Positions 1 to 64,000 of a stretch of DNA of 64,000 bases are shown piece by piece. The position numbers and the translations under genes were made by a program. Each line of letters starts with the position of its first letter. Position 1 is the first letter of the stretch. The notes under the pieces are model-generated. The model was not told the DNA's origin. It did no database searches and saw nothing but the letters and a program-made list of their open reading frames with translations. The DNA is taken from NCBI RefSeq assembly GCF_026013545.1, contig NZ_JAPDOG010000014.1, forward strand, positions 1 to 64,000, read 5' to 3'. The stretch comes from Defluviimonas salinarum (lineage in GTDB: Bacteria > Pseudomonadota > Alphaproteobacteria > Rhodobacterales > Rhodobacteraceae).

Positions 1-191
1 CGAAGGTCATCCTGAAGCGGGCGCTCGAGGGCGCCGCGGCGGCAGGACGGCGGGGGAACACCCCGTTGCTGGACGTGGAGGATTGGGCTCAAGCCCCCTG
101 CGAAGCGTCAACTCGAATCGCTCCGGAGCGGCTCGATGCCGCCGCGGAGCGACCGGAAATCCCCGTCTCTTCAGGGCGGGGAAGATGTTAA
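1..191 (+). CDS. C-terminal end of a protein cut by the window edge
   Basis: The frame beginning at base 3 is open from the window edge to the TAA at 189-191 and encodes about 62 residues, with G or C in most third codon positions, as in the genes around it. The visible end is basic and alanine-rich and includes KVILKRALE near the start and LLDVEDW further on. The family is not recognisable from the tail alone. It matters mainly because it shows that rightward transcription enters the window here. Confidence 0.5.
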   Translation, partial: KVILKRALEGAAAAGRRGNTPLLDVEDWAQAPCEASTRIAPERLDAAAERPEIPVSSGRGRC

Positions 192-381
192 GGAAAGGCT
201 CGGCGCGGAGACACCGCTCTTCCGCGGCGACTGGCTCGTCGGGTTCTTCTTTCCGGGTGACGCCGCGCCGGAGAGTTTCAAGCTCTCCGACGATAAGGTA
301 AACGGGCGCCCGCGATCATTCCCAACCGCCGAACAAAGGCCGGGAAGGCGATCCACGTCGAGATGCAAACCCTCAGGATGA
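136..381 (+). pseudogene. possible 5' part of a frameshifted gene
   Basis: From about 187 to 300 this frame has gene-like codon use and protein-like sequence (for example FRGDWLVGFFFPGD). After about base 297 it turns into low-quality arginine-rich sequence. The neighbouring frame becomes gene-like at exactly that point (KRAPAIIPNRR and on into the next entry). A single -1 shift near 295-300 would join the two into one protein. This could be a real broken gene, a sequencing error, or two genes. No slippery heptamer is evident. The only ATG for this part is at 136, overlapping the preceding gene. Confidence 0.35.
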
Positions 382-650
382 TCGGCTGGGAACAGTTCGC
401 CGAGATGTTCGGCGGGCGGCATGTCGTGGAGAACGAGACCGGCCCCACTGGTGGCCGCTACGTTCGCGGCCCGCTTTACACCGAGGTCGGGAGCGAGACC
501 CTCTTCGGGTTTCCGAAGGGCGTGGCGCGCGACAGATGCACGATCGATCTGGCGGCGCTCGAGGCGGTCCCCCTGTCGCAGATCATCGCGGCTATCGAAG
601 CCATCGAGGCCGAGGACGCAGATCCGGCCCCGGAACCGGCCGGAAACTGA
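363..650 (+). CDS. hypothetical protein, 95 aa (perhaps the 3' part of a frameshifted gene)
   Basis: This is an unrecognised soluble protein with an acidic, alanine-rich C terminus. The ATG at 363 follows a GGAAGG sequence 12-15 nt upstream. Good codon use continues upstream of this ATG back to about 297 with no start codon, so the true protein may be longer and begin in the other frame at 136. It is followed 9 nt later by another small gene on the same strand, so the two are probably cotranscribed. Confidence 0.55.
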   Translation: MQTLRMIGWEQFAEMFGGRHVVENETGPTGGRYVRGPLYTEVGSETLFGFPKGVARDRCTIDLAALEAVPLSQIIAAIEAIEAEDADPAPEPAGN

Positions 651-659
651 AAGCGGCCG

Positions 660-851
660 ATGCGAGCCTCCCGCGAATACCGAAAATGGATCAACCACCT
701 GCGGCGGCGGTTCGGCAAGGCGTCCGGGGTCATCCCGGGCGCCCTGCTCGACTGCCCGGCGATGGAGCGCAAGCGGTCCGGCGCCAAGGCCGCCGCGCGC
801 TCCGGCAGGACCGGCCGTCCGGCCGCCAGGACGGCGGATGCCGAGGACTGA
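660..851 (+). CDS. small basic hypothetical protein, 63 aa
   Basis: This is a short reading frame rich in Arg, Ala and Gly, with an N-terminal stretch (REYRKWINHLRRRFG) that could be an amphipathic basic helix. The start lies 9 nt after the preceding stop, without a strong ribosome site, so translation is probably coupled. Codon use is normal for the window. The stop is directly abutted by the stop of the oppositely oriented gene at 852, making a tail-to-tail junction around CTGATCAG. No family is recognised. Confidence 0.45.
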   Translation: MRASREYRKWINHLRRRFGKASGVIPGALLDCPAMERKRSGAKAAARSGRTGRPAARTADAED

Positions 852-1322
852 TCAGGCCAGCGCCGGCTCGTCGTCGACGGAAGCCTCGAAGCGGATCTTC
901 ACATCGTCGAGCTGATACATGTAGGCGAGGGTCGGTACGCGCGGCGTGATCTCGGTCACCGTGACGCCCGCCTCGTCGATCTCGAACCTCGCCGATCCGA
1001 GGGCGTCGGCGCCGGCCGGCAGGTGCTGCGAGCCATTCATTGCGCCGAAAAGGCGCGCGCAGTCGAGCATCTGCGCCTCGTCCAGGTCGCGGTCGGAGGT
1101 GACCGTCAGCTTGTCGCCATAGCCAAAACCGCCATTGGCGTTATCGCCGTGCCTCAGAACCTTGAACGCGACCGTGCTGGCGGCATCGAGGATCCGCCGC
1201 GCCACGATGCGCGGATTCTCCTCATCGACAAAGGGATCCTTCGGCCCGGCGCCGAGGAGATCCTGGATCACCCTAAACACGCCGCCCTGGCTGCGACCGG
1301 AAACAAAGGTCATTTTCTGCAC
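852..1322 (-). CDS. hypothetical protein, about 156 aa
   Basis: This is an unrecognised protein. The GTG at 1322 is chosen because AAAGGA lies about 7 nt upstream on the minus strand; an in-frame ATG at 1358 has no such site. The sequence is mixed alpha/beta with no signal peptide or membrane segment, and a mid-region GDNANGGFGYGDKLT suggests a glycine loop. Nothing in it allows a function to be named. It is a single gene facing the rightward genes to its left. Confidence 0.6.
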   Translation of the reverse strand: MQKMTFVSGRSQGGVFRVIQDLLGAGPKDPFVDEENPRIVARRILDAASTVAFKVLRHGDNANGGFGYGDKLTVTSDRDLDEAQMLDCARLFGAMNGSQHLPAGADALGSARFEIDEAGVTVTEITPRVPTLAYMYQLDDVKIRFEASVDDEPALA

Positions 1323-1424
1323 GATAGATCCTTTCTGGTGGCATGGATTGTCTTTCATCCATTTATCCGGTTGGCGCGAAAAAAAACCATCAGACCCTAA
1401 GGCGCCGGCGGCAGAATAGAACGC

Positions 1425-3008
1425 TTATTTGATGGTCGCGCGGAAAACGATCTGCGCGGACCCGCCTGCCTGGAGCGCATTGACGATGCCGGTGATCCTG
1501 TCGCCGGCCACCGAGACGCTGTCGAACCCGGCCGAGCTCAGAACCGCCACGAAATCGATATCCGCGGGCAGCATGTCGACGACGGTGAAGCCCACCGCAT
1601 CGACCGCGCCGTTGTTCGCGCTGGAGACCGTGATCCGGTACTCGATGCATGTTCCCGGAAGCGCCGCGTGGGTGCCGGGCAGCGCCGCGCCGGAAGCGCA
1701 ATCGAACGGAAAGTGATGGTCACTGACCGCGACACCGGTCTTGCTGCTCGTGATCACCGGCATGACCGGATCGTAGATATCTGCAACCGTCACGCTCAGG
1801 GTCTGGTTCACCACGAGGCCACCGGCATCGGTGGCCCGTACCGTGACCACGTAGACCCGGTCGAGGTTGCTGTCGGTGGGGTTCTCGTAATCCGGCGCGG
1901 CGATGAACGTGAGCACGCCCGTCGCCGGGTTGATCGTGAACTTGCCGGCGTCGGTGCCGCCGCTGATCGACCAGGTCACCGGCTTGTTGGCGGTATAGGT
2001 CGTCACCGCGGTCTGGTTCTCGTTGACCGTGATCGCCGCGGCCGTCGCCCCGGCGACCCCGCCCGGCCCGGTGATCACCGGCTCGAGGACATCTGCAACC
2101 GTCACGCTCAGGGTCTGGTATGAATAGAAGCCGCCCGGCTCTGTCGCCCTGATGGTCACCACATAGACCTGGTCGAGGTTGCTGTCGGTGGGGTTCTCGT
2201 AATCCGGTGCGGCAATGAACGTGAGCACGCCCGTCGCCGGGTTGATCGTGAACTTGCCGGCGTCGGTGCCGCCGGTGATCGACCAGGTCACCGGCTTGTT
2301 GGCCGTATAGGTCGTGACCGCGGTCTGGTTCTCGTTGACCGTGATCGCCGCGGCCGTCGCCCCGGCGACCCCGCCCGGCCCGGTGAGGACCGGCGCGGTC
2401 GACTGGAACTGCGCGAGATAGGAGTTGAGGCCGCTGACCAGCCCGGAGGCCGAGGCGTTGCCGGAGACGTTGGACCCGTCCGTGTAGAAAAGCGTGGAAC
2501 CGATGACCTGGGCGCCGAAGTTGCTCGACGGACCAATCTGGTAGGTCCCGCCCGGATAGGTGATGGTGACGACCGGGTTGGTCGAGGTGGGAATGTAGCC
2601 GAAATACTGGATGGTGCCCTTGTCGGTGATCCGCCAGTTGAGCGCGCCGGGGATATTCAGGGAGGTGCCGTCCGGCCGGTAGAGGCGAAGGATGCCCGAC
2701 AGGTCGTTGCCCTGTACGCCACCGAACTGACCGGTGGTCGACTGCTGCTCGAATGTCGCCCGGGCAAAGCCGAGGGTCGAGAAGAGCACGATATTGTCGG
2801 CCTTGCTGGTGTTCTGGCCGACAGCCCCAACGAAGCCGTCCATGAACGGCACCGAGACGGTCTGCGCCACCGCGGGGAAGGCCAGGATGAGCGCCAGGGA
2901 GACCTGGATGGCAAGGAGGGCGCGCCGCAACCACGATGCCGATGCCGCGACGGGTCCGCGGGCTTCACCGGCACGCGGGCGGGGGGCTTCGGGTTCCTGC
3001 ATGTTCAT
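1425..3008 (-). CDS. secreted protein with two near-identical cadherin-like repeats and a DUF11-like C-terminal domain
   Basis: This is a 527-residue exported protein. The N terminus has a basic region and then a hydrophobic segment ending AFPAVAQ, a plausible type I signal peptide. After a region of about 160 residues come two tandem 104-residue repeats with the cadherin-like pattern ITVNENQTAV, GTDAGKFTINPATG, TFIAAPDYENP and QTLSVTVAD. The last 110 residues resemble the DUF11/conserved-repeat fold often found at the end of surface proteins. No cell-wall or autotransporter anchor is visible. The start is ATG 3008 (GTG 3011 just upstream is possible). A TTTTTCGCA motif lies about 50 nt upstream. 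A role in adhesion or surface display is inferred only from the domain types. Confidence 0.75.
   Translation of the reverse strand: MNMQEPEAPRPRAGEARGPVAASASWLRRALLAIQVSLALILAFPAVAQTVSVPFMDGFVGAVGQNTSKADNIVLFSTLGFARATFEQQSTTGQFGGVQGNDLSGILRLYRPDGTSLNIPGALNWRITDKGTIQYFGYIPTSTNPVVTITYPGGTYQIGPSSNFGAQVIGSTLFYTDGSNVSGNASASGLVSGLNSYLAQFQSTAPVLTGPGGVAGATAAAITVNENQTAVTTYTANKPVTWSITGGTDAGKFTINPATGVLTFIAAPDYENPTDSNLDQVYVVTIRATEPGGFYSYQTLSVTVADVLEPVITGPGGVAGATAAAITVNENQTAVTTYTANKPVTWSISGGTDAGKFTINPATGVLTFIAAPDYENPTDSNLDRVYVVTVRATDAGGLVVNQTLSVTVADIYDPVMPVITSSKTGVAVSDHHFPFDCASGAALPGTHAALPGTCIEYRITVSSANNGAVDAVGFTVVDMLPADIDFVAVLSSAGFDSVSVAGDRITGIVNALQAGGSAQIVFRATIK
1781..2404 (-). repeat. tandem 312-bp coding repeat, two copies
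   Basis: The block starting at 1781 is repeated at 2093, a period of 312 bp or 104 codons, with very few base changes. The copies encode the two cadherin-like repeats of the secreted protein. Such low divergence points to recent duplication or ongoing gene conversion. Confidence 0.85.
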
Positions 3009-3056
3009 CACGAGTTTTTTCTGAAGGCCGGGGTTGAGACAAGGGTGCCGGGAGTA

Positions 3057-3065
3057 TGCGAAAAA
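3057..3065 (-). promoter_or_regulatory. TTTTTCGCA motif
   Basis: Exact TTTTTCGCA on the minus strand, followed by TACT, about 50 nt upstream of the secreted repeat protein. Confidence 0.6.
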
Positions 3066-3084
3066 CATACCTGATGATTGCCCG

Positions 3085-3471
3085 TCAGTCCAGCCTCGGC
3101 AGCGCCGCCGGCGCCGGCCCCGCGGCAGGACAGGCGATCCGCCGCGCGATTGTCGCCGGACGCTCGAGGCCCTGCGCGGCATAGGCGCGATGGAAGGCCG
3201 GCCGGGTCGCCTCGCGCTCGCCATCGACGTCGATCAGCCGGCGCATCGCGAGACAGCCCTGGACGAAGCCGAGCCAGCGCGAGAGCTTGTCGAGAGGGAG
3301 TGCCAAGGCCTCCACCTCGCCCTGCCGGCAAAGCCAGGCAAGGTTGTCGAGCGAGAGGCGCGGATCGGCCGCGAATGGATCCCCTGTCCGATCCGTCGCC
3401 GCGATCACGCCGCCATAGCGGCGGAAGAGGTCGCGCGTGACCTCGCGCAGCATCGGCGCATCCGGAATCAA
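3085..3471 (-). CDS. hypothetical protein, 128 aa
   Basis: This unrecognised soluble protein is the third gene of a leftward cluster that starts with dut. Its ATG overlaps the stop of the gene upstream in an ATGA arrangement (3468-3471), so translation is coupled. The sequence is alpha-helical in appearance (for example LREVTRDLFRRYGG) with an alanine/proline-rich tail. Its placement behind dUTPase suggests co-regulation rather than a shown role in nucleotide metabolism. Confidence 0.6.
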   Translation of the reverse strand: MIPDAPMLREVTRDLFRRYGGVIAATDRTGDPFAADPRLSLDNLAWLCRQGEVEALALPLDKLSRWLGFVQGCLAMRRLIDVDGEREATRPAFHRAYAAQGLERPATIARRIACPAAGPAPAALPRLD

Positions 3472-3710
3472 GGGAGACCCGGCTGCGCCGCCGCCTCATC
3501 CACCTCCGCTCGCGCCGTGACCCGGTCGAGATACCTGTTCCAGGCGTCGCGGGACGAGGCGGCGGCGCAGGAAACATCTTCCTCTCCGACGAAGATCCGG
3601 TAGTGCCGGACACCACCGTTACTCGACAGCCGGCACGAGGCGTTCGGAACAAGAGCGAGCACCTGATCCTTCGCTTCCATGTATCCTTCGCCGGGACCTT
3701 TCTGGAACAT
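3468..3710 (-). CDS. hypothetical protein, 80 aa
   Basis: This is a small unrecognised protein between dut and the 128-residue protein. The ATG at 3710 has AGGA 7 nt upstream, close to the dut stop. An in-frame ATG at 3680, preceded by GAAGG, is an alternative that would give a 70-residue product. It contains the segment GVRHYRIFVGEEDVS, consistent with a small beta-sheet protein. It is coupled by ATGA overlap to the downstream gene. Confidence 0.6.
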   Translation of the reverse strand: MFQKGPGEGYMEAKDQVLALVPNASCRLSSNGGVRHYRIFVGEEDVSCAAASSRDAWNRYLDRVTARAEVDEAAAQPGLP

Positions 3711-3718
3711 GGCGCGTC

Positions 3719-4171
3719 CTACGCGACCCCGGTCGAGCCGAAGCCGCCGGTGCCGCGCATTGTCTCGTCGAGGCTCTCTGCCACCTCGAACACGCCCTGA
3801 ACGGCGGGTGCAACGATCATCTGCGCGATCCGGTCTCCGGTGCGGATCTCGAAAGGCTCGGAGCCGAGGTTGACGAGGATGACCCCGAGGGGACCCCGGT
3901 AGTCGCTGTCGATCGTTCCCGGTCCGTTGAGCACCGTGACGCCATGCTTCAGCGCGAGGCCGGAGCGCGGACGGATCTGCACCTCCCAGCCTTCCGGGAT
4001 CGCGAGACGCAGGCCGGTCGCCACGAGGCAGCGCGCTCCCGGCACGATCACCTGCGAAACATACCCGTCCGGCATCACCGCCCGGATATCTGCGCCCGCA
4101 GCACCCGGCGTCTCGTAGGCCGGGATTTGCGCGGCGGGATGGTCCTTCACGAAAAGGATCTTCGGTTTCAT
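3719..4171 (-). CDS. dut: dUTP diphosphatase (dUTPase), trimeric type
   Basis: This enzyme hydrolyses dUTP to dUMP and pyrophosphate, keeping uracil out of DNA and supplying the dTTP route. All five motifs of the homotrimeric family are present in order: [42 protein letters not shown] and the C-terminal [10 protein letters not shown] that closes over the site. The length, 150 residues, is typical, and the catalytic Asp in the GTIDSDYRG motif is intact. It heads a leftward cluster with two unknown genes. With tmk at 54.6 kb, the element carries two steps of thymidylate supply, a common theme in large phages and large plasmids. Confidence 0.95.
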
Positions 4172-4498
4172 TGAGGTCTAACTCCTACGTGGGCTTCCCG
4201 CACACATCCGCAGCGCCTGCGGCCAGTCCTGGCGCCTTTCGCGGACCCTTCTATCATGGATAATTCAGTCATGTAATATGTTTTTCGCATTGTTGATTTA
4301 CCGTCGCCCTCCGGAGGCGCGCGGCCCGCCAGGCTCCACCGGGAACCTCCTCCGTGTCGCGTCAGGCATCAAGGAAGCGGCTCGGGCCATCTGAAGTCTA
4401 TGGTCGCCCGGGTATATTGACCGGTGGCGAAAAACCTCTCGCAAGCTTTCGTAGCGTCATGTAGGAAGCGTCACGAATCAAAAGGTTCCCTTCCGCAC
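4172..4498. other. divergent intergenic region between dut and the 4499 gene
   Basis: There is no convincing gene in these 327 bases. They hold a plus-strand TTTTTCGCA at 4281-4289 in an AT-rich stretch and the reverse form GCGAAAAA at 4427-4434, so a motif pair flanks the space between dut and the rightward gene. Confidence 0.6.
4281..4289 (+). promoter_or_regulatory. TTTTTCGCA motif
   Basis: Exact copy followed by TTG, in an AT-rich setting (TAATATG before it). It lies about 210 nt upstream of the 4499 gene and, in reverse, 110 nt upstream of dut. Confidence 0.55.
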
Positions 4499-4852
4499 AT
4501 GACACGCGACGAACTCATCTCGGCCCTCTCAGGCCGCCCGGCCATTCTGTGCGCCACCCATCCCAAGCATGGCCGTCTGGACGCCTGGCCGGTGCTGTCT
4601 CTCGATGGCCATACACTCTATGTCGCGCCGCTCGGCGCCTTCGCGACTGACGCGTTCTGGATCTATCGTGGCAGGGACGACTTCGTCGGCCGCGGCCGCT
4701 CTGGAAGCTGGGACGATCTCGGCCGGGAGATCGCCTGGGCGGTCGAGGGTGGGGCGAAACTCTGGCCGGACGTGACACCCACGCCAGCGGAAACCATCAT
4801 GCGCCCTGCAGCGGGACCGGACGTCGAGACGCGGCCCGCAATCCTTCACTGA
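4499..4852 (+). CDS. hypothetical protein, 117 aa
   Basis: This is an unrecognised protein with a compact alpha/beta look (RPAILCATHPKHGRLDAW, then several Trp and Gly residues). The ATG at 4499 (MTRDELISAL) is preferred over the upstream GTG at 4424 because the intervening DNA contains a reversed GCGAAAAA motif and has poor coding character. It is the first of two rightward genes, followed by a LuxR-type regulator. Confidence 0.55.
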   Translation: MTRDELISALSGRPAILCATHPKHGRLDAWPVLSLDGHTLYVAPLGAFATDAFWIYRGRDDFVGRGRSGSWDDLGREIAWAVEGGAKLWPDVTPTPAETIMRPAAGPDVETRPAILH

Positions 4853-4941
4853 TAACCGCGAGCCGGATCCGCTCTTACCGACAAATCGCTTCCGGGGGTG
4901 GCAGATCACTCCTGAGGACCGAACGGACAACCAGGAATTCC

Positions 4942-5556
4942 ATGAAATCATCCTCGAAAATCGAAAGCGGATTCGAGCGCCTGGCCGAACTTGCGCCCGC
5001 CGGCTACGGCGCTGGCTTTCACATCAGCTATGCCTCTCCGCTCCTGACCCGGTGGTCCTACCCGAAGAGATGGGTCGACCTCTATACTGAACGGGTCTAT
5101 GCGCTGCGCGATCCGACAACCCTGTGGGGAGTTGCCACTCAGGGTGCCACGCGCTGGAGCGAGATTCGCCTGCCTGATCCGTTCGGCATCATGAGAGAGG
5201 CCGCAAGCTACGGGCTGAACTTCGGCGCCACGATCTCCTGCGGCCCGGTCAGGTCGCGGAGCATCGTCAGCGTCGCGCGAAGCGACCGCGAACTGACCTG
5301 CGAGGAGATCCGGAACGCCGAGGTGATCGTCCAGGAGCTGCATCTCGAATGCGTCCCGCCCGAGGCGCTGACGCCGCCGCAGAAGGATGTTCTTCATCTC
5401 CTGGCGCTGGGTATCTCGCCGCAAGAGGGCGCAAGCCGCCTGCGGATCTCGGAAAGGAGCTTCAATTCCCGCCTCTCCGGCGTGAAGTCGGCCCTCCTCG
5501 CGAGAACAGCCCCGGAAGCCGTCCAGCGCGCCGCGGATTACGGGCTCATCGACTGA
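4942..5556 (+). CDS. LuxR-family transcriptional regulator, autoinducer-binding type (solo)
   Basis: This is a 204-residue protein with the two-domain LuxR layout. Residues about 10-140 resemble the acyl-homoserine-lactone binding domain, with the conserved W/Y/DP pattern (WVDLYTERVYALRDPTTLW). Residues about 143-200 form a LuxR-type helix-turn-helix (LTPPQKDVLHLLALG, then ISERSFNSRLSGVKSAL). A GGAA sequence precedes the ATG. No luxI-type synthase is in the window, so it is a solo that may listen to signals made by the chromosome or by other cells. Known relatives act as ligand-dependent DNA-binding regulators; the ligand here is unknown. Confidence 0.8.
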   Translation: MKSSSKIESGFERLAELAPAGYGAGFHISYASPLLTRWSYPKRWVDLYTERVYALRDPTTLWGVATQGATRWSEIRLPDPFGIMREAASYGLNFGATISCGPVRSRSIVSVARSDRELTCEEIRNAEVIVQELHLECVPPEALTPPQKDVLHLLALGISPQEGASRLRISERSFNSRLSGVKSALLARTAPEAVQRAADYGLID

Positions 5557-5581
5557 GCGATCCGCAGGCCTGGCGGCCACA

Positions 5582-8500
5582 TCAGGCCGCCAGCCGCACC
5601 GACACCCCGCTGCTTCCCCCGCCCTGCCGCTGGACCCGCACCTGGACCGGGATCCGGTCCTTCATCGCCTCGACATGGCTGATCACGCCGATCGTCCGGC
5701 CCTGGCTTTGCAGGGTTTCGAGCGCGTCGATCGCGATGTCGAGGCTCTCAGCATCGAGAGAGCCGAATCCCTCGTCGATGAAAAGCGTCGCCGCGAGGCC
5801 GCCGTGGCTGCCCATGCGCGACAGCGCGAGCGCCAGCGCGAGCGAAACGAGGAATCGCTCACCACCCGAAAGGCTCCGCGTCGAACGGATCTCGTCACCC
5901 ATGTCCCGGTCGATCACATGCAGCGCCAGGTCCTCGCCGCCCTGGACCAACCGGTAGCGCGGCTTCAGATCGGCGAGGTGCTGATTGGCACGTTCGACGA
6001 GCATCGCCAAAGTCACGCCCTGGGCGATCTGGGCGAACTTGCCGCCGCTCCGCGACCCGACCGCCTCGTTTACCGCCGCCCAGGTGTCGCATTCGCCCCG
6101 GGCCGTGAGGATCTCCGCCTCGAGCCCGGCCAGCCGCGCGCGAGTCGCGTCGTCGCCGGCAACCTGACCGGCGATGGCGCCGATCCGCTCGCGGCGCGCC
6201 GATTGCGCGGTCTCGGCGGTGGCGGCCTCGGCCTCGAGCGTGGCGGCATCCTTTTCCGGCACCCCCGCTTCCCGCGCCGCCACGAGATCCTCCGCCCTCT
6301 GGGCAAGAGCCGCGGCCGCGGTGGTCACCGCATCGTCGAGCGCCTTGAGCCCGGCCCGAAGGCGCGCGGCCTCCCCGGATCCCCTGGCGAGAAGCCCGGC
6401 AAGCTCGTCCGCATCGAGACCGGCCTCCGAGAGCTTGCCGTGGAGCACCCTTTCCGCCTCATCCCTGGCCAAGGCGGCCTTTTCCTGCTGCTCCCTGGCG
6501 GAGGTGACGCGTTCGACCGCGGCAGACGCCCGGCTTTTCGCCTCGGAAAGCGCGCCAGCGCTATCGTCCTTGGCCGTCTGGGCGGCAAGCCGCGTCTCGT
6601 TCCAGCGGCTGCGGTGCGCATCGGTCGCCTCGCCGCCGAGCAGGCCCGCGCGTTCGAGCTTCAGGGCTTCGAGCGCGTCCTGCCGCGTCTTGTTCGCGCG
6701 CGCCATCTCCTCAACCGCGTCCGCCTGCCCCGACAGGGTCGCCTTCAGGACGCCGATCCGCGGCTTGAGGTCGGCGATCTTCCCATCCAGGTCCTTCAGG
6801 TCGGCGCTGAGCCGCCGCCACCGGTCGACAATGGCCTGCAGCTTCGCTCCGAGCGCCACGGCATCGGCATCGAGATCGGACGGGGCATGCCCGCCGGCGC
6901 CGAGCGCCGGCGCGATCTCGAGGTCGATCGCCGCGATGCGCCGGACAGCATTTTCCGCCTCTTGCGCCGCGAGCGCGGCCGATCGCTCGAGCCCGGCGAT
7001 CGCGCCAGCCTCTCCCTCCCTTTGCCTGGCCCTCTCCTCGATAGTCCTGGACAGCCCCCCGGCCCCGGACCGCCTGGCCTCGATCGACCGGCGGAGCCCC
7101 GCGGCCTCGCCGATCAGCGCCTGGATCTCTCCGCGCCGGATCTCGAGCCGCGCGAGCAGCGAACCGAGCGCCTCCCGGGCCCCTTCCGGGCCCGCCGGGA
7201 GGAGGTCTGCGAGCCTCGTCTTCGCGATCCCGCCTGCAGCTTCCGACCAGGCCACCCTTGCCGCGTCCTGGCGCAGGCGCGCCGCCTCGATCGTCTCTTT
7301 CGCACGGACTACCCCGGCCCGGGCCGCCGCCGCCGCTCCCCTGGCCTCCGTCTGTGCCTGGCGGGCGGTCTCGAGGGCGCGGCGCTCGAGGTCGAGGCGG
7401 GCGCGCAGGTCGCGCGCCATCCCCGCAAGCGCGTCGTCGGAGTGGACCGGGTGGTCGAGCGATCCGCAGACCGGGCAGGGCTCGCCATCGGCGAGCTGGC
7501 GGCGAAGCCTCTGCGCCGCCTCGGACACCGCGGCCTCGGCCCGGTCGACCGGCTCGGCGAGCGCGGTCACGGCCGCCGTCGCACGGTCGATCTCCCGGCT
7601 GGCCGTCTCCTCGACCCCGGTGGCCGCCTCGAACTCGCCGGCGGCCTTGCCGCGCGCGGCCTCGGCCCTGCCGAGATCGCCGGTGGCGCTTTCGAGTTCG
7701 TCCGCGGCGCGCGACATCTCCTTCACGCCAGCCACCGCCTCGACCAGGCGGGACATGCGGTCCTGGGGATCGTCACGCTCGATGTCCACGAGCCTCGCCC
7801 CCTCCTTTCCGGCCTCCTCCTCAAGCCCGGCGATGGTGGCGCGGTCCTTCGCGTCGAGCGCGTCAAGCCCTTCGATGCCGGCCTTCTTCACGCCTGCCTC
7901 GGCGAGATCGGACGCGGCCTTGCCGCGCGCCGCCTTCTCCGCCGCCCTGAGGTCAACGCGCTCGCCGATGCGGGTGCGGACGGTTTCCCAGGACGCGGCC
8001 AGATCACCCGCGCCTGGCGCCTCCTCAAGCTTCTCCAGGACGCTCCTCCGCGCCGCCTCGGCCTGGTTGAGATCGGCGTCGAGACCGGTGAGCGCCAGCT
8101 CGGTCGCTTTCCGGCGTTTCTCGGCGGCCTCGAGGGATTGCGCCGCCGTCAGCGCCTCCGCCCCGGCATCCCGGATCCGTCCGTCGAGCGCGGTGGCTTT
8201 CGACCAGACCGGTCCGAACGCCTTGAAGGCCTCCTCGGCCTCCCGGTGCGCGGTCATGGCAGCGTTCCAGGCCTTCTCCGTATCGGTCACGCAACTCGCG
8301 GCCTTGACCTCGGCATCAGCCGCCCGGGTGACGGCCGCATCGGCCTCCTTGAGCGCGCGGACCGCGGCCTGCACCCGCTCATGGTCGGACCCGAGCGGCA
8401 GGGCGGTCTCGAGGCGGGCGAGAAGCCGGCGGTCCGGCTCGGCCGCCCCTTGCGCGTCCCGCGCCTTTCGGTCCGCTTCCGCGGCGCCGGCCTTGCGGCG

Positions 8501-9316
8501 CTCAGCCTCCGCGATTTCCCGGTGGCGCTGAAGATCGGCGCCGAGCGCCCTGAGCAGGGAGGCGGCCTCGGCGGCTTGGCGCTCGAGGTCGGCGCTTTCA
8601 CGGCCGAGTTCGGCGCGCTCGGCATCCGACATGATCCGGTGCTCGCCGCGGCGGGCTTCGAGCGTGGCGAGAACGGCCCTGGCCGCCTCGTGGCGCTCGA
8701 AGATCCGCTTCGAGATCTCTCGGTAGATCCCGGTGCCGGTCACCTTCTCGAGGAGCGCGGCGCGGTCGGCGGTATTGGCACGCAGGAAGGCGTCGAAATC
8801 GCCCTGCGCGAGCAGCACGGTGCGGCGGAACTCGTCATAGGTGAGACCGGTCAGGCCGGCGATCCGGGCGTTCACCGTGTTGATCTGGGTCTCGAGAACC
8901 TGGCCGTCCTCGATCCGCATCAGGGACCGGTCGACATTCTGCAACCTGCCGTCCGCCCTGCCCCGTGCGCGCCGCGCGCCCCAGCTTGCCCGGTAGGAGA
9001 TCCCGTCGGGGGCCAGGAAGTCGACCTCGGCGGAGCCCGCCGTCGCGCCGCGGCGCAGGATGGCGCGGGCGTCGCGCGACTTGATCGCCTCCCCGCCGGA
9101 ATCGGGAACGTCGTCATTGACGCCGCCGATCGAGAGCCGCGGACAGTCACCGTAGAGCGCCAGACACATCGCGTCGAGGATCGTCGACTTTCCCGATCCG
9201 GTCTCGCCGGTGATCGCAAAGAGCCCTGCCGAGCGCAGCGGCTCGCAGGTGAGGTCGATCTCGAAGCTGTCGGCGAGGCTCGCGAGGTTCTGGCCGCGGA
9301 TGGCGAGGATCTGCAT
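5582..9316 (-). CDS. sbcC: exonuclease subunit SbcC (Rad50-like SMC ATPase)
   Basis: This is the ATPase and coiled-coil subunit of the SbcCD nuclease, which cuts hairpins and processes blocked double-strand DNA ends. It has 1244 residues. Walker A TGETGSGKST is at about 36-45, a zinc-hook CPVCGS lies near residue 610 between two long Ala/Glu/Arg-rich coiled-coil arms, and the C terminus has the ABC signature LSGGERFLVSLALAL and Walker B TLFIDEGFGSLD. It starts 5 nt after sbcD ends, so the two are cotranscribed and probably coupled. It is full length and intact. Carrying this on an accessory element suggests palindrome or end processing for its own DNA, or interference with incoming DNA. Confidence 0.95.
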   Translation of the reverse strand: MQILAIRGQNLASLADSFEIDLTCEPLRSAGLFAITGETGSGKSTILDAMCLALYGDCPRLSIGGVNDDVPDSGGEAIKSRDARAILRRGATAGSAEVDFLAPDGISYRASWGARRARGRADGRLQNVDRSLMRIEDGQVLETQINTVNARIAGLTGLTYDEFRRTVLLAQGDFDAFLRANTADRAALLEKVTGTGIYREISKRIFERHEAARAVLATLEARRGEHRIMSDAERAELGRESADLERQAAEAASLLRALGADLQRHREIAEAERRKAGAAEADRKARDAQGAAEPDRRLLARLETALPLGSDHERVQAAVRALKEADAAVTRAADAEVKAASCVTDTEKAWNAAMTAHREAEEAFKAFGPVWSKATALDGRIRDAGAEALTAAQSLEAAEKRRKATELALTGLDADLNQAEAARRSVLEKLEEAPGAGDLAASWETVRTRIGERVDLRAAEKAARGKAASDLAEAGVKKAGIEGLDALDAKDRATIAGLEEEAGKEGARLVDIERDDPQDRMSRLVEAVAGVKEMSRAADELESATGDLGRAEAARGKAAGEFEAATGVEETASREIDRATAAVTALAEPVDRAEAAVSEAAQRLRRQLADGEPCPVCGSLDHPVHSDDALAGMARDLRARLDLERRALETARQAQTEARGAAAAARAGVVRAKETIEAARLRQDAARVAWSEAAGGIAKTRLADLLPAGPEGAREALGSLLARLEIRRGEIQALIGEAAGLRRSIEARRSGAGGLSRTIEERARQREGEAGAIAGLERSAALAAQEAENAVRRIAAIDLEIAPALGAGGHAPSDLDADAVALGAKLQAIVDRWRRLSADLKDLDGKIADLKPRIGVLKATLSGQADAVEEMARANKTRQDALEALKLERAGLLGGEATDAHRSRWNETRLAAQTAKDDSAGALSEAKSRASAAVERVTSAREQQEKAALARDEAERVLHGKLSEAGLDADELAGLLARGSGEAARLRAGLKALDDAVTTAAAALAQRAEDLVAAREAGVPEKDAATLEAEAATAETAQSARRERIGAIAGQVAGDDATRARLAGLEAEILTARGECDTWAAVNEAVGSRSGGKFAQIAQGVTLAMLVERANQHLADLKPRYRLVQGGEDLALHVIDRDMGDEIRSTRSLSGGERFLVSLALALALSRMGSHGGLAATLFIDEGFGSLDAESLDIAIDALETLQSQGRTIGVISHVEAMKDRIPVQVRVQRQGGGSSGVSVRLAA

Positions 9317-9321
9317 GTATG

Positions 9322-10545
9322 TCAGGCTCCGTTGATCGTGTCGCGGAAGGCGGAAAGGTGGCGGGCCTCGGGATCGCTGCCGTTTACCTTGCGGAAGGCG
9401 GCGACGAAGAGGTCCTCGGGGTTCGTCTCGTCGAGCGTCAGAAGCGACTGCGCGGCCGCGCCCTCCTCGAGCGCCCGCTGGATCCGGATGCCGCCCTGGC
9501 GCACCGGGTATTCGGCGAGGAGCCGCTCGGCCTCTGACAGGAGCACGCTCGCCGGGCCCTCCGCCTGCAGCGTGGCGTAGACGAAGGGCTGGAGATCCTT
9601 CGGCAGGCCGGGATCGAGATCGAGACCGGCCAGCGCCTCCTCGAAGGCCCCGAGCCCGATGGCGCCGCTCGCGGGCAGGCGATGGAACGCGGCCGGGCGC
9701 GGGATCGCCACGTGGCGCGCCGCGATCCCGTCCGCGTCGAGATCGAGGATCGTCACGCCGTGATCGTAGCCGATCTCGGACGAAGAGAGCGGAAAGCAGG
9801 AGCCGGAATAGCGGATGCGCCCGCCGTCGAGAGACTGGGGGCCGTGCAGGTGGCCAAGTGCGACATAAGCGAAGCTGGCGGGAAAGACATCAGCCGGAAG
9901 CGCATGCTCGCCGCCGATGAGGATACGGCGTTCCGCCCCCTCGCTCTCGGTCCCGCCGGCGCAATGGAGATGGCCGGTCGCGATGACCGGCAGGCCGTCC
10001 GCGACGGCGTCAGCGGCCGCCGCGATCCCGGCATGAAAGGCGCGTGCCGCGGCGACGACCGGCGAGACGCCGGTCTCCTCACCGGCGAAGGACAGGCCCG
10101 GAAGGTCGGCCGCCCTGAGAAACGGGATCGCGAGGACATGGGCGCGGACATCGCCTTTGGCATCGCGGATGGGAACCAGGTGATGACCGATGTCGATCTC
10201 GCCATCGATGCGCCGGACGGTGCCAACGACATGGACGTCGAGGCTCCGGAGAATGGCGCTCGGCGCCTCGAGCCGGCCAGCGGGGTCATGATTGCCGGCG
10301 GTGATGACCGTGACGAGCGAGGGCCGGCGCTCGCGAAACGCGCGCAGGGCCTCGTAGAGAAGCCTTTGCGCCTCGCCCGAGGGGTTGATCCCGTCGAAGA
10401 TGTCGCCGGCGACGATGAGGACGTCGATCTCCTCCTCGCCGATCAGCTCCGCGAGACGGCCAAGCCAGGCCCGGTGCTCGGCGTCGCGCGGCCAGCCGTT
10501 CAGCGAATGGCCGAGATGCCAGTCGGCCGTGTGCAGGATGCGCAT
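9322..10545 (-). CDS. sbcD: exonuclease subunit SbcD (Mre11-like metallophosphoesterase)
   Basis: This is the nuclease subunit partnered with SbcC. The metallophosphoesterase motifs are all visible: HTADWHLG at residues 5-12, GDIFD near 47, GNHD near 84 and GHLH in two places (near 170 and 235), giving the two-metal active site. It has 407 residues, as in bacterial SbcD. The ATG at 10545 has GGGGGAT upstream. A motif copy (TTTTTCGCG) lies about 40 nt upstream, so the operon probably starts there. The C-terminal half is less conserved and likely carries the SbcC-binding part. Confidence 0.95.
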   Translation of the reverse strand: MRILHTADWHLGHSLNGWPRDAEHRAWLGRLAELIGEEEIDVLIVAGDIFDGINPSGEAQRLLYEALRAFRERRPSLVTVITAGNHDPAGRLEAPSAILRSLDVHVVGTVRRIDGEIDIGHHLVPIRDAKGDVRAHVLAIPFLRAADLPGLSFAGEETGVSPVVAAARAFHAGIAAAADAVADGLPVIATGHLHCAGGTESEGAERRILIGGEHALPADVFPASFAYVALGHLHGPQSLDGGRIRYSGSCFPLSSSEIGYDHGVTILDLDADGIAARHVAIPRPAAFHRLPASGAIGLGAFEEALAGLDLDPGLPKDLQPFVYATLQAEGPASVLLSEAERLLAEYPVRQGGIRIQRALEEGAAAQSLLTLDETNPEDLFVAAFRKVNGSDPEARHLSAFRDTINGA

Positions 10546-10583
10546 GATATCCCCCGTTCAACCTGCAGGGCTGAAAGTCCGCC

Positions 10584-10592
10584 CGCGAAAAA
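10584..10592 (-). promoter_or_regulatory. TTTTTCGC motif (TTTTTCGCG variant)
   Basis: Minus-strand copy 39-47 nt upstream of sbcD. It pairs divergently with the exact copy at 10749. Confidence 0.55.
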
Positions 10593-10748
10593 CAATCGGC
10601 TTCCCGATATCGTTAGCGGCATCCGGCCCACTCGGCCAGAGCTCTCGTCGCGGTTCGGGCCGCAGCGGGGTTTGATGTTGAGATTGTCCCGCCAATTTGC
10701 GAAAATCCTATTGCATGATGGGGTATCCTGTCTAGTATATGGAAATCT

Positions 10749-10757
10749 TTTTTCGCA
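10749..10757 (+). promoter_or_regulatory. TTTTTCGCA motif
   Basis: The copy is followed by TAGG and lies only 13 nt before the ATG of the 1063-residue protein, so transcription must begin within a few bases of the motif. Confidence 0.65.
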
Positions 10758-10769
10758 TAGGTCCCCACG

Positions 10770-13700
10770 ATGAGCAACGACAGGAACCTGGTGGTCTCCA
10801 GCGGCCAACGAATGAACCGCATCGAGCGTCCCGAGGAGATCATCGACCCCGGCACCTGGTGGCGGGTTGCCGAGCCCGCAAAGCCCGCGTCAGATGCCGG
10901 CGAGGCGCTCCTGGGGGCCTGGAGTAGTGCGAAAACCGTTACTGAATCGATCCGCTCCAAGCAATGGGCGGAAGGCCAGTCCGAGCCGGATCACGGGCTC
11001 GTCCTGCTCCTGAAGGAGGTCCGCGAGGTCGATGGCGAAATCCATACGCTGGTTTTCGAGGGTCATCCCGGCTGGCGGCATGCGGGCAACATCCGGATGC
11101 TGCGGCAGGACTTCGCGCTCTGCATGATCCATGAGCCCGATGGGGCGGAGATGCGGAAATCCGAGGAGGACCGCCTCATGGGCCGGATCGAGCTTCTCAC
11201 CCATGACATGGCCCGACCGCCCGCAGAGGCGGAGGTGCAGGCCATCGTCGCGCGCAAGGAGGCCGAGGAGGAAGAGAAGGCCGCCCGCGAGCGCCAGCGC
11301 ATGATCGGCAAGACCGGCCCCGACCCTGATGACGCGAAGCCGGAGATGGGAACCGCGGCCGGAATCGACGCGGACCGCGCCTCCCTTGTGCCGGCAGCCC
11401 TCCTGCCCTCGCGCGACCTGCAGATGGCCGAGCGTGTGGTAAAGACCCAGATGCGGATCGCGGAGGCGCATTCCGAGCTGATGCAGGCCAAGGTCGAGAA
11501 GGTGAGGCGCGGCATGGATGTCGTGACCCGTTTCCAGGAGGAGAAGGTCGCCACCGCGCTCGCGGGGATCTCGAAGCAGCGCAAGTTCGCCGAGACGATG
11601 CTCGGCAGCGTCCATACGATGAAGCTCTGGCTGGGAGAGGGTGTCGGCATCTCGAAGATGACCGATGGCGCCGGCGCGGCCAGGGACGAGAAGATCCGCT
11701 TCATGCAGCAGCTCCTCTATCTCGACGAGGAGATCTTCGTCGAGGATATGCTCGGCCGGGGCTTCGATGCCGGTGATCTCGCCGACCTGCCCCGCCTGCT
11801 GACCGCCAACCCGGAAATGGTGAGCCGCATGCTGCCCTACGAGCGCTGCGTGGCGATCACCAGGGTGCGGCGCAAGGAGCGGCAATTCGAGATGCCGACC
11901 AACATGGCCGGTGTCTTAGAGATCTTTGCGAAAAGCAAGGCCGACAAGCTCATCCAGATCTTCGTGCGCGACGGCGAGCGGGTGACGATGATCACCGCGG
12001 ACGACGAGACCTCCGGTGCCCGGCGCCTCTTCCCCTCGACAGCCGAGATCGACGGGATCTTCACCTCGAACGACTGGAACGATCGCGGCCGCACGATCGA
12101 CATGCGCGACATTCGCTACACCGACAGCCGCGAGAAGCATGACCAGCGCGCCCTCTTCTACAAGCGCTTCCTGCTGATCCTCTGGGGCGCTCATGAGCGT
12201 GAAGGCGTGTTTGGAAGCCTGCCGGATGGCATGAACTGGCTGACCGAGGAGACCCACCGGGCCCGGTTCGACTTCATCCATGACGAGGAATACGGGATCG
12301 GCGACGGTTCCCTGCCTGTCCGCGACTGGATCGCCGGCCACAACGCCCGGATCCGCGCGGGGAGCCGTGTCGTTGCGACCTGGAGCGAGCTGATCAGCGA
12401 GGAGACGGCTCCGGGCGCCTATTCGAACCACGTCCTTCATCAGAGGGAGCGGAACCGGGCGCCGCTCGCGAATGTCGAGATCGTGACGGTCCAGCGCAAG
12501 GGCGACGAGCTCACCTCGGTCTGCCAGACAGAGGCGCGTTACAACTGGGAGCACGAGGGCAAGACCTTCAACGTCAACGTCCGCCTCTGCGACCGGGTCG
12601 GAGATCCGCGCGCCCTGCAGGGCGACGGCCTCATCTGCATCGACCACATGACGAGCCGCGAGATGGAGGCCTATGCCAACGGCCGCCGCCACCGGGAGAG
12701 CTACGCATCCTGGCTTGGCCAGATCAAGCTCGCCATTCCCGAGGTCCGCGCCAGGGAGCGCCTCGAGGAGGCCCTCGTCAACCGCATCCGGTCACGGATC
12801 ACCGGGCTCGACGCCGCGACCCTGGCGTGCCTTCCCGCCGTCGCCCACGAGGCCATCCTGGCCGCGGGGTGGGAGATGCCGGATGCGGCACGGGACGCGA
12901 AGCTCGTGATGCAGGCGCAGATCCTGGCACGGCTGGACGGGACCGAGACCGGCGAAGATATCCAGGTCCGGCTGAGGGCGAATGGCGAGATCCTGCGCCT
13001 GCGTCCCGCGCCGGTCCTCTTCGGCGGGCGCGTCATCGAGCCGTTCTGGATCCAGGAGGGCTTCACGATGCGGGCGGGCGGCGGACTGGTCTCGAAGTCT
13101 AGCCGCATCATCACCGCCGCCGCCACCCCGGATGCGGGCGACATCCTGGTTGCCAGCCGCGCCGACAGCGCCATGATGGCCGGGTACTGGAAGCGTGGCG
13201 GGCACGGGCTGCCGGGCCTCGCCGACCGGGCTCTCGTCGAAGATCTGCAAAGCCCCGAAAGGATCGCCTCCAGCCTCGAGTTCCTCAGCCAGGCCGAACG
13301 GCCGACAGAGGCGGTGGTCGCGGCCTGGCTGAGGAGCGTCATCCACCATAACCGGTACACCAGAAGCGTCGAGATTCCGCTCCTGCGCACGGTGATCGGC
13401 GTCGCCGTCATCCCGAACGACGACCGTCTCGGCACCGACAGCCTGCAGGTCGTATGCGCGACCGTGGACCCGGTCTACCATGCCTGGCTGACAGGCCATC
13501 ACGCCGCCGTCGATGACTTCCTGAACAAGCTCTACAAGCACCCCGCAACGGCGCGCGGGCGTCTCGAGGAGCGGCGCACCGCCGGCCACAGGTCGGCGAC
13601 GGTCTGGTTCTCGCTGGACAGCGGGAGCGGCGGCCTCAAGATGCTCCATGACGCCGCCCTGAAGGGGCATATGTCCGAACAGCGGTGGATCCGCTTCGAC

Positions 13701-13961
13701 GATGTCGAGGTGACGTTGCGCGGCGATAGCGTGCGGGTGATCCCCTCGCCCGGGCCTGGCCTCGCGGCGGGTATCTCGCAGGCTCTGCTCCAGAGCCTGG
13801 CGTCCTACCGCTACCGGCCGACCGAGGCCGATCTCGAGCAGAGTCTCGCCCGCTACGCGACGGTCGATCTGCGGATCGATCCGCGCGTCGAGGCGGCGGC
13901 GCTGCGCCTTGTCGGGATGATGGAGGGCGCGGAACCCGGCCGGGATCTGCCGCAGCCCTGA
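10770..13961 (+). CDS. large protein of unknown function, 1063 aa
   Basis: I do not recognise this family. The N-terminal 150 residues are mixed. Residues about 150-270 are highly charged and probably helical or coiled-coil (RKEAEEEEKAARERQRM, later AEAHSELMQAKVEKVRRG). The C-terminal two thirds look globular. No Walker motif, membrane segment or signal peptide is seen. It stands alone, between a divergent motif pair and a perfect hairpin terminator, and its leader is at most about 13 nt beyond the motif. The size, isolation and dedicated signals suggest a major replicon-specific protein such as a structural, replication or packaging factor, but this is inference only. Confidence 0.85.
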   Translation: MSNDRNLVVSSGQRMNRIERPEEIIDPGTWWRVAEPAKPASDAGEALLGAWSSAKTVTESIRSKQWAEGQSEPDHGLVLLLKEVREVDGEIHTLVFEGHPGWRHAGNIRMLRQDFALCMIHEPDGAEMRKSEEDRLMGRIELLTHDMARPPAEAEVQAIVARKEAEEEEKAARERQRMIGKTGPDPDDAKPEMGTAAGIDADRASLVPAALLPSRDLQMAERVVKTQMRIAEAHSELMQAKVEKVRRGMDVVTRFQEEKVATALAGISKQRKFAETMLGSVHTMKLWLGEGVGISKMTDGAGAARDEKIRFMQQLLYLDEEIFVEDMLGRGFDAGDLADLPRLLTANPEMVSRMLPYERCVAITRVRRKERQFEMPTNMAGVLEIFAKSKADKLIQIFVRDGERVTMITADDETSGARRLFPSTAEIDGIFTSNDWNDRGRTIDMRDIRYTDSREKHDQRALFYKRFLLILWGAHEREGVFGSLPDGMNWLTEETHRARFDFIHDEEYGIGDGSLPVRDWIAGHNARIRAGSRVVATWSELISEETAPGAYSNHVLHQRERNRAPLANVEIVTVQRKGDELTSVCQTEARYNWEHEGKTFNVNVRLCDRVGDPRALQGDGLICIDHMTSREMEAYANGRRHRESYASWLGQIKLAIPEVRARERLEEALVNRIRSRITGLDAATLACLPAVAHEAILAAGWEMPDAARDAKLVMQAQILARLDGTETGEDIQVRLRANGEILRLRPAPVLFGGRVIEPFWIQEGFTMRAGGGLVSKSSRIITAAATPDAGDILVASRADSAMMAGYWKRGGHGLPGLADRALVEDLQSPERIASSLEFLSQAERPTEAVVAAWLRSVIHHNRYTRSVEIPLLRTVIGVAVIPNDDRLGTDSLQVVCATVDPVYHAWLTGHHAAVDDFLNKLYKHPATARGRLEERRTAGHRSATVWFSLDSGSGGLKMLHDAALKGHMSEQRWIRFDDVEVTLRGDSVRVIPSPGPGLAAGISQALLQSLASYRYRPTEADLEQSLARYATVDLRIDPRVEAAALRLVGMMEGAEPGRDLPQP

Positions 13962-13965
13962 TAAG

Positions 13966-13995
13966 TCGCCGGCGTTCCGAGGGACGCCGGCGACT
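13966..13995 (+). terminator. hairpin terminator after the 1063-aa gene
   Basis: A perfect 11-bp inverted repeat (GTCGCCGGCGT / ACGCCGGCGAC) with an 8-nt loop starts 4 nt after the stop codon. Only a weak T run follows. Confidence 0.75.
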
Positions 13996-14165
13996 TCGAT
14001 CAGGTCTTGAATATCGCGCTCTATCAGGCGCTTGCTCTACCTGGCAGAGATATGATCTGGTCAATCCCGCCGGTGCAAGCCCACCCCTTCTTCGGGGGGG
14101 GTGGGGCTCGACCTGGCGATCGCGCGCCATTTCGGGCCGCGGTTGTTTCGAGCAGGAGACCCGGA

Positions 14166-14846
14166 ATGACAGATCGCTTCGTCCTTGCCCACTTGAAAGC
14201 CTTTCGGGCCAGGGCTGCGATTGGCGCGTGGACGGCGCAGGCACCTGAGGCCTGGGCGACCAGTGTCGGCATTCCGGCATTGTCCCCGTCCTTTTCCAGC
14301 AAAACCATGACGAGGGCCGTTCTGAAATCCGCCTCCACGGACGAAAGCGTGAGTGATCGCGACCTTCTTTGGGGGGTCTTGGCATGGGGAAAGATGCGTC
14401 GCGACGCGGCAAGAAGGCTTGCGAAGAACGAGGCGGCGTGGACCGAGGTGGTGAACCGCCTCAGGAACGGCGGATTGACGCGGGCGGAAAGCTACAGGCT
14501 CTGTTCTGACGCCGTCGCGCGCATGCCGGCGGGTGGCATCGGGCCCGCGTACTATACCAAGCTGATCTTCTTCGCCAACCCGCGCCACGATGGGTACATC
14601 ATGGATCAATGGACCTCGCGTTCGGTGAACCTTCTCGTGTCCGGCGATCCGGTCGTTCGGATGAGAACGAAGACCCACGTCGATCCGCGCAACGATGATC
14701 TGGTATTCGAAACATACTGCCAGATTGTCGAAGACCTGTCCGGGAAACTGACCGGCAAGACCGCAGAGGAAACGGAGCAATGCCTGTTCTCGGAAGGTGG
14801 CAGAAATCGGCAACCGTGGCGAGACTATGTGATGTCGCACGGCTGA
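14166..14846 (+). CDS. hypothetical protein, 226 aa; possible OGG-fold DNA glycosylase-like
   Basis: The ATG at 14166 follows AGGAGACCCGGA; the open frame upstream from 14007 is poor coding sequence and includes a GC hairpin at about 14079-14108. The region YYTKLIFFANPRHDGYIMDQ followed by SVNLLVSG resembles, from memory, the helix-hairpin-helix segment of small proteins described as having an OGG (8-oxoguanine glycosylase) fold, where a Lys and a distal Asp would be catalytic. The match is weak and I cannot confirm it. It is a single gene, facing a leftward cluster of small genes. Confidence 0.6.
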   Translation: MTDRFVLAHLKAFRARAAIGAWTAQAPEAWATSVGIPALSPSFSSKTMTRAVLKSASTDESVSDRDLLWGVLAWGKMRRDAARRLAKNEAAWTEVVNRLRNGGLTRAESYRLCSDAVARMPAGGIGPAYYTKLIFFANPRHDGYIMDQWTSRSVNLLVSGDPVVRMRTKTHVDPRNDDLVFETYCQIVEDLSGKLTGKTAEETEQCLFSEGGRNRQPWRDYVMSHG

Positions 14847-14873
14847 TTTCTTCCCGCCTTGAAGGACAGGACC

Positions 14874-15080
14874 TCAGTCCGATCCGAGATGGCGTCTCCA
14901 GGCGGCCTCGAGCCTGTCGCGCAGCGCCGCCTCTCCGCCATGAGCCGCCACGGTTTCCGGCCTGATCCTGCTGATGTTCCGAAGATCGATCCCTGCCGCC
15001 CAGCAGGCGAGGCGATCCCGCGCGGCCGCTGCCTCGGCGCGCTCCGCCTCGAGCATCTCCTCCGAGCAATAAGCAACCAC
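14874..15080 (-). CDS. small hypothetical protein, 68 aa
   Basis: The GTG at 15080 begins 2 nt after the stop codon of the zinc-ribbon gene upstream, so translation is coupled. The product is Ala/Arg/Glu-rich and helical in appearance (EEMLEAERAEAAAARDRLACW). No family is recognised. It is the last gene of a leftward cluster of three small genes starting at 15600. Confidence 0.55.
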   Translation of the reverse strand: MVAYCSEEMLEAERAEAAAARDRLACWAAGIDLRNISRIRPETVAAHGGEAALRDRLEAAWRRHLGSD

Positions 15081-15082
15081 GA

Positions 15083-15295
15083 TCAGGCGCTCCCCGGAGC
15101 GCCCGCCAGCGCCGCGGCGATCTCGGGGCGCGCCACCGTCCGCCCGCACCGTCCGTTGCAGATGGGGCAGGGCTTGAAGCGGATGGGTGAGACCGAGGCC
15201 AGCCGGTGGCCACTCCCCGAGCAGGCCCAGCAGACATGGATGACGACGGGGCGCGCGGCGCCTTGGAGCGTGACGGAAGAGCCCTTGATCCTCAC
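15083..15295 (-). CDS. small zinc-ribbon protein, 70 aa (DnaJ-type CxxC pairs)
   Basis: A GTG start overlaps the stop of the upstream gene in a GTGA arrangement at 15292-15295. The protein carries two CxxC-containing knuckles, CWACSGSGH and CPICNGRCG, like the zinc centre of DnaJ-type proteins. It probably binds one zinc and could be a nucleic-acid or protein adaptor. It is too short for an enzyme. It is coupled to genes on both sides. Confidence 0.65.
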   Translation of the reverse strand: MRIKGSSVTLQGAARPVVIHVCWACSGSGHRLASVSPIRFKPCPICNGRCGRTVARPEIAAALAGAPGSA

Positions 15296-15600
15296 GGCAT
15301 GACCTCCGCCGCCGCGCCGCCAAGCTCCACGTTGCATTCCGCCAGCGCCCGGGTCAGGAGCGCCGGGGCGGCGCCGCGCTCATGGAGCATCATGGCGAGG
15401 ATCGCGATGTCGAGGAAATTACCCTCGTTGCCCTTCGGCAGGTGCCCGACCAGCATGGTCGCGAGGCGCTCGGGAGGACAGAGCTCCGGCATATGCCAGC
15501 CGTCGCGGCCCTTCTCGCGCGAGCGCGCGAGCTTCTCGCGCATCGCCTCGGTGAAGCGCGCAAGCGCGGCCTCGTCGACCTCCTTCTGGTTCGCGATCAT
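15292..15600 (-). CDS. hypothetical protein, 102 aa, phage-type family
   Basis: The central segment (KLARSREKGRDGWHMPELCPP, then LVGHLPKGNEGNFLDIAILAMMLHERG) follows a pattern I know from small proteins of many phages and prophages, sometimes linked to nucleotide-hydrolase-like domains. Its function is unknown. The RBS GAGGG sits directly after a TTTTTCGCA motif, only 14 nt upstream of the ATG. It is first in a three-gene coupled cluster. Confidence 0.65.
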   Translation of the reverse strand: MIANQKEVDEAALARFTEAMREKLARSREKGRDGWHMPELCPPERLATMLVGHLPKGNEGNFLDIAILAMMLHERGAAPALLTRALAECNVELGGAAAEVMP

Positions 15601-15613
15601 GGCGCCCTCGATT

Positions 15614-15622
15614 TGCGAAAAA
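15614..15622 (-). promoter_or_regulatory. TTTTTCGCA motif
   Basis: Exact minus-strand copy 14 nt before the ATG at 15600, directly abutting the ribosome site. An inverted copy lies at 15668-15676, so the two face each other about 45 nt apart. Confidence 0.65.
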
Positions 15623-15667
15623 GCATTTCTGGCAATCTCGCATGGGACGAGGCGTTCAGCAATACGT

Positions 15668-15676
15668 TTTTTCGCA
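15668..15676 (+). promoter_or_regulatory. TTTTTCGCA motif (inverted partner)
   Basis: Exact plus-strand copy just beyond the stop of the muramidase gene, with no rightward gene after it. It forms an inverted pair with the copy at 15614. Confidence 0.5.
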
Positions 15677-15679
15677 TAC

Positions 15680-16246
15680 CTACCAGAGGAAGCGTGTGTC
15701 GAGCACCGTGGCGAAGGTCTCGACGGCGACCGCGTGATGATTGAGCCCGTCGCCGTGGTAGGCCGAGAGCCCGGCCTTCGGCCCCGACAGCATCGGAAGC
15801 GCGGCCCAGGTGCCGGCGAGGCAGTTCCCGAGCGGGACGATCCCGGCCTCCGGGTCGTAAAAGCCGCAATCCCGCATCAGGATCCGAGCGAGGTAGGTCT
15901 GGATCTCCTCGTCGAAGAGGAGATCGCGGCCGATCCCATGCTCCTCGACGAGTCGAAGGAGCGTCTCGCGGATGAACTGGTAGCGGCCGACGGCGGTCGA
16001 GCGCGTCCCCTGGTCGAGGAGACCCTGCTGGAAGTCGAGGACCTCGGAGATGGTCATCCCGGTCAGGACCTCGTCCGGAATCGCCGGAGCGTAGTCCGAG
16101 ACTGTGCCGTAGCCGCGGTAGCCTTCGCGGTTGCCGATGAGGTTGAGGAAATCGACATCATTGGCGGCGAAGCGGCCATCCCCGGCGGCCACGCCGGCGG
16201 GGGAAGCGGCCAGGAATGCCGCTGCAAGGAGGACCGCGCGGATCAT
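15680..16246 (-). CDS. secreted lysozyme-like muramidase (GH104-like)
   Basis: This is a 188-residue protein with a clear N-terminal signal peptide (MIRAVLLAAAFLAASPAGVAA). The mature part has the pattern of phage-type muramidases: FLNLIGNREGYRGYGTVSDY with the likely catalytic Glu, then STAVGRYQFIRETL, the usual G-RYQF element. It would cleave peptidoglycan in the periplasm. Relatives serve in phage lysis, conjugation or pilus assembly. No holin or conjugation gene is next to it. A motif pair lies about 100 nt upstream. Confidence 0.75.
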   Translation of the reverse strand: MIRAVLLAAAFLAASPAGVAAGDGRFAANDVDFLNLIGNREGYRGYGTVSDYAPAIPDEVLTGMTISEVLDFQQGLLDQGTRSTAVGRYQFIRETLLRLVEEHGIGRDLLFDEEIQTYLARILMRDCGFYDPEAGIVPLGNCLAGTWAALPMLSGPKAGLSAYHGDGLNHHAVAVETFATVLDTRFLW

Positions 16247-16346
16247 CCTTCCTCCGGAAAACGGTAAATCATTGCGTTGGTCTCCGGCGCTCCGTTATGC
16301 GGCATGTGGCGAGAATAGGAGGCGGCGGAGCGCCAAGCAAGGAATG

Positions 16347-16364
16347 TTGCGAAAATTATTCGCA
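16347..16364. promoter_or_regulatory. near-palindromic motif pair
   Basis: TTGCGAAAA and TTATTCGCA are joined head to head with almost no spacer, the tightest inverted arrangement of the motif in the window. It lies upstream of the muramidase gene and at the left edge of the GTAAC-repeat region. Confidence 0.5.
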
Positions 16365-16429
16365 TTGTGTCAACGCGACGTCCGACCCGGCCAGACCGAT
16401 CCCGGGCCATGCGGACGCCGCGGCCAAGA

Positions 16430-16840
16430 GCGTAACGCCATTTTCCGGATTTTCATGTTTATCGAACAACCCTGTAACACCCATATCGTTATTTATCAAT
16501 GATTTGAGCGGAGCGTAACGCTGTAACGGGTGTAACGCCGGAGGAGAATATATAGCTCTCTCCCTCTTCCTCTCTCTCGGGAACAGTCCCTCTATCATAC
16601 TATACCTATATTCACGTGTTACATATAAAGACACTTGTCTTTAGAGGATCATTTTCAATGACTTGCGAGCGTTACTTCATCCGTAACAGCATGTAACGCC
16701 GTTACGGCGCTGATTTTCTTATATTTTCATTTTTCGCGCAATTGATCTGCGCTCGAATCCGCGCCTCCCTGCATGGCGCCAGCCACCGGGGCGCCACCAC
16801 GGATAAAGAAATTACCCGGCATTTACAGTTATGTAACAGA
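16430..16840. repeat. AT-rich region with multiple GTAAC/GTTAC repeats; candidate origin or operator array
   Basis: About eleven copies of GTAAC or its complement occur in 410 bp, most as TGTAAC or GTAACG, near 16432, 16474, 16515, 16522, 16531, 16617, 16670, 16683, 16692, 16701 and 16832. Three of them (16515-16536) are spaced 7-9 nt apart. The stretch is much richer in A and T than its surroundings and has no gene. Repeats in an AT-rich, gene-free patch are typical of iteron origins or of an operator array. The rest of 16247-16967 holds only motif copies. Confidence 0.5.
16730..16738 (+). promoter_or_regulatory. TTTTTCGCG motif variant
   Basis: Plus-strand copy just right of the densest GTAAC repeats, 230 nt before the 16968 gene. 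Confidence 0.4.
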
Positions 16841-16899
16841 CTTATTGCAAAGATCGAGCCGATCCTGCCGCGGTCGTCGCCGAATCGTGACGTTTCGCG

Positions 16900-16907
16900 T
16901 TTTCGCA
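16900..16907 (+). promoter_or_regulatory. TTTTCGCA motif variant
   Basis: Four-T copy 61 nt before the 16968 gene. Confidence 0.45.
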
Positions 16908-16967
16908 GACCCATCCTATGCTCGCGGGATCCGGCAATCCGCCGGTTCATGATCGAGGTAAAGCGAA

Positions 16968-17783
16968 ATGCAGGGATTCATGCGCTCGGTGCGTGCGAAG
17001 TCCAGAATGGCGGCCTGGGCGACCGGCGTGCTTGCAACCGGCGCCCTCGCGGCCTATGCGGCCGCGGTCGGTGCGGTCGAGCGGATGAACGCGGACAGCA
17101 TCGCCGAGTTTCACGCCACCGTCTCCGGCCCTGCGATGATCCTGGCCGGGGCGCGGATCGAAGGGGCCGTCAGCGCGCTTCCGACCCTCAGCGACGCGAC
17201 CCTTCACATGCAGGCGGCGCTCGCGCGCCAGATCGTGGAGCGGACCGAAGCCATCGCGGTCTCGCGGCCGCGGATCGAGCAGGCGCGCGCCGGCGGCGCC
17301 AGGGACGCGGTGGAGTTCGGCTACTCGGATGCCGATATCCAGGACATGATCCTCTCCGTCAACTCGCTCAAGGAGGACCTCCTCGAGATCCGGGCCGAGA
17401 CCTCGATCACGCTCGTCTCCGCCGGCCTCGACCCCGCGACCGCCATCCAGGTCACCGACCGGTCGATCGCGGTGGGCGTGCAGTCAGCCCAGACCGGCCG
17501 GGACGAGGTGATCGCCGGCCTGTCGGGCTACGTGGGCTCTGACGAGGTGGCCGCCAAGTGCATCTCCGGCGGGGAGGACTGTCATGACACGACGGTCACG
17601 ACGGCTTTGAGGACCATGCTGTCGACCGCCTACCTGGTCGATGTGGCGCTGCTCCACGAGATCAATGCGGCGCGGCTCGCCGCGACCGCCGTTGACCGGG
17701 ACGATTTCGAGGACCTGGATTTCGAGGGCCTGGAGATCGCCGGCGAAGATCTTCCGGAACCCGCGCCAGGGCTCGACCTCTGA
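16968..17783 (+). CDS. membrane-anchored or exported hypothetical protein, 271 aa
   Basis: Residues 15-38 (AAWATGVLATGALAAYAAAVGAV) form one hydrophobic segment after a basic start, so the protein is either anchored in the inner membrane or exported. The rest is helical and acidic toward the end (EDLDFEGLEIAGEDLPEPAP). It contains two Cys close together (AAKCISGGEDCHD) that could form a periplasmic disulphide. No family is recognised. GAGGTAAAG precedes the ATG. Confidence 0.7.
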   Translation: MQGFMRSVRAKSRMAAWATGVLATGALAAYAAAVGAVERMNADSIAEFHATVSGPAMILAGARIEGAVSALPTLSDATLHMQAALARQIVERTEAIAVSRPRIEQARAGGARDAVEFGYSDADIQDMILSVNSLKEDLLEIRAETSITLVSAGLDPATAIQVTDRSIAVGVQSAQTGRDEVIAGLSGYVGSDEVAAKCISGGEDCHDTTVTTALRTMLSTAYLVDVALLHEINAARLAATAVDRDDFEDLDFEGLEIAGEDLPEPAPGLDL

Positions 17784-17864
17784 AAGCCACCTCGCGGTTT
17801 CCGCAAACCTTCGGCATCTGCCGATCTATGGCGCGAATTCGGGATCCCGTCCGCGCGCATCGCG

Positions 17865-17931
17865 CCGCGGCAATCTCGGCCTCCGTTGCGGGACGGTGGC
17901 AGGCGTAGCGCACCGGTCGTCCGGCGCGTTC
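17865..17931 (-). pseudogene. remnant copy of the 3' part of the 19193 gene
   Basis: The minus strand encodes GRPVRYACHRPATEAEIAA, identical in 18 of 19 residues to the same stretch near the C terminus of the protein at 19193-19744, in an otherwise non-coding gap. The DNA similarity stops abruptly on both sides. It is a fragment left by a duplication or rearrangement about 1.4 kb from the intact gene. Confidence 0.7.
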
Positions 17932-17953
17932 CGCCCGGCCCGAAGGCCGGGCG
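17932..17953 (-). terminator. hairpin terminator after the FadL-like gene
   Basis: A perfect 9-bp stem CGCCCGGCC / GGCCGGGCG with a four-base loop, 40 nt beyond the stop codon of the leftward porin gene. Confidence 0.65.
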
Positions 17954-17992
17954 AATGGTGACGCGGGACACCTTCGGCGCGCAGGCCCGGCC

Positions 17993-19063
17993 TCAGAAGC
18001 CGTAGCTGACCTTGAGGCCGGCACCGAGGCCGCTGTTGCCGCGGAAGTCTCCGCCGACAACCATGGTCGTCGCATCGCCGACATCGACATAAGTCATCCC
18101 GCCGGTGATCGTCATGCCGCCGCGCATGTAGCTCGCGGCGACCCCGATGCTTCGGTAGCCGTCGGTGGGCGCCAGGTTGCCCATGAGAGCGCCCGATGCC
18201 GGCTCATAGCCGAACGTCACCGCGCCAGCCCAGTTTTCGCTGAAGCGGCGGCCGATCCCGAGGTTGTAGGTGACGGTATCCTTCTCGATGTCGGAGATGG
18301 CGTATCCCGTCGCCGCGAGGAACGCCGGCGGCGTGATGTCGAAAACCGACCAGTCGACCCATCGAACCGAGCCAAAGAGAAGCGTGTCACGCGCAATGCC
18401 GGTCTGGAACTCGAGATTGACCGATTGCGGGATCTCGGTTTCGAAGGCCGTGGGTGTCGGCGAGAAGGTCTCCTGGGCGCGCAGCTGGTGCCTGATCGCG
18501 GAATTGTAGGTCAGCGCGACCCGCGCCGCGATCTCCGGCTTTTCCCAGCCGACGCCGAGCACGTAGCCGATCTCGCGATCTGTCCTGGTCGTCATCCCGT
18601 ATCCAAAGAGCGGGATCGATACCTCCCCCTGGACCGGCTGCGCCCTGAGACCGCCATGAACCGAATAGCCCTCCGCGATCTTGAAACGCAGGAGCGCCGT
18701 CAGCGCGAGCGCATCGAGATCGGCGGTCGATCCGGCAAGCGGATAGGGCGCGGCGCCGGCCGGGTAGGCCACGTTCACCCCGACCGGCTCGTCGAGGATC
18801 ACGGCCATGTCGAGCCGGGTGCTCAGGGCCTCCTTGTAGCCGAACGCGAAGGTGCCGTATCCCTTGGCCATGTCGCCGCTCGTGACGGCGCCGCCGGCGA
18901 CCGTTCCGCTCACGTCGGGATTGAAAGCCCCCATGGAAAACTCGACATGGCTGCCCTTCTCGAACAGGATTGCCACCGATTGTGTCGAGCGCTCGATACC
19001 GCCCGCATGCGCGGACAGGGTACCCGCTAAAAGGGCGCTCACCGCGCCAAAAGCCCGCTTCAT
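17993..19063 (-). CDS. FadL-family outer membrane transport protein (OMPP1/FadL-like)
   Basis: This is a 356-residue protein with a signal peptide (residues 1-20, ending SAHA) and alternating beta strands throughout, ending in an aromatic-terminated strand (GLGAGLKVSYGF), as expected of an outer-membrane barrel. The N-terminal segment after cleavage and the repeated FGY/GVGWE strands fit the FadL long-chain fatty acid and hydrophobic-compound channel family. It starts at ATG 19063 with AAGGA upstream and ends at a hairpin terminator. Why a mobile element carries one is not shown. It could widen hydrophobic uptake or alter receptor display, since FadL-type porins serve as phage receptors in other bacteria. 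Confidence 0.8.
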   Translation of the reverse strand: MKRAFGAVSALLAGTLSAHAGGIERSTQSVAILFEKGSHVEFSMGAFNPDVSGTVAGGAVTSGDMAKGYGTFAFGYKEALSTRLDMAVILDEPVGVNVAYPAGAAPYPLAGSTADLDALALTALLRFKIAEGYSVHGGLRAQPVQGEVSIPLFGYGMTTRTDREIGYVLGVGWEKPEIAARVALTYNSAIRHQLRAQETFSPTPTAFETEIPQSVNLEFQTGIARDTLLFGSVRWVDWSVFDITPPAFLAATGYAISDIEKDTVTYNLGIGRRFSENWAGAVTFGYEPASGALMGNLAPTDGYRSIGVAASYMRGGMTITGGMTYVDVGDATTMVVGGDFRGNSGLGAGLKVSYGF

Positions 19064-19192
19064 TGTTATTGTCCTTGTGGAGTTGCCGTCGACCGTTGAC
19101 CTTGGGTCAACCTCGGTCGGGCCCGCGATTTGTCCGAGTTTCTCGCGCACGTCAAGCGGTAGACCGCCGCGGACGATCGCTCATCCGCGAAA

Positions 19193-19744
19193 TCAGGCGG
19201 CGAACTCCGGATCCGGCTCGCCGGCGTCGTGTGCTGCGGCCTCGCGCCTTGCGGCCTCGGCGGCGATCTCGGCCTCCGTCGCCGGCCGGTGATAGGCGTA
19301 GCGCACCGGCCGCCCCACGAGTTCCGCCCTGCCCGATTTTACGAGCTTCGCCGCCCCGGCAAAGACCGCTCCGAGCTGCACGACGGTCACGAGACCCGTC
19401 TCCGTCTCGAGCAGATGCCCTACGGCGACACTGTCGGCGGCGACCAGGAGGCGTGGCGTGGGCACCGCGGATGCCGCGGCCTGGCGCAGATGCCGGTCTG
19501 GACCGAGGATCCGATCGACCTCTTCCAGCGCCCTCCGGACCGCGTCGGTCCGCCAAGCATCCATGAGCCAGCCGCCGGACGGCCCGTCGTAGTGGGCGCT
19601 CCGGTACTGGCGCAGGCGGTCGACCGCCTCCCGATTGAACGGGAACCTGAGGACGTAGTGCCGCCCGACCTTCACGGCCAGGACATCCGGCGCGATCTCG
19701 ATGCGCTCGGGCAGTTCTTCGGGTCTCGCGGTGGTCTCGGGCAT
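19193..19744 (-). CDS. hypothetical protein, 183 aa
   Basis: The N-terminal half (GRHYVLRFPFNREAVDRLRQ, then GGWLMDAWRTDAVRRALEEVD) recalls the HARP-like or substrate-recognition segment seen at the front of some SNF2-type helicases and in small phage proteins. This is a weak resemblance only. The C-terminal half is helical and Glu/Ala-rich. A degraded copy of its C-terminal coding region lies at 17865-17931. Two overlapping motif variants are 35-48 nt upstream of the ATG. Confidence 0.7.
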   Translation of the reverse strand: MPETTARPEELPERIEIAPDVLAVKVGRHYVLRFPFNREAVDRLRQYRSAHYDGPSGGWLMDAWRTDAVRRALEEVDRILGPDRHLRQAAASAVPTPRLLVAADSVAVGHLLETETGLVTVVQLGAVFAGAAKLVKSGRAELVGRPVRYAYHRPATEAEIAAEAARREAAAHDAGEPDPEFAA

Positions 19745-19778
19745 CGGGCACCTCCTCGGGGGAGCCTAATCGGCGCCC

Positions 19779-19792
19779 GCGAAAATGCGAAA
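19779..19792 (-). promoter_or_regulatory. double TTTCGCA/TTTTCGC motif
   Basis: Two overlapping motif variants on the minus strand, 35-48 nt upstream of the 19744 start and directly after a terminator hairpin. Confidence 0.5.
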
Positions 19793-19813
19793 CCCGCCCG
19801 TTGCCGGGCGGGT
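19792..19813 (-). terminator. hairpin terminator after the DUF1127 gene
   Basis: A perfect 9-bp stem ACCCGCCCG / CGGGCGGGT with a TTGC loop, 20 nt beyond the stop at 19834. On the minus strand a short T run follows. Confidence 0.75.
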
Positions 19814-19833
19814 CTCATCCGGCGCTGCCGGCA

Positions 19834-20055
19834 TCAGCGGCGCGCAAGCCAGGCCGCCGCTTCGGAGTCCGCACTCTTGGCGGCGAGATCGTGGATCATC
19901 CCGCGGCTCAGGCCGATGTCGTTCAGTTCGCGGTCGCCCAGCCGGGCGAGATCGCAGAACGTGGCCGTAAAGACCCGGCGGCGGATAAACGCGGCGCAGA
20001 TCCGGTCGAAGAGATTCGGGCGGCGGCGGGCGCGCCCGATGGCGATCGTGGTCAT
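19834..20055 (-). CDS. DUF1127 family small protein
   Basis: This is a 73-residue protein with an arginine-rich N terminus and the family hallmark LARLGDRELNDIGLSRGMI near residues 37-55. DUF1127 proteins are common in Alphaproteobacteria; some are small RNA-binding or regulatory proteins that affect stress and metabolic gene expression. It is a single gene with its own motif (TTTTCCGCA, 43-51 nt upstream) and terminator. Its presence supports an alphaproteobacterial origin. Confidence 0.85.
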   Translation of the reverse strand: MTTIAIGRARRRPNLFDRICAAFIRRRVFTATFCDLARLGDRELNDIGLSRGMIHDLAAKSADSEAAAWLARR

Positions 20056-20097
20056 CTTGTGCTCCTGTCTGGAAGAGAGGGATATCTACCATGAGAA

Positions 20098-20106
20098 TGC
20101 GGAAAA
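20098..20106 (-). promoter_or_regulatory. TTTTCCGCA motif variant
   Basis: One-mismatch minus-strand copy 43-51 nt upstream of the DUF1127 gene. It forms an inverted pair with the exact copy at 20167. Confidence 0.45.
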
Positions 20107-20166
20107 CTGAATGAAATAAGGGCCATTGGAGTTGCAGACCCGGGCTGACGCCAGCGCATATGTTCA

Positions 20167-20175
20167 TTTTTCGCA
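20167..20175 (+). promoter_or_regulatory. TTTTTCGCA motif
   Basis: Exact plus-strand copy followed by TTTTTTC. It is the last well-conserved copy before the tRNA array, 152 nt before the small gene at 20327 and 760 nt before the first tRNA. Confidence 0.55.
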
Positions 20176-20326
20176 TTTTTTCATCCGGATCGCATTTTCC
20201 CCCTTTTCAGATTCGCAAAGCTCGTTTAAGTTCATCCTCACAGATCGACCGGAGATGATCCGGGCCGCTTGTTGGAAACCAGGTCTCGACGGGTGTCGGG
20301 CCGCAGGATGGAAAGGAGGATGCCAA

Positions 20327-20488
20327 GTGAAACGCCTGACAGCGAACATCATGACGATGCGCAGCCTCCGGGCCAATCCGTGGCATGGCATTGCGTCGCC
20401 TTGCGTCAATTCGCAGGGATATGATCCGCGCGGGTCCTTTGAGGGGACCGCGACCCAACATCCGGCAGCTGGGGCCCTGATGGCCTGA
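20327..20488 (+). CDS. small hypothetical protein, 53 aa
   Basis: A GTG start is preceded by an excellent ribosome site (AAAGGAGG, 7 nt spacing). The product starts MKRLTANIMTMRSLRAN and has no recognisable domain. A TTTTTCGCA motif is 152 nt upstream. It could be a true small protein or a leader peptide for the tRNA array. No other gene is visible between 20056 and 20933. Confidence 0.5.
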   Translation: MKRLTANIMTMRSLRANPWHGIASPCVNSQGYDPRGSFEGTATQHPAAGALMA

Positions 20489-20933
20489 CGATCAGCAGAA
20501 CGCCGGAACGGACCGCCCCTGACGGGGAGATCCACCAAAATCCGGCGATCAGCACCTTCCCAAGAGAAGAGCATGCGGAGAGCCGGTCAGCCCGGGGAAG
20601 ATCCCCATTCAGGCTGCGCTCTTTGACATCGCTGGCGGATGACCCTGTTTCCGGTAGAGTATGAGCTTCACGGCTTAACTCGATGATCCGGTTGCCAAAT
20701 TCAGGGTCTCAAGGTTCGAGGGCCCGCATCGCGGATCCCTTCGGACAATCGTGTGAGGCCCCAGGACCGGCAAACCGGCCGGTCCCGGGGCACCTCGCGG
20801 AATTCCCGTATCGCCTTCCGGCGAGGCGCCGCGGCGCTTCTCCCGAATGCGGTGAGATCAAAAGGCGGTCGCGGACTGGCGAACGGTGAGACACCAAAAG
20901 CATAAAGGGCCCGCCGCCGCATTCGACACTTCC
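20489..20933. other. leader region of the tRNA array, no gene
   Basis: There is no supported gene. The region contains the boxA-like sequence at 20615-20630, several GC hairpins (for example around 20765-20800) and no motif copy. It probably is transcribed leader RNA of the tRNA array. Confidence 0.45.
20615..20630 (+). promoter_or_regulatory. boxA-like antitermination site
   Basis: GCGCTCTTTGACATC closely matches the boxA element TGCTCTTTAACA used in rRNA leaders; the G variant is usual in Alphaproteobacteria. It lies 305 nt upstream of the first tRNA, where an antitermination site would serve a long untranslated transcript. Confidence 0.5.
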
Positions 20934-21010
<77 letters not shown>

Positions 21011-21042
21011 GTCAACCTTTTGGATCGCAAGGAAAATCGATC

Positions 21043-21411
21043 ATGGGTAAACGAGACGCTAAGGGGTCGCTGGCCCCACGAAACGGCCATGTCGCCACGA
21101 TGATCCTTCGCAAGAAGGGCGCGCATGGCAAGACGGTGAAGGCGCTCCGCCGCGAGGCGCGGGTAACCTTCCTGAAACAGGTCTCGAGCGTTCATCCGAA
21201 CGGCGCCGCGGCGCCCTTCCGGCGAGCGCTCGGGATCCCGAGCGAGATGTCTGCCTTGGAAGGATCGGCGGCCCGCGGAGGGCCGGTTCGTTCCAGCGGG
21301 CGAAGCCGGCGCGCTGGAACGCGCCGGCGGGACCGGTCCTTCTTGGCCAGACATCGCCTCGATACCGTTTGCGGTCATGTGAATAATGTATTTCACATTC
21401 ATTTTTCGTAA
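21043..21411 (+). CDS. small basic hypothetical protein
   Basis: An ATG with AAGGA upstream opens a frame whose first 60 residues (MGKRDAKGSLAPRNGHVATM, then LRKKGAHGKTVKALRREARV) look like a real, very basic protein. The second half is less protein-like and spans a strong inverted repeat (GTTCCAGCG / CGCTGGAAC, about 21289-21320), which may be a terminator, so the gene might end earlier through an error or be a truncated copy. A nucleic-acid-binding role is plausible from charge alone. Confidence 0.4.
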   Translation: MGKRDAKGSLAPRNGHVATMILRKKGAHGKTVKALRREARVTFLKQVSSVHPNGAAAPFRRALGIPSEMSALEGSAARGGPVRSSGRSRRAGTRRRDRSFLARHRLDTVCGHVNNVFHIHFS

Positions 21412-21413
21412 CG
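21405..21413 (+). promoter_or_regulatory. weak motif copy (TTTTTCGTA)
   Basis: One-mismatch copy 40-48 nt before tRNA-Pro(CGG), the only motif-like site inside the first 10 kb of the array. Confidence 0.3.
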
Positions 21414-21452
21414 GCTTCGGGACCGGTTTTCTTTCCTTACGCCTTGCTTCTT

Positions 21453-21529
21453 CGGGGTGTGGCGCAGCCTGGTAGCGCACCTGGTTCGGGACCAGGGGGC
21501 CGGAGGTTCAAATCCTCTCATCCCGACCA
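21453..21529 (+). tRNA. tRNA-Pro(CGG)
   Basis: 77-nt cloverleaf, loop TTCGGGA, encoded CCA. It is similar to the Pro(TGG) gene and probably a duplicate that changed its anticodon. Confidence 0.95.
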
Positions 21530-21634
21530 AGGCGTAAGGAAAGAAAATTCGACCTTCCGGTGGACGGTCGAAAGACCCCGAAAGCCATCGGCAGATGGCG
21601 GGGCCGGAGGGTCAAGTCCTCCTGCCCATCGAAT

Positions 21635-21711
<77 letters not shown>

Positions 21712-21766
21712 ATCCTGCTGGTCGAGCGCTTCGGGCGTTCCCGGCGCTGCTTTCCCGCCCTGGCGA

Positions 21767-21843
21767 CGGAGCATGGCGCAGCCTGGTAGCGCGCCTGTCT
21801 GGGGGACAGGAGGCCGTGGGTTCAAATCCCGCTGCTCCGACCA
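21767..21843 (+). tRNA. tRNA-Pro(GGG)
   Basis: 77-nt cloverleaf, acceptor CGGAGCA / TGCTCCG, loop CTGGGGG, encoded CCA. It is the third proline isoacceptor within 1 kb. Confidence 0.95.
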
Positions 21844-21894
21844 GGCGAGGGAAGCGGAACGGTCCAGACAACACGCGCCGCGGTCACGGCGCAT

Positions 21895-21969
21895 GCGGGC
21901 ATGGTATAGTGGTTCGTGCCTCAGCCTTCCAAGCTGATGACGCGGGTTCGATTCCCGCTGCCCGCTCCA
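21895..21969 (+). tRNA. tRNA-Gly(TCC)
   Basis: 75-nt cloverleaf, loop CTTCCAA, discriminator T, encoded CCA. A 6-bp hairpin (21875-21892) ends 2 nt before it. Confidence 0.95.
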
Positions 21970-21978
21970 GAAACACAC

Positions 21979-22054
21979 GCGTCGGTAGCTCAGCCGGTAG
22001 AGCACCGGATTGAAGATCCGGGTGTCGCAGGTTCAATTCCTGCCCGTCGCACCA
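21979..22054 (+). tRNA. tRNA-Phe(GAA)
   Basis: 76-nt cloverleaf, loop TTGAAGA, encoded CCA. The acceptor has a T-T mismatch at pair 4-69. It starts 9 nt after tRNA-Gly. Confidence 0.9.
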
Positions 22055-22113
22055 GATGCCGCGCCAAGGCGCGCCGGGTCCGGCCCCCGTTCAAAAGGTC
22101 GACGAAACACAGT

Positions 22114-22198
22114 GCGGGTGTGGTGAAATCGGTAGACACCCCGGATTTAGGTTCCGGTGCCGCAAGGCGTGGGGGTTCAAGTCCCTCCACCCGCACCA
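22114..22198 (+). tRNA. tRNA-Leu(TAG)
   Basis: 85-nt class II tRNA with a long variable arm (TGCCGCAAGGCGT), loop TTTAGGT, acceptor GCGGGTG / CACCCGC, encoded CCA. Confidence 0.95.
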
Positions 22199-22202
22199 GG
22201 TT

Positions 22203-22279
22203 GCTCGCGTAGCTCAGTGGATGAGAGCGTCGCGCTACGAACGCGAAGGCCGGAGGTTCGAATCCTTCCGCGAGCGCCA
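22203..22279 (+). tRNA. tRNA-Arg(ACG)
   Basis: 77-nt cloverleaf, loop CTACGAA; A34 would be edited to inosine to read CGN codons. Encoded CCA. It starts 4 nt after tRNA-Leu. Confidence 0.95.
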
Positions 22280-22312
22280 ATCCCCTCCTGCCCGGGGTAA
22301 TGGGCAGGTCAT

Positions 22313-22397
22313 GGTGGCGGGACGGGACGGTAACGTGACGGACTGCAACTCCGTAGCCCCGAGAAGGGACCCGGTTCGACTCCGGGCGCCACCTCCA
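22313..22397 (+). tRNA. tRNA-Cys(GCA) with an unusually long variable arm
   Basis: 85 nt. Acceptor GGTGGCG / CGCCACC, discriminator T as in all tRNA-Cys, anticodon loop CTGCAAC. The variable region is about 15 nt (AG CCC CGAGAA GGG A) and can form its own stem, whereas tRNA-Cys normally has 4-5 nt there. The D arm is short. A hairpin at 22287-22308 ends 4 nt before it. Confidence 0.85.
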
Positions 22398-22548
22398 ACC
22401 TACCCGGCGCGGCTCCGAGAAGGATGCCCCGGGAGCGGATCAAAGATTACGCCGGCAGTGAGCCCGGCCGCCACCATGGGGGCGGCTGGAACCGAAGCTC
22501 CGACATCGCGCATGTTCCGGGTCGCTCCGGCTGCCGGCTCCAGTTTAC

Positions 22549-22624
22549 GGGCCCTTAGCTCATCCGGGAGAGCGCCTGCCTTGCAAGCAGGAGGCGGTCG
22601 GTTCAAGTCCGACAGGGTCCACCA
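22549..22624 (+). tRNA. tRNA-Ala(TGC)
   Basis: 76-nt cloverleaf, loop CTTGCAA, encoded CCA. Acceptor GGGCCCT / AGGGTCC with a G-T at pair 3-70, the alanine identity element. Confidence 0.95.
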
Positions 22625-22722
22625 ATTCGCGGCCGAGGCCGCAGGAGACGTTCGTCGCTTCGGCCGGGCCCGGCCGAGGGTCCAGCCCGGGACTGCAGCC
22701 CGGGAGAGATGGATAGCGGCGA

Positions 22723-22790
22723 GAGAGCGTAGCTCAGATGGTAGAGCATCCTTAAGGAGGGTCGCGGGTTCGAGCCCCGCCGCTCAGGCA
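22723..22790 (+). pseudogene. tRNA remnant without an anticodon
   Basis: A good D arm (GCTC, 8-nt loop, GAGC) and T arm (GCGGG TTCGAGC CCCGC) are present, but only 16 nt lie between them instead of 23, reading ATCCTTAAGGAGGGTC. TCCTT and AAGGA are complementary with no loop, so no anticodon can be presented. The acceptor 3' end (CGCTCAGGCA) also lacks pairs 1-2 and CCA. Confidence 0.7.
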
Positions 22791-22817
22791 ATTCCAGACG
22801 ACATCGGGCGCTTCTCC

Positions 22818-22907
22818 GGGCAGGTGGCAGAGCGGTCGATTGCAGCGGTCTTGAAAACCGCCGGGCCCGAGAGGGCTCCGTGGGTTCGAACCCCACCCTG
22901 CCCGCCA
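22818..22907 (+). tRNA. tRNA-Ser(TGA)
   Basis: 90-nt class II tRNA, loop CTTGAAA, long variable arm, acceptor GGGCAGG / CCTGCCC, discriminator G, encoded CCA. Confidence 0.95.
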
Positions 22908-22929
22908 TTTCCCGGCCGCCCCGGACGAT

Positions 22930-23006
22930 GGACGCTTAGCTCAGCTGGTTAGAGCACCTGACTTTTAATCAGGGGGTCCTGGGTTCGAGTCCCAGAGCGT
23001 TCACCA
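22930..23006 (+). tRNA. tRNA-Lys(TTT)
   Basis: 77-nt cloverleaf, loop CTTTTAA, acceptor GGACGCT / AGCGTTC, encoded CCA. It is the only lysine tRNA here. Confidence 0.95.
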
Positions 23007-23034
23007 CCTTTCACCCCCGCCGACGGGGTCCAGT

Positions 23035-23108
23035 ACCGCTTTAGCTCAATGGGAGAGCATCGCGTTGTGGCCGCGAGGATCCAGGTTCAACTCCTGGGGG
23101 CGGGACCA
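23035..23108 (+). tRNA. tRNA-His(GTG), alphaproteobacterial type
   Basis: Loop TTGTGGC. The discriminator is A73 and there is no templated G-1 to C73 pair. Loss of G-1 with A73 is the known peculiarity of tRNA-His in Alphaproteobacteria. Pair 1-72 is an A-G mismatch. A hairpin at 23015-23028 ends 6 nt before it. Confidence 0.85.
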
Positions 23109-23149
23109 TTTCACCTCACATCCGAGCCGCCCCGAGGGGGCGTCTTCGA

Positions 23150-23226
23150 TGCGCGGTGGAGCAGTTGGTCAGCTCGGATGGCTCATAACCATCAGGTCGC
23201 GGGTTCGAGTCCCGCCTGCGCAACCA
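23150..23226 (+). tRNA. tRNA-Met(CAT), initiator-like
   Basis: 77 nt, loop CTCATAA, encoded CCA. The D stem GAGC/GCTC gives the A11-U24 pair typical of initiators. Pair 1-72 is T-A rather than the C-A mismatch of most bacterial initiators, and the anticodon stem has only two of the three G-C pairs. It is probably an initiator derivative. Confidence 0.8.
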
Positions 23227-23415
23227 CTATCGAGGCTCTGAGTCATGTTGGTGACGGGGTGCTTGCCTGAGTCCGGCAGACCGGATCCGCGAGCGTCCAA
23301 GGTCATGGCCAGGGGATCAGCCGGCGCCCGCGAGGGCAGCGGGGTATCACCGCCCTGCCGGCACCAGTTCTGCTGCAACCCGCCAGATGTGCCGGGTTGC
23401 GGCGAAACCGTCCGT

Positions 23416-23499
23416 TGGCCCGTGGCGGTATAGCAAGTCCCTCCGGACCGGAGGGGGTCACCGGCCGGGTTCCAACCCGGGCCAGGCTAACGGGTCGCC
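23416..23499 (+). pseudogene. tRNA-like element, degenerate (Val-GAC-like)
   Basis: A perfect 7-bp acceptor (GGCCCGT / ACGGGTC), discriminator G and CCA enclose 84 nt. A 5-bp stem CCCTC/GAGGG carries a 7-nt loop CGGACCG that places GAC at the anticodon but has G instead of U33. A T-arm-like hairpin CCGGG TTCCAA CCCGG is followed by 9 extra bases. No normal D arm is seen. It is either a decayed tRNA or a tRNA mimic. Confidence 0.5.
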
Positions 23500-23547
23500 A
23501 ATTCAACATCTTCCCCGCGCTGAAAAGACGGGGATTGCCGGCTTCAT

Positions 23548-23702
23548 GGGGCCATAGCTCAGCCGGGAGAGCGCCTGCATGGCATGCAGGAGGGCTTTCG
23601 ACGGTTTGCCATCGGCAAATGAAGGCTCCGGTGGAGCGTTCAAGGAAGAAGGCGCGCCGGCCATGCCGACGCAGGAAGGGTTCGATCCCCCCGGCTCCAC
23701 CA
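23548..23702 (+). tRNA. tRNA-Ala(GGC) interrupted by about 79 nt in the variable region
   Basis: Acceptor GGGGCCA, D arm and anticodon arm (CCTGC ATGGCAT GCAGG) are canonical. The T loop and the 3' end (CGGCTCC A CCA) are also present, but the gene is 155 nt long. The extra bases, about 23592-23675, contain a 6-bp hairpin TTTGCC-ATC-GGCAAA and further GC stems. The T stem is reduced to about 4 bp. It may be an insertion-disabled tRNA or one with a novel extra domain. Confidence 0.6.
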
Positions 23703-23889
23703 ATCACGGGAATGGCCCTTCGGGGCGGATCCCGGTGCCGCTGTCTGAAGGGAATACCCGGTAAGCGGCGGAAGCCCCGGACAAGCCCGGCATCGCACCG
23801 ATGCCGGGCGGGGCACCTTTCCGATGCCGAACCCATCTTCGGCATCCGACACGATCTCCCTCCCGCCGCCCCCAGGGTGTTCGGGATGT

Positions 23890-23965
23890 TTCCCAGTAGC
23901 TCAGTTGGTAGAGCATCCGGCTGTTAACCGGAGTGTCGCAGGTTCGAGCCCTGCCTGGGGAGCCA
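23890..23965 (+). tRNA. tRNA-Asn(GTT)
   Basis: 76-nt cloverleaf, loop CTGTTAA, acceptor TTCCCAG / CTGGGGA, encoded CCA. Confidence 0.95.
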
Positions 23966-24122
23966 ACAATGAAACGATCCCCAGGATCGTTTCAGTCTTT
24001 CCCCGGGCGGGCGGGACACGGCGGGGAGCCGGATGCGCAACGCGCACCGGCGACCATGCCGCCGTCTCGAGCCTGTTCGGGGGTTTGATTTCCGCCATCC
24101 GGACCGGCTCCGGGCGCGGACT

Positions 24123-24198
24123 GCCCTTGTAGCTCAGCCGGTAGAGCAGCGGTTTTGTAAACCGAAGGTCGGCGGTTCGATCCCGTCCGGGGGCGCCA
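24123..24198 (+). tRNA. tRNA-Thr(TGT)
   Basis: 76-nt cloverleaf, loop TTTGTAA, acceptor GCCCTTG / CGGGGGC, encoded CCA. Pair 27-43 is a G-A mismatch. Confidence 0.9.
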
Positions 24199-24356
24199 GT
24201 TTCAGATCCAGAGCAGGAGTGACAACCTTCAATGTCGAAAACGGATATCCCATTCACCCGCGCTACGAGCGCGTGAAGACGGACGGATGCCATCACGGCA
24301 GCCGGACCGCCCGGGCTTCGGCCGCTGAGCCGGATCAGCGGCCATCCACCTTACGC

Positions 24357-24444
24357 GGAGCGGGGGCAGGATGGTAATGCAGCGGATTGCTAATCCGTAG
24401 GGCCCGCAAGGGCTCACCGGGTTCGATTCCCGGTCGCTCCGCCA
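24357..24444 (+). tRNA. tRNA-Ser(GCT)
   Basis: 88-nt class II tRNA, loop TTGCTAA, long variable arm, encoded CCA. A 9-bp hairpin (24320-24343) lies 13 nt before it. Confidence 0.95.
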
Positions 24445-24466
24445 GTTTTCGGACCATCGGTCCTGT

Positions 24467-24542
24467 AGGGGTGTAGCTCAGCTGGTAGAGCGCCGGTCTC
24501 CAAAACCGGATGTCGCGGGTTCGAATCCTGTCGCCCCTGCCA
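24467..24542 (+). tRNA. tRNA-Trp(CCA)
   Basis: 76-nt cloverleaf, loop CTCCAAA, acceptor AGGGGTG / CGCCCCT, discriminator G, encoded CCA. Hairpin GGACC-ATC-GGTCC ends 3 nt before it. Confidence 0.95.
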
Positions 24543-24630
24543 ATTCACCGGCCGCCTCGCGGGGCGGTCATCCTCCTGTCCCGGCCGCCAGCCGGACCAG
24601 GCTAATCGAAGTCGGGAAAGGAGTATCATC

Positions 24631-25005
24631 ATGCTGACTTTCGAGGATGTGATCGAAGAGCATCGCAAGGCCGTCGGCGCCGACAAGGTTCACGTGAGCC
24701 TCGGCGACGAGGCGACGCCGGAGGGTCTGCGCGACGTGCTCGCGAAGACCCGGGTAATCGGTTCGCGCTACGCGGCCTATACCGACGCCGAGAAAGCGGA
24801 AGCCGAGGTCGCGCGGCTGCGCGACGAGCTTCGCAAGATCCGGGTCATGACCGGCAATGCCGAGTTGAGCCCCGACGAGCGGCTCGACAAGATCTTCTTC
24901 CTGGCCGACATGGTTCCGGACGTCGATCTCGACAAGGACATCGCCTGGATGGAGGCCGAGCGCCGCCGCAAGGGGATCGCCCTTCCCTATCCCGAAACGG
25001 CCTGA
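24631..25005 (+). CDS. hypothetical protein, 124 aa
   Basis: The ATG has a strong AAAGGAG site. The product is acidic and largely helical, with a probable coiled coil at about residues 50-75 (TDAEKAEAEVARLRDELRKIRVM). No family is recognised. It lies between tRNA-Trp and tRNA-Tyr with no motif of its own, so it should be expressed from the array transcript. Confidence 0.7.
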   Translation: MLTFEDVIEEHRKAVGADKVHVSLGDEATPEGLRDVLAKTRVIGSRYAAYTDAEKAEAEVARLRDELRKIRVMTGNAELSPDERLDKIFFLADMVPDVDLDKDIAWMEAERRRKGIALPYPETA

Positions 25006-25070
25006 GGGCCGGACGGAAAACTCCGGCCCGGGGAAACCCGGACCGGATTGCCCCTATCGCGTTTTCCCGT

Positions 25071-25157
25071 GGGCCGGTGGCATGAGTGGTTGATGGCACC
25101 GGACTGTAAATCCGGCTCCGAAAGGACGCGCTGGTTCGAATCCAGCCCGACCCACCA
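25071..25157 (+). tRNA. tRNA-Tyr(GTA)
   Basis: 87-nt class II tRNA, loop CTGTAAA, long variable arm, acceptor GGGCCGG / CCGACCC with a C-A mismatch at 4-69, encoded CCA. Confidence 0.92.
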
Positions 25158-25170
25158 GAAAGCGCGATCT

Positions 25171-25245
25171 CGTCTCGTAGCTCAGCGGTAGAGCGGACGG
25201 CTGATAACCGTCAGGCCGGAAGTTCGATTCTTCCCGGGACGACCA
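25171..25245 (+). tRNA. tRNA-Ile(GAT)
   Basis: 75-nt cloverleaf, loop CTGATAA, acceptor CGTCTCG / CGGGACG, discriminator A, encoded CCA. Confidence 0.95.
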
Positions 25246-25279
25246 TGCTACGCACGGCGGCAGCGACATGCCGTCAGAT

Positions 25280-25365
25280 GCCCGGGTGGTGAAACTGGCA
25301 GACACACCATCTTGAGGGGGTGGCGGCTTCGCGCCGTGCGGGTTCAAGTCCCGCCCCGGGCACCA
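25280..25365 (+). tRNA. tRNA-Leu(GAG)
   Basis: 86-nt class II tRNA, stem CCATC/GGTGG, loop TTGAGGG, long variable arm, acceptor GCCCGGG / CCCGGGC, encoded CCA. Confidence 0.93.
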
Positions 25366-25485
25366 GGTATCTGCGCGCGATCCCTTCGAACGGGGCGCGC
25401 GCTCCGCGCAGCCATGGCTGCGCCATGGCTCCGGGCGCGGCGAGCCGGCAAATCGCGGCGCAACCCATTTCGGACCGCATCTCAT

Positions 25486-25575
25486 GGAGGGATGGCAGAG
25501 CGGTCGATTGCACCGTCTTGGAAAGGCGGCGGACCTTCACGGGTCCCGCGGGTTCAAATCCCGCTCCCTCCGCCA
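25486..25575 (+). tRNA. tRNA-Ser(GGA)
   Basis: 90-nt class II tRNA, loop TTGGAAA, acceptor GGAGGGA / TCCCTCC, encoded CCA. The 15 nt before it are identical to those before tRNA-Ser(CGA) at 26760. Confidence 0.95.
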
Positions 25576-25613
25576 GTTTCGATCAGCAGCATTCAGCCAT
25601 GAAGGAGATCCAG

Positions 25614-26054
25614 ATGAGCCTGCTCGAGAAGATCCGCGCCGACGCCCTTGCCGCACGCAAGGCGAAGGCGCCCGAGGCAGGGGTCCTGGTCACGCTGAAG
25701 GGCGAGATCGACACGAAGACGAAGCTCTTCAACCCGGCCCGCGAGATGACCGATGACGAGGTCGTCGCGGTCGTGAAGAAGTTCCTCAAGGGCATCGAGG
25801 AGACGATCGTGGCGCTCGAGGGCGGCCGCAACCCCGACGCTCTCGCGAAGGTCATCGCGGAAAAACGGGTCCTCGAGGGCCTTCTTCCGGCCCAGATGAC
25901 GGCGCCGGACATCGAGGCCTTCGCCAGGGCGAGGATTGCCGCCGGCGCCGATCTCGGCGCGGTCATGGCGGCCCTGAAGGCGGAGCATTCAGGCCTCTAT
26001 GACGGCAAGCTCGCCTCCGGCATCGTTCGCGGCCTCCTGGCCGCGGCGGCATGA
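25614..26054 (+). CDS. GatB/YqeY-domain protein
   Basis: This is a 146-residue protein with the YqeY pattern: an N-terminal helix (MSLLEKIRADALAARKAKAP), a central region, and LLPAQMTAPDIEAFARARI (YqeY proteins typically have a YLP-QLS-EEI stretch here). YqeY shares its fold with the tail domain of the GatB subunit of the tRNA-dependent amidotransferase and is thought to bind tRNA; its own function is not settled. The ATG has a GAAGGAG site. Its position between tRNA-Ser and tRNA-Thr makes a tRNA-linked role attractive, but this is inference. Confidence 0.75.
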   Translation: MSLLEKIRADALAARKAKAPEAGVLVTLKGEIDTKTKLFNPAREMTDDEVVAVVKKFLKGIEETIVALEGGRNPDALAKVIAEKRVLEGLLPAQMTAPDIEAFARARIAAGADLGAVMAALKAEHSGLYDGKLASGIVRGLLAAAA

Positions 26055-26137
26055 AATCTCCCGCCTGATGGCCAGGCGGATCCGGGAGCGGAAGACAGGT
26101 CTTTGGCGTGACAGCACATCGAGGACCCCGGAAAATG

Positions 26138-26212
26138 CTGCAGTGGCTCAGTGGTAGAGCACGTCCTTGGTAAGGACGGGGTCGCGGGTTCGATCCCCGC
26201 CTGCAGCACCAA
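26138..26212 (+). tRNA. tRNA-Thr(GGT)
   Basis: 75-nt cloverleaf, loop TTGGTAA, perfect acceptor GCTGCAG / CTGCAGC, encoded CCA. Confidence 0.95.
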
Positions 26213-26303
26213 TTCGAAGGAAAGCCTGCGATGAAGGCGATCCTTTTCACCAGGCGGTGGTAGGCATCCTTCAGGAAGTGGTGGCTCGGAAGAGAGGATC
26301 AAC

Positions 26304-26717
26304 ATGTTCAAAAGTCAAGGCCGCATACCCGTCACAAACGAGACCGTCCTGAACATGGTCTCCAATCATGACGGTTTTCACCTGAGCTACAACCCGATGG
26401 TCCGCGACTACGGATGCCAGACCACGGCTATCGTGCTTGGCAATCATGCCTTGTTCTTCGTGCTGAATGGCGATCACAGGAATCCGCTCTCCCAGGCCGT
26501 GGAACGGGGCGGGAAGCAGGCGGTCATCGATTACTTCATCGAGAATGTCGGTCAGGCCAATAGTCTCAGCGACCATACCCATATCTTCAAGGATGCGACC
26601 TTTCTTGAAAGAGACAAGTATGCCGCAGAGCATCTCGGCCATGAGAATATCGCCCGTATCAAGCAGGCGCTGAAGGAGCTCGAGGACGCCGGGCCGGAAG
26701 CGAGCCCGGAGCCCTGA
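26304..26717 (+). CDS. hypothetical protein, 137 aa
   Basis: The ATG follows GAGAGGATC. This is a soluble protein of unknown family; the middle (ALFFVLNGDHRNPLSQAV) and the helical, acidic C terminus (IKQALKELEDAGPEASPEP) are the main landmarks. Codon use is a little less GC-biased than that of its neighbours. It sits between tRNA-Thr and tRNA-Ser without its own motif. Confidence 0.65.
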   Translation: MFKSQGRIPVTNETVLNMVSNHDGFHLSYNPMVRDYGCQTTAIVLGNHALFFVLNGDHRNPLSQAVERGGKQAVIDYFIENVGQANSLSDHTHIFKDATFLERDKYAAEHLGHENIARIKQALKELEDAGPEASPEP

Positions 26718-26759
26718 GCCCGGGTCTTCGCCAAACACGGATATCGGACCGCATCTCAT

Positions 26760-26849
26760 GGAGGGATGGCAGAGCGGTCGATTGCGCCGGTTTCGAAAAC
26801 CGGAGGACGTGAAAGCGTCCCGTGGGTTCGAACCCCACTCCCTCCGCCA
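26760..26849 (+). tRNA. tRNA-Ser(CGA)
   Basis: 90-nt class II tRNA, loop TTCGAAA, long variable arm, encoded CCA. The 5' flank and first 26 nt match tRNA-Ser(GGA), which points to duplication. Confidence 0.95.
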
Positions 26850-26930
26850 GTTTCCCCTACCGGCCGCGCGCCGGCAAGGAAGGGCTTGGCTCCCTGAGCC
26901 GATCAGGGGGCACGATCCTCACGGATCGCT

Positions 26931-27005
26931 GCGGGCGTAGCTCAGTGGTAGAGCGCCACCTTGCCAAGGTGGATGTCGCGAGTTCGACTCTCGTCGCCCG
27001 CTCCA
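26931..27005 (+). tRNA. tRNA-Gly(GCC)
   Basis: 75-nt cloverleaf, loop TTGCCAA, discriminator T, encoded CCA. Hairpin CGATCC-TCAC-GGATCG ends 2 nt before it. Confidence 0.95.
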
Positions 27006-27105
27006 GTTTCCAGGGCCGCAGCCCAGCCGCGCGATCAGCTCGCGGCAACGCTTCGGCCGGCCAGACATGACGCCGGCGCCGCAAGGCGGTCACCGGCATT
27101 CCTTC

Positions 27106-27181
27106 GGGGGCTTAGCTCAGCTGGGAGAGCGCCTGTTTTACACACAGGATGTCGGCGGTTCGATCCCGTCAGCCCCTACCA
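27106..27181 (+). tRNA. tRNA-Val(TAC)
   Basis: 76-nt cloverleaf, loop TTTACAC, acceptor GGGGGCT / AGCCCCT, encoded CCA. Confidence 0.95.
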
Positions 27182-27243
27182 TCAACCGGCCCTTCTCCCA
27201 CAGGGCAACAGACAGCGCCGGCCGCTCCCGCGGCCGGTCCTCT

Positions 27244-27318
27244 TGGGGCGTGGCCAAGCGGTAAGGCAGCGGTTTTTGGTACCGCGATACGCAGGTTCGA
27301 ATCCTGCCGCCCCAGCCA
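27244..27318 (+). tRNA. tRNA-Gln(TTG)
   Basis: 75-nt cloverleaf, loop TTTTGGT, acceptor TGGGGCG / CGCCCCA, encoded CCA. An 8-bp hairpin (27218-27237) ends 6 nt before it. Confidence 0.95.
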
Positions 27319-27353
27319 ACACCTCCGGGCTCTCCCATGACTGCCCGGATCAT

Positions 27354-27428
27354 GGCCCATTCGTCTATCGGTCAGGACGTCAGGTTTTCAACCTGAAAAG
27401 AGGGGTTCGATTCCCCTATGGGCTACCA
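27354..27428 (+). tRNA. tRNA-Glu(TTC)
   Basis: 75-nt cloverleaf, loop TTTTCAA, acceptor GGCCCAT / ATGGGCT, encoded CCA. Hairpin CCGGGC/GCCCGG ends 5 nt before it. Confidence 0.95.
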
Positions 27429-27541
27429 TCTTCCACGGACCTCGCGATGCGCTACGCCTGCTCGGGAGGTTTTTGCCGACCCTGGTTTTCACCTGGAGCC
27501 TGTACGCTGACACGAGGCAGCCCAGTCGAGGGAGACGACTT

Positions 27542-27811
27542 ATGACGACAGAAAACCTGTTTGGAAAATTCATGAAACACGGGCCCGGCGAGCACCGGAT
27601 CGAGGATCTCGCGGCCAACTGTCCCGAGGTCTCGGGCAATATCTCGAAGCTCGCGTCGAGCTTCCTTGCCGAGAAGGGTCTCTCGGACGAGTTCGAGCGC
27701 AATCTCTCGAAGCTCGCGTTGCGCCTCATCTCGGCGAAGGGCCTTTCGGACGAGTTCGCGGATCTCCTCGAGACGATCGAGGCGAACGCCGGAAATGCGC
27801 CGGCTCCGTGA
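27542..27811 (+). CDS. hypothetical protein, 89 aa, with a duplicated internal segment
   Basis: The ATG has a GGAG site. The protein holds an imperfect internal repeat: ISKLASSFLAEKGLSDEF followed by LSKLALRLISAKGLSDEF, 27 residues apart, which predicts a helical repeat. No family is recognised. It lies between tRNA-Glu and tRNA-Arg(TCT). Confidence 0.65.
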   Translation: MTTENLFGKFMKHGPGEHRIEDLAANCPEVSGNISKLASSFLAEKGLSDEFERNLSKLALRLISAKGLSDEFADLLETIEANAGNAPAP

Positions 27812-28061
27812 GCCCCTCATTCTGAGGGCGCGCTGTCGCGGCTCTTGCGGCGCCAACCCATCCGGCCCAGCGTCCGCTCCGGCGCCGGATCATGACGACT
27901 TCGCGAATGGGCCTGCGGCTCGGATCGCGATGCCCTGCCCCGACACCGCTTCGGCGATGGGCAGGACCGCCTCGGAAGGCGCTCCCGGTAGCGCGAGGCA
28001 TGACGCCACCACCAGGTGTGGATGGCGCAGAGGGGCCGTCCTTCGGGGCGGCCCCGAACGC

Positions 28062-28138
28062 GCGCCCGTAGCTCAGCCGGATAGAGCAGCTGCCTTCTAA
28101 GCAGCGGGTCGAAGGTTCGAGTCCTTCCGGGAGCGCCA
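28062..28138 (+). tRNA. tRNA-Arg(TCT)
   Basis: 77-nt cloverleaf, loop CTTCTAA, encoded CCA. The acceptor has a G-A mismatch at 3-70. A 10-bp hairpin with a TTCG loop (28032-28055) ends 6 nt before it. Confidence 0.92.
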
Positions 28139-28293
28139 GGCATTCGTTGCGGCGGCTGGATCAATCCCCCCCAGATCCCCCCGGGGAGCCGGAGCGCGCA
28201 GGCTGCGCGGCCGCTCCCGAACCGGGTCCACCCCGCGTGCCCGGAGGGCCGCCGGCGGACCTTCAGGAAACCAGACATCATAAGGAAAAGAAC

Positions 28294-28512
28294 ATGGCTC
28301 TGGAAATCATGCATATCGATACAAACCGGGTCGAGGGTGTCCTCGACGGCGTCCTGCCCTTCGCGCTCGAGCGTGAGGGCACGAACCTGATCGCCCGCAT
28401 CAACAGCTGGTCGCGCCGGATCGCGGACCGTTCCATCACCACGATCGCGGAGATGCGCCTCACCGCCTACGAGGCGCTTGCGCGCTACCGCGAGGATCTC
28501 GCCCGCGCCTGA
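28294..28512 (+). CDS. small hypothetical protein, 72 aa
   Basis: The ATG follows AAGGAAAAG. The product begins MALEIMHIDTNRVEGVLDGV and ends in a helical basic segment. No family is recognised. Codon use is typical of the window. It is followed 93 nt later by the HNH gene. Confidence 0.65.
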   Translation: MALEIMHIDTNRVEGVLDGVLPFALEREGTNLIARINSWSRRIADRSITTIAEMRLTAYEALARYREDLARA

Positions 28513-28605
28513 AGGGGTATCCGCTCCTTTCGGGCTGGGCACCCGCTGCCCGGGATGTCTCCGGCGGCGGCTCAAGCCACCAAGGCGGCACGAAAGGAGC
28601 ATATC

Positions 28606-29145
28606 ATGACCTTGGCATACCCGGCACTGGTCCTGAATGCGGACTTCGCGCCCATCTCGACCTTCCCGCTCTCGACCTGGGACTTCGGGAGGACTTTCCG
28701 CAACGTCCTGAAGGACCGCGTCATCGTCCTGGAGGAATACGACCACGAGATCCGGGCGCCGCGGCTCACCTACCGCCCGCCCTCGGTCGTGGCGCTGAAG
28801 GACTACGTGAAACGCCCGGACAGGGTCCCCTTCACCCGGATGAACCTCTTCCTCCGGGACGGGTTTCGCTGCCAGTATTGCGGCGAGGAGCACGCGCCGA
28901 AGGATCTCACCTTCGACCACGTGATCCCGCGCTCGAAGGGCGGCGGCACGAACTGGGAGAACATCGTCGCGGCCTGCGTTCCCTGCAACACGCGCAAGGG
29001 GCACCGGCAGGACATGAGGCCTATCGCGCCGCCGAAGCGGCCGTCCGCCCATGCGCTGATGCGCCGGCGCGGCGGTGATCTCGGCCATCTCCACAAGAGC
29101 TGGACCGACTATCTCTACTGGAGCGGCGCGCTCCAGAGCGACTGA
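28606..29145 (+). CDS. HNH endonuclease
   Basis: This is a 179-residue protein. The ATG at 28606 has AAAGGAG upstream; the in-frame ATG at 28555 lacks one. The HNH site is clear: CQYCGEEH, then LTFDHVIPRSKGG, NIVAAC and CVPCNTRKG, so two CxxC pairs bind a structural zinc and the DH-N-N set binds the catalytic metal. This stand-alone HNH architecture with an N-terminal domain (LVLNADFAPISTFPLSTWDF) is widespread in Alphaproteobacteria. Its cellular role is not established; in mobile DNA such enzymes act in packaging, restriction or intron-like homing. A tRNA-Arg follows after 31 nt. Confidence 0.9.
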   Translation: MTLAYPALVLNADFAPISTFPLSTWDFGRTFRNVLKDRVIVLEEYDHEIRAPRLTYRPPSVVALKDYVKRPDRVPFTRMNLFLRDGFRCQYCGEEHAPKDLTFDHVIPRSKGGGTNWENIVAACVPCNTRKGHRQDMRPIAPPKRPSAHALMRRRGGDLGHLHKSWTDYLYWSGALQSD

Positions 29146-29176
29146 ACGACGGCGGGCGGCGGCGCCGCCCGCCAAT

Positions 29177-29253
29177 GCCCGCGTAGCTCATCCGGATAGA
29201 GCGCCGGTTTCCTAAACCGGAGGCGGCAGGTTCGAGTCCTGCCGCGGGCGCCA
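29177..29253 (+). tRNA. tRNA-Arg(CCT)
   Basis: 77-nt cloverleaf, loop TTCCTAA, acceptor GCCCGCG / CGCGGGC, encoded CCA. A perfect 10-bp hairpin (29151-29173) ends 3 nt before it. Confidence 0.95.
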
Positions 29254-29356
29254 ACGATCTGCCAGGCAAGGAAAATTGCACTTTTCCGGCCCGGCATGCT
29301 AGATTTGCGCATCGCATGGCTTCGGCCACGGCGTGACACGACAGGAGCCGGACCGG

Positions 29357-29674
29357 ATGGATTTCCAGACCCGCCAGGCACGATTGACGGAAGAGCGCCG
29401 CCGGCTCGCCCTGGCGGCCTGGGAGCACATGCGTGCCATGGCCGCTGCCGCGGGCTTCGATCTGCGGCTGTTCGGCTCCCTCGCCAAGGGGGATTTCATG
29501 CTCCACTCGGATCTCGACGTCATGGTGATGGACCGGGCCGGATCCCCAAGACGTGCGATCATGGAATCCATCGCGGCAAGCGCGATGCGCGGAACCGGGA
29601 TCGCTTGCGATCTTCATTACCGTTCGGATCTTCCAGATGCGATCGCGGAGGAGATGCTGCATGCTGCAGCTTAG
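29357..29674 (+). CDS. mntA: MntA-like nucleotidyltransferase antitoxin
   Basis: This is a 105-residue minimal nucleotidyltransferase. The signature FGSLAKGDFMLHSDLDVMV (residues 39-57) has the GS and the paired Asp residues that hold the metals. In known HepT/MntA pairs the antitoxin inactivates the HEPN toxin by adding AMP to a tyrosine of the toxin's Rx4HxY motif. The stop overlaps the start of the toxin gene by 14 nt, the usual order antitoxin then toxin. An inverted repeat GGAAAA-TTGCAC-TTTTCC at about 29269-29288 could be an operator. Confidence 0.85.
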   Translation: MDFQTRQARLTEERRRLALAAWEHMRAMAAAAGFDLRLFGSLAKGDFMLHSDLDVMVMDRAGSPRRAIMESIAASAMRGTGIACDLHYRSDLPDAIAEEMLHAAA

Positions 29675-30200
29675 GCTTCCGGCCCTTTCCAGCATCCCCA
29701 AGAAGCTCGAGGACGCGAATACCGAGATGGGAAACCTCGAGCGGTTTCTGTCCCGCGATCCGTTCAAGGGTGATGACGATGTCATGCGCTGGTCCGCGCT
29801 GACGACGGCCGCCACAGCCGTCCACAACGTCTATAACGGCATCGAGGATGCCTTGAAGGTCATCGCGAGGAACGTCGACCGGTTCGTGCCGGAAGGGCCG
29901 ACCTCGCACCAGGATCTCCTCGATGCGATGCGATCCGCGATCGAGGATGTGCGGCCCGAGGTGATCGGAGACGCGCTTCATGCGGATCTTTCGGAGCTGA
30001 AGCAGTTCCGGCATCGGGTCAACCACAACTATGCCTACGATCTCCGGGAGGGGCCGGTGATGGACAATGTCGTCCGCCTGCGGCGCGCCTTCCCCGAGGT
30101 CCTCGAGGCCGTCCGGAAGCTCGACGAGCACCTGGCGCCTCCCCCGCCCCCGCCCCCGGCGGCGGGAGATGAGACCCCTCCGGATCCGTTCAGCCGGTAG
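29661..30200 (+). CDS. hepT: HepT-like HEPN-domain ribonuclease toxin
   Basis: This is a 179-residue protein overlapping mntA. The HEPN active site and target of AMP addition, Rx4HxY, is present as RHRVNHNY near residue 117. The N-terminal helices (VHNVYNGIEDALKVIARNVD) fit the HEPN bundle. The C terminus is extended by a proline run of about 8 residues and an acidic tail not usual for the family. Some HepT enzymes cut the 3' end of tRNAs, so a copy inside a tRNA array is notable. It is followed after 26 nt by tRNA-Thr(CGT). Confidence 0.85.
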   Translation: MLQLRLPALSSIPKKLEDANTEMGNLERFLSRDPFKGDDDVMRWSALTTAATAVHNVYNGIEDALKVIARNVDRFVPEGPTSHQDLLDAMRSAIEDVRPEVIGDALHADLSELKQFRHRVNHNYAYDLREGPVMDNVVRLRRAFPEVLEAVRKLDEHLAPPPPPPPAAGDETPPDPFSR

Positions 30201-30215
30201 CGCCCGCGCGGGCGC
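30200..30215 (+). repeat. perfect GC palindrome between hepT and tRNA-Thr
   Basis: GCGCCCGC followed by GCGGGCGC, starting at the last base of the hepT stop codon and ending 11 nt before tRNA-Thr. It may be a hairpin terminator or processing signal and belongs to the class of pre-tRNA hairpins seen through the array. Confidence 0.6.
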
Positions 30216-30226
30216 CACCAGGCCTT

Positions 30227-30302
30227 GCTGGCGTAGCTCAGATGGGAGAGCGCGCCCCTCGTAAGGGCGAGGTCATCGGTTCGATCCCGATCGCCAGCAC
30301 CA
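30227..30302 (+). tRNA. tRNA-Thr(CGT)
   Basis: 76-nt cloverleaf, loop CTCGTAA, acceptor GCTGGCG / CGCCAGC, encoded CCA. Confidence 0.95.
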
Positions 30303-30310
30303 GTTTGCCC

Positions 30311-30386
30311 GGATCCTTGGCTCAGCCGGGAGAGCGCCTGGTCGACATCCAGGAGGTCGCCGGTTCGAGCCCGGCAGGATCCACCA
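30311..30386 (+). tRNA. tRNA-Val(GAC)
   Basis: 76-nt cloverleaf, acceptor GGATCCT / AGGATCC, encoded CCA. The loop TCGACAT has C at position 33 where U is nearly universal, so decoding may be impaired. Confidence 0.88.
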
Positions 30387-30589
30387 GGCTTTCGGCTGGA
30401 AGGTCGCGGCAAGTGCTGCGGCCCTTCCGGCCAGCCCCCTCGGGATGACGCGCTTCCGGAGCGCGAACAAGCCCGCGCAATGCGCAAGCTCCTGGCGCCG
30501 CGGATCCATGAATCCCGGCTCCGGCCATCGGCGCGGCCGGCATTGCGACCAGTCTTTCTCTCGGCCCGGACGACCGGACGGGCCACGAT

Positions 30590-30685
30590 GTCGATGCGCG
30601 GTGCGCCGGAGGTTCAACTCCTCCACTCTGGGAAGGCCTTCCGGATTCAGCGGGTGGGACGGGTTCGATTCCCGTGATCGGCACT
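30590..30685 (+). pseudogene. remnants of two tRNA 3' halves
   Basis: Two T-arm-like hairpins occur with no matching 5' halves: GGAGG-TTCAACT-CCTCC at about 30607-30623 and ACGGG-TTCGATT-CCCGT near 30659-30676, the latter followed by GATCGGC and ACTA, one base away from an encoded CCA. No D or anticodon arm can be placed before either. They look like deletion products. Confidence 0.5.
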
Positions 30686-30747
30686 ATTTTCCTTCGATGC
30701 CTCTCCGGCTGGCGCGGGGCATGGTCCCAGGCGATATACAGTTTCGT

Positions 30748-30756
30748 TTTTTCGCA
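30748..30756 (+). promoter_or_regulatory. TTTTTCGCA motif
   Basis: Exact copy 46-54 nt before the 30802 gene, the first strong copy after a gap of more than 10 kb covering most of the tRNA array. Confidence 0.6.
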
Positions 30757-30801
30757 TCCCCGACCGATCATGCCAGGGAAAGCTGAAAAGGACCTTTGGC
30801 C

Positions 30802-31290
30802 ATGCAGACGCGCCCCCTCACCCAGCCCCGCAGAGGCATGATCATCCATGCGCCATTCGAAGAAGGGTCAACCAACGGCAATTACGGCACAGTGACGAAG
30901 GTCCGGCCGGACGGGTTCGACTACCATGTCCATAACGGGGATTACGACGTCACCGTCGGTCCGAACGGGTCGCTCGCCGTGGAAAGCGGAGGGCCGATCC
31001 GCAATAGCGGCTTTTTCGAGATCCTCTCGTTGACCGCGGAGGAGGCGCATCTGACCTATCTCGCCGGCGTGCGCGGCGTGTCGGCGCTGATCGACACCGA
31101 AACGGTAGAACTCGACCAGGTTATCGGGCATCTCCCGGAGGAATACCGCCCGGAAGAGGTCAGACTCGAGGAGCACGCAATCGCATTCATCCGCGAGGCT
31201 GGCCTCGACAAGCATTTCGCCGGGTGGCTCCTGAAGAAGGAACAGGCGGAGCCCGATCTCGAGGACGAGACCTGTGACCCGGCCTTTTGA
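30802..31290 (+). CDS. hypothetical protein, 162 aa
   Basis: ATG 30802 follows AAAGGA; a TTG 6 nt earlier is in frame but less likely. The N-terminal half (FEEGSTNGNYGTVTKVRPDG, then FDYHVHNGDYDVTVGPNG) looks like a small beta barrel, perhaps SH3-like. The C-terminal half is helical and acidic. No family is recognised. It has its own motif and is followed closely by a 94-residue gene. Confidence 0.7.
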   Translation: MQTRPLTQPRRGMIIHAPFEEGSTNGNYGTVTKVRPDGFDYHVHNGDYDVTVGPNGSLAVESGGPIRNSGFFEILSLTAEEAHLTYLAGVRGVSALIDTETVELDQVIGHLPEEYRPEEVRLEEHAIAFIREAGLDKHFAGWLLKKEQAEPDLEDETCDPAF

Positions 31291-31303
31291 TGCAAGGCGG
31301 GAT

Positions 31304-31588
31304 ATGAAGAAACGCCTCCATGTATCCACGGATCCCACGGATCCCGATGCTCGCGAAACCTGTTGGCGCGTCGGCGCGATCCACCGCTGCTGCGAGCGCT
31401 ACGGCAAGGACCGGGACTGGGCCCGCGAGAAGCTTTCCGAGTTTCTCGGCGAGTATTACGGGGAGCGGCTGTCGACGATCTGGTTCTCGAACCGGCACAT
31501 GGAGCAGTCGCGCGAGCGATACGCCGAGCATCTCGAGGAGCGCCGTCATCTTGTGGCGGCCGCCGAGACCGCCTGCCCGGCGCCCTGA
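31304..31588 (+). CDS. hypothetical protein, 94 aa
   Basis: ATG 31304 follows AAGGCGGG; an in-frame GTG at 31274 would overlap the previous gene. The product carries WRVGAIHRCCERYGKDRDWA and a C-terminal helix rich in Glu, Arg and His. No family is recognised. It is probably cotranscribed with the 162-residue gene upstream and with tRNA-Leu(CAA), which starts 20 nt after its stop. Confidence 0.6.
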   Translation: MKKRLHVSTDPTDPDARETCWRVGAIHRCCERYGKDRDWAREKLSEFLGEYYGERLSTIWFSNRHMEQSRERYAEHLEERRHLVAAAETACPAP

Positions 31589-31608
31589 CGGCCGCGCCGC
31601 CTTCACCT

Positions 31609-31695
31609 GCCTCCGTGGCGAAACTGGCAGACGCGCCGGCCTCAAACCCCGGTGCCTGGAACGGCGTGCCGGTTCGAGTCCGGCCGGGGGCACCA
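31609..31695 (+). tRNA. tRNA-Leu(CAA)
   Basis: 87-nt class II tRNA, acceptor GCCTCCG / CGGGGGC, anticodon CAA with a C-C mismatch at the top of the anticodon stem, long variable arm, encoded CCA. Confidence 0.9.
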
Positions 31696-31717
31696 ATTTC
31701 CGAACCAGGAGAACCTG

Positions 31718-32146
31718 ATGAAATCCGACGACGCCTTTCTCGCGGCCCTGGAGCGCGGCGTCGCCGCGCTCGAGCTGCACCGCCCGATCGCGCTCGAACT
31801 GCCGGAAGGCGGAATCGTCAACGTGGTCGTTTTCGCGCTCCATGCCGACGACCTTTCCGTCTATCTCCTGCATGGCGATGCCGGGGGGCGTCTCGGCGCC
31901 CTGTCCCATCGTCACGAGCTCGAGACCGCGCCGCGCTGCGGCCGCGCGGGCGAGACGCTCCCGGCCTGGGAGAACGGTCCGCGCTACCGCCACCGCAAGG
32001 GCGGGGAATACCGGCTTCTGGGCTCGCTGGCGCTCGACCGGCCCGCCGGCCGGATCATGACGGCCCTCTACCGGGCCGAGGCCGACGGCACGCTCTGGCT
32101 CCGCGATGCCGCGGAGTTCTTCGATGGGCGCTTTTCTCCGATCTGA
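31718..32146 (+). CDS. DUF1653-like domain protein, 142 aa
   Basis: ATG 31718 follows AGGAGAACCTG. The second half (GPRYRHRKGGEYRLLGSLAL, then IMTALYRAEADGTLWLRDAAEFFDG) matches the pattern of DUF1653, a small beta domain whose usual form is YRHYKGGEY ... VVYR ... LWVRP-EMF. The function of that domain is unknown. The N-terminal 75 residues are an additional domain. A hairpin (32173-32190) follows the stop and may terminate transcription before the next tRNA. Confidence 0.65.
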   Translation: MKSDDAFLAALERGVAALELHRPIALELPEGGIVNVVVFALHADDLSVYLLHGDAGGRLGALSHRHELETAPRCGRAGETLPAWENGPRYRHRKGGEYRLLGSLALDRPAGRIMTALYRAEADGTLWLRDAAEFFDGRFSPI

Positions 32147-32217
32147 CCGGCAGCGCGCCATCCCCCGTTTCCGACGGCCTTTCGGCCGTCCTGCCCGGCA
32201 TCGAAAGCCGGGCCAAT

Positions 32218-32294
32218 GCCCGCATAGCTCAGCGGATGAGAGCGTCGCCCTCCGAAGGCGAAGGCCCCAGGTTCGAGTCCTGGTGCGGGCACCA
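32218..32294 (+). tRNA. tRNA-Arg(CCG)
   Basis: 77-nt cloverleaf, loop CTCCGAA, acceptor GCCCGCA / TGCGGGC, encoded CCA. A 7-bp hairpin (32193-32213) ends 4 nt before it. Confidence 0.95.
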
Positions 32295-32440
32295 TTTTCA
32301 GCCGCGCTGACGGCGCCGGATCCCGGCTGCTGCCGCAGCCGGGTTCCGGCCGCCGCCTGATGCAACACGGGCCGGCGCCAGCTTCGGCTCTTGGCATCCG
32401 CACGCATGTTCGCTATCCGTTCTCACCTGGAGCGGAGTTC

Positions 32441-32674
32441 ATGTCCAACCCCACGATCCCGAAATACCAGCTCCGCGTCGGCGACATCGATGCCGCCGAT
32501 GCGATCGAGGTTCGCTGCATGTGCGGTTCCGGACCCTGGCGGCTCACGCCCCGCTGGCTGAACGACCGGCACGGGCGGCACGAGTTCGTCCGCTGGATCG
32601 TCGGTGCCCTCACCTGCCCCGGCTGCGGGGTGCTCGGCGTGATGACCTGGAGCAGGATCCGCGCCCGCCGCTGA
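32441..32674 (+). CDS. small protein with zinc-knuckle-like cysteines, 77 aa
   Basis: ATG 32441 has GGAGCGGAG upstream. The sequence has CMCGSGPWRL near residue 26 and CPGCG near residue 59, spaced as a four-cysteine zinc ribbon. It ends with basic residues. It could be a small nucleic-acid-binding protein, but no family is recognised. Confidence 0.6.
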   Translation: MSNPTIPKYQLRVGDIDAADAIEVRCMCGSGPWRLTPRWLNDRHGRHEFVRWIVGALTCPGCGVLGVMTWSRIRARR

Positions 32675-32764
32675 TCCAGGTCGGCCGCCCGATCACGCCG
32701 GATGAGACCTTGCCGAACCATGTCGGCCCGGCCATATCTTCATGGAAGGACAAGGAGAACGAAG

Positions 32765-33034
32765 ATGGGCCGCTCCGAAAAGGGATCCTCGATCCGTCCG
32801 ATCCACGGCATGGTGACCGTGCGGCAGATTCTCGACGGCTTCCTCGCAGGAAGCGTGACCGATCACGAGGCGATGGATGCGCTCCACATGGAAACCTATG
32901 CCGACCTGATCAACGCGCTCGCGGATATCGGCGAGGCGCCGCCGCTACCACCGAAGGCGGAGGTCGAGGCGGAGGTCGAGGCCGCATTGCCGCTGATCAG
33001 GAAGCGATTGCAGGAGGTCGCCGATGGCGCTTGA
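32765..33034 (+). CDS. putative antitoxin of a PIN-toxin pair, 89 aa
   Basis: The ATG has an AAGGAG site. The N-terminal half includes VTVRQILDGFLAGSVTDHEAM, with the HEA(M/I) segment typical of small helical antitoxins encoded before PIN toxins. The C-terminal half is a Glu-rich helix that could fill the toxin's active site. It overlaps the next gene by 11 nt, giving coupled translation. The assignment rests mainly on gene order and partner. Confidence 0.6.
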   Translation: MGRSEKGSSIRPIHGMVTVRQILDGFLAGSVTDHEAMDALHMETYADLINALADIGEAPPLPPKAEVEAEVEAALPLIRKRLQEVADGA

Positions 33035-33635
33035 AATCGTGATCCCGGATTCCGGCCCGCTCATGTCGCTCGGCCGGATCGATCGCCTGGATCTCCTCGA
33101 TCGCTTCAATTGCCCGATCCTGATCACGGACATGGTCGCCGACGAGATCTTGCGTGGCAAGCCCGGTGCTCCGGATGCCAGCGTATTCGAGGCTTGGTTT
33201 GCCAAACGCGGGAACCGGATCCAGACGATCGAAACCAGCATCGGGATGATGTGGAAGGCGATACCCGAGGATATTCGCGCGACCCTGAAAAGGGTTCGGG
33301 ATGCGGGCGAGACCTCGATCTGGCAGTTCTCCAATACGATCCGGGACACCATGGCGGCCGACGACGAGGCTCTGGTTCTGTTCGAGGATGCCGCTGTCAA
33401 GAAGATGGACTTCGGACCGCACATCCGGAAGTTGTCAACCTGGAGCTTCCTGATCGCGCTGGAGCGCGCCGGCGTCATCCCTTCGGCCCAAACGCTGCGA
33501 AACGATATGATGGCGGCCAACCGCACCATCCCCAGTGATCCTTTCGACCAGCCATCCCCCAAGATGGCCGGGCGGGATGAGGACTGGATCGCCGGCTACG
33601 ATGCGAGGCCGGACATGGACGATCCCACCCCCTGA
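33024..33635 (+). CDS. PIN-domain ribonuclease toxin, 203 aa
   Basis: The N terminus VIPDSGPLMSLGRIDRLDLL and PILITDMVADEIL match the opening of PIN-domain nucleases, with the first catalytic Asp at residue 9 and an acidic residue in the MVADEIL helix. The later segment TMAADDEALVLFEDAAVKKM supplies further acidic residues. Such toxins cut RNA, some of them tRNA or rRNA. At 203 residues it is longer than minimal PIN toxins (about 130-150), with an extra C-terminal 40 residues. Confidence 0.7.
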   Translation: MALEIVIPDSGPLMSLGRIDRLDLLDRFNCPILITDMVADEILRGKPGAPDASVFEAWFAKRGNRIQTIETSIGMMWKAIPEDIRATLKRVRDAGETSIWQFSNTIRDTMAADDEALVLFEDAAVKKMDFGPHIRKLSTWSFLIALERAGVIPSAQTLRNDMMAANRTIPSDPFDQPSPKMAGRDEDWIAGYDARPDMDDPTP

Positions 33636-33741
33636 TCCCGGAGGTCCCCGCCTGGATCGGCAAGCGCCGCCGCCGCGGCGGCCGGCGCTCCGCCCGGCCT
33701 CTCCCCCGTGAGCCCGACAATCACGGGGGGCACCCCGTTTC

Positions 33742-33816
33742 GGTGCGGTAGCTCAGCGGTAGAGCGTCGGTCTCATAATCCGAAAGTCGGCGGTTCGATC
33801 CCGCCCCGCACCACCA
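33742..33816 (+). tRNA. tRNA-Met(CAT) or tRNA-Ile2(CAT)
   Basis: 75-nt cloverleaf, loop CTCATAA, acceptor GGTGCGG / CCGCACC, encoded CCA. The anticodon stem has one T-T mismatch. Whether C34 is modified to lysidine cannot be read from sequence. Hairpin ACGGGG/CCCCGT ends 3 nt before it. Confidence 0.9.
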
Positions 33817-33860
33817 TCACGATATCCGCCAGCGACGTCGAAGGATCTTGAGTTGCGATT

Positions 33861-33869
33861 CTTTTTCGC
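33861..33869 (+). promoter_or_regulatory. TTTTTCGCA motif
   Basis: Exact copy followed by TATATGG, only 18 nt before the 5' end of the last tRNA of the array. It directly supports a transcription start close to the motif. Confidence 0.65.
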
Positions 33870-33887
33870 ATATATGGATTCCAGGTA

Positions 33888-33963
33888 GGGGCCTGTAGCT
33901 CAACGGTCAGAGCTGGGCGCTCATAACGCTTAGGTTGGGGGTTCGATTCCCTCCGGGCCTACC
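33888..33963 (+). tRNA. tRNA-Ile2(CAT) or tRNA-Met(CAT)
   Basis: 76 nt, stem GGGCG/CGCTT, loop CTCATAA, acceptor GGGCCTG / CGGGCCT with G-T at 1-72, encoded CCA. It is the third CAT tRNA, so initiator, elongator and Ile2 may all be present. The lower-GC block starts just beyond it. Confidence 0.88.
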
Positions 33964-34214
33964 ATTTTTGTTTTTGTGGGTCGCGGATCGTGCGGGGTGC
34001 TTACTGAGGATCTAGGCGATTGCGTTTGTCAAAGCCATCGGGATATCTCCGTGACAGGCCATTCGGGGCCTCTCTCCCAACCTCCAAACCTGGCATAGAA
34101 GACCCGGCACCCATCTCACTCTGAGTATCGCCAATTTTCTTGACTTGGCATTGCGAATGCCACATCATTGTTGCTTATTAGGTCCTATTCACATTAAGTG
34201 GGAGGGATAGTGTG
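33964..34214. other. gap after the tRNA array, no gene
   Basis: I see nothing functional apart from a T-rich run directly after the tRNA (CATTTTTGTTTTTG), which may terminate transcription. Base composition shifts to clearly higher A+T here. Confidence 0.5.
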
Positions 34215-34538
34215 ATGAGGAAGCTGCTCTTTGGTGGTATTCTGGCAGCCATACTCACGACATCTCACGCCGCACATAGTCAAGACTGCAGAGGAAGCGG
34301 GCAGTATCAAAACGCATTATACTGTATCTCAACTGGAGTAAATAATCAGGGAACACCTTACTGGACAAATAACTGCCATCACTTCGTACATCTCCAATAC
34401 TGTTATGATCGCCGCGGTGACTACTCCTGTCTTTCGAGTGGAAATAAGCCTACCCAGTTTACTGGACTCGGTCCTGGAGATACGTCCTTTAACTGGGATG
34501 GGCGCCCAACCACCTACTGGGCCTTCGTCTGCCGATAG
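34215..34538 (+). CDS. small secreted cysteine-rich protein, 107 aa
   Basis: The ATG at 34215 follows GGGAGGG. A signal peptide (residues 1-22, ending SHAAHS) precedes a mature part of about 85 residues with six Cys and several Trp and Tyr, likely disulphide-bonded. GC content and codon use (many AAT, ACT, TAT codons) differ sharply from the rest of the window, a sign of recent transfer. No family is recognised; a toxin, inhibitor or adhesin fragment is possible. Confidence 0.65.
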   Translation: MRKLLFGGILAAILTTSHAAHSQDCRGSGQYQNALYCISTGVNNQGTPYWTNNCHHFVHLQYCYDRRGDYSCLSSGNKPTQFTGLGPGDTSFNWDGRPTTYWAFVCR

Positions 34539-34716
34539 TTTTCGCAGATTTTTGTCATGTCTAATTCATTTTGGCTGTACAGCCTGCCAGGTCGACATAG
34601 CTGAACAGCGACCGACTCACCTCGCCCGCCTCCGCATCATAGCCCCCGCCTCTGACCTTTTCAGGGTGAGTCACATTCCGAATGCTGAGTCGAGGCCCGA
34701 CTATTTCAGCACCCTT

Positions 34717-35058
34717 CTAGTCAGTAAATTGGCATGTTACCCTGATCATGCGAATAATTCCTCGCCACTTGGCGACACTGTGGGGTTGGATCGTATCCCG
34801 AGCAGTTCCAGCAACCATTTCGACTTCAACTTTAACCGGCCGCGAAGTTTTGTTGAAAACGTCAAAATATGAGTATCTCTCGGTTCCAGGAACAAAATGT
34901 CCTGCATAAATTTCAATCATCGGTCCGCTCTTAGTATAGCAATATGGCCTCGCATTCGCGGTCGTGGCAAACGCTGCCACAGAGAACGCCAATAAAACAA
35001 GGAGAATAGCCAGTCCCTTTAACCGCTTCTCCGTCACTATTGCAAAGTAGTGATGCAT
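34717..35058 (-). CDS. small exported hypothetical protein, 113 aa
   Basis: ATG 35058 follows GGGGCGG; an in-frame ATG 30 nt upstream is also possible. The N terminus is basic and then has a hydrophobic stretch LKGLAILLVLLAFSVAAFA ending TANA, a typical signal peptide. The mature part has 2 Cys and alternating beta pattern (VEVEMVAGTARDTIQPHS). Composition is lower in GC, as for the neighbouring small secreted gene. No family is recognised. Confidence 0.6.
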   Translation of the reverse strand: MHHYFAIVTEKRLKGLAILLVLLAFSVAAFATTANARPYCYTKSGPMIEIYAGHFVPGTERYSYFDVFNKTSRPVKVEVEMVAGTARDTIQPHSVAKWRGIIRMIRVTCQFTD

Positions 35059-35088
35059 AAACCGCCCCCAAAGCCAGGGTTGTTCCAC

Positions 35089-35717
35089 AACGATACCCGT
35101 TTTTTTCTTTCAAGTCATGCTTGCCGATATCTTTCTAGATTTCTGCCAGCAACACCTTCGCCTGGAGTTCCCCTCCAGTGCCAGCCGTGCATCCTGCTGC
35201 ATCCTCTCGCCGAAATTCTTCAAGCAGCTCATCCGGGCCTCGACCCGGCTTCGGACATGATAGCCAGCCTATTGCTTTCAGAGCGCCCGGCCCAGATGGC
35301 GTGTGGCGCGTAGAATCTCGTTGCGGGGCGAGGCATTGCCCGACATTGGTCCGAGGATAATGCCAAGCGCGGCCGGATAATACCCCTTCCAGGCGCGCCA
35401 ATTGCGCCGAAGGTGCGTGTCCTTCCTGGCGACCTCCGGCGGGCTTGGGGCCGAATTGCATCGCTTATCGAGACTGCCACCCTCGAAGCCATCGCCGCCG
35501 GCCATCCGCAAAGTCGGATCGACGATCTCCTACCGTGGAACTTCAAGCCGTCAAGGTGAACCCTGGTGGCGCGCAGACGCCGCTGCCGATCACGCTGAAT
35601 CGTACAATCAGACAGATGTATGTTGTGGTCCTTTACGGGCGGGTGCGCCAGGCGTGCCATCCAAGCGTGCCATGTCGACTGGAACAGGCAAATCTACCTT
35701 TATCGGAGAGTCGCAGG
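35089..35717. other. gap with transposase debris
   Basis: No intact gene is supported. The only recognisable content is the IS66-type fragment listed separately. Other open frames here are short and lack both ribosome sites and consistent codon use. Confidence 0.5.
35446..35559 (+). mobile_element. remnant of an IS66-family transposase (C-terminal end)
   Basis: The frame encodes WGRIASLIETATLEAIAAGH, then PQSRIDDLLPWNF and a stop. This matches the conserved end of IS66 TnpC transposases (ASLIET, then GHP-SRIDELLPW), with an internal deletion between the two parts. No terminal inverted repeats were found. Confidence 0.7.
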
Positions 35718-36515
35718 TTAATTGCAGCGCTCAATCTGGCCTTTCTGCGCCTCATCGACAATTGCTTCGGTTGTGACTGCAATACGCTCAAGGATTTCCT
35801 TCTGGCGAATAGTGGCACTTACCATACGTTCGGGCAGGCCGCCCGATTTCATTGCCTTGATCGGCTCGTCCATGTCGGCAGCCGCCTTCCGGTTCACTTC
35901 CGTGACCCCGGAATATCTGGAGAGGAGTCTGTTACTGAGTTCGCAATATGCAGTAGCACCATCCGAGCAGGTCTTGCAGGTCGCCGGTCTCTCCAGAATA
36001 GGCTTCCGGCCATTCCACATGTCATGGTCAATCCATTCTTCTTCCACACCGCCCTGGATAATTGAAATCTGCTCATTAACTGGGGTTCCGTGCTCTCTAT
36101 CCCAAGTCGTCGTGAGGTAAAAAGAGACCCGAGCACAACTCTTATCTGTCGTGATTCTGAGGAGTGATTGCGCATTTCCGCTCTCAACAGTAACGTCAGC
36201 TTCGCAACCACCAAGTTCTGCGCTGCAATCGCAGCCTATTTGCGACAGCGTGTTAGTCAACTGTTGCCGCTCAGCCTCCATCTGCGCCGCCTGAGCCTCA
36301 AGGTTGGCGTTGGTTTCTTCCATGATGGAAATGATCTGCGCCGTGGCGTCATCGACTGATTGCGCGTCGGCTGACCGAGTTATCAGTAGCAAAAAACATA
36401 CTACCACGGCTGTCGCAGAAAAATGCGCTCCCATCCCGACGAGTGCCAAGGATCTTACGGTGATCAGCTTTCGCCAAATCCGTACAGAGCAGTCCGGTTC
36501 CAACAACATTGCCAC
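35718..36515 (-). CDS. exported coiled-coil protein, 265 aa
   Basis: The GTG at 36515 has AAGGAG 9 nt upstream. A hydrophobic segment near residues 31-47 (ATAVVVCFLLLITRSADAQ) is a signal peptide or anchor. It is followed by a Gln/Glu-rich coiled coil (IMEETNANLEAQAAQMEAER) and a beta-rich region with several Cys. Codon use and GC are lower than in the window, matching the other genes of the 34-36.5 kb block. No family is recognised. Confidence 0.65.
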   Translation of the reverse strand: MAMLLEPDCSVRIWRKLITVRSLALVGMGAHFSATAVVVCFLLLITRSADAQSVDDATAQIISIMEETNANLEAQAAQMEAERQQLTNTLSQIGCDCSAELGGCEADVTVESGNAQSLLRITTDKSCARVSFYLTTTWDREHGTPVNEQISIIQGGVEEEWIDHDMWNGRKPILERPATCKTCSDGATAYCELSNRLLSRYSGVTEVNRKAAADMDEPIKAMKSGGLPERMVSATIRQKEILERIAVTTEAIVDEAQKGQIERCN

Positions 36516-36616
36516 TTTAGATTACTCCTTATGACCCCAACTAATCGATGTACTTAGAGATTGCTCGATTGATCTAAACATGTTCCGGGCGCTTTCTGAG
36601 TGGTTCTCCGACTCAG

Positions 36617-36693
36617 TTAAGCCACCATCGCTTCGGGCATCGGCTGGTTGAAGTAGGCCTGATCGGGGGTTTTTCCGTCAAGTGATCCATGCG
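36617..36693 (-). mobile_element. remnant of an IS3-type transposase (C-terminal end)
   Basis: The minus strand ends with CPHGSLDGKTPDQAYFNQ and PMPEAMVA before a stop, the characteristic end of IS3-type transposases (RPHSSLDGRTP-QAYF). Everything upstream is missing. It marks the junction between the low-GC block and the vWA gene cluster. Confidence 0.7.
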
Positions 36694-36977
36694 GGCATGA
36701 CGGCGGGCCGGAGTACGTGCTTCCCCGGGGCGGCCTCCGCGCGATTGCGAGGATCGGCGGCTGCCGGCCTGTCGATGAGCGAGGGGCTCCCGCCCGCGGC
36801 GGTTGCGCGCAATGCCGATTGACAACGCATTCGGGTGAAACAATAGATTTGCATATCCTGTCGTTCGACACGCCAGGGCAGAAGGACGGGGTGCTGTTTC
36901 CCGTCAAGCCGGGCCGGGATGGAGCCAGGCATCATTTCCGCCCCGTGATCGCGGTGCGGCTTCAAGGAGTGACCGCC

Positions 36978-37613
36978 ATGCGCCGCCTTCCCGTCTATCT
37001 CGTCCTCGATGTTTCAGGTTCAATGCACGGGGAGCCCATCGAGGCGGTCCAGAACGGCATGCAGATGCTTGTGAGCACGCTGCGGACGGACCCCTACGCG
37101 CTCGAGACGGCCCATATCTCGGTCATCGTGTTCGACGACAAGGCGCGGCAGGTGGTCCCTCTGACGGAACTGATATCCTTCCAGCCCCCAAGCGTGGAGG
37201 CCGGGTCGACCACGTCGCTTGGGGACGCCCTCAGGGTCACCAAGGAGTGTATCGCCCGCGAGGTCCGGAAGACGACGGCCGACAGCAAGGGGGACTGGAA
37301 GCCTCTCGTCTTCCTGATGACGGACGGCCAGCCGACCGACGACTGGCAGAAGGGTCTGGCCGAATTCCGCACCATCAGGCCCGGCATGGTGATCGCCTGC
37401 GCCGCGGGGCCTCAGGCGGACACCTCGGTCCTGAAGCAGATCACGGAGGTGGTCGTTTCCCTCGATACGGCGGACAGCTCCACCATCAGCGCGTTCTTCA
37501 AGTGGGTATCCGCCTCAATTTCGACCAGTTCGAAGAAGATTGATCTGTCGAAGTCTGAATCGACCCAGCTCAGCGAGCTGCCGCCGCCGCCGCCCCAGAT
37601 CACCCTGGTCTGA
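36978..37613 (+). CDS. TerY-like vWA-domain protein 1
   Basis: This is a 211-residue protein that is almost entirely one von Willebrand A domain. The metal-site (MIDAS) elements are intact: DVSGS near residue 10, the Thr in GSTTSLGDAL and the Asp in LMTDG. The C terminus ends in a proline run (PPPPPQITLV) shared with the other members. ATG 36978 has AAGGAG. In TerY-P systems such vWA proteins act with a PP2C phosphatase and a kinase, both encoded downstream. It is the first of six collinear genes and is likely the head of the operon. Confidence 0.85.
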   Translation: MRRLPVYLVLDVSGSMHGEPIEAVQNGMQMLVSTLRTDPYALETAHISVIVFDDKARQVVPLTELISFQPPSVEAGSTTSLGDALRVTKECIAREVRKTTADSKGDWKPLVFLMTDGQPTDDWQKGLAEFRTIRPGMVIACAAGPQADTSVLKQITEVVVSLDTADSSTISAFFKWVSASISTSSKKIDLSKSESTQLSELPPPPPQITLV

Positions 37614-37638
37614 TTATCTTGTGAACGATGGAGTTTGC

Positions 37639-38274
37639 GTGAGACGTCTTCCGGTTTACCTTCTGCTCGATACGTCAGGGTCCATGCGCGGCGAGCCGAT
37701 CGAGGCCGTCAATACCGGGATAAGGGTGATGGTCAGCGCGCTGCGCCAGGACCCCCATGCCCTTGAAACGGTATGCGTGAGCATCATCACCTTCGACGCG
37801 GACGCGAACGTGGTGGTCCCGCTGACCGCGCTGGATGAGCTGCAGGTCCCGCAGATCTCCACGCCGCAGTCCGGCCCCACCCATCTGGGCCGCGCGCTCG
37901 AGACGCTCGGCACGCGGATTCGCCAGGAGATCCGGCGGTCCACCTCGGACCAGAAGGGGGACTGGGCCCCATACCTTTTCGTGATGACGGACGGGAAGCC
38001 CTCGGACCTCATGGTTTTCGAGGAGCAGTGTCCCAAGATCCGCTCCATCGGTTTCGCGAGCATCATCGGCTGCGTGGCCGGGCCGAAGGCGCGCAAGGAG
38101 GATCTCGCGCCCCTATGCGACCATGTGGTCGCGCTCGACACGATGGACAGCGCGGGGTTCTCCAGCCTTTTCAAATGGGTGACGGCGGCGATCTCCGGGG
38201 GGAACCGCTCGATGGGAGCGACCGCCACGGTGAGCTTGCCCCCGCCACCGCCAGAAATCCAGATCGTGGTTTGA
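37639..38274 (+). CDS. TerY-like vWA-domain protein 2
   Basis: This is a 211-residue paralogue of the preceding gene. The GTG at 37639 has GGAG 5 nt upstream. The MIDAS is complete: DTSGS, Thr in GPTHLGRAL, Asp in VMTDG. It ends with the same PPPPP tail. Similar length and gene adjacency suggest tandem duplication, but the sequences have diverged well, so the copies are probably specialised. The spacing of 26 nt from the first gene fits an operon. Confidence 0.85.
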   Translation: MRRLPVYLLLDTSGSMRGEPIEAVNTGIRVMVSALRQDPHALETVCVSIITFDADANVVVPLTALDELQVPQISTPQSGPTHLGRALETLGTRIRQEIRRSTSDQKGDWAPYLFVMTDGKPSDLMVFEEQCPKIRSIGFASIIGCVAGPKARKEDLAPLCDHVVALDTMDSAGFSSLFKWVTAAISGGNRSMGATATVSLPPPPPEIQIVV

Positions 38275-38284
38275 GGGGACGATC

Positions 38285-39358
38285 ATGCGGCGCCTTCCGA
38301 TCTTTCTTCTCGTCGACGTGTCCGAATCCATGGTCGGAGAGCCCCTTTACAAGCTCGAGGAGGGCATCGGGGCCGTCGTGTCCACGCTCCGCAAGGACCC
38401 TTACGCGCTCGAGACCGCATACCTGTCCGTCATCGTGTTCGCCGGCCGGCCGCGGACCATCATCCCGCTCACGGAGCTGTTCGCCTTCCACCCGCCCGAG
38501 CTCCCGGTGGGCGGGGGGACCGCCCTCGGCGCCGCGCTCGATCATCTGATGAGCGAGATCGACCGGACGGTCGTCACGACCACGCCCGATCGCAAGGGGG
38601 ACTGGAAGCCCATCGTCTTCCTGCTCACGGACGGGGCCCCGACCGACGACGTCTCCGGCGCCGCGGATCGCTGGAACCGGTCGTATCGGACCCGCGTCAA
38701 CCTGGTTGCGGTCTCCATCGGGGGCGGTGCGGACCACGCCCTGCTCAAGAGGCTGACCGACGAGGTGATGGTGTTCAACGACGCGGCCCCGGACGCCTTC
38801 GCCCGGTTCATCCGCTGGATCTCCATGTCGATCGTGAGCCAGAGCCGCAGCGTAAGCGCGGGACATGGCGACAGGGTGAGCCTCGCCAAGCCGGAGGCGG
38901 ACCTGATCGTGCCGGTCAGTCCGGGCGGCGGGGCCGGTCCCTTCGATGGCGTCGACGACCGTTTCGCGGTATTCGTCGGGCGCTGCGCGCGAAATCGCCT
39001 TCCCTACGTGGTCAAGTTCGAACGCCACCTCGGCCGTTTCGAGACGCAGGACCCGAAACTGGCCAGCCTGCTCGAGACCCGCAGCTATCTGCTCAATACC
39101 GCCGTCCCGGTGAAAAACAGCTACTTCGACCTCTCGGAGGAGGGCCGCAGCGGGCATGCGGTGAGCTCGGACCAGCTCGTCGGGCAGCCGCCCTGCCCGC
39201 ATTGCGGAGCCCGGTTCGGTATGGCGGTCTGCGGGTGTGGAGGGATCCACTGCGTCAGCGGTGAAGGGGCCCAGACCTGTCCCTGGTGCGGCAAGACCGG
39301 ACAATATGCCGCGGCCGAGGCCGGGTCGGGGTTCGATATCGGCCGGGGGCGTGGATGA
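38285..39358 (+). CDS. TerY-like vWA protein 3 with C-terminal zinc-ribbon (TerY-C) domain
   Basis: This is a 357-residue protein. Residues 1-205 form a vWA domain (DVSES, GGTALGAAL, LLTDG, all metal ligands kept). Residues about 210-300 form a second small domain, and residues about 300-345 a zinc ribbon with paired cysteines (CPHCG, then CGCGG, then CPWCG), matching the TerY-C module known from tellurite-resistance-type TerY proteins. The stop overlaps the start of the phosphatase gene (ATGA), so the two are translationally coupled and their products probably interact. Confidence 0.88.
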   Translation: MRRLPIFLLVDVSESMVGEPLYKLEEGIGAVVSTLRKDPYALETAYLSVIVFAGRPRTIIPLTELFAFHPPELPVGGGTALGAALDHLMSEIDRTVVTTTPDRKGDWKPIVFLLTDGAPTDDVSGAADRWNRSYRTRVNLVAVSIGGGADHALLKRLTDEVMVFNDAAPDAFARFIRWISMSIVSQSRSVSAGHGDRVSLAKPEADLIVPVSPGGGAGPFDGVDDRFAVFVGRCARNRLPYVVKFERHLGRFETQDPKLASLLETRSYLLNTAVPVKNSYFDLSEEGRSGHAVSSDQLVGQPPCPHCGARFGMAVCGCGGIHCVSGEGAQTCPWCGKTGQYAAAEAGSGFDIGRGRG

Positions 39359-41202
39359 TGGGGCGCGACGGGAGCGGGTCCGGGATCGGGGACGCGTTGA
39401 GGGCGCTTTGCGAAGCGGCGCGTGCCGATGGGCTGAAGGTTCCCGAAGACGGGTTCCGCGGCTTTCATGGTCTCTCCGAGGATCTGCGCCTCCTTCTCGC
39501 GCTACTGGACAGGGAGGCGCAGATCGCGCAAGGCGATCCGCTTTCGGGCGGCGACGCCGCGAAAGCTGTGGTGCCTGAACCTGGGCCGGAGATGATCCCG
39601 GAGGAAGCCGCGTCAACACCGGCCGCGGAGAACATGGAGGATCGGCGGGCGGGACCGGACCAGGCCGAACCGAAGCGGGCCGCCGGCCAGGAGGCGGCCG
39701 ACGCGCAAGAGTTGAATGCCGGCGCGGTTGAGCCGTCGCTTCCCGAGACGGCGGCGGGGCCTGACGAAGGGGACCCCGCTTCGAAACGCGAGACGCCGGC
39801 CGAGCCGACCGCGGAAGAGCCGGAGGCCGCGACGGCGCGGGTGGCAGACGATGCGCGCGGGCCCGCACCGGATCCGGAGGCGCCGCCGGCCGGAGCGGCC
39901 CAGGACCGCTCAGACGATGCCGTCGCGGAGGATCTGGCCGAGGCCCCGCAGCCGGGCGGGGTCCCCGCGATCCCGGGCCAGGGCGGAAAACAGCAAGGGG
40001 ATGCCGCGGTGACCCCGCTCGAGATCATGAAAAAGACCATTCATCTTCGCAACGCCAAGGTCAACGAGCCCTATTGCGAAGGGGTCGGGATGGCGGGCAT
40101 CCGCGGCCTTCGGCTTCTGGATGACGGGGGGACCGGGTTGCGCCTCGATGAGGCGACCGGGAACCTCGACGGGGCGATCGCCGCCAGCGGGGATTTCGTG
40201 CTGCGGCTTCACGGACTTCTGGACGGGCGCCGCTGCGACATCATCGCCAACCTCGCGGTCATCCCGGACCCGAAATCGCTCTGGGTTTCAAGGGACAGCG
40301 ACCGGACGGCCCCGTTCTGGAAGCCGGACGAGGACAGCGGGATGAGCCGGGGGGATCTCCTCTGCGTCGCGGCCAGCAAGCGGGGCCGGTCGCACGCGCA
40401 GGAGGGGCTTTTCCGCGACGACGACTTCCGGCTCTGGACCGGCGGCCCTGGCGGCTGGAGCATAGCCGTCGTCGCGGACGGGGCCGGTTCGGCGCACTAC
40501 TCGCGGCGCGGATCGCAACTCGCGGTGAGCGCGATCGTGAAGGAGTTGCCCCGTCTTCTCGATGAGCATCTGACCGGGCAGATCGACGGGCTCGTGACGG
40601 AGTGGAAGAGCGGCGTCGACGGGGCGGAGGGCCGGATCCGGACCCAGCTGTACCTGTCCCTTGCGACCGCGGCATTTCGCGCGGCGACGGCGATCAGCGA
40701 CGAGGCGGCCCTGGTCAGCGAGCGCGCGTCGGCCTTTTCGACGACACTTGTCGTGAGCGTGGCGCGCAAGGGCCCCCATGGCTGGTTCATCGCCGGCTTC
40801 TCGATCGGCGACGGCGGCGCGGCGGTCTTCGACCTCCCGTCGCGCACCGTCGTGCCGCTGACGCTCGCGGACAGCGGGGAATTCGCCGGTCAGACCCGGT
40901 TCCTGCAAAAGTCGGAGTTCGCGGCCGGCTACGAGGAGGTGTCGAAACGGATCTTCTTCGACGTCCGGGACGAGTTCACCGCGATCTTCGCGATGACCGA
41001 CGGGATCACCGATCCCAAGTTCCCGACCGATGCCGCCTTCGCGGACGCGGAAGCCTGGGGGGCGTTCTGGGAGAGGGATCTCGCGCAGGGGGTCCTCCTC
41101 AGCCGGGACAATTCAGACATGGAACGGGAATTACTGGCCTGGATGGACTTCTGGTCTCCCGGAAATCACGACGACCGCACGCTCGCGATCATGTTGCCTT
41201 GA
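39355..41202 (+). CDS. PP2C-family protein phosphatase with N-terminal acidic linker
   Basis: This is a 615-residue protein. An N-terminal small domain (about 1-60) is followed by a long Pro/Glu/Ala-rich disordered linker (about 65-220), a beta domain, and a PP2C catalytic domain from about residue 330: VVADGAGSAHYSRRGSQLAV carries the metal-binding Asp and Gly, FAMTDGITD is the later Asp motif, and HDDRTLAIML is the end motif. It should dephosphorylate Ser/Thr on a partner, most likely the kinase or the vWA proteins of this cluster. Confidence 0.88.
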   Translation: MMGRDGSGSGIGDALRALCEAARADGLKVPEDGFRGFHGLSEDLRLLLALLDREAQIAQGDPLSGGDAAKAVVPEPGPEMIPEEAASTPAAENMEDRRAGPDQAEPKRAAGQEAADAQELNAGAVEPSLPETAAGPDEGDPASKRETPAEPTAEEPEAATARVADDARGPAPDPEAPPAGAAQDRSDDAVAEDLAEAPQPGGVPAIPGQGGKQQGDAAVTPLEIMKKTIHLRNAKVNEPYCEGVGMAGIRGLRLLDDGGTGLRLDEATGNLDGAIAASGDFVLRLHGLLDGRRCDIIANLAVIPDPKSLWVSRDSDRTAPFWKPDEDSGMSRGDLLCVAASKRGRSHAQEGLFRDDDFRLWTGGPGGWSIAVVADGAGSAHYSRRGSQLAVSAIVKELPRLLDEHLTGQIDGLVTEWKSGVDGAEGRIRTQLYLSLATAAFRAATAISDEAALVSERASAFSTTLVVSVARKGPHGWFIAGFSIGDGGAAVFDLPSRTVVPLTLADSGEFAGQTRFLQKSEFAAGYEEVSKRIFFDVRDEFTAIFAMTDGITDPKFPTDAAFADAEAWGAFWERDLAQGVLLSRDNSDMERELLAWMDFWSPGNHDDRTLAIMLP

Positions 41203-41212
41203 GGAGGGTCCG

Positions 41213-42703
41213 TTGACGATCGTCAGGCTTACCACGATCGACGGGAAACCCGTCGAGTATCGGGATGAGATCATCGGCCAGGGGGGGATGAAGGACGTCT
41301 ACTTCAGCCCGGACCGGTCCTATGTGGTGGCCTTCTTTCGGGACCAGCTCGACTACCACGGCAAGGAACGGCTCAAGTCGATCGTGGGGACCTATCGCGA
41401 CGGGATCTACAATCAAAATGGCGGGGATTACTGGCAGAACCTCTTCTGCTGGCCAACCGGGATCGTCGAAAAGGACGGCCGCTTCGGGGTCGTCGCGCCG
41501 GTGTATCAGCCGCACTTCTTCTTCTCACACGGGTCCGTCAATGACGACATGCTCGGGATCAAGGGCAAGGAGAAGGAGGGGAAGTGGTTCGCCAGCGCGT
41601 CGAACCGGGCCAAGTTCCTCGCAACGGAAGAAAAGGGGAGCTGGCTTTCCCATCTACAGATCTGCCTGATGATCAGCCGGGCGGTGCGGCGCCTGCATGC
41701 GGCGGGGCTCGCGCATTCCGATCTCTCCTACAAGAACGTCCTCGTGGACCCGTCCACCGGGAAGGCGTGCATCATCGATATCGACGGGCTCGTGGTCCCG
41801 GGCAAGTACCCGCCGGACGTCGTGGGCACCCCGGACTTCATCGCCCCGGAGGTGATCGCGACCCAACACCTGGACAAGTCCGACCCGAACCGAAAGCTCC
41901 CGTCCGCGCTCACCGACCGGCACGCGCTCGCGGTCCTGATCTACATGTACCTGTTTTACCGGCATCCGCTCCGGGGTGGGAAGGTCCATGATCCGGATGC
42001 GACCCGGGACGAGGAACTTACGATGGGGGCAAAGGCGCTCTTCATCGAGCATCCGACCGACGCCAGCAACCGTGTCCGGGCGGATCATCTGGGCAAGTTC
42101 CAGCTCCCCTGGGGGGATCCGGCCCGGATCCCGCATACCATCTCGGGGCCCTTGCTGACCGAGCTTTTCAGGAAGGCGTTCGTCGACGGGCTGCACCACC
42201 CGCAGGACCGACCGACCCCATCCGAGTGGGAGAACGCGCTCGTCCGGACGATGGACCTGATCCAGCCCTGCTCGGCGAAGTGCGAGATGGGGTGGTACGT
42301 TTTCGACAACACGACCGCGCCCCGGTGCCCCTGCTGCGGAACCCCCTATCACGGGCAGCTTCCGGTCCTGAACCTCTACTCCAGCCGGCACGCGGGCGCC
42401 TATCAGGCGGACAATCACCGGGTGATGGTCTGGGACGGGCAGTCGCTGTTTCCCTGGCATGTGAACCGCCGCGTGTTCCCGAACGAGCACCTGACATCCG
42501 ACCAGCGCAAGCGGGTCGGCTACTTTCAGAGGCATCAGGGCGAGTGGTTCCTCGTCAACGAGGGCATGCCGCAGATGCACGACGTCACGAAGAAGCAGGA
42601 CGTCCCGATCGGCGGCAACGTGAAGCTGACCGACGGCGCGCAGTTCCTCCTGTCCCGCGAAGAGGGAGGCCGCCTCATCCATGTTCAGCTCGTGAACGGG
42701 TGA
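41213..42703 (+). CDS. protein kinase of TerY-P type with zinc-ribbon and C-terminal beta domain
   Basis: This is a 496-residue protein. The TTG at 41213 directly follows GAGGAGGG and lies 10 nt after the phosphatase stop. The kinase core shows a glycine loop (IGQGGMKDVYF), catalytic loop GLAHSDLSYKNVLVD, a DIDG instead of DFG, and GTPDFIAPEV. A C-terminal module has CSAKCEMGW and CPCCGTPY (zinc) followed by a beta-rich region that could be FHA-like. Kinase plus PP2C plus vWA is the TerY-P triad. Confidence 0.88.
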   Translation: MTIVRLTTIDGKPVEYRDEIIGQGGMKDVYFSPDRSYVVAFFRDQLDYHGKERLKSIVGTYRDGIYNQNGGDYWQNLFCWPTGIVEKDGRFGVVAPVYQPHFFFSHGSVNDDMLGIKGKEKEGKWFASASNRAKFLATEEKGSWLSHLQICLMISRAVRRLHAAGLAHSDLSYKNVLVDPSTGKACIIDIDGLVVPGKYPPDVVGTPDFIAPEVIATQHLDKSDPNRKLPSALTDRHALAVLIYMYLFYRHPLRGGKVHDPDATRDEELTMGAKALFIEHPTDASNRVRADHLGKFQLPWGDPARIPHTISGPLLTELFRKAFVDGLHHPQDRPTPSEWENALVRTMDLIQPCSAKCEMGWYVFDNTTAPRCPCCGTPYHGQLPVLNLYSSRHAGAYQADNHRVMVWDGQSLFPWHVNRRVFPNEHLTSDQRKRVGYFQRHQGEWFLVNEGMPQMHDVTKKQDVPIGGNVKLTDGAQFLLSREEGGRLIHVQLVNG

Positions 42704-42718
42704 GGGCATGCGCTTGCG

Positions 42719-44128
42719 GTGCCTACTTTCCTCCGGAATGCAGTCGTGAGCGCCTCGGCGGTCTCGTCCGGGCGGAGCCGGGCGATTGCGCTCCTGTTGT
42801 GCCCGGTCGGCCTCTTCGGAGCCCATCGCTTCTACCTGGGGCGGTACCGGTCCGGATTGGCCATGCTCCTGGCGGTCCTGCTCGGGGTGTTCGTACCGCA
42901 AACCGGAGCGCGGTCCGATCAAACTGCGATGGTCTCGCTCTTTTTTCTCTCGGCCATCATCTGGCTGACGGTGGACCTGATCCGGATCGTGTTTGGCAAC
43001 CTCACGGACGCGGAGGAACGGCGCCTGGACTGGATTGTCCGGTCCGGCACCCAGATCCCGGAGCGGAGCCGGAAGGTGGCGCTCCTGCTCGGCCTGTTCG
43101 GCTTTCTGGGCGCGCACAGGTTCTACACCGGTCAGATCTGGTATGGGCTGCTGCATATCCTGACGCTGGGCGGTTTCGGGGTCCTGTGGGTTCTCGACCT
43201 GGTTCTGCTCCTGAGCGGGCGGATCCGGGACAAGGAGCGCCGTCCGCTCCCCTGGGGCCGATCGAACGCCTCCGTCCCGAAGCCGCCGGTGCCCGCGCCG
43301 AGCCCGCCCCCCGCGCCGGCCAAACCGCAGGCAGTCCGTCGCCCGCCGCGGAAAGGGGGCGCGCCCGGCCCTTGGGGATCAAAGCCCCCCGCACCGGCGC
43401 GAGATCCGACCCCGCCGCCCCTGCCCGCCTCACCTTGGGAGCGGGGCCACCCTCCTGATGGCCCCGTCCCCAAGGCGGTCCGTCCCGCCGTCGAGCGCAG
43501 GCTCCCGGTGTATCTCGTGATCGACACCTCCGCCTCGATGCTGGGGGAGCCGATCGAGGCGGTGAACAACGGGATCCGGGTGCTGATCGGGGCGCTGCGG
43601 CAGGATCCGCACGCGCTCGAGACGGTTCACATGAGCATTCTGACCGTCGGTACGGAGGTGACGGTGGTCGCGCCGCTGACCCCGGTCGATGAAATCACGG
43701 CCCCGCAGATCAGCGCGTCCGGCTCCGGGTCCGCGGATCTCGGCCTCGCCCTGCGGACCCTTGCGGCACGATTGCCGGAGGAGGTCCGGCGCGGAACATC
43801 GGAGAGGCGGGGGGACTGGTCGCCCTATCTGTTCCTGATGACGAAGGGTGTGGTGTCGGACGAGCCAGCCTTTCGCGAGGAGATCGCCCGGTTCCGGGAA
43901 CTGGGCTCCGCCAGCGTCATCGGCTGCCTGACCGGACAGAGCGCGCGCGTGGAGGACATCGCCCCCTTCTGCGATCACGTGGTCGCCCTGGACACGATGG
44001 ACACCTCCGGGTTCGCCAGCCTGTTTCGCTGGGTCACCACGACGATCGCGAGCCGGGATCGGAGCGTCGAAGGCGCCACCCCCACCCCGCTCCCGCCTCC
44101 GCCTCGCGAGATCCGGCTGATCATGTGA
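42719..44128 (+). CDS. TM2-TM2-vWA fusion protein with degenerate metal site
   Basis: This is a 469-residue protein. Two TM2-type membrane modules come first (LFGAHRFYLGRYRSGLAMLL and FLGAHRFYTGQIWYGLLHIL, each with two hydrophobic helices), then a proline-rich linker of about 90 residues, then a vWA domain close to vWA protein 2. In that domain DTSAS is kept but the Thr position is GSADLGLAL and the last Asp is replaced: LMTKG instead of LMTDG. It is likely a membrane anchor for the signalling complex. Start GTG 42719; GTG 42746 is an alternative. Confidence 0.85.
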   Translation: MPTFLRNAVVSASAVSSGRSRAIALLLCPVGLFGAHRFYLGRYRSGLAMLLAVLLGVFVPQTGARSDQTAMVSLFFLSAIIWLTVDLIRIVFGNLTDAEERRLDWIVRSGTQIPERSRKVALLLGLFGFLGAHRFYTGQIWYGLLHILTLGGFGVLWVLDLVLLLSGRIRDKERRPLPWGRSNASVPKPPVPAPSPPPAPAKPQAVRRPPRKGGAPGPWGSKPPAPARDPTPPPLPASPWERGHPPDGPVPKAVRPAVERRLPVYLVIDTSASMLGEPIEAVNNGIRVLIGALRQDPHALETVHMSILTVGTEVTVVAPLTPVDEITAPQISASGSGSADLGLALRTLAARLPEEVRRGTSERRGDWSPYLFLMTKGVVSDEPAFREEIARFRELGSASVIGCLTGQSARVEDIAPFCDHVVALDTMDTSGFASLFRWVTTTIASRDRSVEGATPTPLPPPPREIRLIM

Positions 44129-44235
44129 TCCTCGCCGCCCGCTCGAAGGCATGGTCCGCGTGGTGTCGGTTCACCATCGCTCGAATATGATAAACATACT
44201 TTACATTATGCTTCTCTTTGCCCATTTATGTAAAC

Positions 44236-44251
44236 TATATGAAACATATGG
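44236..44251. promoter_or_regulatory. probable HipB operator
   Basis: TATATGAAACATATGG is an imperfect inverted repeat (ATATG / CATAT) just before hipB, in an AT-rich segment unlike the rest of the area. HipB-type repressors bind such palindromes in their own promoters. Confidence 0.5.
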
Positions 44252-44258
44252 TGGCGCA

Positions 44259-44528
44259 ATGGACCTCTTCGACATCAGTGACCGCATCCGAGAGGCGCGC
44301 AAGGCGCGCGGGCTGACCCAGGAAGAGCTCGCCGAACGCGCCGGGCTCAGCCGGGTCCGGCTCAACCAGCTCGAGAACGGTGCGGTCTTCGACATGAAGT
44401 TCGGCTCGGTCATGTCCGTGCTCGAGGCGCTCGACCTGACGCTCCGGATCGGCACGGCCAATGCCGGCCGGCCGACGCTTGACGACCTCCAACGTGAGCA
44501 GGAGGAGGACTCGGCCCCGGGCCTCTGA
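44259..44528 (+). CDS. hipB: HipB-like antitoxin (XRE helix-turn-helix)
   Basis: This is an 89-residue DNA-binding protein. The helix-turn-helix (IREARKARGLTQEELAERAG, then LSRVRLNQLENG) is typical of the XRE/HipB family. It pairs with the HipA-like kinase 84 nt downstream; HipB blocks the kinase and represses the operon. The upstream 100 nt are very AT-rich, with near-palindromic ATATGAAACATAT at about 44237-44249, a likely operator. An in-frame ATG at 44151 lies before that operator and is rejected as start. Confidence 0.85.
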   Translation: MDLFDISDRIREARKARGLTQEELAERAGLSRVRLNQLENGAVFDMKFGSVMSVLEALDLTLRIGTANAGRPTLDDLQREQEEDSAPGL

Positions 44529-44612
44529 TCGGTTCGTTAAGCCCGTTTAACATTCTTTGGGTTTTCGGGGCTCTATGTAAAAACTGGATAACATCATCTG
44601 GGAGCGACGGAC

Positions 44613-45875
44613 ATGGATACCTTGCGCGTCTGGGTCAATGACAAGCCGGTCGGCCGGCTCGCGCGGCATGGCCGCGGCTCCAGCTTCGCCTATGACGAGG
44701 GCGTCGACCCGGCCGATGCGGTCTCCCTGACCATGCCGGTCCGGGTCGCCTCCTACGACACCGACTACGGCATGCTGCCGGTCTTCGACACCAACCTCCC
44801 GGAGGGCGCGCTGCTCGAGCGGGTCCGCAAGGCGATTGCCAAGACCGAGACGGGCCGCGTCGACGCGCTCGACGTCCTTTCGGTCACGGGGGGCAACCAG
44901 ATCGGCCGGATTCGCATCCTGCCCAATCATGAGCGGCCCGAACGGCGCGTCCGGATCGGCAGCATCGACGAGATCCTCGACCAGAAGGCGAGTGCCGCCC
45001 TCATCGCCGAGATCACCGACCGCTACGCGCTGCGGTCAGGCGTCTCCGGCGCCATGCCGAAGGTTCTGGTGCCGGAGACCGGACCTGATGCGGCTGAGGG
45101 CCGCCGGACGACACTTCAGACCCGCGAGTACATCCTGAAGTTCGATGACGAGGACTACCCCGGCCTGTCGCTCAACGAGTACCACTGCCTGCAGGCCGCA
45201 GGCCGGGCCGGCAACAGGGTCTCGGACGCGCGGCTCAACGCGGACGGGCGGATGCTCTCGGTGCGCCGCTTCGATGAGGATGGCGACGGCAGGATGGGGT
45301 TTGAGGATCTTGCCTCGCTCAACGCCAAGACCTCGGAGCGGAAATACGAGGGCAGCATCGAGAAGAGCCTGTTCAAGACCGTTTCCGATTTTTCGGGAAG
45401 CGAGGCGCGCCAGAACCTCGAGGAACTCTACCGGCTCGTGGTGACGAATATCGCGCTCCGGAACGGCGACGCTCACCTGAAGAACTTCGCGATCCTCTAC
45501 GGGGATGCGCAGAACGGCCCGTTCCGCCTGGCGCCGGCCTATGACATCGTCACGACTCGCGTCTGGCTTGCGAACGACCTCATGGCGCTCACGCTCGGTG
45601 GCACGAAGCGCTGGCCTGACGCCAAGACGCTGAAGCAGCTCGGCGCCCGGGCCAAGCTTGCGCCGGCGCGCGCCCAGGAGATCATCGGCGAGGTCGCCGC
45701 GGCGGTCGCCGGTTATATCCCTGAGATGCGGCGCGACCTCGCGGCGCGCGGTCAGGACGTCCTGGGGGAGGCGCTGGAAGAGCTCTGGCTCGAGGGGCTC
45801 GAGACCTCTCTCGGCTGGGCGCCCGCCACGCCCGGGGCGGACCCGGAACCCGAAACCGAGGAACCCGGCCTCTGA
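44613..45875 (+). CDS. hipA: HipA-like serine/threonine kinase toxin
   Basis: This is a 420-residue protein. Family landmarks are present in order: an N-terminal beta domain (VWVNDKPVGRLARHG, VFDTNLPEG), the loop SGAMPKVLV that carries the autophosphorylated Ser in other HipA proteins, the Lys strand YILKFD, the NEYHCLQAAG helix, the catalytic NGDAHLKNF and the PAYDIV metal loop. HipA of E. coli phosphorylates glutamyl-tRNA synthetase and blocks translation. An extra C-terminal tail (PGADPEPETEEPGL) is present. A hairpin terminator follows. Confidence 0.9.
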   Translation: MDTLRVWVNDKPVGRLARHGRGSSFAYDEGVDPADAVSLTMPVRVASYDTDYGMLPVFDTNLPEGALLERVRKAIAKTETGRVDALDVLSVTGGNQIGRIRILPNHERPERRVRIGSIDEILDQKASAALIAEITDRYALRSGVSGAMPKVLVPETGPDAAEGRRTTLQTREYILKFDDEDYPGLSLNEYHCLQAAGRAGNRVSDARLNADGRMLSVRRFDEDGDGRMGFEDLASLNAKTSERKYEGSIEKSLFKTVSDFSGSEARQNLEELYRLVVTNIALRNGDAHLKNFAILYGDAQNGPFRLAPAYDIVTTRVWLANDLMALTLGGTKRWPDAKTLKQLGARAKLAPARAQEIIGEVAAAVAGYIPEMRRDLAARGQDVLGEALEELWLEGLETSLGWAPATPGADPEPETEEPGL

Positions 45876-45891
45876 GCCAGGCAGACGGGAA

Positions 45892-45924
45892 AGGGCCTGC
45901 GAGCGCCAACTCGGCAGGCCCTTG
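45892..45924 (+). terminator. hairpin terminator after hipA
   Basis: A perfect 10-bp stem AAGGGCCTGC / GCAGGCCCTT with a 13-nt loop begins 16 nt after the hipA stop. A few T and A bases follow (GGGTAGTATTATC). Confidence 0.75.
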
Positions 45925-46337
45925 GGTAGTATTATCGATAGATCTTCGATACGCTGCTTATCCCCAAAGTCTCATCCAGTGTCAATTCGGGATCGAGCGG
46001 TGGTGGGCGGATGCGGTCTCGGCAATCAGGCTCGCCTAACCACATGGATTCGCGATGCGAATCCTTGACGGACGTACTATTCGACACTATCGCGCGGCGT
46101 CGCCTCCCTGCAAAGGCGCGGACTCATCTCGACAAGGAAGTCGGGACGCTCCGTCACCTGCAGGCTGTCGCCGCAGAGCTGATGCCCCTAAACCGCTTTC
46201 GGACCTCGGCAGATCGTGCGCCACAAGGAAAGACCGTGTCCGATGGACACGGCCCGGGATCCGCGACGCTTGCCGCGTGGATGCGTCAGGTCCGATCGCT
46301 TCCGGCCTCTGGCCGGCCGACCGGACCGAGATCATTC
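45925..46337. other. gap between hipA and the 46 kb genes
   Basis: No gene is supported. Several short frames run through it but lack ribosome sites and consistent codon use. There is no motif copy. Confidence 0.4.
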
Positions 46338-46469
46338 TTAGCCAGGATCATGGAGCGGCAGCTCGCCGCGCGTGAGCCCATCGAGCTCGGCGCCCTGCTT
46401 CGGCCCTGCGAAGAGATGCGCCTGCGCGATCTCCTTCGTGCGGGAGGTGGACGGGAAGACGTGACGCAT
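46338..46469 (-). CDS. small hypothetical protein, 43 aa
   Basis: The ATG at 46469 has an excellent AAGGAG site 7 nt upstream. The product starts MRHVFPSTSRTKEIAQAHLF and ends soon after, so it may be the truncated start of a longer lost protein. A motif copy (46533-46541) lies 64 nt upstream but faces the other way. Kept as a possible gene because of the ribosome site. Confidence 0.4.
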   Translation of the reverse strand: MRHVFPSTSRTKEIAQAHLFAGPKQGAELDGLTRGELPLHDPG

Positions 46470-46532
46470 CGGCCTACTCCTTCTTTGTCGCACCCCCATC
46501 ATCCGGCATGACAGAGGAAAATCAAAACTGTT

Positions 46533-46541
46533 TTTTTCGCA
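46533..46541 (+). promoter_or_regulatory. TTTTTCGCA motif
   Basis: Exact copy (preceded by two more T) 51 nt before the probable start of the next rightward gene. Confidence 0.6.
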
Positions 46542-46591
46542 ATCCACAGCCATACTGCGAAGAGCGGCACCGAAGCAGGGAGCGCAAGGAA

Positions 46592-46966
46592 TTGACTTTC
46601 GACCAGATGATCCGGGACCCGAGTCGCGTGCTTCTCGACAAGTCGCTCGACCTCGAGGCGCTCGCGACCCGGGTGGGGCTGGGCATCACCCTCGAGCGCG
46701 CAACCGAGCCCTATGCCGAATGGCTCCATGTGCGAAGGGCGGGCCAGCCATACATCTCGATCGTCGACGGCTACGGGACCATGGCCTTCGATGACCGCCT
46801 CGGCCGCAGCGGGCGCCGGGAGCAGCGGTTCGAACGCATGGTCTTCGCGGAGGTCCTCGTGACCGCGGCCGAGTTGCAACTCGCCCGGCCGCTGGCCGCC
46901 AGCGCTCCGGAATGTGCTCGTACGCCAGGGATCAGGCCGGAATCCGAAGACATGTCCTGGTTCTGA
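46592..46966 (+). CDS. hypothetical protein, 124 aa
   Basis: The TTG at 46592 is chosen (GGGAGC upstream, and the motif copy lies before it); the ATG at 46508 would place the motif inside the gene. Landmarks are TFDQMIRDPSRVLLDKSLDL and a Tyr/Trp-containing strand pair (EPYAEWLHVRRAGQPYISIV). No family is recognised. Confidence 0.55.
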   Translation: MTFDQMIRDPSRVLLDKSLDLEALATRVGLGITLERATEPYAEWLHVRRAGQPYISIVDGYGTMAFDDRLGRSGRREQRFERMVFAEVLVTAAELQLARPLAASAPECARTPGIRPESEDMSWF

Positions 46967-47062
46967 TGGCGCCACGGGAGGCGGTGACGCATTATGGTGG
47001 AGGCGAAGTCCCCTCCCCGCGCGGGCAACCGACAAAGACAAGCCAGTACATTGGAGAGGCCG

Positions 47063-47345
47063 ATGGCGAAGAGAATATGCGAGATCGATGGCAAACGATA
47101 TGAGGACACGGGATGGCAGTCCTTTTGTGCGCCTCCTCAACAGGAACGACACCACGAACTGCTGGATTGGCGTGGGTAGCCCCATGGGGCAGCGCGTTCT
47201 TCGGGACCTCGATATCGATCCGGCGGCGGATCCGGATCTGGCGCGAATGCTGGGTCAGCAGGAGAACGCCATCGTCGGGAAGGTCGAGGTCGGACCCGAG
47301 ATGGTGCAGAACTGGGACGTGCATGCATCATTCGATTTCGACTGA
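47063..47345 (+). pseudogene. small gene apparently broken by a +1 frameshift
   Basis: ATG 47063 has a strong GGAGAGG site and opens MAKRICEIDGKRYEDTGWQ, but the frame ends at 47179. The next frame carries a convincing continuation from about 47127 (VRLLNRNDTTNCWIGVG to VQNWDVHASFDFD, stop 47345). Dropping one T in the TTTT at 47123-47126 would join them into one 93-residue protein. It may be a mutation, an assembly error or a programmed shift. ATG 47088 could start the second part alone but has no ribosome site. Confidence 0.5.
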
Positions 47346-47378
47346 GGCGCGGAAACGGACCTGAATTTATCCTTTCGG

Positions 47379-47387
47379 TTTTTCGCA
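47379..47387 (+). promoter_or_regulatory. TTTTTCGCA motif
   Basis: Exact copy 41-49 nt before the 47428 gene, preceded by CCTTTCGG. Confidence 0.6.
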
Positions 47388-47427
47388 TTCTCCTCCGATC
47401 CTCCAGGGGAACGGAAGGAGATGCGTC

Positions 47428-48075
47428 ATGCTGGTCAGGATCGTCGGCGCGGCAGGTCAGAGCCCCTGGGAGGCGTTCCCCACTCTCCAGGCCGCCATCC
47501 GCTTCAAGAAGGACCGCCAGCTCGACGCGGGATGGACGATCTCCGACGAGCGTCCGGTCGCCTTCCGCGATCCGCTCCATGACCCGCTCCTCGAGATCGG
47601 CATCCTGATCCAGGACGGATTGCGGCCGATCTGGCGCGCAACCCAGTATGACCGGCTTCTCAATCGCGAGACGGCCGGCATGCCGAAAGCCGATTGCGAG
47701 GGCCTTGCACGCGAAACCGCTCTCGTGGTGCTCGACCTGCTCGATTATGCCGGCCATGCCGGCTGGCAGGCGCGCTACGGCCAATTCCGGCATGACGGGC
47801 GCGAGACGGGGCATGCCTGGCTTCGCCACGAGAGCGGCGTCATCCTCGATCTTGCGGGCGAGCAGTTCGGCATGCAGCCGATCATGGTCGTCGAGCCCGG
47901 CAGTCCGCACCGTATACGCTACGATGACGCCTGCGCGGCGGTTTTCGACGTGCTGGCCCTGCGCCGCGCGGACTGGCTCGACCGCTGCGGAAGCGATCTC
48001 GTCCGCCGGATCGCGGAGATCCGGCCGGAGATGCCGGCGGCTGCTCGTGATGAGCTCGAACCGGCAGGTCCCTGA
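47428..48075 (+). CDS. hypothetical protein, 215 aa (paralogue of the 49756 gene)
   Basis: Unrecognised family, but clearly related to the protein at 49756-50553. Both have an N-terminal strand-turn (VRIVGAAGQSPWEAFPTLQA here), a FKKDRQLDAGWTISDERP type segment, and a later HAWLRHESGVILDLAG element. The architecture HAWL..G.ILDL recalls enzymes with a His/Asp pair, but no catalytic family is identified. The ATG follows GGAAGGAG. It has its own motif. Confidence 0.7.
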   Translation: MLVRIVGAAGQSPWEAFPTLQAAIRFKKDRQLDAGWTISDERPVAFRDPLHDPLLEIGILIQDGLRPIWRATQYDRLLNRETAGMPKADCEGLARETALVVLDLLDYAGHAGWQARYGQFRHDGRETGHAWLRHESGVILDLAGEQFGMQPIMVVEPGSPHRIRYDDACAAVFDVLALRRADWLDRCGSDLVRRIAEIRPEMPAAARDELEPAGP

Positions 48076-48185
48076 TCCGGCAGCACCGGACGGGCCGGCA
48101 GGAACCTGTGGACAGGCGGGTCTCCCGGCTGGGAATGCGAAATTCGAACAAGTATCATCCGGTCGACAAAGACAAGGCGACACCC

Positions 48186-49421
48186 ATGAGCAAGTTCGAC
48201 ACCCCGATCCCGGCCGGCCTGATGCCGCATATCCTGAAGCTCGCCGAGCGCGACCTCGGCGAGTTGCAGCGCGATCTCGGCATCTCCGCCCAGATGATGC
48301 GCGACATGCGCGATGGCGTCCTCGATTTCTCGCCGTTCAAGGCGGGCCGCCTGGCCGAGACCTGCTCGATCAGCCTCGACGACCTGCGCCGCAAGGTCGA
48401 GGAAATCGCGCGGCGGCCGATCAGGGTCGAACTCCGGGAGGGGAGCGAGGTCAACCACCCCATCCGCGGCCCGGGCCGGATCGAAGCGCTCACCACGGAC
48501 CGCGCCGACATCCGCTTCAAGGAGAAGGGCCGCCTGGTGAAGGGCATCTCGCGCCTCGTATTCGCGCCGATCGGCGATGTCGCGGCCTTCCTGGCTGCGC
48601 CGGCCGCGCCGGAGGATGAGGCTGCGAAGGAGGCCACGGAGGGGGTGTCCGCGCCGGCCGCCAAAGCGCCCATCGCAAAAGCCCCCGTTACGAAGGCCCC
48701 TGGCGCGAAGACCGCGCCAGCGGGCTATCTTCCCGTCGAGGTCGCGGCGCATGTCATCCGCAATTGCGGCCGCAGCCAGCCGAAGGTCGGCGAGGGGCTC
48801 GGCGTCAGCTCGGCGATGATCAGCCATTACGTATCGGGACGCTCGAAGGTCCCGCTCGAGCGCAAGGCCGAGCTCGCGGTGGCCTGCGGGCAGGTTCCGG
48901 CCTTTCTCGACGAGGTCGTCGCGGCCCACGCCGCCGGAGCCCCGCTGCCGATGCCAGCGGTGGAGCCCGGGCGAGCCCCGAGACCGGCGCGGGCACCCGC
49001 GGCGGTGAAACCGCAGCGCCCGAAGGCGGTCGTCAGCGAGGTGAAGCTCCGGGCGGCGCGCCCCGTGGCCGCCGTTCCGGCACCCGTTCCGGCACCCGTT
49101 CCGGCACCCGCTCCGGCACCCGCTCCGGGAGCCACACCGGTTCCCGCCAGGACTCCCGAGGCGGAATCCCCCGCCGCCAGCCATGCCCCGGTCCTGCCGG
49201 CGCCGGCCGAGGCGCGGATAGAGGCTCTGCTGACACGGGTCGAGACGCTCGAAAAGGGCCTCGCCGAGGTCGTCGCCCTGTTGTCCGCGCCCCCCGCGCC
49301 GGCGGCAATCCCTGCAGATGCCGGTGTGGTTGCGGCGGCCGGGGTTGGCCCCGGAGACGCCCCGATCCGCGACCGGATCTTCCGGGCGATCCTGCGCGTG
49401 CTCATGGAGGATCCGGCTTGA
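48186..49421 (+). CDS. hypothetical protein with two helix-turn-helix-like segments and a proline/alanine-rich linker, 411 aa
   Basis: The N terminus (LKLAERDLGELQRDLGISAQ, then MMRDMRDGVLDFSP) and a second segment near residue 195 (QPKVGEGLGVSSAMISHYVS) both look like helix-turn-helix units. The long middle is low-complexity Ala/Pro, including a tandem PVPA repeat. A C-terminal coiled coil (EARIEALLTRVETLEKGLAE) could drive oligomerisation. It may be a DNA-binding scaffold, for example for segregation or nucoprotein organisation, but no family is recognised. A TGCGAAATT variant lies 51 nt upstream. Confidence 0.7.
   Translation: MSKFDTPIPAGLMPHILKLAERDLGELQRDLGISAQMMRDMRDGVLDFSPFKAGRLAETCSISLDDLRRKVEEIARRPIRVELREGSEVNHPIRGPGRIEALTTDRADIRFKEKGRLVKGISRLVFAPIGDVAAFLAAPAAPEDEAAKEATEGVSAPAAKAPIAKAPVTKAPGAKTAPAGYLPVEVAAHVIRNCGRSQPKVGEGLGVSSAMISHYVSGRSKVPLERKAELAVACGQVPAFLDEVVAAHAAGAPLPMPAVEPGRAPRPARAPAAVKPQRPKAVVSEVKLRAARPVAAVPAPVPAPVPAPAPAPAPGATPVPARTPEAESPAASHAPVLPAPAEARIEALLTRVETLEKGLAEVVALLSAPPAPAAIPADAGVVAAAGVGPGDAPIRDRIFRAILRVLMEDPA
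49077..49130 (+). repeat. 12-bp tandem repeats encoding PVPA/PAPA
   Basis: GTTCCGGCACCC and its variant GCTCCGGCACCC repeat about four to five times in frame within the 48186 gene. Such repeats are prone to length change by slippage. Confidence 0.75.
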
Positions 49422-49428
49422 CCGGAAG

Positions 49429-49437
49429 TGCGAAAAC
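49429..49437 (-). promoter_or_regulatory. TGCGAAAA motif (reverse form)
   Basis: TGCGAAAAC 65 nt before tRNA-Arg, in reverse orientation to it. Confidence 0.35.
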
Positions 49438-49501
49438 GGAATTAATTCAATCCGACGCCGGCCGCCGGAGATGGAAAGTCTCCCCGGCCGCCGGCACGAG
49501 C

Positions 49502-49579
49502 CGGCGCGTAGCTCAACCGGATAGAGCAGCCGCCTTCTAAGCGGCAGGTTTTGGGGTTCGAGTCCCTCCGCGCCGGCCA
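49502..49579 (+). tRNA. tRNA-Arg(TCT), second copy
   Basis: 78 nt, loop CTTCTAA, perfect acceptor CGGCGCG / CGCGCCG, encoded CCA. It lies far from the main array and differs from the Arg(TCT) at 28062, so it was gained or moved separately. Confidence 0.92.
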
Positions 49580-49690
49580 GCGCCCACCGATCCGGACGGC
49601 TCCGACGGTCTTGCACAGTGGTATGGCAAACCAGCGTCAATTCGCCTATGACGGGATTCGCACGGCAAGATTGCACCTTTCGGCCAGTGA

Positions 49691-49699
49691 TGCGAAAAT
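49691..49699 (-). promoter_or_regulatory. TGCGAAAA motif (reverse form)
   Basis: TGCGAAAAT 57-65 nt before the 49756 gene, followed by an AT-rich stretch (GTTATGATAG). Confidence 0.4.
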
Positions 49700-49755
49700 G
49701 TTATGATAGAAAAATTGGTCACACGGCACAGCCGACGGAACGAGGGCAGAAACGC

Positions 49756-50553
49756 ATGACTGAGCATCTCCGGCGGCCCAGCCAGCCGCGGCGGGCCTCC
49801 CTCACCGGCGCCCACGGCGAGAACGTGATCGACAGGGCTGCGATCTCGATCGTCAGGGCTGGCAGCAACAGCGTCTGGACCGGTTTTCAGAGCATCCCCG
49901 ATGCGCTCCGTTTCAAGGCGGAGAACGGGCTCGATCATAGCTGGCGCGTCTCCGACAAGCGGGGATCCGGCCCGGAGGTCTGTCTGGACCACGATCGGCC
50001 CGAACCTGTCGCCGACACGATGCTCCTGATCGGATCGATGATCCGCGATCACGCGATGCCGCTTGTCGCGCATCTCGGCCGGGCCTTCCCGGCAGGCGCA
50101 GCGCCGTTTCCCGGCCATGATCTCACCGCTTTCGCGGCAACCCTGCTCTTCGAACAGGGCCTTGCCGCAAGCCGGGATCCCGGCCGCTGGACGGCGGTGA
50201 AGGGGCGGATCTGGTCGCCGGACGGTGCCCGCACCAGGCGCGGCGGCGCTTGGCTCAGATCCGACGATGGCCATATCCTCGATCTCGCGGCGACCGGCGA
50301 TCCGTCCGGGCTGGCTTTTGGCCATGCCGAGAGCGAGCCGATGCAGCATTACATCGAGACGGGCTTGCTGCACAGCGGCGCGGATTCGCCGATGGTGCGG
50401 ATCTGGCGGGCCGAGATCGCCGGCCCGGAGGATGGCGAGACCATCGATACGGTCGGCCTTCGCCTGCAGCGCCTGCGCGACCGTATCGACCACCTGCTTT
50501 CCTCCTGTGACGCATTTCCCTCCCGGCAGGGCCCGGACACCCCCGGGGTGTGA
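49756..50553 (+). CDS. hypothetical protein, 265 aa (paralogue of the 47428 gene)
   Basis: ATG 49756 has CAGAAACGC before it, a weak site. Compared with its paralogue it has an extra N-terminal 25 residues and a longer middle. Shared elements are ISIVRAGSNSVWTGFQSIP, LRFKAENGLDHSWRVSDKRG and GGAWLRSDDGHILDLAATG. The shared HSWRVSD/GWTISDE and AWLR/ILDLA blocks define an unnamed family present twice within 3 kb, each copy near its own motif. Function unknown. Confidence 0.7.
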   Translation: MTEHLRRPSQPRRASLTGAHGENVIDRAAISIVRAGSNSVWTGFQSIPDALRFKAENGLDHSWRVSDKRGSGPEVCLDHDRPEPVADTMLLIGSMIRDHAMPLVAHLGRAFPAGAAPFPGHDLTAFAATLLFEQGLAASRDPGRWTAVKGRIWSPDGARTRRGGAWLRSDDGHILDLAATGDPSGLAFGHAESEPMQHYIETGLLHSGADSPMVRIWRAEIAGPEDGETIDTVGLRLQRLRDRIDHLLSSCDAFPSRQGPDTPGV

Positions 50554-50570
50554 CGCGCATTTCCATTCGT

Positions 50571-50579
50571 TTTTTCGCA
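50571..50579 (+). promoter_or_regulatory. TTTTTCGCA motif
   Basis: Exact copy followed by TATGC, 42-50 nt before the 50621 gene. Confidence 0.62.
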
Positions 50580-50620
50580 TATGCGGCCGGAGATCCTCCC
50601 GATATCGAAGGAGGACCGGG

Positions 50621-50896
50621 ATGGGCGCATCCGGCAATGTCGTCAAGGGACCCTGGCGGGGCCGTGCGGACATGGGCGTGCCGGACGGGACGATCCTCGA
50701 TTTCGCCGCGGACCGTCTGGGCGGCGCGCCTTTGCGCGTCATCGCGCCCGGGGATCCGGCGGCGGAGATCTATCGCGATGGCCGTCCGGCCGCCATGCCG
50801 GATGACGGCGTCCCGGTTTGGGGCGAGGGCATAGCCGAGCGCATCGGCGAGGTGCTGCCGGCACCGGACCCGGAGACCTCACCCTGCCCGTCCTGA
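50621..50896 (+). CDS. hypothetical protein, 91 aa
   Basis: The ATG has a very strong GAAGGAGG site. The product contains DGTILDFAADRLGGAPLRVI and APGDPAAEIYRDGRPAA, which suggests a small beta-rich fold. The GTILDFA part faintly resembles the G-ILDLA element of the paralogue pair upstream, so it could be a reduced relative. No family is recognised. Confidence 0.65.
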   Translation: MGASGNVVKGPWRGRADMGVPDGTILDFAADRLGGAPLRVIAPGDPAAEIYRDGRPAAMPDDGVPVWGEGIAERIGEVLPAPDPETSPCPS

Positions 50897-50904
50897 TCCA
50901 GATT

Positions 50905-50913
50905 TGCGAAAAA
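50905..50913 (-). promoter_or_regulatory. TGCGAAAAA motif (reverse form)
   Basis: Exact reverse copy. With the direct copy at 50961 it makes an inverted pair 47 nt apart in front of galU. Confidence 0.5.
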
Positions 50914-50960
50914 CCTGTTTGCACTCGGGTAGGCATTACGGGTAATGTCCGACCAAACCA

Positions 50961-50969
50961 TTTTTCGCA
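50961..50969 (+). promoter_or_regulatory. TTTTTCGCA motif
   Basis: Exact copy whose end is 2 nt from the CGGAGA ribosome site and 14 nt from the ATG of galU. Confidence 0.65.
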
Positions 50970-50983
50970 CTCGGAGATACCGT

Positions 50984-51880
50984 ATGCCGCCGCCCCCTGT
51001 CAGGAAGGCCGTCTTTCCGGTGGCTGGACTGGGCACCCGTTTTCTGCCCGCCACCAAGTCTGTCCCCAAGGAGATCCTGACGCTCGTCGACCGGCCGCTC
51101 ATCCAATATGCGATCGACGAGGCGCGCGAGGCGGGGATCACCGAGTTCATTTTCGTGACCTCGCGCGGCAAGTCGGCGCTCGAGGACTACTTCGACTTGG
51201 CCCCCGAGATCGAGCGCAAGCTGATGAAGGCGGGCAAGCAGGATCTGCTTCATCAACTCCGCGCGACCAACATGCCGAGCGGCGCCATCGCCTATGTGCG
51301 CCAGAACCAGCCGCTCGGGCTCGGCCATGCGATCTCCTGCGCCCGCCACCTGATCGGCGATGAGCCCTTCGCCGTGATCCTGCCTGACGATGTGATCGCC
51401 GCGCAGACCCCCTGCCTCAAGCAGATGGTCGACGCTCACGCGAAGACCGGCGGCAACATGATGGCGGTCATGGATGTGCCGAAGAGCCGCATCTCGTCTT
51501 ACGGCGTCATCGACCCGGCAAGCGAGGATGGCGACATCATCCTCGCCCGCGGCCTTGTCGAAAAGCCCACAACGGAGGCCGCGCCCTCGACGCTTGCGGT
51601 CATCGGCCGCTACATTCTCACCCCTGCGATCCTTTCTAATCTCGACCGTGCCGAGCGCGGCGCGGGCGGTGAGATCCAGCTGACCGACGCGATCGCGAAG
51701 GAGGCGGTCGAGGCCGGCAATGTCCGCGGCTTCCGTTTTGACGGCATCCGTTTCGACTGCGGCTCGAAGATCGGCTTCCTCCAGGCGACCGTGGCCTTCG
51801 GCCTGTCGCGCCCCGACCTCGCCCCAGACTTCGCCCCCTTCCTCGCCGGCGTCACCGGCATGAGCATCGCAGCAGAATGA
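50984..51880 (+). CDS. galU: UTP-glucose-1-phosphate uridylyltransferase
   Basis: This enzyme makes UDP-glucose from UTP and glucose-1-phosphate for envelope sugars and glycosylation. It is a 298-residue protein with all family motifs: FPVAGLGTRFLPATKSVPKE (nucleotide-binding start), VRQNQPLGLGHA, ILPDDV, GLVEKP, GEIQLTDAI and FDCGSKIGF. ATG 50984 is chosen over the upstream GTG/ATG in frame because CGGAGA precedes it and the motif lies just before. It overlaps the next gene by ATGA. On a mobile element it may serve surface polysaccharide or DNA/protein glycosylation. Confidence 0.95.
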   Translation: MPPPPVRKAVFPVAGLGTRFLPATKSVPKEILTLVDRPLIQYAIDEAREAGITEFIFVTSRGKSALEDYFDLAPEIERKLMKAGKQDLLHQLRATNMPSGAIAYVRQNQPLGLGHAISCARHLIGDEPFAVILPDDVIAAQTPCLKQMVDAHAKTGGNMMAVMDVPKSRISSYGVIDPASEDGDIILARGLVEKPTTEAAPSTLAVIGRYILTPAILSNLDRAERGAGGEIQLTDAIAKEAVEAGNVRGFRFDGIRFDCGSKIGFLQATVAFGLSRPDLAPDFAPFLAGVTGMSIAAE

Positions 51881-52212
51881 CCGAACCCCTCACGATCGAC
51901 AAACTCGCCGACGAGGTCCGCCCGATGGCTGGCCAGGTCTGTCTCCTCTATCGTTCGGAACTCGCCCGCCTGATCGGCGTCGCCGAGGATCGGGATGACC
52001 TCTACTATGTCGTCCGGCTCAAGAGCGGCTCCGAGCCCCTGTGGCTCTCCGCGGTTGGCCATATCGACCCTCTCAAAGGGCACGTTCCCGACGAGGTCTA
52101 CGAGGGCCTGAGTGCCGTGTTTACCCTCAATGGCGCGGCGCCCGAGGAATTCCAGGTCATCCGTCACGATCCGTCCGCGGAGGACAGCGCCTCGCCGATC
52201 ATGGCCGCCTGA
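51877..52212 (+). CDS. hypothetical protein, 111 aa
   Basis: It starts inside the galU stop codon (ATGA), so it is translated with galU. The protein reads MTEPLTIDKLADEVRPMAGQ at the start and has a beta-rich middle (LYYVVRLKSGSEPLWLSAVG). No family is recognised. It ends tail to tail with the patatin gene, 3 nt apart. Confidence 0.7.
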   Translation: MTEPLTIDKLADEVRPMAGQVCLLYRSELARLIGVAEDRDDLYYVVRLKSGSEPLWLSAVGHIDPLKGHVPDEVYEGLSAVFTLNGAAPEEFQVIRHDPSAEDSASPIMAA

Positions 52213-52215
52213 TGT

Positions 52216-53184
52216 TCAGCCGGCTGCGACTTTGCCACCGATGAGGGCGAGCGCCGCATCAAGGCGCTCTTCCGGAACCGCCGCCGCGGCAGCGGCTATG
52301 ATCCGTCCCGCCTCGTGCGTGGCGAGATCGAGGCCAAGCCGCACGGCATCTGCCTCGGCGACATGTCCGTCGATGCGCAGGTAGGCGCTCCCAAGCCTTT
52401 GCTCGGCCATCCGCATCGTGATCTGCTCCTGCGCGGCGAGGACCGTTCCGAGAATCCGGTGCCCGGCCATCCAGCCGAGGATGCCGAGGTTGTCATGCGC
52501 CGGCGCCTTGAGGCGAACCGCACCGCTCAGCGCACCGATGCTCAGCATGCGGATCCAGGAAGGCGTGGCGCCATGGGCGAACTCGGCCTCGTGCAGGGCC
52601 ACGAGATCGGGGGCTGTGGCAAAGACCGCGCCGTCGGCATGGGCCTCGCCACCGACCCGGGCTGTCGGGAACATCATCGGCGCGGCCGATGTTGCCATCG
52701 CGACATCGGTGACAAGGGCGCCGGGATGGGAATCCCGCGTGAAGATCACCGGCGCGCCGTCGAGAATCCGCACCGCGGGCAACGCCACCCGGACCGGCAG
52801 GTCCGCGAGGCGCATCCCCTCCCCCGTCATCCGCGCGATCGCCTCCCGCAGAGGGGCCGCATCGTATTTCGGACGGGACAGGTGGCGCAGGAGGCTGCGG
52901 GCCGAGGCGAGTCCCAGGCCAGGACTTCCGCCGTGCGGAAAGATACGGCGGCCCTCCGTCCGGAAGGCGTGGACCAGGTCGCGCATCGGTACGCCGGCCG
53001 CGACGGCGAGGGCTATGACGCCGCCGATCGAGGTGCCTGAGACGATGTCGAAACGGTCGCGCAGCGGCCCGCCGGCTCGCCGCTCCAGCCGTTCGAGGAT
53101 GATCGCGGTGAAGAGACCCTTGTAGCCGCCGCCCGAGAGGCAGAGGATCCTGAAGGGCCGGATCTCATCGCGATGATCCTTCAT
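52216..53184 (-). CDS. patatin-like phospholipase (CapV-like)
   Basis: This is a 322-residue lipid acyl hydrolase. The oxyanion loop GGGYKG is at residues 18-23, the nucleophile elbow GTSIG at 50-54 with Ser52, and the catalytic Asp in ADGAV near 184, so the Ser-Asp dyad is intact. The start LCLSGGGYKGLFTAIILERLE is close to patatins of the CapV type, the membrane-degrading effectors of some CBASS anti-phage systems. No cyclase, HORMA or other CBASS gene is adjacent, so it may act alone. The ATG follows AGG. The next gene upstream is the Pif1-like helicase, 34 nt away on the same strand. Confidence 0.88.
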   Translation of the reverse strand: MKDHRDEIRPFRILCLSGGGYKGLFTAIILERLERRAGGPLRDRFDIVSGTSIGGVIALAVAAGVPMRDLVHAFRTEGRRIFPHGGSPGLGLASARSLLRHLSRPKYDAAPLREAIARMTGEGMRLADLPVRVALPAVRILDGAPVIFTRDSHPGALVTDVAMATSAAPMMFPTARVGGEAHADGAVFATAPDLVALHEAEFAHGATPSWIRMLSIGALSGAVRLKAPAHDNLGILGWMAGHRILGTVLAAQEQITMRMAEQRLGSAYLRIDGHVAEADAVRLGLDLATHEAGRIIAAAAAAVPEERLDAALALIGGKVAAG

Positions 53185-53218
53185 GACCTGCCGGTCCCTC
53201 CGGCTTTTTTTTCCGCCC

Positions 53219-54508
53219 TCATCCCGGCACCGGCAGCGCGTCGGCCACCTGGTCGCGCCCCGCGAGGAAAGTGCTCACGCGCTCGTCAATGAGCACGTGC
53301 TTGTCGAGGAGCGGCGCGGCGAGACTGAGGCCCGAGACCCGGGTCGCGCGGCTGAGCGCGACGTAGGCCTGACCGGCCTCGAAGATACCGCGGGGATCGA
53401 CATGGAGCCGGTCGATCGACATGCCCTGCGAGCGGTGAATGGTGATCGCCCAGCCCGGCAGGAGCGGCAACTGATGATAGCCGCCCCGGACATGGCGCTC
53501 GAAGGCCTGGCCGTTGCTGCCCGGGAGGAACTCGACGGACTCCCAGAAATGCTGCTTGACCTGGACCTCGGTGCCGTTGTCGAGGCGGACGTGGGCGATG
53601 GGCTTGCGGCTGCCGTCGCGCGAGCAGGACAGGAGCGTCCCGGTCGAGCCATTGGCATAGCCCGCCTGCAGGTCGTTGGCGCAGATGATGACCCGCGCGC
53701 CGGGCTTGAGGATCAGCTCCTGCGGCACCCGAGCGTCGCGCTCGGCAAACGAGCCGGTCAGCCGCCCCTCGATCCGGTAATGGCCGCCCGGCAGCGCCGC
53801 CATGGCGCGGGCATTGATCTCCTGGGCGGCACGGTTGGTCGAGACGAGATGGGTCGCCCCCTCGAGCGGCGGGCAGACGCGGGTGTTGATCCAGTCGAGA
53901 TCGGGGATCCGGCCCTTGCGCATCTCCTCGAGCCAGCGCGCGAAATCCCGGTCCTCGGACTGGCGGTGGTTGGTGTTGAGCACTTGCGTCTTCAGCCCCG
54001 GCCAGTAGCGGGACTGGAAGGCGAACTGGTTACTCTCGCCGTAGAGGTGCGAGATCGCCGGCAGTTCGGTCTCGGTGATCACCGGCGGAAGCTGCGCAAA
54101 ATCGCCGACGACGATCAGCTGGTAGCCGGCGAAATCCCCGAAGCCGCGCGCGGCGCCGTAGAGCCTGTCCCGGACCGCCTGGAAGGTGTCGATCCTGAGC
54201 ATCGAGATCTCGTCGATGATGAGGGTCTGGAAGCACTTGATCTTCTGGCGCAGGCGATCCGGCATCCTGAGCTCGTGCGGCCTGTGGATGTTGGCGCCGA
54301 CCTGGAAGAAGGAATGCACCGTCTGGCCGCCGATGAGCTGCGCCGCCGCGCCGGTGCTCGCCAGCCGCGCGATCGGGCGGCGCGGATGGCGGCGGACGAA
54401 CTCCTCGATGGTCGCGGACTTGCCGGTGCCAGCGCCGCCGGTGAGGAACAGCGACTCTCCAGCATCCATCCGGCTGAGCGCCTCTTCCTGATCTTCGCTG
54501 AACCGCAT
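53219..54508 (-). CDS. Pif1/RecD2-like superfamily 1 DNA helicase
   Basis: This is a 429-residue helicase. Motifs: Walker A GGAGTGKS (24-31), Walker B IIDEISML (97-104), motif III VVGDFAQLPPV (133-143), and C-terminal AITIHRSQGMS and VALSRATR. These place it with the Pif1 group that unwinds DNA and removes blocks such as G-quadruplexes, useful for GC-rich replicons. The ATG at 54508 is used; the in-frame ATG at 54589 would place two motif copies inside the gene. It is encoded upstream of the patatin and probably in one operon with it. Confidence 0.9.
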   Translation of the reverse strand: MRFSEDQEEALSRMDAGESLFLTGGAGTGKSATIEEFVRRHPRRPIARLASTGAAAQLIGGQTVHSFFQVGANIHRPHELRMPDRLRQKIKCFQTLIIDEISMLRIDTFQAVRDRLYGAARGFGDFAGYQLIVVGDFAQLPPVITETELPAISHLYGESNQFAFQSRYWPGLKTQVLNTNHRQSEDRDFARWLEEMRKGRIPDLDWINTRVCPPLEGATHLVSTNRAAQEINARAMAALPGGHYRIEGRLTGSFAERDARVPQELILKPGARVIICANDLQAGYANGSTGTLLSCSRDGSRKPIAHVRLDNGTEVQVKQHFWESVEFLPGSNGQAFERHVRGGYHQLPLLPGWAITIHRSQGMSIDRLHVDPRGIFEAGQAYVALSRATRVSGLSLAAPLLDKHVLIDERVSTFLAGRDQVADALPVPG

Positions 54509-54526
54509 CGCCTCGCCTCGCGTCCG

Positions 54527-54535
54527 TTTTTCGCA
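54527..54535 (+). promoter_or_regulatory. TTTTTCGCA motif
   Basis: Exact copy 19 nt from the helicase start (in reverse to it) and 93 nt before tmk. Confidence 0.55.
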
Positions 54536-54579
54536 CTTTACGCCAGAGTATCGTGCTGGTAATTGTTTATCAAACACCA

Positions 54580-54588
54580 TTATTCGCA
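54580..54588 (+). promoter_or_regulatory. TTATTCGCA motif variant
   Basis: One-mismatch copy 40 nt before tmk. It is in the same orientation as tmk and as the copy at 54527. Confidence 0.5.
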
Positions 54589-54627
54589 TATCGTGCCGGA
54601 TATGCGTGAAACCTGAAAGAGAGAAAG

Positions 54628-55260
54628 ATGTTCATCACCTTCGAAGGCATCGACGGCTCCGGCAAGTCGACCCAGGCGCGGCGCCTGGCCGAATACTTCC
54701 GCGCCGAGGGGCGCGAGGTCGTGCTGACCCGCGAACCCGGCGGCTCGCCCGGCGCCGAGGAGATCCGCCGGCTTCTGGTCGAGGGCGAGCCCGAGCGCTG
54801 GTCGGCCGAGACCGAGATCCTGCTCTTTACCGCGGCACGGCGCGACCACCTGGAGCGGACCGTGCTGCCGGCGCTCGAACGCGGCGCAATCGTCATCTCC
54901 GACCGCTTCGCGGATTCGACTCGCGTCTACCAGGGGGTCGCGCAGCCGGAGCTGCGCGTCCTTGTCGACAACCTGCATGATCTGATGATCGGCCGCGAGC
55001 CGGATCTGACCTTCATTCTCGACATCGACCCCGCCGAGGGCCTGGCGCGCGGCATGCACCGGCTGGCAGGCGCCGCGATCGACGAGTCGCGCTTCGAGAA
55101 GCGCGGGCTCCCCTTCCAGGAGAGCCTCCGGGAGGGATTTCTCGGCCTCGCCGCGGAATTTCCGGACCGGTTCCGCGTCATCCCGGCCGAGGGCGGGCCG
55201 GAGGAGGTCTTCGGCCGCATTGTCGGGGTGGTCGAGGCGGAGAGCCCCTGCCCCGCCTGA
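54628..55260 (+). CDS. tmk: thymidylate kinase (dTMP kinase)
   Basis: This enzyme phosphorylates dTMP to dTDP. It is a 210-residue protein of normal length. P-loop FEGIDGSGKST at residues 5-15, TREPGGSPG near 34, and the DRF motif (ISDRFADSTRVYQG) near 91-104 are all present. A Glu-rich lid follows (RFEKRGLPFQESLREGF). It complements dut at 3.7 kb; no thymidylate synthase is in the window. The AGAGAAAG site and a motif variant are upstream. Confidence 0.95.
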   Translation: MFITFEGIDGSGKSTQARRLAEYFRAEGREVVLTREPGGSPGAEEIRRLLVEGEPERWSAETEILLFTAARRDHLERTVLPALERGAIVISDRFADSTRVYQGVAQPELRVLVDNLHDLMIGREPDLTFILDIDPAEGLARGMHRLAGAAIDESRFEKRGLPFQESLREGFLGLAAEFPDRFRVIPAEGGPEEVFGRIVGVVEAESPCPA

Positions 55261-55331
55261 CGTCCATCCCGCGGGCCGGTCGCCGCAACGGTTCGGCCCC
55301 GCACCGAGAGATTTATCGAAAGAGAGCCAAA

Positions 55332-55946
55332 GTGTCAGTCAAGGAAGTCCAGCCCCCCGCCATCGCCCTTTCGGGGGTAGCCGCCGCGCGCATGATGGAG
55401 CACATGAACCAGTTCTCGTCGGTCCTGATCGGCGCGGGCGACAAGCCGAAGTGCGAGATCGAAGAGAAGCAACTGCGGCTGATCGCGCTCCTCATGCCGG
55501 TCGAAAGCGATGCGCTCCGGCTGATCGCGGCGCGCCTGATCACGCACTTCGTCTTCGATCCGGACAGGCTTGCTGACTACAGCCGGCTGCGCCACCACGA
55601 TATCCTTGCAAGCTACGGCTGGTTCGTTCCGGCCGATCCGGAGGCGAAGATCGACCCGGGACAGGCGGAGGGCTTTTCCGATTTCTGGCTCTTCCGGGCA
55701 ACGAACGAGATTCTCGACCGGCAGGAGGCGGCCCATGTCCCCGCCATGGCCGGGGCTTTCGCGCAAAACGACTTCCAGGTCTACGCCACCCGCGCCTGGC
55801 TGCGGCTGCAGGCCGTCCATTTCGACGTCACCCATCTCGGTCTCGTTTCGGCGATCTCGTATGCGCATTGGGGAGACGACAGGATGGCGAGCAACTACCG
55901 CCCTTGGATCGGGACGGAAACGCTCGCCGGCGCGCCTCAGCACTGA
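55332..55946 (+). CDS. hypothetical protein, 204 aa
   Basis: The GTG at 55332 has only a GAGAG-type ribosome site, about 8-12 nt upstream. It is an unrecognised soluble protein, helical at the N terminus (MMEHMNQFSSVLIG), with a Trp/Tyr-rich C-terminal half (ISYAHWGDDRMASNYRPWIG). The following small genes 55960, 56246, 56589 and 56819 run in the same direction with short gaps, so this is a probable five-gene unit behind tmk. Confidence 0.65.
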   Translation: MSVKEVQPPAIALSGVAAARMMEHMNQFSSVLIGAGDKPKCEIEEKQLRLIALLMPVESDALRLIAARLITHFVFDPDRLADYSRLRHHDILASYGWFVPADPEAKIDPGQAEGFSDFWLFRATNEILDRQEAAHVPAMAGAFAQNDFQVYATRAWLRLQAVHFDVTHLGLVSAISYAHWGDDRMASNYRPWIGTETLAGAPQH

Positions 55947-55959
55947 TGGGAGGTTCGTG

Positions 55960-56229
55960 ATGCAACCGGCCAAGTTCCATCGCGCGGTCGATGCCGCGAT
56001 CAGGCGCCGCCTCTCGATGGGCGACAATTCGCTCTTCACCGCCGCCCTGGTCCGGCGCATGGAGCGCGAGTGGCGGCGGCGCGTGCGAAGGGAGGGCGAC
56101 CCCAGGACCGGCGACGAGACCTACGGCTACGCGCATGTCGAGGACCAGCTGTCGTATATCTCCGATCGGTGGTGCTGTGGCATCCGGCTGCGGTGGCTGC
56201 TCGATGGGCTGGCGCGCGGTGCTATCTGA
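55960..56229 (+). CDS. small basic hypothetical protein, 89 aa
   Basis: The ATG follows GGGAGG. The product is basic, with RRMEREWRRRVRREGDPRTG and a later GYAHVEDQLSYISDRWCCG, which suggests a small DNA- or RNA-binding protein. No family is recognised. It lies 13 nt after the preceding stop and 16 nt before the next start. Confidence 0.6.
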   Translation: MQPAKFHRAVDAAIRRRLSMGDNSLFTAALVRRMEREWRRRVRREGDPRTGDETYGYAHVEDQLSYISDRWCCGIRLRWLLDGLARGAI

Positions 56230-56245
56230 AGAGGAATATCCAGCA

Positions 56246-56563
56246 ATGAAACTTTGCCCGGCATGCGCGAAAGCGCTCGGCACGTCCCTCACCTCCTGCC
56301 CTTGCGGGTGGAGGAAGCCGACGGATATCGAGCTGGCGTCATCCGTCAGGCGGGAGGCCTCGATCACGGTTGCCCTGGACTTCGCCCTCGATCCGCACCG
56401 GGCGAGGACGCAAGCCGCGCAGCTCGGGCTTTCGCTCGAGGTCGCGAAGGCGGATGTCGAGCGCCAGTTCGGCCCCGAAGCGGCCGCGGCATGGCAGAAC
56501 ATCGGTTTCTGGCGCGACGAGTTCGTCAGGCTGGCGCGTGCGTCCGCCGGAGGAGGCGTTTGA
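56246..56563 (+). CDS. zinc-ribbon-like protein, 105 aa
   Basis: ATG 56246 follows GAGGAA. The N terminus CPACAKALG and CPCGWRKP form a four-cysteine zinc ribbon, followed by a helical body (DPHRARTQAAQLGLSLEVAK). The arrangement is typical of small regulatory or nucleic-acid adaptors. No named family. Third of the tmk-linked small genes. Confidence 0.6.
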   Translation: MKLCPACAKALGTSLTSCPCGWRKPTDIELASSVRREASITVALDFALDPHRARTQAAQLGLSLEVAKADVERQFGPEAAAAWQNIGFWRDEFVRLARASAGGGV

Positions 56564-56588
56564 TGGCCCTGCACTGGAGGCGGCCATT

Positions 56589-56822
56589 ATGTTGGCGGCG
56601 CCTATGGTCTGCCAAGTACGCGAGGTGTTGTGGTGGATTTTGCGGCGGCGTCCGCTGTCCGCGGCTCAGGAACCGGGAGTGACGAGCTTGGCCTTGAAAA
56701 TCGTTGTAACGGCGGAACTTCGGGCGCTGCTTGACCGAGCGGTCGCCTGGGTGGCAGATCAGCCGAAACCCATGCGCGAGCAGTTGCGCGCCTATGCGCG
56801 AGATGAAGGAAAAAACGAATGA
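56589..56822 (+). CDS. small hypothetical protein, 77 aa
   Basis: ATG 56589 with GGAGG 8 nt upstream. The protein starts MLAAPMVCQVREVLWWILRR, a short hydrophobic start that could be a weak membrane segment, and continues as a helical soluble part (LKIVVTAELRALLDRAVAWV). It overlaps the next gene by ATGA. A different frame from 56563 encodes a Cys/Trp/Arg-rich peptide and is judged less likely. Confidence 0.5.
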   Translation: MLAAPMVCQVREVLWWILRRRPLSAAQEPGVTSLALKIVVTAELRALLDRAVAWVADQPKPMREQLRAYARDEGKNE

Positions 56823-57532
56823 GCCACCCTGGCACCGGAGCATCGACGGCGCCGCGCCGGACCGCCCTGCGCGACAGGATCCTTGCCGAAGTCAGGGAGG
56901 CCTGGAAGGGCCGCGAGATCCGGCCGGACGATCATGCGGCCGCCGCGGAGATCGTGACCTCGCTGAGCGCCTGGATGCTCACGCGGGACGGCCTGAACGC
57001 GACGCTGGACCTCTACCGGTCGGTCGACCTGATCAATGCGGTCGGCGCCTGTCCGATCGACATCCGCCGGGAGGCTCTGGAAGAGCTCCGCGACGTATTC
57101 GACCGGTTCCGCCGCGCCGATGTGAAACGCATCGATTTCGCGTCACCCCTCCTGCGCCTGGCCCGGGCGGTCGACCGCCGCCAGCAGCTCGGCCGGAACC
57201 TCTACGTCACGACATCCGACGGATCGACCTTTGCCGGAGACAACTGGATCTGGTTCCGTTTCTGGGCGCTCAGGGAGGCGCTTCGCGGCGAGGCCGTTTC
57301 TCTCGTCCTGCGCAGGTTCGAGAAACTGCGCGATCCTGGCAGCGGCCTCCCCCTGAAGACCGTCTGCGGCGTCTTCGCCGCACCGGAGGGCATTGTACCC
57401 ATTTCGGGAGACGACATGCGGCGGTCGCACATGACGGACGCCGTGACCGGCAAGCCGCTTCCGAAAGAGCCGAGCCTTGTCTTCAAGGACTTCATCGATA
57501 TCTTCCCGGAAGAGGAATGGTCGGACGGCTGA
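56819..57532 (+). CDS. hypothetical protein, 237 aa
   Basis: The ATG overlaps the preceding stop. It is an unrecognised soluble protein, helical in the first 110 residues (DRILAEVREAWKGREIRPDD), with a beta-rich part carrying GRNLYVTTSDGSTFAGDNWI. It is the last gene of the rightward cluster and faces the leftward gene at 57549. Confidence 0.65.
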   Translation: MSHPGTGASTAPRRTALRDRILAEVREAWKGREIRPDDHAAAAEIVTSLSAWMLTRDGLNATLDLYRSVDLINAVGACPIDIRREALEELRDVFDRFRRADVKRIDFASPLLRLARAVDRRQQLGRNLYVTTSDGSTFAGDNWIWFRFWALREALRGEAVSLVLRRFEKLRDPGSGLPLKTVCGVFAAPEGIVPISGDDMRRSHMTDAVTGKPLPKEPSLVFKDFIDIFPEEEWSDG

Positions 57533-57548
57533 TCGCAGCGACCGATGA

Positions 57549-58295
57549 TCAGGTTCCCGGAGCGGTTCCGGCGAGGCTTTCGAGATCGGCGCAGAACAAT
57601 CCCGGCTCGGGCAGCATGTCCTCGACGAGGACGCCGTGGAACGGCGCCAGGGAGAAAGGCTGGTCCTCGCGGCAATCCCCGAGATCGAAGAGGAAGAGCG
57701 CGGTTCCGGGTTCGAGCATGACCGCGCGCAGGCAGATCTTCCCGTCCCGGTAGGCGTGGCCGGTCAGGGGCTGCGGCAGGATGCCGATGAAGGGCGCGCC
57801 GCTCCCCGGCTCCGGCATCGCCATGCCGATCGCCAGGCCCGCCCGGGTCTCCATCTCGATCGCGACCGGCCCGTCATACCAGGCCAGCGTCCGGCCCATC
57901 CGCGCCTCGAGGGGTGCCGCCGCGGCCCAGAGCCCGGCGAGCCCGGCGCAATCGGCAGGCGCGGCCGCCATCCCGTCGATCTCGATCGACATGGCGCCGT
58001 TACTGCCGGCCTCGATCCGGTAGCCGAGCGGATAGGGCCCGTTCTCGATCGAGATGCCGCCGATCATGGTCGGGAAGATCCCCGCGTGACGGATAAGCTC
58101 GGGATGTCTGCCGACGATCTCCCGCACCGCGTCGAGCGCCACGGGCGCGATCCTCTCGCCGGCGCCGTGGAACCAACCCGGCCGGAGCGCCGCGATCTCG
58201 TCGAGGCGCGCCAAGGCGCGTTCGGCCGCGAGCGCCGGGCGGGTCAGGCCGGAGGCCGGAAGATCGGCCATCGTGGCTTCGCTGGTGCCGGTCAT
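57549..58295 (-). CDS. hypothetical protein, 248 aa
   Basis: The N-terminal half (AALRPGWFHGAGERIAPVAL, then GIFPTMIGGISIENGPYPL) follows a pattern I have seen in uncharacterised proteins next to toxin-antitoxin or phage genes (gW..G....P, then P...GG..iEW), but I cannot name the family. There is no signal peptide or membrane segment. It overlaps the upstream small gene by ATGA at 58292-58295. Confidence 0.65.
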   Translation of the reverse strand: MTGTSEATMADLPASGLTRPALAAERALARLDEIAALRPGWFHGAGERIAPVALDAVREIVGRHPELIRHAGIFPTMIGGISIENGPYPLGYRIEAGSNGAMSIEIDGMAAAPADCAGLAGLWAAAAPLEARMGRTLAWYDGPVAIEMETRAGLAIGMAMPEPGSGAPFIGILPQPLTGHAYRDGKICLRAVMLEPGTALFLFDLGDCREDQPFSLAPFHGVLVEDMLPEPGLFCADLESLAGTAPGT

Positions 58296-58486
58296 AGAAA
58301 TGTTCCCCTAAGGCTGTCGAGACGCGCCGCCGAAGCGGCCGAAAGGCCGGATCCCGGCTTGGTCTTCCTCAGCGCGGCGAGGAAGACCTGCTCCTGGCAG
58401 GTGCCGGACGCCGCCGCGTCGAGAAGGCGCTCGAGGCGGACCACGTCCGCGTCCGAGGACGCCAAGGATCGGGATGAGTTCACCAT
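58292..58486 (-). CDS. small hypothetical protein, 64 aa
   Basis: Acidic, helical small protein (SDADVVRLERLLDAAASGTC) encoded directly before the 248-residue gene, with overlapping ATGA, so the two form a bicistronic unit of the size seen in toxin-antitoxin pairs. There is no sequence evidence for such activity. A motif copy (58502-58510) lies 16 nt upstream in reverse. Confidence 0.55.
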   Translation of the reverse strand: MVNSSRSLASSDADVVRLERLLDAAASGTCQEQVFLAALRKTKPGSGLSAASAARLDSLRGTFL

Positions 58487-58501
58487 GCTCGCAATGCTCT
58501 A

Positions 58502-58510
58502 TTTTTCGCA
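58502..58510 (+). promoter_or_regulatory. TTTTTCGCA motif
   Basis: Exact copy 16 nt from the start of the 58486 gene (reverse to it), followed by TTTTTACGCC. Confidence 0.55.
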
Positions 58511-58567
58511 TTTTTACGCCGCGTAGGTGACAGTTGCAATGCGAGACTTTCGATGAGCTTGGCAACT

Positions 58568-58576
58568 TTTTTCGCA
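58568..58576 (+). promoter_or_regulatory. TTTTTCGCA motif
   Basis: Exact copy followed by TATCAT, 72 nt before the TelA-like gene. Confidence 0.6.
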
Positions 58577-58608
58577 TATCATATTGAAGCGACCGGTTTC
58601 CATGTGTA

Positions 58609-58622
58609 CGATCTGCGAAAAT
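58609..58622 (-). promoter_or_regulatory. ACGATCTGCGAAAA element
   Basis: A 14-nt sequence containing the reverse motif. The same 14 nt recur at 60791-60804 before the AAA+ gene of the same operon, at a similar distance (26-29 nt) from the start codon. Confidence 0.55.
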
Positions 58623-58647
58623 CCGTATTCAAGCAGGAGAAACACGC

Positions 58648-59703
58648 ATGTCCTTCGAGACCCAGATCCAGGAGAGCCAGCGGCAGGTGGCCGAGTTCCA
58701 AGCCCGCGTCCGGGACGTGTCCGCGGCGATGGATCGCAGCCAGGCGGCCGCGACGCTCGATATCGAGAACGCCACGCTCGAGGAAGTCCACGCCCATTCG
58801 GCGACGATGAACGCCAACATCGCCGAGCTGATCATGGGGCTCGACGACGTGACCTCGAAATTCTCGCGGGACTTCGACGAGATGCGTTCGAAGACGACCA
58901 CCGAGAAGCTCATCGGCTTCTTCGCCAAGGGCAAGTCCGAGGTCATGCGCCAGGAGCGGCTGAAGACCGCCTCGATCGACGACAAGCTGCAGGACCTGAT
59001 CGGCAAGTCCGACGTGATCGTGAAGCTCCTCGATGGCCAGCTTGCGGTCCTGATCGACCACAAGGGCCGGGTCGAGACGAACCTTACCGAAACGCTTGCC
59101 GAGCGCGAAACGGTCGTGGCCGAGCTCGAAACCCTGCGTGCCGACATCCAGGACCTGGATCCGAAGGTCATCGAGATCGAGAACCGCATCAGTGTCGAGC
59201 AGGACGCGGCGGCGCGCACCCGGCTCGAGAGTGAGCTTGCCGATCTCAACAAGCGCTACAACGCGATGGTGCAGGACGAGCAGGTGAAGCTCGCGAAATC
59301 CCAGACGCTCGAGCGCTACATCGAGAAGGGCAAGACCTGGGTCGACAGCCTGCAGAACCAGGCAGCGACGCAGATGGTGCTGATCAACAAGCTGCAGACC
59401 GACACCAAGCAGCGGGTCGTGCTCTACGACGCGCTCACGAAATCCCTCAAGACCGCGCAGCAGCAGGACGTGGCGCACCGGATCAACGAGATCGGCGTGA
59501 AGACAGACCAGGAGGCCCAGGCCGCCATGGCAGGGATCGGCTCGGCCACCAACCGCCGCATGGCCGAGATGATGGAGGCCCATGAGGGGCACATGGTCTT
59601 CGCGAGGAAGGTGCTCGAGGAGAAGGCCAAGGCCGACGAGCGCTTCGCCCGCCGCTTTGCCGCCATCGTCGAACAGCACGACAAGAACGCCTACGGCGCG
59701 TGA
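58648..59703 (+). CDS. TelA-like toxic anion resistance family protein
   Basis: This is a 351-residue cytoplasmic protein, helical throughout. Its core (AELIMGLDDVTSKFSRDF, KLIGFFAKGKSEVMRQERLK, KSDVIVKLLDGQL) has the feel of TelA/KlaA proteins, which occur in tellurite-resistance and other stress or phage-resistance clusters together with vWA and kinase modules. A weak motif pair and AGGAG precede the ATG. It overlaps the next gene (TGATG), so it heads a four-gene operon. Confidence 0.7.
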   Translation: MSFETQIQESQRQVAEFQARVRDVSAAMDRSQAAATLDIENATLEEVHAHSATMNANIAELIMGLDDVTSKFSRDFDEMRSKTTTEKLIGFFAKGKSEVMRQERLKTASIDDKLQDLIGKSDVIVKLLDGQLAVLIDHKGRVETNLTETLAERETVVAELETLRADIQDLDPKVIEIENRISVEQDAAARTRLESELADLNKRYNAMVQDEQVKLAKSQTLERYIEKGKTWVDSLQNQAATQMVLINKLQTDTKQRVVLYDALTKSLKTAQQQDVAHRINEIGVKTDQEAQAAMAGIGSATNRRMAEMMEAHEGHMVFARKVLEEKAKADERFARRFAAIVEQHDKNAYGA

Positions 59704-60791
59704 TGGAGCGGATTGACCTCACCCGCGGCTTCGCGCAGATCGGCGAGGATGCCGATCTGCGCGCCTATCTCGCCCTCATCGCCTCGCTCGCCGACGCGGT
59801 TCCGGGCGCGATGGAGGAATGCGCGCACCGCGAGGATCTCATGCCCGAGGAATCCGGGGAGCTCCGTGCCCTGACATGGCTCTGGGTGAATGGCCTCAAG
59901 GCCATCTCGCTCAAATACGCGATGGCGGCGCGGTCGGGCGCCGAAGGCGCTTGCCTCACGATCGACCGGACCGGCAGCGGCCTGCCGATCTGGCAGGAGG
60001 TCGTGACCATGGCGCAGGAAGCCGAGGCGGCGGAAGCATCGCTCGCGGAAATGCCGTCGGCCGGGGAGATCCGCGCCGCGATGCTGCGCCAGATCCTGCG
60101 CGACCAGGTCTCACCGGCCCGCCTGCAGCATGCGATGAGCCAGCGCCTCTACCGCGAAGCCCTCGCCGAGAATCCGGTCCTGCCGCCGAAGACGCGGCTT
60201 GCGATCCAGCCCCTTGGCCAGGTGGCCGCTCGCCGGGAACGGTGCCTCCTGAGCTGGGCGATCGTCGACGTCCAGTCAAACCTGCCCGTCATCTACCTGA
60301 TGGACCTCCACCATCCCGCCGGGCGCCCCCTCGCGCAGGAGGACCCGCGGCTTTTGAAAATCAGGGCGCTGCTTTTCGGCATGTCGGATCCTGATACCGA
60401 TCTGGCCCTGATCGCGGAGAGCCTCGACGAGGCTTATGCGGATCTTCACCCCAAGCAGCTGCGCCGCTTCGTTCTTGGCCCCTTCCATACGCCCGTTTTC
60501 ACCGCCTCGAAGTCACCGATCCTCGAGGTCCTGCACGCCACGGGACCCTCGGCAGCAAGGGAATGGGCGCTCGGGATCCGCTGCGAGACGATCAGGGCGG
60601 CCCGCGAAACCGTGCAAGCCGGGGTCTTCAGTTCGACCTCCCGGCAGGTCTACGCCGCCCCGGTCAGCCGCCAGTCCTACCTGATGACGCCCCTGCCCTT
60701 CCAGATGATCTGCGACAGCGACGGGCCGGACTTCACCGGCATCGCCAAGCATGTCGTCGGCTCCGATGGCCGCGTCACGACCAGGGTCTGA
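59703..60791 (+). CDS. hypothetical protein, 362 aa
   Basis: The ATG overlaps the TelA-like stop. It is an unrecognised protein with helical N-terminal half and a beta-rich C-terminal half (LLSWAIVDVQSNLPVIYLMD, then FHTPVFTASKSPILEVLH). No transmembrane or catalytic motif is seen. Its fixed place between TelA-like and AAA+ genes suggests it is part of the same complex. Confidence 0.65.
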   Translation: MERIDLTRGFAQIGEDADLRAYLALIASLADAVPGAMEECAHREDLMPEESGELRALTWLWVNGLKAISLKYAMAARSGAEGACLTIDRTGSGLPIWQEVVTMAQEAEAAEASLAEMPSAGEIRAAMLRQILRDQVSPARLQHAMSQRLYREALAENPVLPPKTRLAIQPLGQVAARRERCLLSWAIVDVQSNLPVIYLMDLHHPAGRPLAQEDPRLLKIRALLFGMSDPDTDLALIAESLDEAYADLHPKQLRRFVLGPFHTPVFTASKSPILEVLHATGPSAAREWALGIRCETIRAARETVQAGVFSSTSRQVYAAPVSRQSYLMTPLPFQMICDSDGPDFTGIAKHVVGSDGRVTTRV

Positions 60792-60804
60792 CGATCTGCG
60801 AAAA
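60791..60804 (-). promoter_or_regulatory. ACGATCTGCGAAAA element
   Basis: The second copy of the 14-nt element at 58609. It overlaps the stop of the preceding gene and lies 30 nt before the AAA+ start. Confidence 0.55.
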
Positions 60805-60833
60805 GACTTTCACAGGATAGAAAGAACATACCC

Positions 60834-62762
60834 ATGACCCACGACGAGATGGACCTTCCCGAGACCGAGATCCGCCCGCATTACACCGCGGCCTCGGCCG
60901 TCCTCTCCGGCCTCAGTCACACGCCGCGCATCGCGAAGCCGGCCGTGAGCGAGCCGCTTCAGGCCCGCTCGCCGGGGATCGGTGCCCGCCCGATGCTGCG
61001 CTCGACGACGCCGGGCCTTGCCGCGCGCTCGACCGCGCGCCCTGACGGCGTGCGCCTCATCGAGCGCATCAACGGGATCGGCGGCGACGACCTCGCAGGA
61101 CCGCTCCAGGCCAGCGCGGTCCGGGCCCTGCGCCGCGCCATCGCCGTCGCCTATGCCGTCGGCGACGCCTTCTCGCAGCGCTCGGGGCTCGCCGAGCTGA
61201 AGCGCATGAACAAGGAAGGCCGGGTGCCGCCCGCGCGCGCCGCGGAATTCGGCGAGCTTGTCTCGGCGGAGGCGCTCGCGGTGCTGTCGGTCTTCGCCAA
61301 CGCCACCGCCTTCCTGCTCGCGCCGCATGCCGGAGAGGCTCAGGTCGAGATCGGGCCGGTCGAGGAGATCCTGACCGACAACGCGCCGCTGGCGATCCAG
61401 GGCGCGATCTGGGAGCTCGACCAGGACATCGCCGCCTTCGCCTCCGACGAGACCCGCCTCGTGCCGGTGATCCTCGCCTATTGCGAGGGCCTGATGGCAC
61501 GGGTGCGCGACCGCGCCGCGACCGCGCCCCGGACCGAGGCCTTCACCGCCGCCGCCTGGCGCGTCGCGGCCGACGATCTCCCGATCGCGGGCTTCGAGCC
61601 GGCGCGCAAGGCGCGCGGCACCGTCCTCGCGATGAGCTTCAAGAAGCCCCACGAGGTGATCGGCAACCATATCGCCAAGTCGCAGTCGATGCGGCTCGCG
61701 AAGATGCTGATGGCCTATGACTTCGAAAGGAGGCTCAATCCCTTCGCCGAGCTCGGCGGCTTCATCTTCACCTTCATGGGGGACGGCAAGCCGGGGACCG
61801 GCAAGACCACGCTGATCCAGATGATGGCCGGGCTTCTCAACGACTATTGCCAGGTGGCAGGCTACCCGTTCCGCTACCAGAACCTCTCGATGGACGGGGT
61901 CGACAGCTACCAGGGCAAGTCGGGGCAGAACGCCAAGGCCTTCATCAACTCGGTGATGGATCCCGCGGTGATCGGCTTCGGCACGATCGACGACATCGAC
62001 CAGATCGCCGGAAAGCGTGGCGACCGGCAGTCCTCGGCGGGCCAGCAGGAGATCACCGCGGTGCTGATGGAGAGCTTCGCGGGGGCCAATACCGTGGTGC
62101 GCGGCAACTGCACCTTCGGCATGTTCTCGAACTATCCCGAGAATGTCGACGACGCGCTGCGCCAGCGGGCCGGCGCGCGCTTCCTCGTCGACGGGCCGAA
62201 GAGCCGTGAGGATTACATCGACATCCTGTCGCTCCTTCTCGGCAAGAACCATGACATCCCGCTCGGCGAGCACGACCTCTTTGCCGCCCAGGAGATCCAG
62301 AAGGCGGTCTCGGCTTCCTACGAGGCGCATTCGCGGCCCCAGGAGCCCGGCCTCCGGAAGGTCTGGGCAGAGATCGAGGCCCGCATGGGGCCGCTCGACA
62401 CGATTGCCAAGCTCGGATCCTACCTGAAGGCGATCCAGGAGGCGGACGAGCGCTTCACCGGCCGGGCGATCAAGAACATCACCGACGCGGTGAAGGTCCG
62501 GGCGATGGATTTCGAATTGCCGGACGAATGGATGGAGACCCCCGATCTCTTCCTGGTGAAGGACTACGCCACCAAGCTCGCGATGATCACCGAGCTTCGC
62601 AAGCCGGTGACCGTCGAGATGGTGGTGCAAGAGATCAACCGCTACGCGGATTCGGAGTTCCGCTACGCCGACAAGTCGGACGAGGCGGCGATCGATGCGG
62701 CGGTGCGCGACATGACCCGCGCGACCGAGGCGCGGCGCCGCTTCGCGGGGACGGCGGCATGA
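60834..62762 (+). CDS. AAA+ family ATPase, 642 aa
   Basis: The N-terminal 300 residues are helical and unassigned. The ATPase core has Walker A GDGKPGTGKTT near residue 318 and Walker B GFGTIDDID near 382, with a following sensor-like stretch (NCTFGMFSNYPENVDDALRQR) and an arginine-rich region at the end of the core. The C terminus contains a helical bundle. It probably remodels a partner, perhaps the TelA-like protein. It shares its operon and a 14-nt upstream element with the TelA-like gene. Confidence 0.85.
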   Translation: MTHDEMDLPETEIRPHYTAASAVLSGLSHTPRIAKPAVSEPLQARSPGIGARPMLRSTTPGLAARSTARPDGVRLIERINGIGGDDLAGPLQASAVRALRRAIAVAYAVGDAFSQRSGLAELKRMNKEGRVPPARAAEFGELVSAEALAVLSVFANATAFLLAPHAGEAQVEIGPVEEILTDNAPLAIQGAIWELDQDIAAFASDETRLVPVILAYCEGLMARVRDRAATAPRTEAFTAAAWRVAADDLPIAGFEPARKARGTVLAMSFKKPHEVIGNHIAKSQSMRLAKMLMAYDFERRLNPFAELGGFIFTFMGDGKPGTGKTTLIQMMAGLLNDYCQVAGYPFRYQNLSMDGVDSYQGKSGQNAKAFINSVMDPAVIGFGTIDDIDQIAGKRGDRQSSAGQQEITAVLMESFAGANTVVRGNCTFGMFSNYPENVDDALRQRAGARFLVDGPKSREDYIDILSLLLGKNHDIPLGEHDLFAAQEIQKAVSASYEAHSRPQEPGLRKVWAEIEARMGPLDTIAKLGSYLKAIQEADERFTGRAIKNITDAVKVRAMDFELPDEWMETPDLFLVKDYATKLAMITELRKPVTVEMVVQEINRYADSEFRYADKSDEAAIDAAVRDMTRATEARRRFAGTAA

Positions 62763-64000
62763 AGCGGCTCATCGAGAAGGGGCTGATGTTCGGCAATCTC
62801 TTCGCGGTCGACAGCCCGACCCTGGTCGCCCGCTACAACCGGGCACTGAAGGAGCTGACCGGGCGCGAGACCGCGCTCGAGGACTTCCATGTCGACATCT
62901 CGGGCTACAGCCCCGAGATCGGCCATGAGTTCGGCGACGAGCTCTATCTCAACCACCTCGGCTGCAACCGGCAGTTCATCCTGCTCTCGACCGCGCAGAA
63001 GACGGCGCCGCTGCTCAACGCCGAGTTCTCGGTCTCGCGCGAGATCCTGCGCCGCTTCATCGAGGCGAACGAGGCGCAGCTCGCGAGCCTCACCGCCCGT
63101 GACGCGGTGGCGGGAGAGCTCGAGAACTCCGTCTACAGGCTCGACATGCCGGACCGGCTTCTCGACCTTCGGCGCATCGAGATCGTCGCGGACACGACCT
63201 CGAACCATGTCGCCGAGGCGGCGGAGCTATCGCGCCTCATCGGGCGGTTCGAGACCGAGCCCGGGAGCTGGCGTGACGACGTGCTGATCGCCGAGATGGT
63301 GCGCATCGCGCGCAAGACCGGCGACATCACCCGCCATCCGGTGGCCTTCACGGCGACGAATTTCCCGACGCCGGACTTCTGGACCTCGCATTTCGGCGGC
63401 GCCTATGTCTTCGCCAGCGCATCCGTGCCGACGGTCATCGCGAGCCGGCCGGGCGCGCTCGCCGGCCTGGCCGCCGCCGCGGTGACCGATCTCACGCGAC
63501 GCAACGAGGTGGCCGGGTTCCTCACCGCGAACAGCCTTGTCGAGAACCTGTTCTCGGTCCGCCGCGACAAGGCTATCAGGATCCTGCGCCAGAAGATGGA
63601 CTTCATCCTGATCGGCGCCGCCGCCGAGGCCGGCGTCTTCGCGGGCGGCATCTCGCGGCGTGAAATCGGCGCCTTGCCGCGCCTCCTCGGATCCGCGATC
63701 CCGGATGCCTGGCACGGGCTTGCCGAGGTCATGGCCTGGGCCGAGGCTGACGGCCGCTGGCCGGCGATCGACTCCACGCATCCGGCCTGGTTCTACCTGA
63801 TGCGCGCCGCGCCGGGACCGAACCGCGACCTCGTCAACATGCTCCTGAGCGAGCTTTGCCCACGCGACGTCCAGAAGATGTTCATCTTCCACAAGGCGAT
63901 GTTCTACCGGACCTATGCGGGCTGGAGCGAAGAGAAGAAGGAGTTCGTCTCCGCCTTTCTCGAGCGCTCCTACCAGATGAACAAGGCCGGCGTCCGGGCC
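62759..64000 (+). CDS. hypothetical protein, cut by the window end (414 residues visible)
   Basis: The ATG overlaps the AAA+ stop (ATGA). The visible part starts MKRLIEKGLMFGNLFAVDSP and includes FHVDISGYSPEIGHEFGDEL and a later LFSVRRDKAIRILRQKMDFI. I recall similar proteins in Rhodobacterales beside TelA/AAA+ genes, possibly the family called DUF6638, but I cannot verify this. It continues beyond the window. Confidence 0.7.
   Translation, partial: MKRLIEKGLMFGNLFAVDSPTLVARYNRALKELTGRETALEDFHVDISGYSPEIGHEFGDELYLNHLGCNRQFILLSTAQKTAPLLNAEFSVSREILRRFIEANEAQLASLTARDAVAGELENSVYRLDMPDRLLDLRRIEIVADTTSNHVAEAAELSRLIGRFETEPGSWRDDVLIAEMVRIARKTGDITRHPVAFTATNFPTPDFWTSHFGGAYVFASASVPTVIASRPGALAGLAAAAVTDLTRRNEVAGFLTANSLVENLFSVRRDKAIRILRQKMDFILIGAAAEAGVFAGGISRREIGALPRLLGSAIPDAWHGLAEVMAWAEADGRWPAIDSTHPAWFYLMRAAPGPNRDLVNMLLSELCPRDVQKMFIFHKAMFYRTYAGWSEEKKEFVSAFLERSYQMNKAGVRA

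What the first reader, a model, noticed from the sequence alone, without database searches (positions are those of the whole stretch)
3057..60804. A short motif, TTTTTCGCA, in nearly every intergenic gap: candidate replicon-specific promoter or operator
About 27 exact or near copies (listed as features) sit in gaps, in both orientations, and almost none in genes. Copies at 10749, 15614, 50961 and 33861 end 13-18 nt before a start codon or tRNA 5' end, leaving room only for the ribosome site. So transcription should start within about 10 nt of the motif, which would then occupy the -10 region. Many others lie 40-55 nt before starts, and no constant -35 box was seen. Reverse copies and inverted pairs (15614/15668, 50905/50961, 16347/16364) could mark operators. 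A shared, unusual promoter across unrelated genes is typical of an element with its own sigma factor, RNA polymerase or master regulator.
Basis: partly seen in the sequence, partly recalled or inferred. Interest (0 to 1): 0.85.

Follow-up and report, generated by a model that had tools for sequence, protein, structure and literature searches.

The report
Megaplasmid-wide promoter and operator site
A large conjugative plasmid of an alphaproteobacterium carries about 150 copies of one short DNA word in the gaps before its genes, which looks like the docking site of a plasmid-made master switch that helps build some promoters and covers others, so the plasmid seems to run its own gene-control network inside its host.

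Summary
TTTTTCGCA occurs 16 times in the window (0.27 expected). The 8-mer TTTTCGCA occurs 26 times, 24 outside genes. The word marks seven contigs, about 475 kb, that carry an I-type (Dot/Icm-like) conjugation system: 101 copies in 470.6 kb, against at most 24 in the rest of the 5.0 Mb genome. It lies in gaps where transcription starts: 40 of 57 divergent gaps, 1 of 46 convergent gaps.

It is not a -10 box. Same-direction gaps hold 41 sense and 54 antisense copies, and none of the 54 has a -10 at the promoter spacing. Most copies therefore look like operators. A sense subset sits in a plasmid promoter class: TTTTC exactly 12 bp upstream of TAnnnT (34 hits, 1.7 expected). That class lacks the TTG -35 box of 31 other promoter-like sites. 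The geometry is that of the T4 MotA box.

Best reading: sites of one plasmid-encoded dual regulator that replaces the -35 box when correctly placed and covers promoters elsewhere. The leading candidate is a GcrA-like protein (HTH plus zinc ribbon) encoded in the densest cluster of copies. The regulator is inferred, not shown. Related plasmids showed no such motif.

The parts
3057..3065 (-). TTTTTCGCA copy, 48 nt before gene 1425-3008 (-)
4281..4289 (+). TTTTTCGCA copy; with TACCGT 12 bp after TTTTC it also matches the TTTTC-N12-TAnnnT pattern (4282-4304), 209 nt before gene 4499
10698..10705 (-). TTTTCGCA copy in the divergent gap 10545/10770
10749..10757 (+). TTTTTCGCA copy, 12 nt before the start of the 1063-aa gene
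15614..15622 (-). TTTTTCGCA copy, inverted pair with 15668, 13 nt before gene 15292-15600 (-)
15668..15676 (+). TTTTTCGCA copy, antisense, between genes 15292-15600 (-) and 15680-16246 (-)
16312..16340 (-). TTG-N20-TAnnnT promoter-like site of gene 15680-16246 (-)
16348..16355 (-). TTTTCGCA copy just upstream of the promoter-like site 16312-16340
16900..16922 (+). TTTTC-N12-TAnnnT promoter-like site (TTTTCGCA N9 TATGCT) of gene 16968-17783
19763..19785 (-). TTTTC-N12-TAnnnT promoter-like site (TTTTCGCG) of gene 19193-19744 (-)
20167..20175 (+). TTTTTCGCA copy in the gap before the tRNA array (first tRNA at 20934)
20934..33964 (+). array of 36 tRNA genes with small genes between; motif copies at 30748 and 33862 inside it and 20167 before it
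27486..27508 (+). TTTTC-N12-TAnnnT promoter-like site (TTTTCACC, no CGCA) of gene 27542-27811
30748..30756 (+). TTTTTCGCA copy, 45 nt before gene 30802
33862..33870 (+). TTTTTCGCA copy, 18 nt before tRNA-Met 33889
46533..46541 (+). TTTTTCGCA copy, 65 nt before gene 46607
47379..47387 (+). TTTTTCGCA copy, 40 nt before gene 47428
49691..49698 (-). TTTTCGCA copy, antisense, before gene 49756
50571..50579 (+). TTTTTCGCA copy, 41 nt before gene 50621
50905..50913 (-). TTTTTCGCA copy, inverted pair with 50961
50961..50969 (+). TTTTTCGCA copy, 14 nt before the nucleotidyltransferase gene 50984
54527..54535 (+). TTTTTCGCA copy in a divergent gap; antisense to and about over the predicted start site of the promoter-like site 54545-54573
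54545..54573 (-). TTG-N20-TAnnnT promoter-like site of the PIF1-like helicase gene 53219-54508 (-)
58502..58510 (+). TTTTTCGCA copy before gene 58648
58568..58576 (+). TTTTTCGCA copy upstream of the promoter-like site 58584-58612
58584..58612 (+). TTG-N20-TAnnnT promoter-like site of gene 58648-59703
58614..58621 (-). TTTTCGCA copy, antisense, over the predicted start site of the promoter-like site 58584-58612
60797..60804 (-). TTTTCGCA copy, antisense, 29 nt before the AAA gene 60834

Best explanation
TTTTTCGCA (extended WYNNTTTTTCGCAWWYY) is the binding site of a regulator encoded by this I-type conjugative megaplasmid. Shown by sequence statistics: the site is concentrated in promoter-bearing gaps of the plasmid contigs, lies in both orientations, and in a sense subset stands exactly 12 bp upstream of a TAnnnT -10 box in promoter-like sites that lack a TTG -35 box. 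Inferred: in those promoters the regulator takes over the job of the -35 box by touching the host sigma-70 polymerase, as MotA does in phage T4. At ordinary TTG-N17-TAnnnT plasmid promoters, copies over the start site or upstream of the -35 act as operators, mostly repressing. One protein could do both: when held by RNA polymerase it would need only TTTTC, when alone the full site. Leading candidate (inferred, about 35%): the 130-aa GcrA-like protein at C3:137740-138132, an HTH domain of the sigma-70 co-activator GcrA joined to a zinc ribbon, encoded between a putative replication origin and a primase.
For: Replicon specificity: 101 exact copies in 470.6 kb of seven contigs, 125 in 5.0 Mb, reversed control 13; congener without the icmB-like gene 15 vs 13. 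Promoter gaps: TTTTCGCA in 40 of 57 divergent, 83 of 266 same-direction and 1 of 46 convergent gaps, 28 of 183 copies coding. No sense bias: 41 sense, 54 antisense. Unbiased scan of 5- to 7-mers 5-21 bp before TAnnnT upstream of 320 genes: best hit TTTTC gap 12, 34 of 222, 1.66 expected, corrected P 7.6e-29; 35 intergenic copies of this pattern in 131 kb of strand against 2 in 810 kb of coding strand; found on all seven contigs. -35 substitution: TTG in register in 1 of 34 TAnnnT boxes with TTTTC, and in 30 of 257 without. TTG-N20-TAnnnT is itself over-represented (31; 12 at gap 19, 6 at 21, 1-10 at other gaps from 15 to 26). Around those 31 sites I count 27 copy-site pairs (10 sense, 17 antisense; a few copies count for two overlapping sites), 7 of them antisense over the start site. 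GcrA-like gene: PF07750 34.8 bits, cut-off 26.9 (26.1, or 28.9 with neighbours); GcrA chains in PDB E 9.8e-07; 5 copies of TTTTCGCA in about 650 bp around it, the densest cluster; four homologues in three related genomes, each within 4 kb of an icmB-like gene. The T4 MotA box lies 12 +/- 1 bp from the -10 and replaces the -35 (PMC2988021, passages).
Against: No transcription start, binding or expression data exist. The TTTTC promoter element and the TTTTCGCA site are not identical: only 14 of 35 spaced hits have the full TTTTCGCA, and A or G rather than T mostly precedes TTTTC in promoters, so two factors may be involved. Related plasmids with the GcrA-like protein (G059, G014, G209) show no TTTTCGCA or TTTTC-N12-TAnnnT excess; little DNA was available for G014 and G209. 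Three of the four homologues score below the Pfam GcrA cut-off (17.5, 20 and 25.7 bits; the fourth 32). The cluster at the gcrA-like gene sits partly in a long gap (733 bp, four copies) and by my hand estimate is only mildly unusual for its length. Sense and antisense distances to the gene start do not differ clearly (KS P 0.065). 162 of 320 upstream regions have neither a promoter pattern nor the site. The chromosome sample has few TTTTC words (36), so 0 of 36 there is weak evidence on its own. G014 has a mild genome-wide excess of the 9-mer, 117 vs 48, that I did not explain; its plasmid contig has 1.
Confidence: 0.5

Rival explanations
1. Pure operator: a plasmid master repressor (in the style of KorB of RP4 or C1 of P1, recalled) covers promoters plasmid-wide, and the TTTTC-N12-TAnnnT promoters belong to another factor whose element only shares TTTTC.
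For: Both orientations, positions over start sites and upstream of -35; promoter TTTTC does not need CGCA (10 of 35 spaced hits are TTTTC not followed by G).
Against: A fixed gap and the loss of TTG in the same promoters point to a positive role of the shared letters; the full TTTTCGCA has the -10 at +17 in 14 of 100 sense or divergent copies and TTTTCGC without A in 7 of 30, against 10 of 148 for TTTTC not followed by G.
Confidence: 0.25
2. The plasmid's own RpoH-like sigma factor (C3:27927-28862) reads the motif as its promoter.
For: A sigma gene with regions 2 and 4 lies on a motif contig and has a motif copy in the gap before it at C3:28913.
Against: Sigma factors keep about 16-18 bp between -35 and -10 (recalled); here the conserved TTTTC is 12 bp from the -10. 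Antisense copies have no -10 at that spacing (0 of 54). The Pseudorhodobacter turbinis plasmid with a 46% homologue shows no TTTTCGCA excess (77 vs 101 controls).
Confidence: 0.12
3. Nucleoid protein or xenogeneic silencer site, for example for the plasmid's GapR.
For: A GapR-family protein is encoded on the replicon; the site has an A-tract.
Against: Such proteins read AT-richness or shape (recalled), not a strict 8-mer; the site is all but absent from convergent gaps (1 of 46).
Confidence: 0.07
4. Segregation, transfer or uptake signal (parS, KOPS or uptake-sequence type).
For: Many dispersed copies on one replicon.
Against: Mostly promoter gaps; a -10 box at a fixed distance; 28 of 183 copies in coding DNA, which is 86% of the contigs.
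Confidence: 0.03

Closest known systems
Bacteriophage T4 middle promoters (MotA box, sigma appropriation by AsiA and MotA)
   Same: A short asymmetric word 12 bp upstream of a sigma-70 -10 box takes the place of the -35 element; the word may deviate from consensus in active promoters (PMC2988021, passages).
   Different: Here the word also lies antisense and elsewhere in promoter gaps; the carrier is a conjugative plasmid; MotA or AsiA homologues were not searched for; the letters differ (TTTTC(GCA) against TGCTT).
CtrA of Caulobacter
   Same: A DNA-bound regulator at the -35 position activates most of its promoters, and its sites can also repress (PMC11264516, title and start of abstract in the listing only).
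   Different: CtrA is chromosomal and its site is different (TTAA-N7-TTAA, recalled); no CtrA-like gene was sought on the replicon.
Mycobacteriophage L5-type stoperators
   Same: 20 to 30 asymmetric sites of one element-encoded repressor spread over the element (PMC6550527, passages).
   Different: Stoperators are oriented with transcription and most are not at promoters; here orientation is free and most sites are in promoter gaps.
GcrA of Caulobacter and relatives
   Same: The candidate shares the GcrA DNA-binding domain. GcrA binds sigma-70 region 2 and activates (PMC7403470, passages). In Agrobacterium the 250 bp before gcrA hold 6 GANTC motifs (PMC11514494, passages), somewhat as the plasmid gene has TTTTCGCA copies around it.
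   Different: The plasmid protein has a C-terminal CxxC..CxxC ribbon instead of the GcrA tail, and the putative site is not the methylated GANTC.
Plasmid-wide regulators such as AcaCD of IncC plasmids
   Same: A plasmid-encoded activator acts on several promoters of the element and of an island it mobilises (PMC7826253, passages).
   Different: AcaCD belongs to the FlhDC family; I did not search for such a gene here.

Membership tests
T4-type MotA box promoter | word about 12 bp upstream of a TAnnnT/TATAAT -10 box | tested here: met
   TTTTC-N12-TAnnnT 34 hits vs 1.66 expected
T4-type MotA box promoter | no sigma-70 -35 element | tested here: met
   TTG in register in 1 of 34
T4-type MotA box promoter | MotA and AsiA proteins | not tested
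   no search with those families was made
Stoperator system | sites oriented with transcription | tested here: not met
   41 sense, 54 antisense in same-direction gaps
Stoperator system | most sites away from promoters | tested here: not met
   155 of 183 copies intergenic; convergent gaps 1 of 46
GcrA family (candidate protein) | GcrA DNA-binding domain | tested here: met
   PF07750 34.8 bits, cut-off 26.9; GcrA PDB chains E about 1e-06 over positions 21-72 of the profile
GcrA family (candidate protein) | C-terminal sigma-interacting domain of GcrA | tested here: not met
   Pfam match ends at profile position 66 of 155; a different zinc ribbon follows
GcrA family (candidate protein) | binds sigma-70 and its DNA site | not testable with these tools
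   needs biochemistry
Sigma-factor-specific promoter | -35 and -10 about 16-18 bp apart, one orientation | tested here: not met
   conserved TTTTC 12 bp from -10; 54 antisense copies without a -10 at the spacing

The most novel reading that the evidence does not exclude
A conjugative megaplasmid has turned the alphaproteobacterial cell-cycle co-activator GcrA into its own sequence-specific sigma-70 appropriator: a plasmid GcrA-like protein with a zinc ribbon reads TTTTCGCA, without needing methylation, replaces the -35 box at dozens of plasmid promoters and blocks others, with sites also at a plasmid tRNA set, tmRNA and SmpB. Related plasmids carry the same protein with other, still unknown sites.
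Probability: 0.3. Interest if true: 0.88.

Novelty: new variant of a known kind. Interest (0 to 1): 0.72.

Why it matters
If true, a plasmid runs a private promoter code on its host's RNA polymerase, with the geometry of a phage take-over system, and perhaps does so with a relative of a host cell-cycle factor. That would link plasmid gene control to GcrA biology, add a plasmid case of -35 replacement by a DNA-bound activator, and explain how an element of about 475 kb with its own tRNAs, tmRNA, SmpB and sigma factor stays coordinated. The predictions are sharp: a fixed 12 bp gap, a known word, one small candidate protein.

Tried and rejected
Motif as -10 box: rejected by orientation balance and by promoter-like sites that lie upstream of start-proximal copies. 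Antisense promoters: rejected, 0 of 54 antisense copies have TAnnnT at +17. Apparent excess of TAnnnT overlapping antisense copies (8 of 89): discarded, since the flank of the motif predicts about that many by hand estimate. Own multi-subunit RNA polymerase: the Rpb1 family matches only contig C40. Other motifs in related plasmids: TAACGG-type words in G014 and G102 were clustered locally and not enriched genome-wide (45 vs 117 and 109 vs 251 controls); TATAACGATA occurs a few times in G342 and G171 and stays unexplained. Relatives in viral contigs: none with three proteins. A megablast of 20 kb of C3 against plasmids: no match. GcrA-like relatives at E <= 1e-10 in 390 genomes of the order: only the own genome; the related genomes would have passed that limit, so they cannot have been in that sample. 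Structure prediction of the GcrA-like protein was poor (pLDDT 67, pTM 0.41) and is not used. The 351-aa gene 58648-59703 was tried as a replicon marker but is common (169 of 394 family genomes, own included). Regex hunts for GapR found nothing, so its gene is not placed.


Full report
What is there. The window is bases 1-64,000 of contig C6 of a 5.0 Mb, 88-contig draft genome. The tools hide its genus and family; the best match of its plasmid sigma factor among plasmids is in Pseudorhodobacter turbinis, Rhodobacterales. TTTTTCGCA occurs 16 times in the window against 0.27 expected. The 8-mer TTTTCGCA occurs 26 times, 24 outside genes.

Replicon specificity. In the whole genome the 9-mer has 125 copies and the reversed control 13. 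In the pieces I had fetched, 101 of 108 copies are on seven contigs: C3, C6, C14, C20, C32, C38, C50; the other 7 are on C1 (3), C28 (2), C36 and C43. The seven were chosen by this density, so density alone cannot prove that they are one replicon; the tests below do not depend on that choice. C3 carries an IcmB/DotO-like ATPase (C3:130838-133915). Its relatives on plasmids include one annotated IcmB, and in the two records I opened it sits among DotG, DotH, IcmL and IcmT genes. DotI/IcmL, DotD and TraI-type T4SS families are among the 140 mid-size replicon proteins scanned. So this is an I-type conjugative megaplasmid of about 475 kb, probably one molecule. A genome of the same genus without a match to that ATPase has 15 copies against 13 controls. 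G014 has 117 against 48 in 5.6 Mb, but its plasmid contig C35 has 1; this mild excess was not followed.

Where the copies lie. With my own gene caller on the seven contigs, the 8-mer has 183 copies, 28 of them coding. It is in 40 of 57 divergent gaps, 83 of 266 same-direction gaps and 1 of 46 convergent gaps of 20 bp or more. Within same-direction gaps 41 are sense and 54 antisense. So the site marks places where transcription starts, and its direction is free: the mark of an operator, not of a -10 box. The aligned copies give WYNNTTTTTCGCAWWYY with no other strongly conserved column.

A plasmid promoter class. Sense copies showed an excess of TAnnnT exactly 17 nt from the start of TTTTCGCA: 13 of 82 against 0.7 at other offsets. 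An unbiased scan of all 5- to 7-mers at gaps 5-21 before TAnnnT, upstream of 320 genes, put TTTTC with gap 12 first: 34 of 222, 1.66 expected, corrected P 7.6e-29. The pattern has 35 intergenic copies in 131 kb of strand and 2 in 810 kb of coding strand. The logo is TTYCSGRTTTTCGC-N10-TAnnnT, with the -10 ending 23-39 nt before the start codon in 24 of 34. In 297 upstream regions of chromosomal contigs there were 0 in 36 TTTTC words, against 34 in 223 on the plasmid. No antisense copy (0 of 54) and 1 of 28 coding copies had the -10.

The -35 question. The plasmid also has ordinary promoter-like sites, TTGCnn-N17-TAnnnT: 31 at that gap, 12 one base shorter, 6 one base longer, 1-10 at other gaps tried. 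The classes hardly overlap: one site has both TTG and TTTTC in register. So TTTTC stands in for the -35 box. Around the 31 TTG sites I count 27 copy-site pairs of the 8-mer, 10 sense and 17 antisense, a few copies counting for two overlapping sites; 7 antisense copies are over the start site and 7 upstream of the -35. Of 29 upstream regions with a TTG site 23 have a copy, of 258 with neither pattern 96.

Mechanism. Shown: an orientation-free site in promoter gaps, and a fixed-gap, -35-replacing element that shares its core. Inferred: one regulator, acting by contact with host sigma-70 where the gap is right and by occlusion elsewhere. The looser word in promoters (TTTTC often without CGCA) fits a protein held by RNA polymerase; the T4 review says that MotA tolerates deviations and binds its box better with AsiA and polymerase (PMC2988021, passages). 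It fits two separate factors as well.

Who binds. Pfam scans of 282 of 332 small and mid-size replicon proteins (142 plus 140; the two calls print only 25 of 40 and 25 of 56 families) showed several HTH_3-type proteins, GapR and GcrA. The GcrA-like gene, C3:137740-138132, stands beside a chromosomal gcrA that the assembly splits over C23 and C13. It lies in the densest cluster of copies: 137496, 137607, 137682, 137979 and 138143. Upstream are CGTAACGC repeats in AT-rich DNA, perhaps an origin; downstream is a protein with the DnaG zinc ribbon. Homologues with the same HTH and ribbon are in G209 (48%, and a second copy 42%), G059 (43%) and G014 (42%), each within 4 kb of an icmB-like gene; in the three that I printed, the next gene begins like a primase, read by eye. 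Three of these four score below the Pfam GcrA cut-off. Against the candidate: these relatives lack the motif, so its site would have to change between plasmids. The replicon's RpoH-like sigma factor is the main other candidate for the promoter class.

Literature. Seen as passages: PMC7403470, PMC7987155, PMC6550527, PMC11514494, PMC2988021, PMC7826253; as abstract and outline: PMC10272220; as listing only: PMC11264516. Searches for megaplasmid with GcrA (13 papers, 10 listed), GcrA with conjugative plasmid (3 papers), the word TTTTTCGCA (90 papers, 15 listed) and megaplasmid with tRNA array, sigma factor and type IV secretion (27 papers, 12 listed) showed nothing on this system in titles or abstract starts; that is no proof of absence, and two GcrA papers that I asked for are not held.

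Verdict. A real, replicon-specific regulatory site with an unusual, well-supported promoter geometry; the regulator remains to be identified.

Noticed in passing
window 20934-33964 and 49502-49579: 36 tRNA genes in one array plus a tRNA-Arg further on (37 by ARAGORN and by Rfam); ARAGORN's tmRNA at 22530-23043 overlaps tRNAs and has no Rfam match. A cyanobacterial megaplasmid tRNA operon under a repressor is known (TrcR, PMC10272220, abstract and outline).
   Followed up: partly
L032:7668-8023 (C38) and C20:10077-10502: The replicon has its own alphaproteobacterial tmRNA (251.7 bits) and a second SmpB, each with motif copies upstream (C38:7586; C20:9942 and 10020). The other SmpB is on C16.
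   Followed up: partly
L006:7930-8862 (C3:27927-28862): RpoH-like sigma factor on the replicon, 46% identical to one on the Pseudorhodobacter turbinis 1.58 Mb plasmid.
   Followed up: partly
L011:17180-17480 (C3:137180-137480): Repeated CGTAACGC and GTGTTAC words in AT-rich DNA upstream of the gcrA-like gene; possible iteron origin.
   Followed up: no
L006:12523-14882 (C3:32523-34882): Serine-resolvase-like gene followed by a TnpB-like gene, an IS607-type pair by eye; a motif copy overlaps the resolvase start (C3:32527).
   Followed up: no
G342:C98:25707-25725, 47657, 76972; G171:C7:18646-18663: TATAACGATA-like words, in places doubled 12 bp apart; one pair lies at matching places near the icmB-like gene of two related plasmids.
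   Followed up: no
window 58648-64000: The 351-aa gene at the head of this AAA/DUF6638 cluster is 80% identical to a copy on C56 and occurs in 169 of 394 family genomes: chromosomal-type cargo on the plasmid.
   Followed up: partly
L005:4370-5809 (C3), L006:9146-9754 (C3), window 54628-55257: Adenylosuccinate-synthetase relative, a thymidine-kinase-like gene (by eye) and a thymidylate kinase; Thy1, dUTPase, PhoH and RNA ligase families are among replicon proteins: a phage-like nucleotide and RNA kit.
   Followed up: no
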